In this document: one piece after another, positions 1 to 37,432 of the stretch | How the letters are laid out: every line of letters starts with the position of its first letter | How positions within the stretch are numbered: position 1 is the first letter of the stretch | Source of the DNA: Gammaproteobacteria bacterium | Lineage (GTDB): Bacteria; Pseudomonadota; Gammaproteobacteria; Pseudomonadales; Azotimanducaceae | Reading direction: 5' to 3' | Assembly: GCA_002726655.1 (NCBI GenBank) | Contig: PBRP01000019.1 | Location: forward strand, 53,877 to 91,308 | DNA length: 37,432 nt | Made by a program: the position numbers and the translations under genes | The notes under the pieces: model-generated | What the model saw: the letters and a program-made list of their open reading frames with translations, nothing else | Told to the model about the DNA's origin: nothing | The model's database searches: none

Positions 1-71
1 GCGTCCTGGACAAAGCGCCATCTAATATCCAGGCTTGCCTCGAAGTCGTCTGCCAATAAGAAGCAGCCCTT
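1..71 (-). other. Left edge: possible 5' end of a further minus-strand gene
   Basis: Downstream of the molybdopterin-enzyme stop codon (72-74), the same minus-strand frame stays open to the window edge. It gives a protein-like stretch that includes ADDFEASLDIRW. A TTG at 56-54 or an ATG at 21-19 (the latter in another frame) could start a next gene, but neither has a convincing ribosome site. The codons are too few to identify a family. It may equally be a chance extension. Confidence 0.2.
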
Positions 72-2210
72 CTATTCAGCAACAACCCGCAGATTAACCG
101 GAATAGCACTCATTCGTGGCATACCCGATATCTTGCAATAGGTGCGATCATCGTCAACCAGGCGATTTGTGCTGCTGCCAACCTCTCGAACGTCACCAAA
201 GTTACCCGGTAGATCACCGAAAGCATGAGCCATAGATACAGTCCCTGGCTTGACGTCATTCGCGGCTTCTGCCACACCTACCAATGATCCGGCAGAAGCG
301 CTGATTTCAACTAACTGTCCAGCTTCGATGCTCATTTCCGCTAGGTCAGATGGGTTCATATAGGCGTAATTCGTTGTGCCTTTCGCCATCAGTGCCGGCA
401 ATGTGTGACCTGAAGAATTGAAGTAATGCTTCAAGCGCCTACTAATCAGCAGGTGCGAGTATTCCTTGTCGTCATCAATAATTTTGCCATCAGTCCAGAC
501 CGGTTCCGCGAGGATTTCCTGCATCTCTTCGGCAACCCCATCGGGTTCCAGTTGAAAAAGCGAATTGCTGTTTGACCCGGCTTCAACCGTGATGTTGATT
601 TGCTCGAACAGATGCCCGGCAGGTTTTGCCCGGATATCTGCAACTGGCACCTTGGCACCCGGGGTTAGAAGCTCCAGCGCTTCAAACTTGGTTGGACATG
701 TCTCCAGGCCTAGCTGCCCGCCCGGCAGATCTATTGGTATTCCGAGCCTTTGCGACATTTCCCAGTAGAACTCCCACTCTTCAAGGCTCTGAGGATTCTT
801 CTCAAGAATCGCCTCCGTGTAGTGGCTATAGGGCTCGTCATACCAGACATCGGTCAGCATGGTTACATCATCCCGTTCAAGAGACAGAGTTGGCGGGAGA
901 ATGTAATCTGCCAGTTTGGATGTGGCTGAACGGACAATATCAATGCAGACGAGTAATTCCAGCTTGTCCATGGCCCGTTTGGTTTTATCCTGATCCGGAA
1001 ATGCGACCATCGGATTTCCACCCATACAGAATAGCGCTTTGATCTGGCCTTCTCCGTCCTCCAGGATTTCATCATTAAGAGTAGCTGTGGGCATCTCTCC
1101 AAATACCTCACCCAGTCCCCTGAACCGACTCTTGGGTCCGATGCCAAACACAGGGGAAGGAGGAATTACTTCAGCCCTGCGCGGTATCTCGGGCGTCATC
1201 ATACCGGGGTTGGGGAATCGCTCACCCTCCCTGTTGACCCTGCCACAGATAAGGTTTAACACGACAATCAGGTGTTCCGTCAGGACCGCATGAGATGCCA
1301 TGTCTGGTCCGGTGCCAGCAGATGCTACGCCCCTTGGCCCGGCTGCGAAAAGACGCGTGGCTTCAAATAACTGTTCTTCCGGGATGCCGCATTGCTGTGC
1401 AACATAGGTGGGTGAATAGCCAGTCACCAACGATCTGAAACTATCCAGGTCCTGAACATATGCATTGCAAAATTCAGTATCCTCAAGCCCCTCACTCAAT
1501 ATTATATTGATCATACCTGCCAGCAGTGTCGCATCCTTACCGGGATTAATCTGCATGTGTATGTGGGACCGGTTCGCAACCTCTGTTTTACGCGGATCTA
1601 CAGTAATGACCTTCATACCCTTCTTGATTTCATCACGAAGTCTCTTATAGGGGCTGAATGGAGGAATACCGCCAAAGGGCGAGTATTGTGATACCACGGC
1701 ATTATTCCCAATGAGCATGACAACGTCTGCATCGGTAAAACTGTGGCTACCACCCCCCCAGTAGCCAACTCTTGACCAGGCTATCTGCTTCGCTGGTTGG
1801 TCGATGGTTACGGAAGTGTAATAGGAGGTTGAGCCGACGCTTTTGTGCCACGACTTTGCAATATGCAGCGCAGCGGAATTCTGGAACCCGTACGAACCGA
1901 TATAGGTGGCTACACCGCGTGGGTTGTCATCGAGCAACGTCTTGACCTTGCCACCAATCTCGTCGAGGGCAACCTGTAAATCAATTTCCTGGTACGAACC
2001 ATCGGGCATTCTCTTTAGGGGCTTGCGCACCCGGCCCGGGTTGGTGAACTGGTCAGGAAGCTGGCGCCCCTTGATACAGGTGTAGCCGGAATAGACTGGA
2101 TCACTGGTGTCCCCCCTTACGGCAACGGGAACACCATCTTCAACATCGACCTCGATGGCGCAATAAGCATGGCAGAATCGGCAAAAGGTTTTGTGTGTGC
2201 TCATACTCAT
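72..2210 (-). CDS. Molybdopterin (DMSO reductase/formate dehydrogenase superfamily) oxidoreductase
   Basis: A 712-residue cytoplasmic-type molybdenum enzyme. The N-terminus carries a [4Fe-4S] motif with C10, C13, C17 and C45. The molybdopterin-binding body follows, with the usual MLIGNN and TVDPRKTEVA segments, then a C-terminal MopB-type domain (SRRLKHYFNSSGH, then MAHAFGDLPGN). No twin-arginine signal is visible, so a cytoplasmic location is inferred. By eye, the position that carries Cys or Sec in formate dehydrogenases aligns with D137 (in IDQPAK), so it is probably not a formate dehydrogenase. The substrate is unknown. AGGAG lies 2 nt before the first ATG and 8 nt before a second in-frame ATG at 2204, so the shorter start (710 residues) may be the real one. 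It is the last gene of a minus-strand run behind two RDHSW proteins, which suggests a redox step in the same pathway. Confidence 0.9.
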   Translation of the reverse strand: MSMSTHKTFCRFCHAYCAIEVDVEDGVPVAVRGDTSDPVYSGYTCIKGRQLPDQFTNPGRVRKPLKRMPDGSYQEIDLQVALDEIGGKVKTLLDDNPRGVATYIGSYGFQNSAALHIAKSWHKSVGSTSYYTSVTIDQPAKQIAWSRVGYWGGGSHSFTDADVVMLIGNNAVVSQYSPFGGIPPFSPYKRLRDEIKKGMKVITVDPRKTEVANRSHIHMQINPGKDATLLAGMINIILSEGLEDTEFCNAYVQDLDSFRSLVTGYSPTYVAQQCGIPEEQLFEATRLFAAGPRGVASAGTGPDMASHAVLTEHLIVVLNLICGRVNREGERFPNPGMMTPEIPRRAEVIPPSPVFGIGPKSRFRGLGEVFGEMPTATLNDEILEDGEGQIKALFCMGGNPMVAFPDQDKTKRAMDKLELLVCIDIVRSATSKLADYILPPTLSLERDDVTMLTDVWYDEPYSHYTEAILEKNPQSLEEWEFYWEMSQRLGIPIDLPGGQLGLETCPTKFEALELLTPGAKVPVADIRAKPAGHLFEQINITVEAGSNSNSLFQLEPDGVAEEMQEILAEPVWTDGKIIDDDKEYSHLLISRRLKHYFNSSGHTLPALMAKGTTNYAYMNPSDLAEMSIEAGQLVEISASAGSLVGVAEAANDVKPGTVSMAHAFGDLPGNFGDVREVGSSTNRLVDDDRTYCKISGMPRMSAIPVNLRVVAE

Positions 2211-2249
2211 TGCTCCTGTTGAGATTGCTCGTGTTGAGACGGTCGCGTT

Positions 2250-3218
2250 TTACACCAGCCAGCGAGGCCAGGGTGGATGGACTGAATATTCGCAGACACC
2301 ATAACCACGTTCGCCGGTCTCTTCAACTTCGAAGTCAAAGAATGGCTCGTAGCAGTCGAGGCGGTTCTCCAGGTCATTTTCACCACGATCCCAGAGTTTT
2401 ACCTGCCCGTATTTGCGCCCCGTTCGAACGTGTATGGTTTCACCATCCGGCATTTCCAAAGTGTACCTGAAAGCTGCAGCATCACGCTGATTGTCGGATT
2501 TCAGAACCTCGCAGGAAGCACTGAGCATAGCTCTTGAGCCATTGGCATCTGAAATGAAGCCACCGAAAGGTCCATCAGGCTGATGTACTCCAAAAACATT
2601 AATGTGCTTATCCGCCAACTGAATGGAGGGCCAGTAATGGTTGGCGATATTTTGCTGCGAATAATCCCAAGGTGGCTCATCCGCAAACCGGGTCGACCAG
2701 GAATGGTCCCTGTGAGACCAGGAATCCAACTGGCGGGTTTCACCCTTGCAGGGTCCGCCTCTGATCTCAAATGGCCCCGTGCAATGCAGTCCCTGTTCAA
2801 AATGGCCACCATAATAGTGACCATGGCTGAGTGGATTTCCGTTAACACTGTCCTCGTAGTCAAATACAGGGAAGCGACCTTTAAAGTTCAGGTCAAAGCC
2901 AAAACGTGGTCCGTCAAAGGTGATCCTGATTTCTTCCAGCGGTTTAACCACTTCATAGGTCAGAAGGCCATCAGTCCAGGGACCCTGATCCGCTTCCAGG
3001 GTCAAAGGATACTTATTTCCGTACTGCTGCTGAACACCATCGATAACGTAGAGCGCCTCAAATCGCCCCCAGCCCTTGTTCGTTAGCGTGAAGTGGTTGA
3101 TGCCAAATATATTTGCCTCACGGTCCACTACACTGACCCAGAGCGTGTCACCCCAGAAACCTGCGCTCATGTCTTCAGGCGCTTCATGCCTGTATTCGTC
3201 TTCCGCTTTCACTACCAT
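2250..3218 (-). CDS. RDHSW-motif protein, DUF7064/DUF7065-like (paralogue 1)
   Basis: 322 residues with no signal peptide or membrane segment. The sequence is rich in beta-strand patterns and aromatic residues. The signature is SHRDHSW (R170, D171, H172, S173, W174), preceded by EIRGGPCKG. It ends in a Trp/Pro-rich tail (HPPWPRW). I recognise it as resembling the DUF7064/DUF7065 pair of domains, a two-barrel architecture I associate with the CrtC/AttH lipocalin-like fold. That assignment rests on memory of the motif, and the function is not established. It is closely related to the next gene upstream (3298-4305): both share NIFGINHF or DIFGINHF, FDFEVEETGERGYG and the HPPWPRW or NPPFPRW ends. 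GAGG lies about 7 nt before the ATG. It is probably co-transcribed with its paralogue and the molybdenum enzyme. Confidence 0.85.
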   Translation of the reverse strand: MVVKAEDEYRHEAPEDMSAGFWGDTLWVSVVDREANIFGINHFTLTNKGWGRFEALYVIDGVQQQYGNKYPLTLEADQGPWTDGLLTYEVVKPLEEIRITFDGPRFGFDLNFKGRFPVFDYEDSVNGNPLSHGHYYGGHFEQGLHCTGPFEIRGGPCKGETRQLDSWSHRDHSWSTRFADEPPWDYSQQNIANHYWPSIQLADKHINVFGVHQPDGPFGGFISDANGSRAMLSASCEVLKSDNQRDAAAFRYTLEMPDGETIHVRTGRKYGQVKLWDRGENDLENRLDCYEPFFDFEVEETGERGYGVCEYSVHPPWPRWLV

Positions 3219-3297
3219 GATTTTTCCTCAAATAGCATTTAAGATTATAACTAGAATTATCTTACGAACTTAACTCTTCACCAGCACCATGTAAAAT

Positions 3298-4305
3298 TTA
3301 ATAGCGCCACCTTGGGAATGGTGGATTGATCGAGTATTCCGCACACCCATATCCACGCTCGCCCGTCTCTTCCACTTCGAAATCGAAGAAACCTTCATAA
3401 CAGTCGAGTAAACACTCAGCGTCATTTTCCCCCCGCATCAATCCATTTACTGACTGGGCGTACTTGCGTCCAGTTTTGACGTGGATAACTTCACCATCGG
3501 GCAAAGTGAATTGATAACGGAAGCTCATTGCTGAGCGGCCATCGTCTTCAAGGCGACAATCAAGACACTCAGCACCTTGTATGGGCCGCGATCCATTCTT
3601 GTCGGACAGGAACCCACCAATACTAGACCGCTCTGGATTCACTGCTTTGAAAGAGGGGCTCATATAGCCGAACGCGTTCAGATGCATGCTGTCAGTCTGA
3701 ATCGAAGGCCAGTAGTGTCCCAATGACTGTTCTCTGGTGGCAGGCTTATTAGGTTCCCAGGGAGAGCCACCACGAAAACGGTCTGTCCAGGAATGATCAC
3801 GGTGAGAATAGCAGTCAATTGTCCTCAGCCCGGCGCGCGGACCACCACGAACTTCGAAATCTCCATTACACTGAAGCCCCTGCTCGTAGTGCCCCCCATA
3901 CTCCCCGGCAGATTTAAGCGGGTTACCGCCAATACAATCGTTATAGTCAAATACTGGAAACCGCGCCTTAAACGTCACGTCGAATCCATACTTTTCATTG
4001 TCAGCTGTGATTCTGAGTTCTTCCTGGGGTTTGATCACCTGGTAGGTCATAGAACCACCATCGGTCAGGACATCGAACTTACCAATATCATCCCAGGGCA
4101 CTTTGTTTGCCCAGGGCATGGGGATTCCGTCAATCACGAGGCAGGTGCTGAATCGCGCATACCCCTTGTTGGTTACGTGAAAGTGATTGATACCGAAAAT
4201 ATCCGCTTCACGATCACAGAATGAGAACCAGAGGTTGTCACTCCAGAGCCCATCTGATCCTTCTGGTGCAGGGTGCAAATACTCGTCATCGTCTAAAATT
4301 GTCAT
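3298..4305 (-). CDS. RDHSW-motif protein, DUF7064/DUF7065-like (paralogue 2)
   Basis: 335 residues, a close tandem paralogue of the downstream gene. It has SHRDHSW at about residues 167-173, a FEVRGGPRAG segment just before it, and the same C-terminal FDFEVEETGERGYG block. The ATG at 4305 is preferred over the in-frame TTG three bases upstream because GAGG sits 7 nt before the ATG. It heads a probable three-gene minus-strand operon with a 79 nt gap to the next gene, and it diverges from the plus-strand VOC gene. The tandem pair shows local duplication of this family. Enzyme, binding protein and structural partner all remain possible. The invariant charged and aromatic RDHSW patch argues for a catalytic or ligand site. 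Confidence 0.85.
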   Translation of the reverse strand: MTILDDDEYLHPAPEGSDGLWSDNLWFSFCDREADIFGINHFHVTNKGYARFSTCLVIDGIPMPWANKVPWDDIGKFDVLTDGGSMTYQVIKPQEELRITADNEKYGFDVTFKARFPVFDYNDCIGGNPLKSAGEYGGHYEQGLQCNGDFEVRGGPRAGLRTIDCYSHRDHSWTDRFRGGSPWEPNKPATREQSLGHYWPSIQTDSMHLNAFGYMSPSFKAVNPERSSIGGFLSDKNGSRPIQGAECLDCRLEDDGRSAMSFRYQFTLPDGEVIHVKTGRKYAQSVNGLMRGENDAECLLDCYEGFFDFEVEETGERGYGCAEYSINPPFPRWRY

Positions 4306-4552
4306 CAACTATCCTCAGGTCATAATTATTGGAGTTTGTCTATTCTGCTCGGATAGTAACAATATTTTATCACGTGTTGCAATTTCATATGGCACAAACA
4401 AATGGCTTGTAGTTAAATGTAATTGGTAGTATCCATGGTGGTCCATAAATGGGGCTGAGGAATTCGGCTCACAAGATCACCACTTGCAGGGCTCGCGCAG
4501 ACGAAGTAACCCTCCACTATCTAAATGCTTAACCAATGAAAGGAAGAGGACA

Positions 4553-5071
4553 ATGAGCAGTATTCTTGATTCCATCGGCCAGTACTATTTCCAGACTGCC
4601 TACGTTGTACCGGATATCGTCGCGGCAGAAGACTGGTTTGGTAAAATGCTGGGCGTACCCATCTGGGCCCGCTCAGAGGTGGAACTGGGTGATACCTGCC
4701 AGTACCGTGGTCAAACATCTGACAGCGCCATGACGATCGCACTGGGCTTCGCCGGGGAAGTACAAATTGAGCTGATACAGCCCGTCAAGGGCAAGAGCAT
4801 CTATACAGAATTTCAGGATCAGGGTCGCAGTGGTTTGCATCATATCGCCTTTGTCGTTCCGGAATATGATGAGGTAATCGCCGCATTTGAAGGCTGTGAG
4901 TTGCTCGGCCAGGGCTCCCTGTCTGATGGGCTGGTAAGATTCAGCTATTTTGATTGCAACAACAATCACTCTTCAGTTATTGAGATTCTCGATTTTAGTG
5001 AAGCGGTCATGGCTGGTATGGATATGATGAAGCAACAATGCAAGGAATTATCAGCAGCCAAGAGTACCTAG
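4553..5071 (+). CDS. VOC/glyoxalase-fold protein
   Basis: 172 residues. Two beta-alpha-beta-beta-beta modules typical of the vicinal oxygen chelate superfamily are visible. The first starts at FQTAYVVPDIVAAEDWF and has ELIQP. The second has LHHIAFVVPEYDEVIAAF and ends in IEILD. Gln, His and Glu at these places are the usual metal ligands. The pattern is closest to Glyoxalase_4 or methylmalonyl-CoA-epimerase-like proteins, but the substrate cannot be read from the sequence. The start is the ATG at 4553, with GGAAGAGGA just upstream. A longer open frame back to 4484 lacks a ribosome site. It leads a plus-strand run of six catabolic genes and could epimerise, isomerise or cleave a pathway intermediate. 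Confidence 0.85.
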   Translation: MSSILDSIGQYYFQTAYVVPDIVAAEDWFGKMLGVPIWARSEVELGDTCQYRGQTSDSAMTIALGFAGEVQIELIQPVKGKSIYTEFQDQGRSGLHHIAFVVPEYDEVIAAFEGCELLGQGSLSDGLVRFSYFDCNNNHSSVIEILDFSEAVMAGMDMMKQQCKELSAAKST

Positions 5072-5187
5072 TTCTCCCTTGTTCTGGATAAGTGCGTGGG
5101 TATCCGCCAGACCCCAATACAATGGAACCAAATTAGTCACCGATAAACCAACAATCACAAAACCCGAATTCTTTGGAGAAACAATCA

Positions 5188-5985
5188 ATGAATGCAACCG
5201 CTGAATGGCTAGACCTTACGGGAAAAACTGCCCTCATCACGGGGTCAGCACATGGCATTGGCAAGGCAATTGCCGAAACCCTTCAGACCGCCGGCGCCAC
5301 AGTCATAGTCTCGGATATAAACGAGGAGCTTGTACAGGAGACGGCAGCGGCACTGGGGGCAGAGTCACTGCCGCTGGATGTGTCGAATGAAGAAATGGTC
5401 GATAAAGCCATCGCCGATATTATTGCCCGCCATGGGGCATTGGATATCGCCGTCAACAATGCAGGTGTATACAACGGGTTTGGTGGTCCACTTGTCGAGA
5501 TGGAAACCGACCGCTGGCGCGGCCTGATGTCCGTAAACCTCGATGGTGTATTCTACTGTTGTCGAGCCGAAGCACGCGCCATGATAGATGCGGGCAAAGG
5601 CGGGCGTATCATCAATGTCGCATCCACGCAGGCCGTTACCCCCGGCGTGGGCGTTAACTATGACGGCTCCAAGGCAGCCGTTACCCAGATGACGAAAACG
5701 ATGGCACTGGAACTCGCCAAGCACAAAATTAATGTCAATGCCCTGGCGCCTGGCGCTACCTGGGTACAGGATTTCCCGGAACCGCCCATAGACCCAAGCG
5801 CCGTACCCGCTCACAGTGGGCAACCCCTCAACGATCAGGTGGCCTCCAGGATTTCCCGCATACCGATGGAACGCTGGGGCACACCTGACGAAGTCGGTAA
5901 GGCGGCTCTTTTTTTGTGTTCCTCCATGAGTGAATACATCACCGGGGTCTACCTGCCAGTTGACGGCGGCTGGCTAACACTCTGA
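5188..5985 (+). CDS. Short-chain dehydrogenase/reductase (classical, NAD-type)
   Basis: 265 residues. The cofactor motif TGSAHGIG is at 18-25 and NNAG at 90-93. The catalytic Ser is S146 (INVAS), with Y158 and K162 in YDGSK. An acidic residue after beta-2 (SDINEE) favours NAD(H). The substrate loop between about 190 and 225 is rich in Pro. The start is the ATG at 5188, with GGAG 9 nt upstream; a TTG 15 bases earlier overlaps the ribosome site and is rejected. The likely role is alcohol/ketone interconversion on a ring or side chain. The stop codon runs into a small hairpin before the next SDR. Confidence 0.93.
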   Translation: MNATAEWLDLTGKTALITGSAHGIGKAIAETLQTAGATVIVSDINEELVQETAAALGAESLPLDVSNEEMVDKAIADIIARHGALDIAVNNAGVYNGFGGPLVEMETDRWRGLMSVNLDGVFYCCRAEARAMIDAGKGGRIINVASTQAVTPGVGVNYDGSKAAVTQMTKTMALELAKHKINVNALAPGATWVQDFPEPPIDPSAVPAHSGQPLNDQVASRISRIPMERWGTPDEVGKAALFLCSSMSEYITGVYLPVDGGWLTL

Positions 5986-6001
5986 GTCCTAGACAAGGAC
6001 T
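5985..6001 (+). terminator. Small hairpin after SDR gene (possible weak terminator)
   Basis: AGTCCT and AGGACT form a perfect 6 bp stem with a 5 nt AGACA loop, starting in the stop codon of the upstream SDR. A short T run (ATTTTAG) follows about 6 nt later rather than immediately, so termination would be weak. An mRNA-processing or attenuating stem is equally possible. Confidence 0.3.
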
Positions 6002-6051
6002 GGCAAAATTTTAGTATCCCGTATCGGTACCACATTACAGAGGTGAACTTT

Positions 6052-6783
6052 ATGGATAGTTTGACAGGCAAGAATGCTGTTATTTTCGGTGGGAGTTCCA
6101 ATATTGGACTGGCAATAGCCCACCGGTTCGCCAATGAGGGCGCCAATGTCACAATAGTGGCTAGAAATGAGGACAAGCTAAAGGCGGCAGTCGCATCCAT
6201 CGGTCATGGTGCCACCTATGCCCAGGTCGATGCTGCAGATGATGATCAGGTTGCAAAATTCTTCGAGCCCTTCGAGCGAGTCGATCTACTGGCGACCTGT
6301 GCCGGCTCCTTCGTGTTTGGTGCCATCGATGAGCTTCCAGTATCCGAGTGGGAAGAACTATTCGCACCCCGCTTTTTTGGACAGATGCGTGCCTGCCACT
6401 ATGCGGTGCCAAAAATGCCCGCGGGAAGTGTGATCATGCTTTGTTCAGGTATCGCTGCACGCGCAGGCATAGTCGAATATGCAGGTGGCGCTGGCCTGTG
6501 TGGTGCAGTTAATTCCATGGGCAAAGCCATGGCAATGGAACTGGCACCCAGAGAAATACGCGTCAATGTCCTGTCTCCCGGACTGATAATAGACCGCCCG
6601 GCCCATGAGGATCTGAAACTTGACGATCCCGTCAACAGCCTGCGTCGCGAATTTGTTGAGCGAATCCCCATGGGCCGACCAGGATTCCCGGAAGACATGG
6701 CAGAAGCCGCTATGTTTCTGGCCAAATGTGATTACGCGACAGGCATGGTACTTGATGTCGATGGCGGCTGGACAACCATATAA
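6052..6783 (+). CDS. Divergent SDR-fold protein lacking the catalytic Tyr and Lys
   Basis: 243 residues. The Rossmann core is intact: FGGSSNIG at 12-19 (Asn replacing the usual second Gly-loop residue), VARNE after beta-2 suggesting NADP(H), a C-terminal LSPG segment and a final DVDGGW. The active site is degenerate. The NNAG block is TCAG, and S132 is present (MLCSG). Aligning MAMEL with the MALEL of the neighbouring SDR puts G146 where the catalytic Tyr should be and C150 where Lys should be. Y143 lies three residues off, with no Lys at spacing 4. The start is the ATG at 6052 with GAGGTG 6 nt upstream; the GTG inside that site is rejected. It could be a non-redox SDR, a binding partner, or an enzyme with an altered mechanism. 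Confidence 0.88.
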   Translation: MDSLTGKNAVIFGGSSNIGLAIAHRFANEGANVTIVARNEDKLKAAVASIGHGATYAQVDAADDDQVAKFFEPFERVDLLATCAGSFVFGAIDELPVSEWEELFAPRFFGQMRACHYAVPKMPAGSVIMLCSGIAARAGIVEYAGGAGLCGAVNSMGKAMAMELAPREIRVNVLSPGLIIDRPAHEDLKLDDPVNSLRREFVERIPMGRPGFPEDMAEAAMFLAKCDYATGMVLDVDGGWTTI

Positions 6784-6829
6784 TATCCACATACCAACAA
6801 CCCAAATTTTTACACAATTGAACTAGAGA

Positions 6830-6850
6830 CGAGAACTAACTGAGAGCAGC
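6830..6850 (+). repeat. Leader sequence of OYE copy 1, identical to that of copy 2
   Basis: These 21 bases just before the start codon are repeated without change at 9749-9769 before the second reductase. Looser similarity reaches back about another 30 nt. They include the only candidate ribosome site (GAG within CTGAGAGCAGC), which is weak. The conserved leader shows that the duplication included upstream control sequence. Confidence 0.8.
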
Positions 6851-6852
6851 AT

Positions 6853-8751
6853 ATGAAACTATTTGAGCCTATTAAAGTCGGACCCATGACCTTCAAGAAC
6901 AGGATTTATCACCTGCCCCTTGGTGAACCTGGACACCGTAGTCAAACCGCTTTGAACTACTATTCCGCACGCGCAGAGGGTGGAGTGGCAGCGCTCACCA
7001 CGGGTGGTATCGCCAATATGGAGATACTTCGTCACCCGACCAAAGAACTGAAGCGATTCGCACAGACCATCCACGACACTGCAGATGACTGTTATGTCGG
7101 CACCCAGTCTCTCGCTATCTACGGCCCCGAGAAAATAGATAAACGCCCCCTGACACCTTCCGGAGGCTGGTCACCGGCAACGGAACAATCCATTTCCGCA
7201 GACTGGCCTGACCCGAGACCGGTTGAAATTTCAGTCGAGGAAATGCATCAGTACACGGCCTGGCTGGCGGAAGCGGCTTACAACCAGCGGGAAGCGGGAT
7301 TTGATTTCATGGAACTGCACGCTACCCATGCCTACATCTGGCGACAGTTTCTCTCGCCCATGGACAATCACCGGGAGGATGAATACGGTGGACCGATTGA
7401 GAACCGGGTCCGCTGGATGACTGAAACCGTTGAGGCCATCCGCAAATCAGTGGGAGACGATTTTGGCATTACCTTCAGGCTTGCTGCTATGGAGCCCGAA
7501 CATAATGGCATCTCACTGGGAGATTCCAGCCGCGCTGCTCAGCTGCTTGAAGAGGCCGGCGTTGATGCGCTGATCATCTCTGAGGGAGCCAACAGCCACA
7601 ACCGTGGATTTATCTCCTCCTGCGTTCCCCTGATGATCTCATTCGATCGCAACTGTTTTGCGCACTGGGCGGGAGCCATTAAGAAGGTCGTTGATATCCC
7701 TGTCATCGCCGTGGGAAGAATAACGCAACCAGCCGAGGCTGAAGAGATTCTGCAGTCAGGTCAGGCTGATATCATCGGTCTGGCGAGAGCGTTGATGGCA
7801 GATCCGGAGTGGGCTAACAAGGCGCAGGTCGGACTCGCGGAGACAATCATCCCCTGCCTCGGCTGCAACACATGTTTTGACTATTCCCAGGGGTACGATC
7901 ACATGACCTGTGCAGTCAATGCCAGGCTCTGCTACGAAGAGCAAACTGAGTATGGGCCAGCAGAAAAAGCTCGGAAGATCATGATTGCCGGCTCCGGACC
8001 TGCTGGTATGGAAGCGGCAAGGATCGCAGCTGAGAGAGGGCATGAAGTGACCCTGTACGAAAGAGAAAGCCGACTGGGCGGACTGCTGTACGCTGCTGCT
8101 GCCGGTGAGGGTAAAGACGATGTCGATGACTTCAGAAAATATCTGGAAACAGGCATGGAACGAGCGGGCGTTAAAATAGAGCTGGAAACAGAGGTGAATG
8201 CTGAACTCGTGACCGAGGTCAAGCCGGATGCCGTGGTTCTGGCAATCGGCGCCAAACCAAGGGGGCTCAACGTACTGGGCATTGAGGGAGACAATGTCGT
8301 ACCAGCCGAAACGGCGATAACGGGCGAAGTACCCGTGGGACAAAAGGTCCTGGTTATTGGTGGCGGCATGGTGGGTCTTGAAACCGCAGAACTATTGTCT
8401 AATCAGGGCAAGGCAGTGGACCTGGTTGCCCGTAGTGAACTGGCGAGAGACTTCTCCATGTTCAACAAACCGGCAATGCTGGACAAGGTGGCAATGGCAG
8501 GCGTGATGACCCATGAATTTACAACGATTGAAGAAATCACCCCAGAAGGCGCTAGCGTAACGATCGACGGCAAGCCCCGCTTCTTCAAGGTGGATACGAT
8601 CGTTCTTGCCATTGGCTATGACGCGGACAAAGAATTGGCAGATTCTCTGAAAGAACAGGTGGCTGACATACATGTCATTGGTGATGCCAACGGTCATGAC
8701 AGGTTCAGGGAAGCTATCATAGAAGGTCATGAAGTCGGCCGGAACCTCTAG
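6853..8751 (+). CDS. OYE/2,4-dienoyl-CoA reductase/trimethylamine dehydrogenase-like flavoprotein, copy 1
   Basis: 632 residues in three parts. An FMN TIM barrel (about 1-330) has H156, H159 and Y161 in LHATHAYIWRQFLSP. A [4Fe-4S] motif has C335, C338, C341 and C353 (C-x2-C-x2-C-x11-C, the trimethylamine-dehydrogenase-like spacing). The C-terminal FAD/NAD(P) domains carry GSGPAG (380-385) and a second dinucleotide fold GGGMVG (503-508). Relatives reduce enoyl or dienoyl-CoA double bonds, or desaturate steroid rings (BaiCD and BaiH in gut clostridia). The HGY tyrosine motif appears as HAY. The 21 nt just upstream of the start are identical in the second copy, evidence of a tandem duplication. 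A direct role in hydride transfer to or from an enone or enoyl-CoA is inferred. Confidence 0.93.
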   Translation: MKLFEPIKVGPMTFKNRIYHLPLGEPGHRSQTALNYYSARAEGGVAALTTGGIANMEILRHPTKELKRFAQTIHDTADDCYVGTQSLAIYGPEKIDKRPLTPSGGWSPATEQSISADWPDPRPVEISVEEMHQYTAWLAEAAYNQREAGFDFMELHATHAYIWRQFLSPMDNHREDEYGGPIENRVRWMTETVEAIRKSVGDDFGITFRLAAMEPEHNGISLGDSSRAAQLLEEAGVDALIISEGANSHNRGFISSCVPLMISFDRNCFAHWAGAIKKVVDIPVIAVGRITQPAEAEEILQSGQADIIGLARALMADPEWANKAQVGLAETIIPCLGCNTCFDYSQGYDHMTCAVNARLCYEEQTEYGPAEKARKIMIAGSGPAGMEAARIAAERGHEVTLYERESRLGGLLYAAAAGEGKDDVDDFRKYLETGMERAGVKIELETEVNAELVTEVKPDAVVLAIGAKPRGLNVLGIEGDNVVPAETAITGEVPVGQKVLVIGGGMVGLETAELLSNQGKAVDLVARSELARDFSMFNKPAMLDKVAMAGVMTHEFTTIEEITPEGASVTIDGKPRFFKVDTIVLAIGYDADKELADSLKEQVADIHVIGDANGHDRFREAIIEGHEVGRNL

Positions 8752-8787
8752 ACTTGTCAGGGTCATAGGAAATGTCTCGAGTCCAAG

Positions 8788-9585
8788 ATGGGGGTGACAG
8801 AAGTGGAAAAGAAACTCGCTGACCGTGTTGCACTCATCACGGGTGCAACACGCGGTATCGGGCGCGGCATCGCCGAGGCCTTTTTAGCCGAAGGTGCAAA
8901 AGTCGTTGTCACTGGCCGCTCCCAAGCAAAAGGCGATCAGGCTCTTGCTGAAATGGCAGCTGGCGACAGTGCACACTTCATTGCTGGCGATGTAAGAGAA
9001 CAATCATCAGTGGAAGATGCTGTAACAGGAACCATCGATCAATTCGGCAAAATAGATATTCTGGTCAACAATGCAGGGGGGTCTTCCGGCTTCGCGCCCG
9101 TGGTCTCCCTTAGCGATGAAGCCTGGAACGAGGCACTCAACTGGATGTTGAATGCTACCTTCTGGGCAACACGGCGCGCATTACAGGATATGACTCAGCG
9201 CCAGTGGGGTCGCATTATCAATATCTCCTCCGTGGAAGGCAAACAGGCCAACAAGGCAACCGTCGCCCACTACATCACCAACAAGCACGCGATCAACGGT
9301 CTTACCAAGGCTGTAGCTTTTGAAAACGGTGAGTTGGGAATTACCTGCAATGCAATCTGCCCTGGCGCTGTTGAGACAGACCTGATGCGAGATTATGGCC
9401 CGGAAGCAGCTGCAGCTCAGAATATGACCTATGATGAGTACGTCCAGGAATATGCCAAGGACGCGGCGATAAACCGGTTGAATACGGTCGAGGAAATGGC
9501 TACAGTTGCAGTTCTGCTAGCATCAGAGGTTGGCGGTGGTATTACTGGTGCTCTATGGGACGTAAACGGCGGCACAGCACTCTAG
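8788..9585 (+). CDS. Short-chain dehydrogenase/reductase (classical)
   Basis: 265 residues. TGATRGIG is at 18-25, NNAG at 94-97, the Ser in INISS near 147, Y162 and K166 in YITNK, and a C-terminal GITGALWDVNGGTAL. GRS after beta-2 suggests NADP(H). It is clearly paralogous to the SDR at 22051-22827: both have NNAGGS, WGRIINISS or WGRVINISS, and ASE/ASD-x-GGGITGAL near the end. The start is uncertain. The ATG at 8788 has no good ribosome site, while a GTG at 8803 has GGGGGTG 6 nt before it and would remove five residues. It is probably co-transcribed with the preceding OYE gene; a decayed relative of this SDR follows the second OYE copy. Confidence 0.92.
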   Translation: MGVTEVEKKLADRVALITGATRGIGRGIAEAFLAEGAKVVVTGRSQAKGDQALAEMAAGDSAHFIAGDVREQSSVEDAVTGTIDQFGKIDILVNNAGGSSGFAPVVSLSDEAWNEALNWMLNATFWATRRALQDMTQRQWGRIINISSVEGKQANKATVAHYITNKHAINGLTKAVAFENGELGITCNAICPGAVETDLMRDYGPEAAAAQNMTYDEYVQEYAKDAAINRLNTVEEMATVAVLLASEVGGGITGALWDVNGGTAL

Positions 9586-9586
9586 C

Positions 9587-9606
9587 AGGTTGCTTTTCAG
9601 CAGCCT
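9587..9606 (+). terminator. Hairpin just after SDR gene
   Basis: AGGTTGC and GCAGCCT form a 7 bp stem with one G-T wobble around a TTTTCA loop, immediately after the stop codon. No T run follows, so this would be a weak or factor-assisted terminator. The remaining gap to the second OYE gene (to 9771) shows only the copied leader. Confidence 0.3.
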
Positions 9607-9748
9607 TGAGTATCCTCCACAGCCCTGATCGACAACTCACCTTCCACGGATTCTACGGCTAACAATCAAATTCACTCTGGCACTTTACACCGGCCCCAAA
9701 TCTCCCCACACTAACAGCCCCACATTTTTTGCGGAATTAGACTAGCGT

Positions 9749-9769
9749 CGAGAACTAACTGAGAGCAGC
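9749..9769 (+). repeat. Leader sequence of OYE copy 2
   Basis: An exact 21-base copy of 6830-6850, in the same position relative to the ATG. It marks the 5' side of the second duplication unit. Confidence 0.8.
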
Positions 9770-9771
9770 CT

Positions 9772-11667
9772 ATGAAACTTTTTGAGCCTATTAAAGTCGG
9801 ACCCATGACCTTCAAGAACAGGACCTACCACCTACCCCTTGGGAATCCTGGTCACCGAGATGCAACCGCCCTGAACTACTACTCGGCACGAGCTAGGGGT
9901 GGTGTTGCGGCGCTCACCACGGGTGGTCTGGCCAATATGGAGATACTTCGTCACCCGACCAAGGAGCTTAAGCGGTTCGCGAAAACCATACACGACGCAG
10001 CCGAAGACTGCTATGTCGGCACCCAGTCCCTGGCTATCTACGGCCCCGAGAAAACAGACACCCGCCCCCTGACACCTTCCGGTGGCTGGTCACCGGCAAC
10101 AGAACAGTCCATTGCTATTGACTGGCCTGACCCGAGACCGCTTGAAATTACAGTCGAGGAAATGCATCAGTACACGACCTGGCTGGCGGAAGCTGCCTAC
10201 AACCAGCGGGAAGCGGGTTTTGATTTCATGGAACTGCATGCAACCCATGCCTACATCTGGCGACAGTTTCTCTCACCTATGGACAATCACCGGGAAGACG
10301 AATATGGCGGACCGATCGAGAACCGGGTCCGCTGGATGACTGAAACCGTTGAGGCCATCCGCAAATCAGTGGGGGACGATTTTGGCGTCACCTTCAGGCT
10401 TGCTGCGATGGAGCCTGAGCACAATGGAATCTCCCTGGGAGATTCCTGCCGTGCTGCCCAGTTGCTTGAAGAAGCCGGTGTTGATGCATTGATCATCTCT
10501 GAAGGTGCCAATAGTCACAACCGCGGATTTATCTCCTCCTGTGTGCCGCTGATGATCTCATTTCCACGCAACTGTTTTGCAGACTGGGCGGGTGCCATTA
10601 AGAAGGTCGTGGATATCCCGATAATCGCTGTAGGAAGAATATCCAATCCTGATGAAGCAGAAGATATTCTCCAATCTGGTAAGGCAGATATCATCGGCAT
10701 GGCAAGAGCTCTGATGGCTGATCCTGAGTGGCCCAACAAGGCGCAGGCTGGACTCTCGGAGACAATAACTCCCTGCCTTGGTTGCAACACATGCTTTGAC
10801 CGATCCAAGTACGATCATATGAGCTGTGCCGTCAATGCCAGGCTATGCTATGAGGCGGAAACGGAGTTTGGGCCAGCCGAAAAAACGCGGAAGATCATGA
10901 TTGCCGGCTCTGGACCTGCCGGTATGGAAGCGGCAAGGGTCGCGGCTGAAAGAGGTCATGATGTGACCCTGTACGAAAGAGATAATAGACTCGGCGGACT
11001 ACTGTATGCGGCCGCTGCCGGTCATGGCAAAGAAGATGTTGATGACTTTAGAAAGTACCTGGAAACAGGAATGGAACGTGCTGGTGTCAAAATAGAGCTC
11101 GACACCGAGGTGAATGCTGAACTCGTCAACAAGGTCAAACCCGATGCCGTAGTGCTGGCTATCGGCGCCAAACCCAGAGGCCTCAATGTACTGGGGATGG
11201 AAGGAGACAATGTCGTACCCGCCGAAACGGCAATAACAGGCGAAGTACCCGTTGGACAAAAGGTCCTGGTTATTGGTGGCGGCATGGTGGGTCTTGAAAC
11301 TGCAGAACTCCTGGCCAAACAGGGCAGGGCTGTGGACCTGGTCGCACGCAGTGAACTGGCGAGAGATTTCTCAATGTTCAATAGACCAGCGATGCTGGAC
11401 AATGTGGCGATGGCAGGCGTGATGACCCATGAATTTACAACGATTGAAGAAATCACCCCCGAAGGTGCGAACGTGACCATCGGCGGCAAGACCCGCTTTT
11501 TCAAGGTGGATACGATCGTTCTGGCTATTGGTTATGACGCGGACAAGGAATTGGCGGAATCCTTAAAGCAACAGGTGGCGGACATACATGTCATTGGTGA
11601 TGCTAACGGTCATGACAGATTCAGGGAAGCTATTGTAGAGGGCCATGAGGTTGGCCGAACCCTCTAG
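9772..11667 (+). CDS. OYE/2,4-dienoyl-CoA reductase/trimethylamine dehydrogenase-like flavoprotein, copy 2
   Basis: 631 residues, with about nine in ten identical by eye to the gene at 6853-8751. All functional elements are kept: the LHATHAYIWRQFLSP barrel motif, cluster cysteines C335, C338, C341 and C352, GSGPAG and GGGMVG. The one length change is a single residue lost in the loop between the third and fourth cluster cysteines, where the sequence also differs (DRSKYDH against DYSQGYDH). Differences are spread evenly, many synonymous, with no stop or frameshift. Both copies therefore look to be under selection and may have split substrates or the two halves of a paired reaction, as BaiCD and BaiH do. 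No intact SDR follows this copy, unlike copy 1. Confidence 0.93.
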   Translation: MKLFEPIKVGPMTFKNRTYHLPLGNPGHRDATALNYYSARARGGVAALTTGGLANMEILRHPTKELKRFAKTIHDAAEDCYVGTQSLAIYGPEKTDTRPLTPSGGWSPATEQSIAIDWPDPRPLEITVEEMHQYTTWLAEAAYNQREAGFDFMELHATHAYIWRQFLSPMDNHREDEYGGPIENRVRWMTETVEAIRKSVGDDFGVTFRLAAMEPEHNGISLGDSCRAAQLLEEAGVDALIISEGANSHNRGFISSCVPLMISFPRNCFADWAGAIKKVVDIPIIAVGRISNPDEAEDILQSGKADIIGMARALMADPEWPNKAQAGLSETITPCLGCNTCFDRSKYDHMSCAVNARLCYEAETEFGPAEKTRKIMIAGSGPAGMEAARVAAERGHDVTLYERDNRLGGLLYAAAAGHGKEDVDDFRKYLETGMERAGVKIELDTEVNAELVNKVKPDAVVLAIGAKPRGLNVLGMEGDNVVPAETAITGEVPVGQKVLVIGGGMVGLETAELLAKQGRAVDLVARSELARDFSMFNRPAMLDNVAMAGVMTHEFTTIEEITPEGANVTIGGKTRFFKVDTIVLAIGYDADKELAESLKQQVADIHVIGDANGHDRFREAIVEGHEVGRTL

Positions 11668-11692
11668 TGACTTGGCTTGTTCTCGCGGGTGA

Positions 11693-11767
11693 AGATTTAC
11701 CCCACCCGCCTCGGATACAGGCCGCGGCATCACGGATACGGATACTAAGGGTGGAACAGCACCCTAG
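11693..11767 (+). pseudogene. Decayed 3' remnant of an SDR gene
   Basis: Right after the second OYE, one plus-strand frame reads RFTPPASDTGRGIT then DTDTKGGTAP and a TAG stop at 11765-11767. The SDR after the first OYE ends LLASEVGGGITGALWDVNGGTAL, and the SDR at 22051 ends LLASDAGGGITGALLSVDGGTAQY. The shared A-S-D/E-x-G-x-G-I-T, Asp and G-G-T-A order, in the right place relative to OYE copy 2, suggests that an OYE+SDR unit was duplicated and most of the second SDR was then deleted. A TGA stop lies just before the stretch, and two residues are missing after GIT. The match is short and was made by eye, so chance is not excluded. Confidence 0.5.
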
Positions 11768-11776
11768 ATCGTGTCG

Positions 11777-12736
11777 CTAGAATATCGCATCACACAAACG
11801 TCTAAGGGCTGACAGATGCACCCCCGTTGCAATAGCCAGTAGGTTGGGTGCCGGATTCTTGTGGTCCGCGTATATCCGGTGGGATGTCTGATCAATGCCA
11901 ACACCCATCAGGAAGTTTACTGCCTTCCAGTACTCCAGCCGTGGCCTGTCTATTTCACTGCCGGTGATCTTTTCGATTCTCGCAATCCAATCATCTTCCT
12001 GCAGGTAGGCCACTCCCCGCATCGCGATCAGGTAGGCCCAGTCATCGTATGGATCCCCCAGGTGGATAAACTCCCAGTCAACGACAGCCGTAATATGCCC
12101 ATCGTGATAAAGATAATTACCGGGTCCCGGATCACCATGGACGAGGGTTACCCGGTCATTCTCCGGCGCATTATTGCGAAGCCACTGGGTCGCTTCCTCG
12201 ACCAGAGGTGATGGTTCACCCACTATGTGTGAGCGATAAGTCTCATACCACCTTTCCACCTGCTGCAGGGCAGCACCATGTGGCGCCTCTGGCATTTCAA
12301 GGAAGTCAAACACATCACTGGTCGCATCAATAGAGTGCAAGCGATGCAGTGCGGCAATATATTCATCAGCTGTATCTTCCGAGAAGGTACTCACCCCGGG
12401 CATAAAGTCCATGACAAAAAAAGGCTGTTCCAGTAGATCGCAGGACGTCTCATAGGCCAGAATCTCTGCAACCGGGTAGTCCAGTGCGTGCAGGGCACGC
12501 ATGATGTTTACTTCGTTCTCACTATCGGAGCCAAGGTGCCCCCACTGTTCAACACGTACTACAACCTTACGCTGGATCGCTGCGCCATCTTTGGCATATT
12601 CCAGGTCCAACACGAACATTGCCCGTGACTGCCCCATGGTGAGACGATTTTCGGCAACTATATCAACGCTATCATCAGCCCCCAGAACGCCTCGAAGGTA
12701 TGTTGCTAAAACAGCATGTCGCTCTTCTTTATTCAA
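11777..12736 (-). CDS. APH-family small-molecule kinase (ACAD10/11-kinase-like)
   Basis: 319 residues of the aminoglycoside-phosphotransferase fold. The N-lobe has VVVRVEQW (Arg where many kinases have the beta-3 Lys). Next come FFVMDFMPG as hinge, the catalytic HGDPGPGN (H200, D202, N207) and the metal-binding DWE (D220). Relatives fused to acyl-CoA dehydrogenases (ACAD10/11) or acting in levulinate catabolism (LvaA) phosphorylate hydroxyacyl-CoAs, so antibiotic resistance is unlikely. The start is a TTG that overlaps the stop of the upstream small-protein gene (TTGA). A GAGGTGATG stretch sits upstream and no usable ATG lies near, which implies translational coupling. It is the last gene of the run RDHSW protein, SnoaL-like protein, small helical protein, kinase. 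Confidence 0.9.
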   Translation of the reverse strand: MNKEERHAVLATYLRGVLGADDSVDIVAENRLTMGQSRAMFVLDLEYAKDGAAIQRKVVVRVEQWGHLGSDSENEVNIMRALHALDYPVAEILAYETSCDLLEQPFFVMDFMPGVSTFSEDTADEYIAALHRLHSIDATSDVFDFLEMPEAPHGAALQQVERWYETYRSHIVGEPSPLVEEATQWLRNNAPENDRVTLVHGDPGPGNYLYHDGHITAVVDWEFIHLGDPYDDWAYLIAMRGVAYLQEDDWIARIEKITGSEIDRPRLEYWKAVNFLMGVGIDQTSHRIYADHKNPAPNLLAIATGVHLSALRRLCDAIF

Positions 12737-13179
12737 ACATCACCTCGCATACCAGCCATAAACGCACCCATTATCGGCACAGATGCACCTAACTCAGTAT
12801 CAAGCTGTGAATTTAGCTCCGCCCGCAATACTTTTTGCATTGCATTCGCCAGTTCCCCAGGGTTGTTCTGCCCCCAGACCAGCAGGTTCGATGCAGCCTC
12901 AAACGGGGACGCCAGATCAAGCATGGCAATCAACTCAGCGTTATCCGCCTGCAGCAGTGTTGATCGTAATTCTTCCAATGCTGCCGCCAACCCGGTTCGG
13001 TGGTTAGCCGCCCGGTCCTCCTCCAGGGAGGCCAGAGCATATTCAAGTGCACCGACTAGTAACCCACCATTAAAGCGGGCATATTCATCATCTTTTGTGA
13101 GCGGTAGTAAGACGTCCCGAAGCGTAACAATGCTGTTCTGCAAAATTGTTGCTGCATCGGGTGGTACCGGTAATGTCAT
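12733..13179 (-). CDS. Small helical protein, putative kinase partner
   Basis: 148 residues, predicted to be nearly all helix, acidic, and without a signal or membrane span. It begins MTLPVPPDAATILQNSI. The start at 13179 is chosen because AGGAG lies 8 nt upstream; the frame stays open back to 13305 without a ribosome site. I do not recognise a named family. It looks like the 147-residue gene at 36227-36670 in length, position and pattern: an opening hydrophobic helix with L-P-R/L-x-D, a middle segment with NAELIAMLDLAS or DQRQVLDLCS, and a Leu-rich C-terminal helix. It also resembles the N-terminal module of the fusion at 27670-29139. In all three cases it directly precedes the APH kinase, and here the stop and start overlap. 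A LvaB-like accessory role is an inference. Confidence 0.8.
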   Translation of the reverse strand: MTLPVPPDAATILQNSIVTLRDVLLPLTKDDEYARFNGGLLVGALEYALASLEEDRAANHRTGLAAALEELRSTLLQADNAELIAMLDLASPFEAASNLLVWGQNNPGELANAMQKVLRAELNSQLDTELGASVPIMGAFMAGMRGDV

Positions 13180-13340
13180 CCCATGATCTCCTGTTCCTGT
13201 AGACAAGTGTTCCTGCAGACAAATATCTGCCATGTTTCTCAAGGCTCTTCTAATCGGCCTCTTCACAACTATTCCTGCACAGGCTCTTACGCGCTCTTGT
13301 CCCAACCAATCCTGGCTGGCCAGTTCCTGTCCGGGAATCG

Positions 13341-13811
13341 CTATAGGTCCATATTACCGCCTGTGATTTGCCCCAGCTGTTCTGGAGTCATCGCGGCTCT
13401 GGCATTGAGGTGTTCTTCCCAGTCATCACACATTCCCTGGGGTCCATTCCAATAATCAACTTCAAGACACACCAGACCGTCTCGAAACTCTAGACGAGAC
13501 ATACCTTCACCGCATATCCACTTGCCTTTGTTTTCGCTGTCATCAACTATCCGGACGTAAGCCATCCAGGTCATCGACATGCCGTTCTCCGAGACGAAGA
13601 TTTCCTCCGGTGGCACGCGCAAATTTCCAGCAGCTTTACCCCAGAAATCTACAACTTCCTGGTGACCACGCATTGCCTCCGCATGCCCGAGAATATCTCG
13701 CATAACAACATCTTCAGTCATGAATTGCAGTGGGGCTTCCGGTGTATCACCACCCCAACCCTCTATGAATAATCGTTTTCCAATTTCAATTTCAGCTGCA
13801 CTTACCGCCAT
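13341..13811 (-). CDS. SnoaL-like (NTF2-fold) protein
   Basis: 156 residues with the cone-shaped NTF2/SnoaL pattern. A first helix has GKRLFIEGWGGDTPEAPLQF. Then come MTEDVVMRDILGHAEAMRGHQEVVDFW and strands ending MSRLEFRDGLVCLEVDYWNGP. Members include ketosteroid isomerase, SnoaL cyclase and BaiE dehydratase; the reaction here cannot be fixed. The ATG at 13811 is chosen over a GTG six bases upstream because AAGGAG is 9 nt from the ATG and only 3 from the GTG. A C-terminal helix (MTPEQLGQITGGNMDL) extends beyond the core. It belongs to the minus-strand set with an RDHSW protein and the kinase pair, and it resembles the SnoaL-like protein at 34798-35217 (EGMSRLEF or EGMSYLEF; EVDYW or EVDYH). 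Confidence 0.85.
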   Translation of the reverse strand: MAVSAAEIEIGKRLFIEGWGGDTPEAPLQFMTEDVVMRDILGHAEAMRGHQEVVDFWGKAAGNLRVPPEEIFVSENGMSMTWMAYVRIVDDSENKGKWICGEGMSRLEFRDGLVCLEVDYWNGPQGMCDDWEEHLNARAAMTPEQLGQITGGNMDL

Positions 13812-13850
13812 CTCCACTTACTCCTTCTTCTCACCACTTGAACAGTAAGG

Positions 13851-13867
13851 GGTCCCCACCGGGAACC
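13851..13867. other. Short GC-rich hairpin between RDHSW gene and SnoaL gene
   Basis: GGTCCCC and GGGAACC pair around an ACC loop with one mismatch. It lies in the 219 nt gap (13812-14030) between two minus-strand genes. A looser stem (CGGCGGG with CCCACCG, 13927-13953) also occurs there, with a T-rich stretch on its minus-strand 3' side. Either could be a partial terminator or an mRNA-stability element; nothing else is visible in the gap. Confidence 0.25.
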
Positions 13868-14030
13868 GTTAGCCTGGAAATCATCCAGCCCTCGGATTCT
13901 GCCCATCGATGATATATAAAGAAATCGGCGGGATTTTATGACAAGCCCACCGCATGATTGTCGCCAAATCTTTGATCGACGCCCTTGAGTATTCCAAATG
14001 TCTCACCAGATTTCAAACAGCTACACGGAT

Positions 14031-15167
14031 CTAGTCTGAAAATCCTGGATAGGGTCCCGAAATAACGCATTCGAGATGACCAATACCAACGTCGGCCGGG
14101 TTATCCAGGCTGCTGAACCGGCCAAAATTTTCACACCAGGCATCTGGCCGTGACTGTGCTATGCCCTTGGGGTCGCCTATCAAGGTCGGATGGGATACGT
14201 CCCAGGTCTCCCCCTCCGCATGATCATCTCCACGGTAAACGCCTCGCCCCCAGTGATCATCATAGCCCTCCCAGTAGCCTCCGCCCTCGAGATAAACCGG
14301 GTCGGTAATATTTTCCATTAGAAACCGTTCCACAACGCCATCCTCACGCGTCATTTCCACGGTACCCCGCATAAGTCTGCGTTCGCCGGTCACAAACTCC
14401 AGGTCCTGTTCAATATTGGTGTAGGTATAGGGCTCTCGGTCATCCCCATAGGGATACATGCAAACACTCTCAAACTTTGTCAGCTGACCACTCGCATTAC
14501 GGTGAAAGTGCCAGAATATGGCTCTATCAGGTAATTTGAACCACACCCACTGGCGCAGGCCAAAGGGCTGCCCCCGGGGAAGGGGAGCCGCAACATTAGA
14601 GGGTGGACCACCGGTCGGCCCGATACCCCAGGAATGATCGCGAACACCGGTCCAGTGTTCCGGTTCCACCTCATAACGTTCACCCTTCACCTCAATCCAT
14701 CCTGTGACGTCCATGACCTGGTCATAATTACTGCGCTCACCTGCCAGTCGCCCACCAGCAAAAGTGATCTGATATTCCTCGTTGTAAGGAGGCGTAAACC
14801 CCTCCCATAAAAGGTCATAGCTGATGCCAAATTCATTCGGTTCAGCTTTGGTGCGGATACGGCGGAGACCCTCAATAATCTCAACTGACATGGCACCACA
14901 CTCCAGGTCATCAATACGGGGTCTCAGCCTCCTGGAAAAGCGCATATTATGTTGCAGGCCGCCACCGGAAACACAGGTAAATGCATCCATTACATCGTTC
15001 ACTGCATAGAGTCGCAGTGCCGAGAAAAAAGCCACACGACCCTGGTCATCTCCAAGCGTGTAGTAATAACCATCACTCCAGTGAGGTGATGTACTGTTTA
15101 CAATATCGAAGGTGACACCAGTTTGATGCCGTGGAAATTCGTCCATTTTTGTAAGATTCAATTTCAT
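14031..15167 (-). CDS. RDHSW-motif protein, DUF7064/DUF7065-like (paralogue 3, long form)
   Basis: 378 residues. The signature GVRDHSWG (R176 to W180) sits between two beta-rich halves. The first half has an FSRRLRPRIDD block shared with the protein at 16400-17623. The second half has GGGYWEGYDDHWGRGVYRG, closely matched by GGGYWAGWNDQLGRGIYRG there. The N-terminal MDEFPRHQTGVTFD also matches DELPRHQTISTFD. These two form a subfamily apart from the shorter pair at 2250-4305, which instead share NHF and GERGYG blocks. No signal peptide. It heads a minus-strand run with a SnoaL-like protein and the kinase pair, and diverges from an SDR across a 432 bp promoter region. Confidence 0.85.
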   Translation of the reverse strand: MKLNLTKMDEFPRHQTGVTFDIVNSTSPHWSDGYYYTLGDDQGRVAFFSALRLYAVNDVMDAFTCVSGGGLQHNMRFSRRLRPRIDDLECGAMSVEIIEGLRRIRTKAEPNEFGISYDLLWEGFTPPYNEEYQITFAGGRLAGERSNYDQVMDVTGWIEVKGERYEVEPEHWTGVRDHSWGIGPTGGPPSNVAAPLPRGQPFGLRQWVWFKLPDRAIFWHFHRNASGQLTKFESVCMYPYGDDREPYTYTNIEQDLEFVTGERRLMRGTVEMTREDGVVERFLMENITDPVYLEGGGYWEGYDDHWGRGVYRGDDHAEGETWDVSHPTLIGDPKGIAQSRPDAWCENFGRFSSLDNPADVGIGHLECVISGPYPGFSD

Positions 15168-15414
15168 AGTTGAATAGGATAGTCACTTGTTTGTTGGTAG
15201 GACGCCTCTGGAACCAATGCGGTCAGAAACGATTAGTTGCTGCCTCGACAATACTTTAAATGGGCTCCCATTCAAAACGAAAGGTTCAAAATGAATGAAT
15301 CCTGCCGCTAGCAGATTCGAATTCCAAATCACGAAGGTAAGGTTTACCTGGCGCAAACCCATGGTCAGCCGACATATTCCAAATACCTACGCAGCCGTGC
15401 TACAGTTCAGGCAT

Positions 15415-15443
15415 TCCGATGACTCAGACCGAGTAGGTTCGGA
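15415..15443. promoter_or_regulatory. Operator-like dyad
   Basis: Outer arms TCCGA and TCGGA are exact inverse complements. They enclose a second, slightly off-centre dyad ACTC-agacc-GAGT. The size and place in a divergent promoter suit a TetR- or GntR-type regulator, but no such gene is in the window and no binding is shown. Confidence 0.3.
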
Positions 15444-15529
15444 TTTCCCGGATTTGCAATTTACAACGGGCCGGTTTTGGGTCACGCATAATTGCATTGC
15501 AACGGTGGCAATACTCAGCAACACAATAT

Positions 15530-15585
15530 ACAACGAACGATTTATAACGAATAATTTGTAACGAACAATCTACAACAAACAAAGG
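15530..15585 (+). repeat. Four-unit 14 bp imperfect tandem repeat before SDR start
   Basis: Units ACAACGAACGATTT, ATAACGAATAATTT, GTAACGAACAATCT and a weaker ACAACAAACAAAGG follow without spacers and end 14 bases before the ATG at 15600. The last unit merges into the AAAGGAG ribosome site. The AT-rich, unstructured character would keep the leader open for translation. Repeat expansion or a regulator that reads the 14-base period are alternatives. Confidence 0.6.
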
Positions 15586-15599
15586 AGCGAAGGATAGAA

Positions 15600-16403
15600 A
15601 TGGGTTTACTCGACGGTAAAGTGGGAGTCGTATTGGGAGCATCTAGTGGTATTGGCTGGCGAATCGCTGAACGCTTTGTAGAAGAAGGCGCTGAATTGAT
15701 TATCGCTGCTCGCAGAATGGATCAACTGGAAAAGTTGTCAAAAGAGATCGGTGCAACTCCCATTCGCTGCGATGTCAGCAGCCATGACGACCTCGAAGCG
15801 CTCGCAGCCGCGGCTATAGAAAAATGGGGAAGGCTCGACTTCAGCGTCAATTCAGCGGGGGTTAACATGCCCTCAACCATTGCTGAGTTGGACCCTGCGC
15901 TACTAAAACAAGTGGCAGATGTTCAGTTTTTTGGCGCCTACTATTTCATGAAGCATTTTGGTAACGCCCATGCAGCAAACGGTGGTGGGTCACTGATCAA
16001 CATTACTTCCGCGACCGCTGTGATGGTTCCCGTTGGGCTATCTCCTTACTCCGGTTGCAAGGCTGCCGCTAATTTCGTCACCAAGATCGCTGCCAGGGAA
16101 TATGGCCCCTCTAATGTGCGCGTGAATGCTTTGGCACCAACCTTTGTGCCGACGGCAATGAATGCCTACGGCGGCATGAAGCCAATTGACGATGCGCGGG
16201 TAGACCTCGAGAGCGAATCGCCCATCTCGAAGGCATTCATCAAGGAAACACCTTTGCGCCGGGTAACGTCCGTGGATGACTGCGCTGACGTTGCCATCTT
16301 TCTAGCCAGTGATCTTTCCGCATCTATGACTGGTCAGGTAGTACCCGTGGACAATGGGAATCATCTCCAGCGTCTGCCAAACGCGGAGGAGATGTTCATC
16401 TAG
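15600..16403 (+). CDS. Short-chain dehydrogenase/reductase
   Basis: 267 residues. LGASSGIG is at 12-19, NSAG at 84-87 (in place of NNAG), S137 (INITSAT), and Y150 and K154 in YSGCK. ARR after beta-2 favours NADP(H). AGGAGCGAAGGA precedes the ATG. The gene ends convergently with the RDHSW gene at 16400, and the two stop codons share a CTAG (16400-16403). The enzyme is a standard SDR with an intact active site; its substrate is unknown. The position between two long-form RDHSW genes suggests a shared pathway. Confidence 0.92.
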   Translation: MGLLDGKVGVVLGASSGIGWRIAERFVEEGAELIIAARRMDQLEKLSKEIGATPIRCDVSSHDDLEALAAAAIEKWGRLDFSVNSAGVNMPSTIAELDPALLKQVADVQFFGAYYFMKHFGNAHAANGGGSLINITSATAVMVPVGLSPYSGCKAAANFVTKIAAREYGPSNVRVNALAPTFVPTAMNAYGGMKPIDDARVDLESESPISKAFIKETPLRRVTSVDDCADVAIFLASDLSASMTGQVVPVDNGNHLQRLPNAEEMFI

Positions 16404-17623
16404 CGACTCTCTACGCCTTCATATTCACCAATGATGGCGGCTTCGAGTATGCCAAGGCCAACATCATTCGGATCATCAAGGTTGGTATACAGGGCGTAGA
16501 CTTCCCAATATGCCGCTCCCTCGGCTGGTGTCGGGGGAACTTCCTCCCCATCAGCTGTGAAAATCTTCACCGGGTGACTGATATCCCAGATTTCTCCTTC
16601 GACATATTCTTCACCCCGGTAGATACCCCTGCCAAGTTGATCATTCCAGCCTGCCCAGTAGCCACCACCCTGCATGTGTACAGGTTTACTGACAACATCG
16701 ACCTGAAAGCGGTCAATAACACCATCCGGGCGGGTCATGTTAATGCGGCCGCGCTTCAACAGCGGCCAGCCGTCAACCCATTCATGATCTAATACCTCCA
16801 CGTCCGTGTATGACCACTTGGGTATGTCGCTACCATAGTTATGGTCAATGACACTGTGGATGGCGCCAGCCCCTCTCGCACCCGTGCCAGACTCCGAATA
16901 GGTACCATCAGAATTCCTCATAAAGGCATAAAACAGACTGCGGTCAGGGAATTTGATTAATCCCCAGTGCCGCATCCCGGGGCCACCCCAGCCGCCACGC
17001 GTTTTACCGTCTGTCACGATGGGAGCGGCATATTGGTTCGGTTTTTCACCTACACCCGTGTAACCCTGACCCCAGGAATGATCCCGGGCACCTGCCCAGC
17101 CATCCTCAACGGTGAATTCCCATCTCTTTCCACCGACCTCGACCCAGCCGGAAAGTGCACCAACCTGTACATAATTGGACCGCTCACCCATCAGTCTGCC
17201 ATCCCGGTAATTCTGTACACCGGTCGCCTCATCATGCGGTGGCGCCGTGCTTTCCCAGAGAACATCAAACGCGACCTGATGGGGGTTTTCGTCACAACCC
17301 AACCGGATGGTATGCAACCCTCTAATAATCTCCTGCCAGAATGGACCTACTACTATGTCATCAATTCTTGGTCTTAGCCTTCTACTTGCCCGCAGGTTGT
17401 ACTGCTTGCCTTCCTGGGTACTGACTATGACGTAAGCATCAATCACATTGGTGTTGTGATATAGGCGGATACCCGTAATCAGGTTGACCTCACCCGCCGG
17501 GTCACCAAAACAGAACCAGTATCCATCGTTCCATTCGGGACTTGAGTTAGCGACTGTATCAAAGGTACTGATGGTCTGGTGTCTTGGTAATTCATCTGCT
17601 TCCGTTAGCACGCGCGTTGGCAT
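16400..17623 (-). CDS. RDHSW-motif protein, DUF7064/DUF7065-like (paralogue 4, long form)
   Basis: 407 residues, the longest of the five paralogues. GARDHSWGQG holds R180 to W184. The flanking RRLRPRIDDI and GGGYWAGWNDQLGRGIYRG blocks pair it with the protein at 14031-15167. The extra length is mainly a Gly-rich insert after the motif (TRGGWGGPGMRHW) and additions near the C-terminus. The ATG at 17623 has GGAG 7 nt before it; the TTG three bases earlier is rejected. It stands alone on the minus strand, convergent with an SDR and divergent from the EthD-like gene. No signal peptide or membrane span. Confidence 0.85.
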   Translation of the reverse strand: MPTRVLTEADELPRHQTISTFDTVANSSPEWNDGYWFCFGDPAGEVNLITGIRLYHNTNVIDAYVIVSTQEGKQYNLRASRRLRPRIDDIVVGPFWQEIIRGLHTIRLGCDENPHQVAFDVLWESTAPPHDEATGVQNYRDGRLMGERSNYVQVGALSGWVEVGGKRWEFTVEDGWAGARDHSWGQGYTGVGEKPNQYAAPIVTDGKTRGGWGGPGMRHWGLIKFPDRSLFYAFMRNSDGTYSESGTGARGAGAIHSVIDHNYGSDIPKWSYTDVEVLDHEWVDGWPLLKRGRINMTRPDGVIDRFQVDVVSKPVHMQGGGYWAGWNDQLGRGIYRGEEYVEGEIWDISHPVKIFTADGEEVPPTPAEGAAYWEVYALYTNLDDPNDVGLGILEAAIIGEYEGVESR

Positions 17624-17825
17624 CAACTAGCTCCATTTCTTTACGAGTAGCTTTCATTCTTCCACATCTAAAGGCTCCAGAACAGCAAACAAGTCTCACA
17701 CACCTAATTTCTACGTCACCGCCAGCTATTGATTCAGCAGCCAGGCTCCTTTATGGTTAAACCCTGTTTTTCCATATAATTAGTCAGGCGGCAAGGTAGA
17801 CCTAAGAATGGAGATGCCAGTTTCA

Positions 17826-17844
17826 TCCAGATAATGTGTCTGGA
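17826..17844. promoter_or_regulatory. Palindromic site upstream of EthD-like gene
   Basis: TCCAGA and TCTGGA arms around a 7 nt TAATGTG spacer, 49 nt before the ATG at 17893, in a 269 bp divergent region. It is well placed for an operator. The CAGA/TCTG half-sites recall those at 31326-31351. The rest of the divergent region shows nothing further. Confidence 0.35.
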
Positions 17845-17892
17845 ATATAAATAGCTGTAAACAACCAAGTTCTGCTCAGGAGATTCAATCAA

Positions 17893-18669
17893 ATGCTAAC
17901 TAATACACTCATGCTAGTCCGAAGCCACCCTCAAGACATGGCACGGGAAGATGAATTCAATGAATGGTATACGGGCAATCATGTGCCCGATGTCCTACAC
18001 GCCCCTGGGCTAAAAGCGGCACTCCGCTACAAACTCGCCGTGACACAGATTGGAGAGGTTCCACCTTACCTGGCGCTCTATTATATCGACAATGACGACG
18101 CTACGGATGCTAACAACGGCATGATGGCGTACCTCAATGCGCCTGATGCGAAGCGCATGGTAATGCCAGCAGCTACAGGCCAGGGAGAAGACTGGGAAAT
18201 CCACGGTGAAGGTGGCGGGACAAGACCTGGCGGATTGATTTCAGTCGACACCTGGGCCTACTACACAAAAACACTGGAGGTAGGTGAAAATGACGTATCT
18301 CCAGAGAACGCTGCCAAAGGCCTGCTGGTCACCTATACCGCGCCTGCTGCGGATGCCGACGTTGATGCACTCAATAAGTGGTATGACTGGCATATGAACG
18401 ACATCGTAACCACGCCTGGCATTCGCGGTGGTACTCGCTACAAACTTGCCTCCTTGAACGCCGGCGCCGCCACCGAGTTTGCGGGAATTTTTGAATTTGA
18501 TACTGACGATGTTGAGAAGGTTGCTGCAGATTTGGGTCAAACCCTTGCAACTGCACCATCCGGTGGTATCCCAACAACCGAAAGCGGCGTCCCTGCACTG
18601 GATATTTTTGGTTTTGCTTTCTACAAACTGGAAAGTGCGCCAACCAAAGTGCACACACTTTTACCGTAA
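17893..18669 (+). CDS. Duplicated EthD-like dimeric alpha/beta-barrel protein
   Basis: 258 residues built from two related halves. Half one has EFNEWYTGNHVPDVL then PGLKAALRYKL (W25, Y26, H30). Half two has ALNKWYDWHMNDIV then PGIRGGTRYKL (W163, Y164, H167). WY..H, PG and RYKL are the usual marks of EthD-type and related dimeric alpha/beta-barrel proteins. These act as small-molecule-binding, monooxygenase-accessory or isomerising proteins. One chain carrying both halves would form an internal pseudo-dimer. The second WY..H spacing is one residue shorter. AGGAG lies upstream of the ATG. The function in this pathway is unknown. Confidence 0.8.
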   Translation: MLTNTLMLVRSHPQDMAREDEFNEWYTGNHVPDVLHAPGLKAALRYKLAVTQIGEVPPYLALYYIDNDDATDANNGMMAYLNAPDAKRMVMPAATGQGEDWEIHGEGGGTRPGGLISVDTWAYYTKTLEVGENDVSPENAAKGLLVTYTAPAADADVDALNKWYDWHMNDIVTTPGIRGGTRYKLASLNAGAATEFAGIFEFDTDDVEKVAADLGQTLATAPSGGIPTTESGVPALDIFGFAFYKLESAPTKVHTLLP

Positions 18670-18748
18670 AGTTATTCGGAGAGCGAGCAAAGCGCTGTAG
18701 CAAGCTGAAAAGGGCTTAAAAAGTGATGCTTTGATGCGAACGGTCTGA

Positions 18749-19240
18749 TTACGTCTGATTAGTGCTTGCCGCATCATGGGCACGTTCTTCTGATGAAGTC
18801 ATCGTCAGGTGGCGTTTGGTTATTCGCCACCCTGACGGCGTTAATGCTGCTTCATCGTCATAGGTGCCAAGTACTATCCAGAGAGTACCCCTCGGCTCGT
18901 ATTCGTGGGTCGCACTCAGGTAAGTGGCTATCCTTGCGGTATCCTTTCCAGTCAATTCGATGTCGATCGTTCCAACCAGGTGCTGGGTCGTGGAGAATGT
19001 TTCAAGGGCAGTACCGACATAATCCGCCCAGGCATCGGGACCGATATACTCTTCAGACTCACCGGCGCTGATACGTGCATCGGGCGCGAATACTTCATGG
19101 TAAAGAGCCCGCCCAGAAGACTGCCGGTCTGGATCTCCACTACCCAGCGCATCAGTCGCAATCGCATAGTTTGTCGTCAGTCGCCTCAATTCCGCTTCGG
19201 CTATTAGTTGCTCCAACTGGTTGGATTGATTGTCAGTCAT
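18749..19240 (-). CDS. SnoaL-like (NTF2-fold) protein
   Basis: 163 residues. The N-terminal helices (EQLIAEAELRRLTTNYAIATD) and the following FAPDARIS, then GTIDIELTGKDTARIATYLSATHEY and GWRITKRHLTMTS, are typical of the SnoaL_4 type of NTF2-fold domain found in ring-hydroxylating or dehydratase clusters. No catalytic residue can be assigned with certainty. GGGAG is 8 nt before the ATG. It is the last gene of a minus-strand operon with CMD-like, SDR and MDR genes. A role as isomerase or dehydratase acting after the dehydrogenases is plausible. Confidence 0.85.
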   Translation of the reverse strand: MTDNQSNQLEQLIAEAELRRLTTNYAIATDALGSGDPDRQSSGRALYHEVFAPDARISAGESEEYIGPDAWADYVGTALETFSTTQHLVGTIDIELTGKDTARIATYLSATHEYEPRGTLWIVLGTYDDEAALTPSGWRITKRHLTMTSSEERAHDAASTNQT

Positions 19241-19292
19241 CGTCTATTCTCCCGGTGATTGTTCCTGGCAGTTTGCCGTGTCTTTGGATTGA

Positions 19293-20270
19293 TCATCGCA
19301 TCAGATCAATCAGCACCTTGCATTGGCTGGATGGCTGGCGCAGTTGTTCAAAAAATACTGGCACCTCTTCCAGGCTGATAATATCTGTAACCATGGGCAT
19401 CGGCTCGAGCCGGCCCTGCGTCATCATCTTAATGGTGAATTCGAAGTCAACCTTGTCATAGCCAACCGCCCACTGTATGCGCAGTTCCTTCATAAACGCG
19501 AGGAGTGGCGTGATGCTGTCAGGACTATCACAAACCCCTATACCCATCACCAGACCCCTTGGTGGTGCTCGTTCGATACAACTCTGCAACATTCCGGGAG
19601 CCCCAACACACTCAAACTGAACGTCAGGCTCAGCGCCAGCAAGTGATCTGAATTCCTCACCAACATCCTTTTCAGGGTTAATGAATTCTGAAAAACCGAT
19701 GGTTTCAGCAATACGAATACGCGTTGCGGAAAATTCGCTGAAAACCACCTTGTCGGCACCGAAAAACCGACACCAGATTGCGCAGGCCAGACCAATTGGA
19801 CCAGCCCCAACAATCAGCACCTTCTTGCCAGCGACGGTATCGGCCATCTTCACAGAATGCAGACCAACTGCCATGGGCTCAACCAGGGCACCCAGCACAT
19901 CATCAATCGTATCTGGAAGCTTGACAGCCTGTTGATGGTCAACCTTGACGAATTCTGCATAGCCGCCGTCCACGTCACCGAGGCCAATCGTTTGATCGCC
20001 GATGAACGGAAGCGAGGTTACCCGTTCACCTATTTCAAACTGGTTACTCGATACGCCGCTACCAATCTCGACTATTTCACCGGCAAACTCATGCCCAAAT
20101 ACAGTGCCCGGCGGTGCCATGAAAGGACCCTCCCGAGAGGCATGTATATCCGTACCACAAATTCCGCAGTATTTTACCCGGAGGAGCATCTCGTTCTCTG
20201 CAATCCGCGGAGCATCTCGCTCACCTATTACCAGGGGCTTACCCGGCTGCTCAAACACTGCTGCTTTCAT
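19293..20270 (-). CDS. Zinc-type MDR alcohol dehydrogenase
   Basis: 325 residues of the medium-chain dehydrogenase family. The catalytic zinc site is visible as C38 in CGICGTD and H60-E61 in GHEFAGEI. The Rossmann motif is VGAGPIG in the cofactor domain, with FSEF at the end of beta-2. The four-cysteine structural-zinc lobe is missing and replaced by SLPFIGDQTIGLGDVDGGYAEF, which occurs in several MDR subgroups. GGGAG is 7 nt before the ATG, and only 16 nt separate it from the upstream SDR. It probably oxidises a secondary alcohol or reduces the matching ketone. Confidence 0.92.
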   Translation of the reverse strand: MKAAVFEQPGKPLVIGERDAPRIAENEMLLRVKYCGICGTDIHASREGPFMAPPGTVFGHEFAGEIVEIGSGVSSNQFEIGERVTSLPFIGDQTIGLGDVDGGYAEFVKVDHQQAVKLPDTIDDVLGALVEPMAVGLHSVKMADTVAGKKVLIVGAGPIGLACAIWCRFFGADKVVFSEFSATRIRIAETIGFSEFINPEKDVGEEFRSLAGAEPDVQFECVGAPGMLQSCIERAPPRGLVMGIGVCDSPDSITPLLAFMKELRIQWAVGYDKVDFEFTIKMMTQGRLEPMPMVTDIISLEEVPVFFEQLRQPSSQCKVLIDLMR

Positions 20271-20286
20271 ATCAGCACTCCCTCTG

Positions 20287-21111
20287 TTAGAGGCCCTCTT
20301 TACCGGCCTCTCGAATCATGGGTTGCCGCTCATTGAACGCTGGTCCTTCAAGCGTCGCCCCGATGGTTACACCCGAATCTGTGGTAAGGGTGTGGCCAGT
20401 GGTATAGCCCGACTCGTCGCTGGCTAACCAGAGCGCCGCATTGGCAACATCTTCAGCCGTACCAGGGCGGCCTTTTAGGGGAGATTGTTCTGCCAATATT
20501 CTCTTTGCCTCTTCAATAGCATTGGGGTCACCTGCCATCAGGCTGGCAACCATAGCGGTCGCCATACCCGCCGGCGCTATGGCATTTACCCGTATACCAA
20601 AGTGACAAAGGTCCGTTGCAACATTTTTGGTCAGTCCAACTCCCCCATGCTTGGCAGCCGTGTAGGCGTTAGGGCCAAGCCCACCAGTCAGCCCGGCAGT
20701 GCTTGCGGTACTGATAATTGATCCAGATCCCTGGGGCTTCATCACCCTGGCAGCATGTTTCATACCATAGAAAGGGCCATTGAGGAGTATCGCAAGGGTG
20801 GCTGACCACTCCTCTGCGGGAATCGTATCAATAGGTCCGACTGCACCAACGATGCCTGCATTGTTGAACATAATATCGAGCTTGCCGAAATGACTAACGG
20901 CAAGGTCAACCAGGTTGCTAACATCATCTTCCTTGGACACATCACAGTGCGCGAAAACAGCACTGTCACCATATTCACTTGTATCTATATCCTGGATATC
21001 ACCCAGTACCACGCGGCAACCCTCAGCTACAAACCTGCTCGCCGTTGCAGCACCAAAACCACTGAAAGCACCCGTAATGGCCGCGACCTTTCCTTCTAAT
21101 CTTTTCGTCAT
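20287..21111 (-). CDS. Short-chain dehydrogenase/reductase
   Basis: 274 residues. TGAFSGFG is at 13-20, NNAG at 83-86, S137 (ISTAS), and Y150 and K154 in YTAAK. An Asp after beta-2 (GDIQD) suggests NAD(H). The C-terminal tail runs past the usual end (TTDSGVTIGATLEGPAFNERQPM). AGGGG is 7 nt before the ATG. A 5 bp hairpin (TGCCG ... CGGCA, 21122-21136) sits just upstream and could overlap the ribosome site. It is the second gene of the four-gene minus-strand operon, and its product could hand over to or from the adjacent MDR. Confidence 0.92.
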   Translation of the reverse strand: MTKRLEGKVAAITGAFSGFGAATASRFVAEGCRVVLGDIQDIDTSEYGDSAVFAHCDVSKEDDVSNLVDLAVSHFGKLDIMFNNAGIVGAVGPIDTIPAEEWSATLAILLNGPFYGMKHAARVMKPQGSGSIISTASTAGLTGGLGPNAYTAAKHGGVGLTKNVATDLCHFGIRVNAIAPAGMATAMVASLMAGDPNAIEEAKRILAEQSPLKGRPGTAEDVANAALWLASDESGYTTGHTLTTDSGVTIGATLEGPAFNERQPMIREAGKEGL

Positions 21112-21236
21112 CTTGAACCCCTGCCGTGATTCGGCACGTTAATATAGTTGTCTGTTCACCAATGCACAGAGGATAACATGATGGAAAGATGATGCATGTG
21201 CCTGATGCCCTAAAACCTCTATGGCAAAATTACCAC

Positions 21237-21974
21237 CTAATTGGCAGTTAATCCGGGCTCATCCTTAGACGATTCAGGAAAACCTGAATATCCCTCGTCG
21301 ATCTCCACACCAAAGCTATTCAGCGCCATTGAGACAAGCGTGTACTGACCAACGGTAAAAACAAAGTCCATCATCTGGTGCTCGCTGTAATGGCTGCTCA
21401 GTCGCCTCCAGGTGACATCCGTGATGGATGAACTGCTATGCAGTTCATCAACCGCCGTCATCAGCGCCTTGTCAAATTCATTCCAGTTTCCTTCTGCTCC
21501 AAGGATAACCTGCTCGATCTCTGCTTCAGTAACACCCACTGCTTTCGCCATGACAGTATGCTGGGACCATTCATATTCAGCCTTGCAAAGCCACCCAATG
21601 CGTAGAGTAGCCAGTTCCCTGTCCCTGTCAGGCAAGGTACTGTTGCGAATAATATAACCTGCAAACTTGGACCAGGCTTTATGCAATTCAGGATGACGCG
21701 CCATTGTTCGTATGATATTCAGCCGGGCAATCCGTGGGTTGGTATTTTTGAGTTGCTTCACTCGTTCAGGAAGGTCCTGTTCATCAATCGGTAAGATTCT
21801 CGGCCCGCTGGCAGATGAACCACCTGCCATTACCTGGTTGCCCATACTAAGACTGACAGCCAGCAACGACCAAAACAGAATAGAGCGCACGAAGTCTGTG
21901 CGTATCTGCCAAGGGTGTTGAACCTCTTTATTTCTATAATAGTTACCTGCTCTTTGTCCGGGACGATTGCTCAT
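21237..21974 (-). CDS. Exported carboxymuconolactone decarboxylase (CMD)-family protein
   Basis: 245 residues. The CMD/AhpD-like core has the REL(A)TLR segment, with E120, C130, E133 and H139 in LCKAEYEWSQH, and a following alpha-helical region. Most members are cytoplasmic. Here a hydrophobic stretch (residues 31-42, after R25 and R30) followed by QVMA-GG at 47-52 looks like a signal peptide, so export is inferred. The n-region is unusually long. A GTG at residue 29 would give a compact signal peptide, but neither start has a strong ribosome site. It heads the minus-strand operon of four and diverges from an SDR. CMD relatives act as lactone decarboxylases or thiol-linked peroxidases. Confidence 0.82.
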   Translation of the reverse strand: MSNRPGQRAGNYYRNKEVQHPWQIRTDFVRSILFWSLLAVSLSMGNQVMAGGSSASGPRILPIDEQDLPERVKQLKNTNPRIARLNIIRTMARHPELHKAWSKFAGYIIRNSTLPDRDRELATLRIGWLCKAEYEWSQHTVMAKAVGVTEAEIEQVILGAEGNWNEFDKALMTAVDELHSSSSITDVTWRRLSSHYSEHQMMDFVFTVGQYTLVSMALNSFGVEIDEGYSGFPESSKDEPGLTAN

Positions 21975-22050
21975 GGAATGACATCTCTTTGTATATTGAT
22001 ATTAGACAACGATGCTATAGTTGAAATTAGTCGTCAAGAAGGAGAAGAAC

Positions 22051-22827
22051 ATGCAACTGAAAAATAAAGTTGCCGCTATTACCGGCGGGTCTGCGGGTAT
22101 CGGCAGAGGCATAGCAGAAGCTTATCTCGCCGAAGGGGCAAAGGTTACTATCATGGCCCGCAACACCGAGAAAGCACAGGCCATGCTCGCGGAACTGGAT
22201 GCAGGTGATGACCTGGTCTTTATTCAGGGTGACGCTGTTAATCAGGTTGACGTAGAGGGTTTCATCAGCCAGACAATTTCCCACTTTGGCAGCCTGGATA
22301 TACTGGTTAATAACGCTGGCGGCAGTAACGACCTTCAGCCCCTGGTGGACCTCACTGACGAAGCATTTGATCACACCATGAAATGGAATGTTTATTCAAC
22401 CTTCTGGGCTACCCGACTGGCAGTTAAAACCATGATTGCCAACGAATGGGGGCGGGTAATCAACATTTCCTCCACTGAAGGCAAACATGGCAAGCCTGTA
22501 TTTACTGCCTATACAGCGGCAAAACACGCGATCAACGGTATGACCAAGTCGATTGCCCGTGAAGTGGGTACGGCAGGGGTAACGGTGAATTCGATCTGCC
22601 CCGGCCTCATCATTACAGATATTGTAAAAGACAACGGTCCAGCCACAGCTGAATCAATGGGTTTAACATTCGATGAGATGGTCACATTGTTCGCAAAGGA
22701 CTCAGCACTTCAGCGTCCAAACACAGTGGAGGAAGTTGCCGCGATGGCCGTGTTACTCGCGAGTGACGCAGGCGGGGGAATCACCGGCGCTCTACTCAGC
22801 GTTGATGGTGGTACCGCACAATACTAG
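22051..22827 (+). CDS. Short-chain dehydrogenase/reductase
   Basis: 258 residues. TGGSAGIG is at 11-18, NNAG at 87-90, the Ser in INISS (140-141), and Y154 and K158 in YTAAK. ARN after beta-2 suggests NADP(H). It is a close relative of the SDR at 8788-9585, sharing the NNAGGS start of the loop, an FWATR segment and the ASD-x-GGGITGAL ending. AAGGAG is 7 nt before the ATG at 22051; a TTG at 22021 that would add ten residues is rejected. It is convergent with the luciferase-like gene, with 18 nt between stop codons. Confidence 0.92.
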   Translation: MQLKNKVAAITGGSAGIGRGIAEAYLAEGAKVTIMARNTEKAQAMLAELDAGDDLVFIQGDAVNQVDVEGFISQTISHFGSLDILVNNAGGSNDLQPLVDLTDEAFDHTMKWNVYSTFWATRLAVKTMIANEWGRVINISSTEGKHGKPVFTAYTAAKHAINGMTKSIAREVGTAGVTVNSICPGLIITDIVKDNGPATAESMGLTFDEMVTLFAKDSALQRPNTVEEVAAMAVLLASDAGGGITGALLSVDGGTAQY

Positions 22828-22845
22828 ACCTGTCAGGACCTAGGT

Positions 22846-23835
22846 TTATTTGAATTCCGGCAGAATCAACTGTGCAACAAGGTCACGGTTACCCATATAG
22901 ATTGCATCAATCCCCATCCGCTCATACCGCTTGACTTCCTCAATGGCCATCTCCGGCGTTACGCAGGCCATGCTACTGTAGAATCGTTGGTAAATAGGAT
23001 GTTCTTTCGGCGGGTTGTAGAGATTCTTGCCGTCAGCATCCACCAGGTAACCATAGCCGAGGATGTGCTCTTCATAAAAAGTGTTCATCATGAAATCTCG
23101 TAACTCGAACGCTTCGGACATAGTGTCGGCAATGCACAGATCCTTGAAAACAGCCACTTTAAGCTGCTCAGCCGGATGACCTGCTTCCAGACCAATTCGA
23201 CGATACTCCTTGATCATCTCCTCAGCATGGTCAGTTGGCGAATTAGCTAACCAATAGGGAAGGCCTGCCTGACCCGCACGACGCGCACCAAAAGGGGTGG
23301 CACCGCCACAGAAGTACATTTCGATCGGGCTTTGTACCGGACGCGGCAGCATACTTACATTCTCATACTGGTAATGTTTGCCACTATATGAAAATGTTTC
23401 CTGTGATGTCGCTAATCGCAGTACTTCCATCCCCTCAACCAGCCGGGCACCACGGGTCCGCTTTGCAGTACCGAAGGTGTTGAATTCGAGGGGGCGATAT
23501 CCCATACCAAGACCCATACAGACTCTGCCGTTGGACAGGATATCAAGGGTAATTGATTGCTCAGCTGCCTCCAGTGGATCATAGAGAGGCAGCAACATCG
23601 CGCCAGTTAGCAATTTGACTCTCTCAGTTACAGCTGCCATGGCTGCCAGCGACTGCAATGGCTGAGGCGTAAAGGCATCGTACATAAAATGGTGTTCTGC
23701 AGCGCTTACACCATCAAATCCTAACTTCTCTGCCGTTATCGCTGCATCTGCCGCAGCACTGTAGCCAGCAGCAATAGCCGTGGGCATTTTTCGATTTTTG
23801 CTGACTGTCCCTGCACCGGTCCAGAATTCCATCAT
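22846..23835 (-). CDS. Luciferase-like flavin-dependent monooxygenase
   Basis: 329 residues of the bacterial-luciferase-like (LLM) TIM-barrel group. Recognisable parts are the N-terminal AEKLGFDGVSAAEHHF, the LLTGAMLLPLYDPLEAAEQ strand-helix, GRVCMGLGMGYRPLEFNTFG, and an ARLVEGMEVLRLA helix. Such enzymes use reduced FMN from a partner reductase, or F420; which one cannot be told here. AGGAG precedes two adjacent ATGs (23835 and 23832), with the second better spaced. It lies 21 nt after a second LLM gene on the same strand. Roles include Baeyer-Villiger oxygenation or hydroxylation of ring ketones. Confidence 0.9.
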   Translation of the reverse strand: MMEFWTGAGTVSKNRKMPTAIAAGYSAAADAAITAEKLGFDGVSAAEHHFMYDAFTPQPLQSLAAMAAVTERVKLLTGAMLLPLYDPLEAAEQSITLDILSNGRVCMGLGMGYRPLEFNTFGTAKRTRGARLVEGMEVLRLATSQETFSYSGKHYQYENVSMLPRPVQSPIEMYFCGGATPFGARRAGQAGLPYWLANSPTDHAEEMIKEYRRIGLEAGHPAEQLKVAVFKDLCIADTMSEAFELRDFMMNTFYEEHILGYGYLVDADGKNLYNPPKEHPIYQRFYSSMACVTPEMAIEEVKRYERMGIDAIYMGNRDLVAQLILPEFK

Positions 23836-23856
23836 CCTACTCCTGTCACTTATCCT

Positions 23857-24786
23857 TCACGCTTGAAGCAATGGTTGTATTTCGCCGGCAAATCGCAATA
23901 ACTGACCGTCATCGCTTACCGCTCGCTTCCACACCAGATGCCTGAAACTACCCACCAGTTTGAGCTGCCGGACTATCTTTATCAGCTCATCACTTGAGCC
24001 ACCAAGCGTGTGCGAATCACCGGCACCATCAATAACCATATGACGTTCAAGAATCGGATCTACTTCCGCGCGGCTGCGCCCCGCATCATCTGCAATCCTG
24101 CGGTAACGAGCCAGACGCTCAACCGCCTCTTCCGTTGGAACATCGGCACGCACAACAGGAGACACACCCTGCCTGGCAGCCCACTCGAGTGTGGTTTCTT
24201 CATCAACCTCAATGTATACCATGGGCAGGCGCTGGTGCGGCTTTGGAGTAACCGTCAGATACTCGGGTTGCACCGGGCCTGCTTCCCACTGTGGCACATA
24301 CTCAAGGGCACTGTTGGGCTCGGGCTCACTGGCTCCCCTGGGGGCTTCATCACCTGTATTGGAGGGGAACTGCAGGTAATCGCCTCGATAGCGAAATTCA
24401 TCTGCAGTCCAGGCGACCTTCACAAACTCTACGACCTCTTGCACGTGCTGCTCTGCAACTTGCTGATTCGCACCAGACAAAAAGCTGATGCCGGCTCGAC
24501 CCTGTGAATACAAATCAAGTACTGCCACCTCTTCGGCAATACGTACCGGATGGGCATGCCCAACTGTTCTTGATGCAGCCACCAACTGGATGCTTTTGGT
24601 TTTTACCGCTGCACCGGTCAAATACATTGACGGTTGTGGACAGGATACAGCTGTATCACGTCCTTCTGGAATCCAGGCACTATCAAACCCCAGTCCATCC
24701 GCCTGAATGATTTCATCCAGTACCGAGCGCCATGTTTCAACGGGATCTGCATTCTGATCAAGATCCCAGCTCAGGCCCACTTTCAT
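23857..24786 (-). CDS. Luciferase-like flavin-dependent oxidoreductase
   Basis: 309 residues, with the LLM fold but only distantly related to its downstream neighbour. It opens MKVGLSWDL. It has ADGLGFDSAWIPEGRDTA, then ASRTVGHAHPVRIAEEVAVLDLYSQGRAGISFLSG, a long variable loop rich in Pro and Glu (about 150-185), and TLEWAARQGVSPVV. AAGGGG is 9 nt before the ATG. It is probably the first gene of a two-gene operon. Two different LLM subunits side by side recall the alpha/beta luciferase heterodimer, though low similarity makes two separate enzymes as likely. Confidence 0.88.
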   Translation of the reverse strand: MKVGLSWDLDQNADPVETWRSVLDEIIQADGLGFDSAWIPEGRDTAVSCPQPSMYLTGAAVKTKSIQLVAASRTVGHAHPVRIAEEVAVLDLYSQGRAGISFLSGANQQVAEQHVQEVVEFVKVAWTADEFRYRGDYLQFPSNTGDEAPRGASEPEPNSALEYVPQWEAGPVQPEYLTVTPKPHQRLPMVYIEVDEETTLEWAARQGVSPVVRADVPTEEAVERLARYRRIADDAGRSRAEVDPILERHMVIDGAGDSHTLGGSSDELIKIVRQLKLVGSFRHLVWKRAVSDDGQLLRFAGEIQPLLQA

Positions 24787-24855
24787 TGTCTAATACCCCT
24801 TAAAGGACTGGTTATCACAACCCAATGTTGTGTTCACTTGCCGTTTCCCACCGCT

Positions 24856-24889
24856 CCAGTCCACTCAGTTGTATGAACGAGTAGACTGG
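24856..24889. promoter_or_regulatory. Operator-like dyad in divergent promoter
   Basis: Arms CCAGTCCACTC and GAGTAGACTGG are inverse complements at 10 of 11 positions around a 12 nt centre. It lies between the LLM operon (minus) and the CoA-transferase run (plus). The length and placement suit a dimeric or tetrameric repressor acting on both sides. Confidence 0.4.
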
Positions 24890-25037
24890 GCATATTTATT
24901 GAGCAATCTCAAATAACTCTAGGCGGGCTAACTCAAGTTGCATGGTACAACGTGCTGCATTATTGTATCAACTCATTGTGACACGACGTATTCATGCTGA
25001 TGATAGCCATCAGCCCAGGCAAGGGTTCATAACAGGC

Positions 25038-26444
25038 ATGATGACACAAAAGGAATTTGCCAGAATAATCGATGCCGCAGGGGTTTCATTTCCCCAGTCA
25101 ACCACGAGCTTCAATGGTGGTGATCCCGTATTCCCATCTCCCATGTGCCTTGCCTCTGGCATGGGCGCAGCAATGGCTATGGTCGGGGCAGGTATTGACG
25201 AGATCTGGGCGGCCCGCAGCGGGCGCCACCAGGAAATCAATGTTGATCTGAACCATGCGGCACTATTCATGAGCAGCATGTGGCTTCTCAAAATTGATGG
25301 TGAAGCGGCGACCCTATTGGATCACCTGGATGCTCTACCTGTTGAGGGACTCTTCAAGTGCAAGGATGGGAAATGGATTTCAATCAGCTGCGTTTTCCCC
25401 CCTCTCACTAACGGAACTATTGAAGTACTGGGCTGCGAACCAGATCATGACTCCGCTGCAGCCGCTATCGCCAAATGGGACAGCTTTGAACTGGAGCAAG
25501 CTCTGACGGCCAGGGATTTGTCAGGAGTAGTGATTCGCAGCGAAGAACAATGGTTGAGCCACCCGCAGGGAACGGCAACCAGTAACCTGCCGGTGGTGGA
25601 ACTGGAACAAATCGGGGATGCTCCTCGATCACCGCTACCAGAAGGGATACGACCACTGACTGGTCTGCGAGTGCTGGACTTAACCCGTGTGCTCGCTGGC
25701 CCTACGGTATCACGCACACTTTCGGAATTTGGCGCAGACATACTGCACATCGGTGCACCCCACCTCGCGGACCTGATCTCTTCACAGGCAGACACGGGTC
25801 ATGGTAAACGGCGGGCGCACCTCAATATCGACAGACAGGAAGACGAGCAACTGCTCAGAGAACTGATGCGTGATACTGACGTTTTTAGCCAGTCATTCCG
25901 CACGGGACACCTGGCACAGCGTGGATTCTCACCGCAGAAGGTTGCAGCAGCCAGCCCGGGTGTGATCTATGTCTCCGAAAACTGCTACGGGCACGAGGGT
26001 CCCTGGATACATAAACGCGGCTATGACAGTAATGTTAGAGCGGCATCTGGTGTCTTGTTGTTGCACGAGCAACCGGGGGACACTATTGACCCAGAGCGGC
26101 TTCACTTCGCCATGCATGACTACGCTACAGGTTGCTGGGGTGCTTACGGTGTACTGCTGGCATTGAAGAAAAGGGCGGAGGTCGGCGGCTCCTGGCACGT
26201 CAAGGTTTCACTTAACCAGACAGCCCGGTGGTTTATGCGACTGGGTACGCCTCACGATCGATCTGCGGCACCGACACAAGCCCGCCTCTGGGAGATGTTT
26301 AATGACTATTCTGAATTCAGTGAATCATCCTATGGACAACTGCAAAGATTAAAACCAGTACTGCAGATGTCTGAAACAGCACCTTGCTGGCATGGCCCGA
26401 CTTTAAAACCCGGGGAAAGCGCGCCCGAGTGGCTTGACAGATAA
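25038..26444 (+). CDS. Family III (CaiB/BaiF) CoA transferase, two-half form
   Basis: 468 residues. The second half is a recognisable class III core: LTGLRVLDLTRVLAGP (207-222), LSEFGADILHIG, GYDSNVRAASG, and D361 in HDYATG, which by eye fits the catalytic Asp. The first 200 residues look like a second, degenerate copy of the C-terminal part of the fold (ASGMGAAMAMVG, then INVDLNHAALF), with Cys/Leu where Asp would be. Other CoA transferases of about 470 residues that I recall share this order. The ATG at 25038 is chosen because the family resemblance begins there (MMTQKEFARII). An ATG at 24942 would add 32 residues of no visible homology. Neither start has a strong ribosome site. It probably moves CoA to a pathway acid. 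Confidence 0.85.
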   Translation: MMTQKEFARIIDAAGVSFPQSTTSFNGGDPVFPSPMCLASGMGAAMAMVGAGIDEIWAARSGRHQEINVDLNHAALFMSSMWLLKIDGEAATLLDHLDALPVEGLFKCKDGKWISISCVFPPLTNGTIEVLGCEPDHDSAAAAIAKWDSFELEQALTARDLSGVVIRSEEQWLSHPQGTATSNLPVVELEQIGDAPRSPLPEGIRPLTGLRVLDLTRVLAGPTVSRTLSEFGADILHIGAPHLADLISSQADTGHGKRRAHLNIDRQEDEQLLRELMRDTDVFSQSFRTGHLAQRGFSPQKVAAASPGVIYVSENCYGHEGPWIHKRGYDSNVRAASGVLLLHEQPGDTIDPERLHFAMHDYATGCWGAYGVLLALKKRAEVGGSWHVKVSLNQTARWFMRLGTPHDRSAAPTQARLWEMFNDYSEFSESSYGQLQRLKPVLQMSETAPCWHGPTLKPGESAPEWLDR

Positions 26445-26482
26445 AGGGGCAGATCCACAACAATGACTAGAAAGGAGACAGT

Positions 26483-27673
26483 ATGACTGGTCCACTGGAA
26501 GGTATACGAATCATTGAACTGGGACAGATGATAGCGGTTCCGGCTGCAACGCAATTGCTGGCATCCTACGGTGCTGAGATCATCAAAATTGAAAACACCG
26601 GCACCGGAGATGAACTGCGATTCTATAGCAGTAACAAAGGCGGTATAAGTGCCATGTTTGCCCATGCGAATGCAGGCAAAAGGTCAATTGCACTGGATTT
26701 GAAGGAAGAAGCCGGGAAGAAGATTCTGTGGCAACTACTGGAAACTTCTGACGCGCTTATCGAGGGTTTTCGCCCCGGCGTGCTCGCCAAGCTTGGTTTC
26801 GGGTTTGATGTCGTTAGCAGCAAGTGCCCCTCCCTGGTCTACTGTTCATCAACCGGTTTTGGACCCACCGGGCCCTACCGGGACCTGCCGGTCTATGATC
26901 CTCTTATCCAGGCACTTTCTGGGTGGGCCGGCGCTCAGCAAGTAGGAGACGACCCTACACTGGTGCGCGGGTTTGTAGCCGACAAGGTTGCTGCCACCGG
27001 CAATGCACAGGCAGTTACGGCTGCGCTGGTTAAATCAAGCCGGACAGGTGAAGGATCACACATACAACTCGGGATGCTGGAATCAAATATTGCCTTCAAC
27101 TGGACAGATGTCATGATGCACTGTTGTCTGCTGGATGATGACGCCACCCATCAGTCAAATATCCTGTCGAGTTACCGTCTCTTCAGGGCAAAAGATGGGT
27201 GGGTCAGTCTAGCTGTCAGCACCGACAAGCAGGCGAAGAATTTTTGTGAAGCACTTGATCGTCAGGACGTCATAGATAGCGGACGCTTCGCGACAGCCGC
27301 GCAGCGTGGCGCCGACATAGCAGGCTGGTTCAACACACTGCAGGAGTCGATTGAGAACTCCCTCCTGGCGGACCTCCTGGATCTCCTGATAAAGGCTGAT
27401 GTTCCTGTGGCGCCGGTTTTGTCACCGGCAGATGTGGCATCTAATCCACAGGTAGCAGCGGCTGGATTCCTGGAAGAAAAGGTTCATCCCCTGGCAGGTA
27501 AAATCAGGGGACCCAGGTCAGCGGCAAGCTCTTTCGGCGACCAACTAACACTTTGCCCTGCCCCCAGCCACGGGCAAGATGGCAGGCAGCTGCTCGATGA
27601 AATGGCTTACAGCCCAGGGGAAATTGACGAGTTAGCCGAAAAAGGCATTGTATTACTGAGATCACCATCATGA
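26483..27673 (+). CDS. Family III (CaiB/BaiF) CoA transferase
   Basis: 396 residues, the usual length. It starts LEGIRIIELGQMIAVPAATQLLASYGAEIIKIE, the family N-terminus. GKRSIALDLK and GPTGPYRDLPVYDPLIQALSG follow. D167 in FVADKVAATG fits the catalytic Asp that forms the acyl anhydride. TGEGSHIQLGMLES is the conserved linker, and the C-terminal half ends in HPLAGKIRGPRS. AGGAG is 5 nt before the ATG. The stop overlaps the next gene's start (ATGA), so translation is coupled to the kinase fusion. That link suggests the kinase acts on a CoA ester made by this enzyme. Confidence 0.93.
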   Translation: MTGPLEGIRIIELGQMIAVPAATQLLASYGAEIIKIENTGTGDELRFYSSNKGGISAMFAHANAGKRSIALDLKEEAGKKILWQLLETSDALIEGFRPGVLAKLGFGFDVVSSKCPSLVYCSSTGFGPTGPYRDLPVYDPLIQALSGWAGAQQVGDDPTLVRGFVADKVAATGNAQAVTAALVKSSRTGEGSHIQLGMLESNIAFNWTDVMMHCCLLDDDATHQSNILSSYRLFRAKDGWVSLAVSTDKQAKNFCEALDRQDVIDSGRFATAAQRGADIAGWFNTLQESIENSLLADLLDLLIKADVPVAPVLSPADVASNPQVAAAGFLEEKVHPLAGKIRGPRSAASSFGDQLTLCPAPSHGQDGRQLLDEMAYSPGEIDELAEKGIVLLRSPS

Positions 27674-29139
27674 CTCACCCAATCCTGTCGCAGGTGCTTG
27701 AATCCGTTAAGGCAGATATTTTGAATACAATCTTGCCGGAGTTAACCAGCTCTGAAGCCAAATTCTCGGCACTGATGGCAACGGAAGTCCTCTCCTATTT
27801 GTCAATGTGGGATCAATCAGCTGGAGATTTCCTGCCGGAACACGCCGCCAGGCTCACCACACTTCTCGAGGGTCTCAGCCCTGAGAAAACACAAGCTGAC
27901 GGTCATGATCATGGACATGAACTCAAGAGTGACGTGCCCGGTGGTGGCCTGGATTATGCTCCAGGCTATTTCAAAACGGCGTCAGCAGTCGACCGGGCGA
28001 TTTCACAAGCGTCGCCTGACTTTTTTATCGAGTCCAAAATCAACCCACTGGTGCTAGATACCCTGCGCCTTGACCAGGATTTATTTCAGGCGGAGCAACA
28101 GGCTCTGACGGACCGTGCCAGCAGGAACACAGCACTACTCTCAGGCATGGAAAAAAATCTGACAGATGAAATAGTCGGAGACTATCTGGCACAAAAATAC
28201 CCCTCGATACTGGATGATGGCAAGGTGGCTGGAGTAAAAAGGATTCCAGGGGGGTTTTCAAAAGACACCCATACGATTTCACAAATGACCCGGGATGGAG
28301 GCGAGTCTGAAACGCTGGTCAGTCGACGAGACCTGCCTTTCGGGCCGGGTGAAAACACAGTTGTCGATGAATATGAGTTGCTGAATAGTCTTTGTGAAGC
28401 AGGCTATCCAGTTGCAGAACCGCTGATCTGTGAACGGGACCCAGCCTATTTCGGCCAGCCGTTTATGATATCGAGAAAGATGCCTGGAGAATCCGGGACT
28501 GAAACCTGGGGATCCGACAGCAAACAGAGTGGATCAATCTGCACGAACCTCGCCGCAATACTGGCAAGACTCCACAGCGAAGACGCGGCAAAATATGGCT
28601 TCGGCACCAGATATTCTCCAAAAGACACGCTACGCGCCTATATTGAGGAATGGCAGGACCGCTGGCAGCGCCGGCGGGTACATGTGTCACCAACTCTGGC
28701 CATTGGCTTCCAGTGGCTTCTGAACAATATACCTGCTGACGTCCCACGAATATCCCTGTGTCATGGCGACGTTGGCTTTCACAATATTCTGGTTGATAAC
28801 GGGGTCATCGTGGCGCTACTCGACTGGGAGTTTGCACATGCAGGCGACGCGATGGAGGATCTGTGTTACTGCAGGAGATTCATTGAACCGCTGATGCCCT
28901 GGGACCAATTTCTTGCAGCCTACGAAGATGCCGGTGGGATCAAATTTCGCGAGCATGACGCCACCTTTTATGAAGTCTGGGGCCAGGTACGCAATGCCAC
29001 CTGTTGCGCAGTATCCTGGTATGGGTTTTTAAGTGATTCCTACCGTGCGACAAAGATGGCATATCAGGGTATTCCGCTCTATCGCCAGTTCGTTCAACAG
29101 ACAGGCGCACTGCTGCTCAAAATAAGCGAAGGAGCTTAG
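27670..29139 (+). CDS. Fusion of small helical module with APH-family kinase
   Basis: 489 residues. Residues 1-70 form a helical module resembling the separate small proteins at 12733-13179 and 36227-36670. A His-rich linker follows (HDHGH at 79-83), then a further helical region to about 165. The APH kinase domain starts near 180, with ETLVSRRDLPF as beta-3, FMISRKMPG as hinge, HGDVGFHN (H365, D367, N372) and DWE (D385). The start overlaps the CoA-transferase stop as ATGA. The stop is followed at once by the RDHSW gene. The fusion is evidence that the separately encoded small protein and kinase act together. By analogy with LvaA and the ACAD10/11 kinases, the target may be a hydroxyacyl-CoA. 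Confidence 0.88.
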   Translation: MTHPILSQVLESVKADILNTILPELTSSEAKFSALMATEVLSYLSMWDQSAGDFLPEHAARLTTLLEGLSPEKTQADGHDHGHELKSDVPGGGLDYAPGYFKTASAVDRAISQASPDFFIESKINPLVLDTLRLDQDLFQAEQQALTDRASRNTALLSGMEKNLTDEIVGDYLAQKYPSILDDGKVAGVKRIPGGFSKDTHTISQMTRDGGESETLVSRRDLPFGPGENTVVDEYELLNSLCEAGYPVAEPLICERDPAYFGQPFMISRKMPGESGTETWGSDSKQSGSICTNLAAILARLHSEDAAKYGFGTRYSPKDTLRAYIEEWQDRWQRRRVHVSPTLAIGFQWLLNNIPADVPRISLCHGDVGFHNILVDNGVIVALLDWEFAHAGDAMEDLCYCRRFIEPLMPWDQFLAAYEDAGGIKFREHDATFYEVWGQVRNATCCAVSWYGFLSDSYRATKMAYQGIPLYRQFVQQTGALLLKISEGA

Positions 29140-29141
29140 TG

Positions 29142-30152
29142 ATGAAGAATTCAACAACAATTACTGATTCAAGAGGAATTGACGGCAAGCCCCTGAGCAC
29201 CCCAGTGCCGGAAGATGAGTTCCTGCACCAGATTGATGAGAATTCACATTACGCGACAACTGAAACCTCTTACTTTGGATTCAATATACCGGAGCACCAG
29301 ATAAACGGAGAGATTTACGTCTGGTTTCACCCGCAACTGCATGTAATGAGTGCCAGTGTCTACATCTGGAAAGGATTCAAATCCAGCACGCTTGCCTGCG
29401 AGTACATCAATCACTTTGGTTTTCTGCCGATGCTTGAGGGCGATATTGACGACTATGGTATCGAAGAACTCGGTCTGAACGTAAAGGTGGTAGAGCCACT
29501 CAATGAAATAAACATAAGCTACCAGGATGAAAATCGGGGAATGGCATTTACCATTGGATACAAGGCCATTATGCCACCGGCCGGCCGACCAGGCGGTCAA
29601 CACTTCGCGCAATCCATGCGCACAAAGGGTCAACTCCAACTGGCAGGAGCAGACTATGAAATAGATGGTTATTTTACCCGTGATCGCTCATGGGCTGGGA
29701 TACGGGAGGAAACGACACGCGGTGGGCCACCCATGACCTGGATGGTTGGCGCCTTCAATGATGAACTCGCATTTCATGCACTCGCGTTCGATGACCCGGC
29801 AAAAAATCCGGAATGGCTGGATGCATATCCGGGACGGCCACCCGGCAGAAATATGATCTGGGGCTATGTCAGACGAGATGGTGAAACCATCCCACTTGAG
29901 TCGGCATCAAAACTCACAACCCGCGACACAGATGGGCTGGCACCCACCCGGTTTGACCTTGCGCTAACAGAAGTAGGCGGCCGCGAACATGAAATTACCG
30001 GCACCGTAACCGCCAGGATGCCATGGCAAACCTGGCAGAACATGAACGTCTATTTCTGCCAGACCCAATGGGAGCTCGATGGTAAGATCGGCTGGGGTGA
30101 CAGCCAGGACATACAGTACAACGACTTCGTACACAGGTTTCAGCGAAGCTAA
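29142..30152 (+). CDS. RDHSW-family protein with RDRSW variant (paralogue 5)
   Basis: 336 residues and the most divergent paralogue. The motif is TRDRSWAG (R180, D181, R182, S183, W184), so the central His is Arg. It keeps the preceding short strand (GADYEIDGYF) and the beta-rich halves, and has a distinct GGPPMTWMVGAFNDELAFHALAFDD block. AAGGAG is 7 nt before the ATG at 29142; a GTG three bases upstream is rejected. It ends the plus-strand operon CoA transferase, CoA transferase, kinase fusion, RDHSW protein. It resembles other DUF7064/DUF7065-like proteins more than its own paralogues at the N-terminus. Loss of the His suggests a different activity or a binding role. Confidence 0.82.
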   Translation: MKNSTTITDSRGIDGKPLSTPVPEDEFLHQIDENSHYATTETSYFGFNIPEHQINGEIYVWFHPQLHVMSASVYIWKGFKSSTLACEYINHFGFLPMLEGDIDDYGIEELGLNVKVVEPLNEINISYQDENRGMAFTIGYKAIMPPAGRPGGQHFAQSMRTKGQLQLAGADYEIDGYFTRDRSWAGIREETTRGGPPMTWMVGAFNDELAFHALAFDDPAKNPEWLDAYPGRPPGRNMIWGYVRRDGETIPLESASKLTTRDTDGLAPTRFDLALTEVGGREHEITGTVTARMPWQTWQNMNVYFCQTQWELDGKIGWGDSQDIQYNDFVHRFQRS

Positions 30153-30469
30153 CCCAACAGTGCTAGACCTTAACCAGCCTTGATCTGACACTAATTCGAC
30201 GAACTTCAGTAGTTAGGATTGAATAGTCTGGTACCTGATCTGACGTGGCTAGCGCCATGGATGGACGGGGTCGCCGAGACGCGGGACCAGGCCATGGATG
30301 GCCGGTGCCACAGAAGATTAGGTGCCAGACTATTTAATCCGGCATTCAACTAAGGGCCATTGTAAACATCACTAATGGTTTAGTTTTGTGGGCTAATTCA
30401 GACTCGCCTATTTACAGCAACTCACAGCATCATCGGATTCAATGAGGGAATCTTACTGTCAGATCAAAG
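30153..30469. other. Convergent intergenic region with long inverted repeat (317 bp)
   Basis: It separates the end of the kinase-fusion operon (plus) from an SDR (minus). Apart from the 125 bp inverted repeat at 30216-30340 it contains no convincing open frame. A bidirectional transcription stop is the simplest role. Confidence 0.5.
30216..30340. repeat. 125 bp imperfect palindrome, REP/MITE-like
   Basis: The outer arms 30216-30241 and 30315-30340 are inverse complements at 23 of 26 positions (TAGTCTGG and CCAGACTA at their core). Inside lies a second stem (GTGGC with GCCAC) and two copies of GCCATGGATGG, at 30254-30264 and 30291-30301. The loop centre is GC-rich. The size, intergenic place and nested stems resemble mobile REP/BIME or MITE elements of gammaproteobacteria. 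No transposase is present. It may also act as a terminator for the two convergent operons. Confidence 0.65.
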
Positions 30470-31246
30470 CTAACTATTTGTATAACCCGCATCCACACAC
30501 ATGGTCGACCCGGTAACAAACGAACTCAAGTCTGAACAAAGCCACAAACTTGCCTGAGCAACTTCCTCAGGTCTACCGAGCCTGTTGAATAAACTAAGCC
30601 TACCTGCAACTGCGGCCACCATTGCTTCATCAGGGGATCCGCCCATAGAACCTTGCAACATGGGTGTATCAATCGCCCCCGGTGCAACAGCATTGACTCG
30701 AATCCCACCAGGGGCATTTTCCAGAGCAGCTACTTTTGTCATGCCAATCACTGCATGTTTTGCCGCGGAATAGGCAGTACTAAACGGCTGAGGTCGAAAC
30801 GAATTAACTGAGCCAATATTGACGATTGAACCACCGGCCCCCTGTTTCTGTATTTGCGATATTTCATACTTCATGCAAATAGCAACACCCTTCAGGTTAA
30901 TGGCAATAATATTGTCAAACTCACTCTCATCCAACTCATGAACTGGATGTTTGTCCGGTGCAACCGCAGCATTGTTAACGGCAACATTGAGTTCACCGTA
31001 AGTATCCACGGCAGCCTTAACCAGCGCTTCAACGTCCGCACTTTTTGATACATCAGCAAACTGGAATATTGCCGTTCCACCGGCTGCAGTTATCTCGGAA
31101 ACAACCTCCAGACCCTTTTCTTCGTTCCGGTCAGCGACAACGACGCTGGCTCCTGCTGCGCCAAATAATCTTGCGGTTGCGGCACCCATGCCTAGCGCCG
31201 CTCCGGTCACAATAGCAACTTTTCCTTCCAGTGAAGGGTGGTCCAT
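30470..31246 (-). CDS. Short-chain dehydrogenase/reductase
   Basis: 258 residues. TGAALGMG is at 14-21, NNAA at 91-94 (Ala for the last Gly), S146 (VNIGS), and Y159 and K163 in YSAAK. ADRN after beta-2 points to NAD(H). The C-terminus ends GSTMCVDAGYTNS. AAGGAG is 8 nt before the ATG. The sequence has the look of the 3-alpha or 20-beta-hydroxysteroid dehydrogenase-like and cyclic-alcohol group, but many SDRs share this look. It diverges from the MFS transporter over a 235 bp region with a strong dyad. Confidence 0.93.
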   Translation of the reverse strand: MDHPSLEGKVAIVTGAALGMGAATARLFGAAGASVVVADRNEEKGLEVVSEITAAGGTAIFQFADVSKSADVEALVKAAVDTYGELNVAVNNAAVAPDKHPVHELDESEFDNIIAINLKGVAICMKYEISQIQKQGAGGSIVNIGSVNSFRPQPFSTAYSAAKHAVIGMTKVAALENAPGGIRVNAVAPGAIDTPMLQGSMGGSPDEAMVAAVAGRLSLFNRLGRPEEVAQASLWLCSDLSSFVTGSTMCVDAGYTNS

Positions 31247-31325
31247 AGCGTATTCTCCTTTATGTTTCTATTTCCAGATTGCTTATACCATGTCCTATCC
31301 GGTAGCGTTAAACAACCCTTTCCTG

Positions 31326-31351
31326 GCAGACAATTCAACCTGTTTGTCTGC
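31326..31351. promoter_or_regulatory. Perfect 8 bp dyad in SDR/MFS divergent promoter
   Basis: GCAGACAA and TTGTCTGC are exact inverse complements around a 10 nt centre (TTCAACCTGT). The site lies 80 nt from the SDR start and about 130 nt from the MFS start, a good place for a shared repressor. This is the best operator candidate in the window. Confidence 0.45.
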
Positions 31352-31481
31352 AATCAATCGTGCACAAATTCGTTTGCGCCATCGTTACGATTTCAATTCA
31401 GAATTGTCCAACAGCTGCTCTAATGAGGTACAGTGTTCCGCCAGGCGTTCGGCTAATGGAATTAAACAAAAGGAATGAGCG

Positions 31482-32708
31482 ATGTACTACGGCTGGAATA
31501 TCGTAGGGGTTGGGATGGTCTTCCAGGCTATCTCATTTGGTTTCACAATCTACATTTTTACCTTCTGGGCCGAAGCCTGGATGACCGAATTCAATGTTGG
31601 CCGAACACAAATCACCGCAACATTTATGATATTCAACGTTGCGATGGGTCTGGTATCACCGATCGCGGGAAGGATCCTGGACGCCTTTTCTATCAGGGTA
31701 CTGATTATCAGCGGGGCAACCTGCTTGACTGTTGGGTTCTTATTAATTTCTTTTGCAAACGCCATGTGGCAGATCATCACAGTGTATGCGACCTTGATTT
31801 CCGTCGGGTCCGTGTTAGCTGGCCCGCTAGCAGCTCAGACACTGGCGGCTAAATGGTTTAGTGCACGTCGTGGACTGGCTATCGGCTGGGGTTCAACGGG
31901 CACCTCCATTGGTGGTCTCCTCATGCCGCCATTTGCCATTTATCTGCTGCTGAATCTCGGCTGGCGGCAGGCCCACCAGGTCATTGCATTCCTGATCGTG
32001 CTGATTATCGTGCCGCTAGTCTGGAAGATCATTCGCAACACACCGCAGGAAAAGGGCGTTGAACCAGAAGCACCCGCCCGGTTTGAACCGACTCAGGAAA
32101 GTGGTGGGCAAGCTGTTCAGTGGACGACAATAAAGGTACTGCGGAGCCGCAACTTCTGGATTCCGATTATTGCCTTTCTCCCGGCCCTGGCCGCCTTTTC
32201 TACAGTTCAGGCCAACCTGAGCCTGATCACCGCTGATATCGGCATAAGCCAGCAAAAGACCGCACTTCTGATGTCAATAATCGCTGGCTCAATGATCGTC
32301 GGCAAATTATTTTTTGGCGGTATGGCAGACCGATGGGATCAGCGCCTGCTCTACTGGATAGCTGCATCCATAATGGGGTTCGGTATCCTGCTTCTGATGA
32401 GCCAGCCCAACTATACGCTGATGGTATTCATCAGCGTTCTCCTCGGCCTCGCTGCAGGTGGTTTCCTGCCGCTCCTCGGCGCAATTGTTGGTGGCCGATT
32501 TGGTCCTGAAGCCTTTGGTCAGGTCTTTGGTTTATTGGGTCCATTTCTGACTCTAAGTGCTTTCGCTCCCATGCTGGGTGGGTGGTTAAGAGATACCACT
32601 GGTTCATACGACTCGATATTCCAGATTATTCTGGTTGCACTCATCCCAGCGATGGTATCCATGGCATTTATGAAACGGCAGGCACCCGCAACACAAGCAT
32701 CAGGCTAG
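31482..32708 (+). CDS. MFS transporter, monocarboxylate/oxalate-type
   Basis: 408 residues with about 12 hydrophobic segments and a central loop (about 188-220, rich in Glu and Pro). The N-terminal YYGWNIVGVGMVFQAISFG and the KWFSARRGLAIGWGSTGTSIGG block are typical of MCT- and OFA-like major facilitators that move organic acids. GGMADRWDQRLLYW is the equivalent loop in the second half. AAAGGA is 7 nt before the ATG. It is the only transporter in the window and is therefore the likely importer of the pathway substrate or a related acid, an inference from position. Confidence 0.92.
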   Translation: MYYGWNIVGVGMVFQAISFGFTIYIFTFWAEAWMTEFNVGRTQITATFMIFNVAMGLVSPIAGRILDAFSIRVLIISGATCLTVGFLLISFANAMWQIITVYATLISVGSVLAGPLAAQTLAAKWFSARRGLAIGWGSTGTSIGGLLMPPFAIYLLLNLGWRQAHQVIAFLIVLIIVPLVWKIIRNTPQEKGVEPEAPARFEPTQESGGQAVQWTTIKVLRSRNFWIPIIAFLPALAAFSTVQANLSLITADIGISQQKTALLMSIIAGSMIVGKLFFGGMADRWDQRLLYWIAASIMGFGILLLMSQPNYTLMVFISVLLGLAAGGFLPLLGAIVGGRFGPEAFGQVFGLLGPFLTLSAFAPMLGGWLRDTTGSYDSIFQIILVALIPAMVSMAFMKRQAPATQASG

Positions 32709-32766
32709 TAGTAGCCAACTGAGGACAAGATATTCTCCGCTTTGCCAAGCGATGGTGTGATGTCGT

Positions 32767-32787
32767 ATCCTAGAGAAAGTCTAGGAT
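32767..32787. other. Perfect hairpin downstream of MFS gene
   Basis: ATCCTAGA and TCTAGGAT form an 8 bp stem around GAAAG in the 212 bp gap before the split-barrel gene. No T run follows, so it may be a factor-dependent terminator, an mRNA-stabilising stem or an operator. The rest of the gap is AT-rich, with no gene. Confidence 0.4.
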
Positions 32788-32920
32788 CTGCGATCTCAGC
32801 GAGTGCGGGCATCAGTGTGCACCCACTGAATATCGATGTGAAATCAAAAACGCAGTGACTGTAAAAATTACAGGCGCATCTATTAAGACATATTTCTAAT
32901 TACTAACAGAGGATATAACC

Positions 32921-33388
32921 ATGGCAGAAAACGTTGATGATGTTGTTTGGGAGGACCTGTCCTCTTTTCGGATGGATCAAGCTGCAATTGACGAGACGAT
33001 TGCAGAGGCGGGTGGCTGTACCGTAACCTGGGTGGCCGCCAATGGCCAGTCAATGGGAGTCTGGGTGAGTCATGCAGTTATTGATGGTGAGGTGTGGCTG
33101 ACCACAACTGGTAATCGCTCCAAGACCAGAGCCTGGAAGCGGGATCCGAGAACATCAGTTGTTTTCAGCCATCCAACTAGGGGCTCCGTGACTATTGTTG
33201 GCACCATAGACCTGCACGATGATGCTACGGAAAGGACCGCGTTTCTAACTGCCCTTTTTGATCGGGGCGGCCAGCCGGAGGAACTTCGTGAGGCGTGGAT
33301 GGGCCATATGGACTCAGATGGACGCCTGGTTGGGCCAGTGAAAGTGAAGAAGTACATTACCTTCGACCAAACTAAGCTGGTATTTTAA
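32921..33388 (+). CDS. PPOX-type FMN/F420-binding split-barrel protein
   Basis: 155 residues. The pyridoxamine-phosphate-oxidase-like split barrel is shown by VTWVAANGQSMGVWVSHAVIDGEVWLTTTGNRSKTRAWKRDPRTSVVFSHPT-type order. The strand is followed by TGNRSKTRAWKRDPR, the usual cofactor-phosphate contact, and by SVTIVGTIDL. Such proteins bind FMN, F420 or haem and reduce or oxidise small molecules; the cofactor cannot be told here. AGAGGA is 7 nt before the ATG. It is convergent with the FAD dehydrogenase and could supply reduced flavin chemistry related to the two LLM enzymes. Confidence 0.85.
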   Translation: MAENVDDVVWEDLSSFRMDQAAIDETIAEAGGCTVTWVAANGQSMGVWVSHAVIDGEVWLTTTGNRSKTRAWKRDPRTSVVFSHPTRGSVTIVGTIDLHDDATERTAFLTALFDRGGQPEELREAWMGHMDSDGRLVGPVKVKKYITFDQTKLVF

Positions 33389-33419
33389 GTAGCGCTTGCC
33401 TGGGCCTTTTGTCGAATAT

Positions 33420-34808
33420 TCAGGTAGCAGCATAAGCCGCGGCATTTTCACCGGCCAGCTTACCGAAAACGATACAGGGTCCGAATGAGCCACCACCACC
33501 TATGTAGCGATCTCCATGCAGAGATCCCACCGTTTCTCCGGCCGCAAACAGGCCAGGGATCGGTTGATCGTCGGTTCCAAGCACACTGACTTCAGCATCC
33601 ACTCGCAACCCGGTTCCCGTCCAGCAGATGATTGCCGGGCGTACTTCAACCGCATAAAATGGGGCGGTCTCAATTGGCTGTGGAGCCCCCTGGGTCTTCT
33701 TGAAGAATACTGAATCTCCGCCCTGACCACAGTCCTTGTTGTAACGATCAAGGGTACCTTTTAACGCCTTAGAGTCGATCTCAGTTTGCTCAGCCAGGGC
33801 TTCTATGGACTCAGCTCTGATGATGGTGCCTTCATCCGCTTTCTGCGCAAGAACTTCATCTACCCAATAGGCGTTAAAGAATGGTGTCCGTTTGGCCGCA
33901 GCCCGGATAGCCTCATCGAAGATTGCAAATACTGTTCCGCCCTGCCGCTGTATCAATCCACCTAAAACAGTGTAGGGGGCAGTCTCATTGACAAATCGTC
34001 GACCCTCGGGATTGACGAGGATCAGCCAATCCGGCAACAGCACCTCAAGATCGTGGCTAAACCCAGGTGTTGTCAACAACAGTCCCTTATTATGCCCATC
34101 CAGTGCGGCCCCCACCTCCTGACCGAGCTTTAGACCATCGCCCTGCGCCATGGGGCTACCGATGTACCAGCCCCAGTTGCCTGCTTTAGCAGCATCCGGG
34201 TAGTGCTCCGCAATGAGGTTTGCATTGGCGCCAAAGCCACCCGTGGCAACCACCACGGAACCACAGCTAACCAGCCCGTCCGATGTTTCTATCCCTGATA
34301 CGGATCCAGTGTCATCACAAATGAGATGTTCAACCCGCGTTGCCAGCACCAGGTCAATCCCGCGGGAAGCAAGTTGTGCCTCCAGTGCAAGCACCACCGC
34401 CTGGCCACCACCTTCCGGCTGATGGCCTCGAGGAACATTTCCCACGCCGGAAACATAAAGCATCGCTGCCGGGAACTTAACACCCCTTGCCATTAGCCAT
34501 TCAAAAGTCGGGGCACTAAGATCACAGTAACGACGCACAATTGAAGGCTCAACCATCCACTGGTTAAACGTCATGTAGTGTTCGAACATGGCATCAGCAC
34601 TGTCTTCTGTAACCCCGGCTTCACACTGAACACTGGTCCCCGCGGCATAGAAATGACCACCACTGAGGCGGGAAGAGCCTCCCGTTTGAACATCCGCTTC
34701 AACAACCAGAACACTGGCACCGGTGTCTGCAGCAGCGACCGCCGCGGTCAGACCGGCAGCGCCCGCCCCTATTACTATGACATCATAATCGCTTTGGTCA
34801 CGACTCAT
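33420..34808 (-). CDS. FAD-dependent dehydrogenase, fumarate reductase/KstD-like
   Basis: 462 residues. The N-terminal FAD fold has GAGAAG at 14-19, VVEAD at the end of beta-2 and GGSSRLSGG. The middle capping domain contains NPEGRRFVNETAPY. The C-terminal FAD contact is GLFAAGETVGSLHGDRYIGGGGSFGPCIVFGKLAG. This order is shared by 3-ketosteroid dehydrogenases, fumarate reductase flavoproteins and related enzymes that add or remove C-C double bonds next to a carbonyl. It is shorter than classical 3-ketosteroid delta-1 dehydrogenases. The ATG lies 11 nt inside the end of the SnoaL-like gene, so translation is probably coupled. Confidence 0.9.
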   Translation of the reverse strand: MSRDQSDYDVIVIGAGAAGLTAAVAAADTGASVLVVEADVQTGGSSRLSGGHFYAAGTSVQCEAGVTEDSADAMFEHYMTFNQWMVEPSIVRRYCDLSAPTFEWLMARGVKFPAAMLYVSGVGNVPRGHQPEGGGQAVVLALEAQLASRGIDLVLATRVEHLICDDTGSVSGIETSDGLVSCGSVVVATGGFGANANLIAEHYPDAAKAGNWGWYIGSPMAQGDGLKLGQEVGAALDGHNKGLLLTTPGFSHDLEVLLPDWLILVNPEGRRFVNETAPYTVLGGLIQRQGGTVFAIFDEAIRAAAKRTPFFNAYWVDEVLAQKADEGTIIRAESIEALAEQTEIDSKALKGTLDRYNKDCGQGGDSVFFKKTQGAPQPIETAPFYAVEVRPAIICWTGTGLRVDAEVSVLGTDDQPIPGLFAAGETVGSLHGDRYIGGGGSFGPCIVFGKLAGENAAAYAAT

Positions 34809-35217
34809 TCTGCGCTGCCAGGGACTCGGTTACAGCACCCCTATCGTGATAATCCACCTCCCGGGTGACTACCCCGTCAGTGAACTCAAGGTAGGACATC
34901 CCTTCGGATCGCCATTTTTTACCCTTGTTTTCAGGACCAAACATTTCATCCTGCACGGTAGCGCTCATGACCCAGTTGCAGGCTACGCCCTTGTCACTTG
35001 TCCAGTATTGATCGGGCAGAAGAACAAGGTCAGTCCAGATGGTGAGCCCCTGGGCAAAGAAGGCGCGGATGGCATCCCAACCCTGGTGTTCGCCACCAAC
35101 TATGTCATACAGCACGCAATCTGAAGAAAGATAAGGTTTAGGAGCATCAGCGTCGCCGCTGCTCCAGGCTGCAAATAGTTTCTCAGTTAAATCAATTCGT
35201 GGATCTCGATCGCTCAT
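34798..35217 (-). CDS. SnoaL-like (NTF2-fold) protein
   Basis: 139 residues. It has the helix LTEKLFAAWSSGDADAPKPYL, LSSDCVLYDIVGGEHQGWDAIRAFF and the final strands EGMSYLEFTDGVVTREVDYHD. It resembles the protein at 13341-13811 in this C-terminal part. AAGGAG is 7 nt before the ATG. It overlaps the FAD dehydrogenase by 11 nt and lies 66 nt after the kinase gene. An isomerase or dehydratase that acts with the FAD enzyme on the same intermediate is plausible, as ketosteroid isomerase does next to steroid dehydrogenases. Confidence 0.85.
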   Translation of the reverse strand: MSDRDPRIDLTEKLFAAWSSGDADAPKPYLSSDCVLYDIVGGEHQGWDAIRAFFAQGLTIWTDLVLLPDQYWTSDKGVACNWVMSATVQDEMFGPENKGKKWRSEGMSYLEFTDGVVTREVDYHDRGAVTESLAAQNES

Positions 35218-35283
35218 TGTTATGCTCCTTATTAACTCGTTTTCAACCTTTCGATACCTTGAACATCAGTATCCTGAAAAAAC

Positions 35284-36237
35284 CTAATCGCTGATCAAGC
35301 CTGTCAGCTGAAAGAGAAAATTCTGATGAATGGCAGTACCGACAATAGCAAGGTTAGGCGCAGGATTCTTCCCCGCACAGAAGACCCGCAATGAAGTCGT
35401 GTTGGCACAGGAACCCTTGAATAGGTTAAACACCTGCCAGTAGCGCCATTCTTCAGCCGTTAGTTTTGTATCGGCCAGCTCCTGGTACAGCTCAATCCAG
35501 CCATCAGTGCTGAGGGACCTTGGCCCGCGCATGACGGCACAGAAAACCCAGTCTTCGTATACATGACCGAGATGGCAAAATTCAAAGTCAGTCAACGCAA
35601 GTATCTCGCCCTTGTCATGAACAAAATTCCCAGGCCCCGGATCACCATGAACAATACCAAAGGGGCCACTTACGGGTGCGTGATAGTGAAGCCAGGCAGC
35701 AGCTTCCTCCAGTAGTGGTATTGGCAGTGGAGTCGCACTGCGATATATATTTGCCCATCGATCAATCTGCAGATGAGTTGCTTCTTCTACGGACTCGGGT
35801 TTTAGATCAAAATCGAGGCCCGCATTCTGCCAGTCGAGCTTATGCAATTGATCCAGAACCGTCACAAATTCTTTCAAAGTGTCACCGGCAGGGTTATCAA
35901 AATCACCGTCAACAAAGTCCATCACAAAAAAGGGTTCGCCAAGCAGATCGCGGCTGTTTTCAAGCCAGCGGACCTGTGCTACTGGGAAACCAACGCCATG
36001 TAAAGCTCCCATTACACGAAACTCCTCGGCGCCCGAGGTGCCAAAAATCCCATCCTGCTCAATTCGAACGACGTATCGCTGCACTGCCCCTGCAACTTCA
36101 ACATGAATCAGCAACATCTGTCTTGAATGTCCCTCGGCAAGACGTCTTACCTCTGTCACACGCGCAACTTCTTCAATTTTGCTCGAGATATAGCCACTCA
36201 AGGGCTCGATAAACGATTCAATATTATTATCTGTCAT
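35284..36237 (-). CDS. APH-family small-molecule kinase
   Basis: 317 residues. YVVRIEQDG forms beta-3, FFVMDFVDG the hinge, HGDPGPGN (H197, D199, N204) the catalytic loop and DFE (D217) the metal site. It is clearly related to the kinase at 11777-12736: FGTSGAEEFRVMGALH against LGSDSENEVNIMRALH, and GKNPAPNL against HKNPAPNL near the C-terminus. The ATG at 36237 is chosen, with GGTGGG 5 nt upstream; a GTG nine bases earlier is the alternative. It overlaps the small helical-protein gene by 11 nt, repeating the coupling seen at the first kinase locus. Confidence 0.9.
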   Translation of the reverse strand: MTDNNIESFIEPLSGYISSKIEEVARVTEVRRLAEGHSRQMLLIHVEVAGAVQRYVVRIEQDGIFGTSGAEEFRVMGALHGVGFPVAQVRWLENSRDLLGEPFFVMDFVDGDFDNPAGDTLKEFVTVLDQLHKLDWQNAGLDFDLKPESVEEATHLQIDRWANIYRSATPLPIPLLEEAAAWLHYHAPVSGPFGIVHGDPGPGNFVHDKGEILALTDFEFCHLGHVYEDWVFCAVMRGPRSLSTDGWIELYQELADTKLTAEEWRYWQVFNLFKGSCANTTSLRVFCAGKNPAPNLAIVGTAIHQNFLFQLTGLISD

Positions 36238-36670
36238 TGAGCCCACCCGCGAATGAAGTGATTAGTGGACTGCTCACGGTAAAATCTTCAGTGAGGTGTA
36301 CCTTCAATAATGTTTTCAACTGGATTCGAACAGCATTCGCCTGCTCGTTTTCATCTCCCACGCTAGCTGCCAGTAGTTGGCTGCATAGATCGAGCACCTG
36401 TCGCTGATCAACCCCCGGCCAGCCCGCCGGCAACTGCGCAGCTATATCCGGGTAACTCGATGCCAGCTGATCAATGCAGGCAATAGTCTCAGATGTGCGT
36501 TGTTCTGACGGGTCTTCTCCCCTTTTTGGCGCGAATTCAGCCAACCCAATTAGCCTGATCAGTGCAGCGCGTGCCCAGGGATCATCAAGCCGGGGCAATA
36601 TTACTGAGCGCATCGTCTCCGACATGCACAGCCACAATTGGTCATCTGTTGGTAGTCTTGTATCAGTCAT
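36227..36670 (-). CDS. Small helical protein, putative kinase partner
   Basis: 147 residues, predicted helical, cytoplasmic, family not recognised. It opens MTDTRLPTDDQLWLCMSETMRSVILPRLDDPWARAAL-type helices, with ILPRLDD resembling VLLPLTKDD in the protein at 12733-13179 and ILPELTSSE in the fusion at 27670-29139. The three also share a Leu-rich middle. GGGAGG is 7 nt before the ATG, and 15 nt separate it from the upstream extended SDR. The kinase follows directly with overlapping ends. It is most simply an accessory subunit or activator for the kinase. Confidence 0.8.
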   Translation of the reverse strand: MTDTRLPTDDQLWLCMSETMRSVILPRLDDPWARAALIRLIGLAEFAPKRGEDPSEQRTSETIACIDQLASSYPDIAAQLPAGWPGVDQRQVLDLCSQLLAASVGDENEQANAVRIQLKTLLKVHLTEDFTVSSPLITSFAGGLNDR

Positions 36671-36685
36671 CCTCTGGCCTCCCTT

Positions 36686-37432
36686 TTATAAAGCCTGAAT
36701 CTGCGCAGCGATTTCAGCCTCGTAATCAAAATTCCAGCTAGACATCCACGTTTTATCGATCAGAGGTTCTGTCCTGCCCTCCCAGCCCTGCTGCTTAAAC
36801 CAGGCAAAAGTATCTTCATGACCTGCTCTAAAATCGAAGCGGGGGTTAACATCCAAAAGCCTGCTGGCTTTTCCTATATCGAGAATTCCGTGGTGGAACT
36901 TAGAAAACAGGTGCCCCCAAGCCGGCTGAGTCAACGTTGGGACTATGCTGTCTGGTACGCTCACAACGTTAGCCTCGGCCCCCGTAATATCGGCCAGCAC
37001 ACGGACGTATTCATCCACAGTCACTGCTTCCGCACAGATATTGAATATCTCGCCCAGGGCCTTGGAGTTGCCAACACTGGCAAGCATCGCCTCACAAAGA
37101 TCATCAACATGACCATATGACATGGTAACAAGCCCACTATGGGGAACCAGTATCGGCCTGCCCTGCTGCAAACGCAGAAACATAGGCGTTTCCATGTCAT
37201 AAATGTTGTTATCCGGACCATAGATTGCAGCTGGTCGAATGATTGTTGCTGGAAAACCCTTCTCACCATGCTGTTTGATCAACAGTGCCTCCATCTTCGC
37301 CTTGAAGCCACCATAGGTTTCCGGTCCTTCTGTAGATGCGGGATCTTCCTCACGCCAGGGGAAAGAACCCCGGCCCTGTTCATAAGCCATGATTGAACTG
37401 GTGTAGACATAATGTCCGACCTTTCCATCAAG
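36686..37432 (-). CDS. Extended SDR (NAD-dependent epimerase/dehydratase type), N-terminus cut by window edge
   Basis: The frame is open through the right edge, with HYVYTSSIMAYEQG before the first visible Met, so the real start and the GxxGxxG cofactor loop lie outside. The catalytic Tyr and Lys are visible in TYGGFKAKME (Y-x3-K), and the Ser in YTSS. Later blocks, IRPAAIYGPDN and MSYGHVDDLCEAML, are typical of nucleotide-sugar epimerases, 3-beta-HSD-like and dihydroflavonol-reductase-like enzymes. The visible part is 248 residues. It leads the minus-strand operon with the small helical protein and kinase. A role in reducing or oxidising the hydroxyl that the kinase then uses is possible. 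Confidence 0.9.
   Translation of the reverse strand, partial: LDGKVGHYVYTSSIMAYEQGRGSFPWREEDPASTEGPETYGGFKAKMEALLIKQHGEKGFPATIIRPAAIYGPDNNIYDMETPMFLRLQQGRPILVPHSGLVTMSYGHVDDLCEAMLASVGNSKALGEIFNICAEAVTVDEYVRVLADITGAEANVVSVPDSIVPTLTQPAWGHLFSKFHHGILDIGKASRLLDVNPRFDFRAGHEDTFAWFKQQGWEGRTEPLIDKTWMSSWNFDYEAEIAAQIQAL

What the first reader, a model, noticed from the sequence alone, without database searches (positions are those of the whole stretch)
2250..30152. Five RDHSW-motif paralogues in one island: candidate undescribed enzyme family
Genes at 2250-3218, 3298-4305, 14031-15167, 16400-17623 and 29142-30152 share a central RDHSW or RDRSW patch between two beta-rich halves, yet fall into three shapes (short pair, long pair, lone variant). 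Five copies in 28 kb, each beside a different enzyme set (Mo enzyme, SnoaL plus kinase, SDR, CoA transferases), suggest each handles a different intermediate of one bulky hydrophobic substrate. The resemblance to DUF7064/DUF7065 and to CrtC/AttH-type lipocalin-like folds is recalled, not searched. CrtC hydrates terpenoids, which would fit.
Basis: partly seen in the sequence, partly recalled or inferred. Interest (0 to 1): 0.8.

Follow-up and report, generated by a model that had tools for sequence, protein, structure and literature searches.

The report
Expanded phosphate-lyase family for alcohol dehydration
This marine bacterium carries about 26 copies of an enzyme type whose one solved relative removes a phosphate from a sterol alcohol to leave a double bond, after a kinase has put that phosphate on; the many copies here, often near such kinases, look like a large toolkit for the same two-step trick.

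Summary
In detail: five homologous genes, four on the minus strand, share RD[HR]SW and fall into three classes. They are not an undescribed family. Gene 14031-15167 matches crystallised 25-phosphosteroid lyase (25-PSL; PDB 9fzn/9g2i/9g4c) at E 9e-29. The two long genes pass NCBIfam Rv3169_fam, the lone one passes Pfam DUF7064, the short pair passes no cut-off. Yet the AlphaFold model of the short class matches 25-PSL first (Z 26), ahead of AttH, kievitone hydratase and Diels-Alderases. D9, H14, Q149, R175, D176 and W179 of 25-PSL are kept in 107-108 of 108 sequences; entry 9g4c carries D176N inside the motif.

Orthologues of the short pair flank an APH kinase in seven distant loci. In six genomes, 17 of 82 APH genes lie within 3 kb of such a gene, all same-strand (1.2 expected). 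The genome has 26 copies; one model scores 22, against at most 5 in 36 others of its order. It also has eight ethylbenzene-/steroid-C25-dehydrogenase-type molybdenum enzymes.

Best reading: ATP-dependent dehydration, in which a kinase phosphorylates a hindered alcohol and the RDxSW protein eliminates phosphate. Activity and substrates are untested; steroids are likely. A new variant of a known kind.

The parts
2250..3218 (-). Short-class RDxSW protein, P2 type (322 aa, RDHSW at 170-174); predicted phosphate lyase
   Evidence: Rv3169_fam 4e-12, below cut-off; 69-73% identical to the kinase-flanking orthologues in 7 loci
3298..4308 (-). Short-class RDxSW protein, P3 type (336 aa, RDHSW at 170-174); predicted phosphate lyase
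   Evidence: 8e-10, below cut-off; model pLDDT 91.5; best match 25-PSL, Z 26
14031..15167 (-). Long-class RDxSW protein (378 aa); predicted phosphate lyase, first gene of a minus-strand row with SnoaL, small protein and APH kinase
   Evidence: Rv3169_fam 263.8 bits, cut-off 150; 25-PSL E 9e-29
16400..17626 (-). Long-class RDxSW protein (408 aa); predicted phosphate lyase; its C109 paralogue (L031) lies beside a type II DMSO reductase and, like it, near SDR and EthD-like genes
   Evidence: 215.6 bits; 25-PSL E 2e-22
29139..30152 (+). DUF7064-type RDxSW protein (RDRSW); start overlaps the last base of the preceding APH kinase
   Evidence: DUF7064 56.1 bits, cut-off 24.7; low-confidence model, best match 25-PSL
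11777..12736 (-). APH-fold kinase K1 (HGDPGPGN, DWE); proposed alcohol kinase
   Evidence: (best PDB match 3ats)
12733..13305 (-). Small protein overlapping the K1 start; kin of 36227-36670 (26%); no Pfam family
13341..13817 (-). SnoaL-like protein between lyase and kinase
27670..29139 (+). APH-fold kinase K2 (489 aa, HGDVGFHN, DWE), directly before the DUF7064-type lyase
35284..36246 (-). APH-fold kinase K3 (HGDPGPGN, DFE); nearest RDxSW gene is the truncated copy about 4 kb away, outside the window
36227..36670 (-). Small protein before K3
72..2210 (-). Molybdopterin oxidoreductase (712 aa) directly beside the short pair; paralogues near another short tandem (L036, 43%) and directly before the truncated copy (L046, 40%)
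4484..5071 (+). Glyoxalase-fold protein, recurrent neighbour of the short class in distant genomes
5173..5985 (+). SDR, recurrent neighbour
6043..6783 (+). SDR, 55-66% identical to an SDR beside the short-class gene in L057, L058, L060, L062 and L063
32921..33388 (+). PPOX/PNPOx-like protein, 51-54% identical to the gene between P2-type lyase and kinase in L057/L058
33420..34808 (-). FAD-binding dehydrogenase, 43% identical to the gene after the short lyase in L062
26483..27673 (+). Type III CoA transferase before K2

Best explanation
The RDxSW proteins are AttH/CrtC-fold phosphate lyases of the 25-phosphosteroid lyase kind. An APH-fold kinase encoded beside them, or elsewhere in the genome, phosphorylates a hindered, probably tertiary, alcohol with ATP. 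The RDxSW protein binds the phosphoester in its barrel and eliminates phosphate to leave an alkene, so kinase plus lyase make an ATP-dependent dehydratase. In several loci a molybdenum enzyme of the type that makes such alcohols with water is also near. Shown here: homology of all five, fold of the short class (predicted model), conservation of the motif and further residues, kinase linkage across phyla, and expansion in this genome. Inferred: phosphate elimination by these proteins, the roles of individual residues (D176 acid/base; R175, H14, Q149 binding phosphate), and steroid or other polycyclic isoprenoid substrates.
For: 25-PSL is the best sequence match of both long genes in the PDB and the best fold match of the short-class model (Foldseek 1.5e-11, VIA Z 26.1 over 288 residues) and of the DUF7064-type model (6.8e-13, Z 23.7). 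The ligand-bound entry 9g4c reads RNRSW where 9fzn reads RDRSW and is described with phosphate plus an alkene, desmost-1,4-diene-3-one. D9, H14, Q149, R175, D176 and W179 are kept in 107 or 108 of 108 sequences. Kinase linkage: 29 of 64 short-class loci have an APH gene within 5 kb, 27 of 29 on the same strand. In six genomes, 17 of 82 APH genes lie within 3 kb of an RDxSW gene against 1.2 expected, 17 of 17 on the same strand. In eight genomes of the order, 8 of 77 against 0.4 expected. P2-type and P3-type orthologues flank an APH gene in L057-L061, L065 and L066. Chemistry precedent: 25-hydroxysteroid kinase, then phosphate elimination, in Sterolibacterium denitrificans (PMC8449060, first of five parts and passages). 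This genome has 8 near-full-length type II DMSO reductases of the ethylbenzene/steroid C25 dehydrogenase type; the same paper states eight S25DH-like genes for S. denitrificans.
Against: No activity has been measured for any of the five. The short pair has no kinase within 7 kb in this window. In this genome only 6 of 26 copies have an APH gene within 3 kb, and only one of those six is short-class; among close kin only 3 of 20 short-class loci have one within 5 kb. 35 of 64 loci have none within 5 kb (some flanks are cut by contig ends); in one of them, L074, the three upstream genes scanned are purine-synthesis genes. A profile of the short class alone does not find 25-PSL by hmmsearch up to E 10; that link rests on Rv3169_fam, profile-profile comparison and fold. 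The DUF7064-type model is of low confidence (pLDDT 69).
Confidence: 0.7

Rival explanations
1. CrtC/kievitone-hydratase-like hydratases or dehydratases that add or remove water directly, without phosphate.
For: Same fold: AttH Z 24.7 and kievitone hydratase Z 22.9 for the short-class model. A profile of the five finds kievitone hydratase at E 0.003, with the motif aspartate and tryptophan conserved (YDRQWG).
Against: No CrtC family match up to E 1 for the five. Arginine instead of tyrosine before the aspartate, as in 25-PSL. Linkage to APH kinases. 25-PSL is the nearest solved relative.
Confidence: 0.13
2. The proteins act on kinase products but do not eliminate phosphate: they hydrolyse, isomerise or merely bind phosphorylated intermediates.
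For: Kinase linkage and conserved basic and polar residues would fit any phosphoester-handling role. The short class has its own large invariant set, and a conserved pair of paralogues around one kinase might be two steps or a heteromer.
Against: The only close solved relative is named a lyase and was solved with phosphate and an alkene, and its conserved residues are kept.
Confidence: 0.12
3. Only the long and DUF7064-type members are phosphate lyases; the short class, most of the copies, has been recruited to a different reaction.
For: The short class passes no family cut-off, is not linked to 25-PSL by hmmsearch, and in this genome mostly lacks adjacent kinases.
Against: In Azoarcus/Aromatoleum, Deltaproteobacteria, Binatia and Thermoflexaceae the orthologues do sit near kinases; the six residues are kept.
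Confidence: 0.2

Closest known systems
25-Phosphosteroid lyase (25-PSL), PDB 9fzn, 9g2i, 9g4c
   Same: Fold over nearly the whole chain; D9, H14, Q149, R175, D176, W179; length class of the long genes; two-step kinase/lyase logic
   Different: 15-16% identity to the short and DUF7064 classes in structural alignment. In S. denitrificans the authors saw no lyase candidate near the kinase gene (PMC8449060 passage), whereas here and elsewhere the genes are often adjacent. Many copies here; that paper reports a single kinase gene. No call shows the source organism of the PDB entries
Rv3169 family (NCBIfam NF053593) and the mycobacterial Rv3168-Rv3169 operon
   Same: Both long genes exceed the cut-off. 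Kinase K1's best PDB match is 3ats (that this is Rv3168 is recalled). Rv3168-Rv3169 is an operon repressed by a TetR regulator (PMC5340868 passages)
   Different: Three of the five fall below the cut-off; the function of Rv3169 is not known to me
AttH (2ich), kievitone hydratase (7a0q), Diels-Alderases Phm7, Fsa2, CghA
   Same: Two-barrel lipocalin-like fold, Z 20-25 to the short-class model; aspartate and tryptophan of the motif kept in kievitone hydratase
   Different: No motif arginine in kievitone hydratase; hydration or pericyclic chemistry without phosphate (established knowledge)
25-Hydroxysteroid kinase, LvaA and ACAD10/11 APH-type kinases that prime dehydration by phosphorylation
   Same: APH fold with HxDxxxxN; ACAD11 among the PDB matches of K1 and K2, 9fsg among those of K1. 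The 4-hydroxyacyl-CoA chemistry is recalled
   Different: In the ACAD systems the lyase is an acyl-CoA dehydrogenase-like domain (recalled), not a lipocalin-like barrel

Membership tests
25-phosphosteroid lyase kind | AttH/CrtC two-barrel fold with 25-PSL as nearest solved relative | tested here: met
   Short class; DUF7064 type (low-confidence model); long class by sequence only
25-phosphosteroid lyase kind | Residues D9, H14, Q149, R175, D176, W179 conserved | tested here: met
   107 or 108 of 108 sequences each, 21 of them from this genome; one KDHSW variant in L031
25-phosphosteroid lyase kind | Partner alcohol kinase of APH fold encoded near by (a linkage criterion of mine; not met in S. 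denitrificans itself by PMC8449060) | tested here: inconclusive
   Adjacent for 29139-30152, third gene on for 14031-15167; for 16400 the nearest kinase is about 3.7 kb away; for 2250/3298 only through orthologues. Statistics
25-phosphosteroid lyase kind | Elimination of phosphate from a tertiary phosphoester | not testable with these tools
   needs enzyme assay
25-phosphosteroid lyase kind | Steroid substrate | not testable with these tools
   Context hints only: S25DH-type Mo enzymes, BaiCD-like flavoenzyme below cut-off, orthologue in bile-acid degrader Azoarcus sp. Aa7
NCBIfam Rv3169_fam (NF053593) | Score above 150 bits | tested here: met
   263.8 and 215.6 bits for 14031-15167 and 16400-17626
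NCBIfam Rv3169_fam (NF053593), for 2250, 3298 and 29142 | Score above 150 bits | tested here: not met
   45.8, 38.3 and 30.8 bits
Pfam DUF7064 (PF23212) | Score above gathering cut-off 24.7 | tested here: met
   29142-30152, 56.1 bits; the other four not
CrtC (Pfam) hydratases | CrtC profile match | tested here: not met
   No CrtC family among the matches up to E 1 for any of the five, though the fold is shared

The most novel reading that the evidence does not exclude
Bacteria from several phyla use a general 'phosphorylate, then eliminate' system to dehydrate unactivated alcohols. Dedicated RDxSW lyase paralogues serve different positions of steroid-like molecules. It includes an unnamed short subfamily whose two ancient paralogues (P2 type and P3 type) flank one kinase and may work in sequence or as a heteromer. 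In this marine lineage it has been expanded to about 26 lyases and is coupled to 8 or more oxygen-independent molybdenum hydroxylases.
Probability: 0.4. Interest if true: 0.85.

Novelty: new variant of a known kind. Interest (0 to 1): 0.66.

Why it matters
ATP-dependent dehydration of tertiary alcohols by a separate kinase and lyase was worked out in one anaerobic sterol degrader, and the structures of such a lyase were released only in January 2026. If the reading is right, genes now labelled hypothetical, DUF7064/7065 or 'Rv3169 family', together with 'aminoglycoside phosphotransferases' beside them, can be re-annotated as alcohol kinase and phosphate lyase pairs in several phyla. The mycobacterial Rv3168-Rv3169 operon gets a testable function. 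It also shows how marine bacteria may dismantle steroids and related terpenoids without oxygen at the hydroxylation step.

Tried and rejected
CrtC hydratase membership: no profile match up to E 1; kept as a rival on fold alone. Pericyclase (Diels-Alderase) function: fold match only (Z 20-21); not pursued. A steroid ring-cleavage marker, KshA (PF19298), was not found in the genome, but the control genomes were silent too, so this shows nothing. Small proteins next to K1 and K3: no family match above a cut-off; a recalled resemblance to the LvaB partner of LvaA was not confirmed. The short-class profile alone against PDB sequences found nothing related up to E 10. The open library was searched for a paper on the lyase; the two relevant papers that it gave, read in passages, call the lyase unknown (PMC8449060) or putative (PMC11061730). 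The paper behind the PDB entries may exist outside that library. A search for DUF7064, DUF7065 and Rv3169 gave 14 papers, none holding the DUF names; of these only PMC5340868 was looked into. The 43-residue match in C147 was dropped from the gene count, and the two C52 rows were counted as one gene.
Full report
WHAT IS THERE. The five reading frames and their motif are confirmed. Four lie on the minus strand. A five-way alignment keeps H29, Q157, R180, D181, S183 and W184 at 20-22% identity to the first sequence. The tree of the 21 full-length copies in this genome gives a long clade (7 members, including 14031-15167 and 16400-17626), a short clade (11 members, with 2250-3218 and 3298-4308 in different parts of it), a DUF7064-type pair that includes 29142-30152, and one divergent copy (L041). 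Long branches make deep joins between classes unsure, as that call warns. Profile-profile comparison ties short to long (E 4e-16) and DUF7064-type to long (E 1e-17).

NAMES. NCBIfam Rv3169_fam is exceeded by the two long proteins (263.8 and 215.6 bits, cut-off 150) and not by the other three, though these match it with E 4e-12, 8e-10 and 1.5e-7. Pfam DUF7064 is exceeded by 29142-30152 only. No model of Pfam or NCBIfam reaches its cut-off for the short pair. The decisive lead is that phmmer with 14031-15167 finds one thing in the PDB below E 1, the 25-phosphosteroid lyase entries 9fzn, 9g2i and 9g4c (E 9e-29); 16400-17626 does the same (E 2e-22). In S. denitrificans a 25-hydroxysteroid kinase phosphorylates the tertiary C25 alcohol with ATP, and the phosphoester is then converted to the delta-24 alkene by a lyase that the authors had not yet identified (PMC8449060: first of five parts of the text plus passages; PMC11061730, passages, calls it putative). 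The crystal entries were released in January 2026; no call shows their source organism.

FOLD AND MOTIF. AlphaFold of 3298-4308 with an alignment of 50 gives mean pLDDT 91.5 and pTM 0.89, with RDHSW at the end of the long strand 160-175 that closes the first half. Its best solved matches are 25-PSL (Foldseek E 1.5e-11; VIA Z 26.1, rmsd 3.0, 288 residues), then AttH 24.7, kievitone hydratase 22.9 and Diels-Alderases 20-21; the next rows begin at 9. The model of 29142-30152 is weak (pLDDT 69) but also finds 25-PSL first (E 6.8e-13; Z 23.7). Entry 9g4c is described as 25-PSL with phosphate and desmost-1,4-diene-3-one, and its sequence reads RNRSW where 9fzn reads RDRSW. I read that as a D176N variant of the motif aspartate. 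In an alignment of 108 sequences (25-PSL, 21 own, 86 from other loci), D9, H14, Q149, R175, D176 and W179 are kept in 107 or 108; the sample is dominated by the short class. Kievitone hydratase reads YDRQWG at the motif, so D and W belong to the wider fold and the arginine to this family. That the arginine, histidine and glutamine hold phosphate and the aspartate is acid or base is inference.

KINASE LINKAGE. The window has three APH kinases with intact HGDxxxxN. K2 ends on the base where the GTG of the DUF7064-type gene begins. K1 follows 14031-15167 on the same strand after a SnoaL protein and a small protein. The short pair has none nearer than 7 kb. In the whole genome 6 of 26 copies have an APH gene within 3 kb (5 of 24 APH genes against 0.94 expected, P 0.002). 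In eight other genomes of the order that have matches, 8 of 21 copies do (8 of 77 APH genes, 0.42 expected). A scan of named genomes with the short class gave 64 loci. 29 of 64 have an APH gene within 5 kb, 27 of 29 on the same strand, with 29 APH genes in the first 5 kb of flank and 5 in the second. By group these are 3 of 20 Gammaproteobacteria (close kin), 3 of 3 Azoarcus/Aromatoleum, 8 of 10 Deltaproteobacteria/Binatia, 1 of 1 Thermoflexaceae, 2 of 3 Dehalococcoidia, 1 of 1 unnamed bacterium (L066) and 11 of 26 Acidimicrobiia and other records (my sorting by record title). Some flanks are cut by contig ends, and the loci are not independent. I then took six of the genomes whole (those of L047, L049, L058, L062, L063, L064; four of them already known to have a kinase within about 3 kb of the short gene). 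17 of 82 APH genes lie within 3 kb of one of 64 RDxSW genes, 17 of 17 on the same strand, 1.2 expected. Only one of these 17 is a pair already counted at that distance (the L058 kinase); the Azoarcus/Aromatoleum pairs lie just over 3 kb apart. In the three Azoarcus/Aromatoleum genomes 14 of 16 RDxSW genes have an APH gene within 5 kb. The P values assume random placement and take no account of shared descent. 33 of 34 kinases found in the loci have H (in one case Y) xDxxxxN; the exception is L108.

A CONSERVED CLUSTER. In L057-L061, L065 and L066 a P2-type gene (69-73% identical to 2250-3218) lies before, and a P3-type gene (64-70% identical to 3298-4308) after, one APH gene. In L057 and L058 the row also holds PNPOx-like, Zn-dehydrogenase, glyoxalase-fold and SDR genes. 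In Azoarcus sp. Aa7 (L062) it is SDR, kinase, Zn-dehydrogenase, glyoxalase-fold gene, a further gene (a TetR regulator in L063), short gene, FAD dehydrogenase and SDRs. The window carries kin of these parts (glyoxalase fold 4484, SDRs 5173 and 6043, PNPOx 32921, FAD dehydrogenase 33420), scattered over 30 kb.

HYDROXYLASES AND EXPANSION. With one model and threshold this genome scores 22 Rv3169_fam matches; of 36 other genomes of the order, drawn evenly from a larger group, 8 have any, at most 5. Two named Gammaproteobacteria MAGs near to it score 22 each with another model, Azoarcus/Aromatoleum 3 to 9, Thermoflexaceae 4. This genome has 8 near-full-length type II DMSO reductases plus two partial matches, all below the curated cut-off of the model. 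At E 1e-100 it scores 9, against 3 of 36 order genomes with 4, 1 and 3. The two MAGs score 11 and 6, the Thermoflexaceae genome 11, Azoarcus/Aromatoleum 0 to 2. One enzyme (C109) is closest to ethylbenzene dehydrogenase in the PDB (E 2e-187) and sits beside a paralogue of 16400-17626 that, like it, has SDR and EthD-like neighbours. Five short-class loci (L058, L093, L100, L108, L110) also have such an enzyme near, L108 with lyase, kinase and Mo enzyme in this order on one strand. Whether they hydroxylate C25 of steroids is not tested. The 712-residue Mo protein of the window belongs to another branch (formate dehydrogenase-like, below the cut-offs of the 25 families shown); its paralogues lie near another short tandem and directly before the truncated copy.

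SUBSTRATE. Steroids are favoured: the 25-PSL precedent, the Mo enzymes, a flavoenzyme whose best NCBIfam match is BaiCD (below cut-off), and the occurrence in Azoarcus sp. Aa7 (record title), a bile-acid degrader (PMC8399759 passages). These are hints. The number of paralogues suggests several substrates or positions.

VERDICT. A real, strongly expanded enzyme family, best explained as kinase-coupled phosphate lyases; the short class is a branch without a curated name in the two libraries searched. The known core (25-PSL) and the named families make it a new variant of a known kind, not a new kind.

Noticed in passing
G000 contig C11:94076-94318 (L046), 2.8 kb right of the window: Sixth RDxSW-family gene, cut off by the contig end before the motif, directly after a 724-residue Mo enzyme that is 40% identical to window 72-2210.
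   Followed up: partly
window 6853-8751 and 9772-11667: Two closely similar OYE-type flavoenzymes separated by an SDR; the first was scanned, best NCBIfam match bile acid BaiCD, below cut-off.
   Followed up: partly
G000 contig C147:15211-34664: Four type II DMSO reductase catalytic subunits in a row, the first with beta subunit and chaperone.
   Followed up: partly
window 12733-13305 and 36227-36670: Small proteins overlapping the starts of two APH kinases, 26% alike, no Pfam family above its cut-off; perhaps kinase partners.
   Followed up: partly
L031:9039-10262 (G000 C109): Long-class paralogue with KDHSW instead of RDHSW beside a type II DMSO reductase.
   Followed up: no
L068, L074, L082 and other Acidimicrobiia loci: Two arrangements of the short-class gene: some with a kinase just upstream (10-base overlap in five loci); in L074 the upstream genes are purine-synthesis genes and no kinase was found.
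   Followed up: partly
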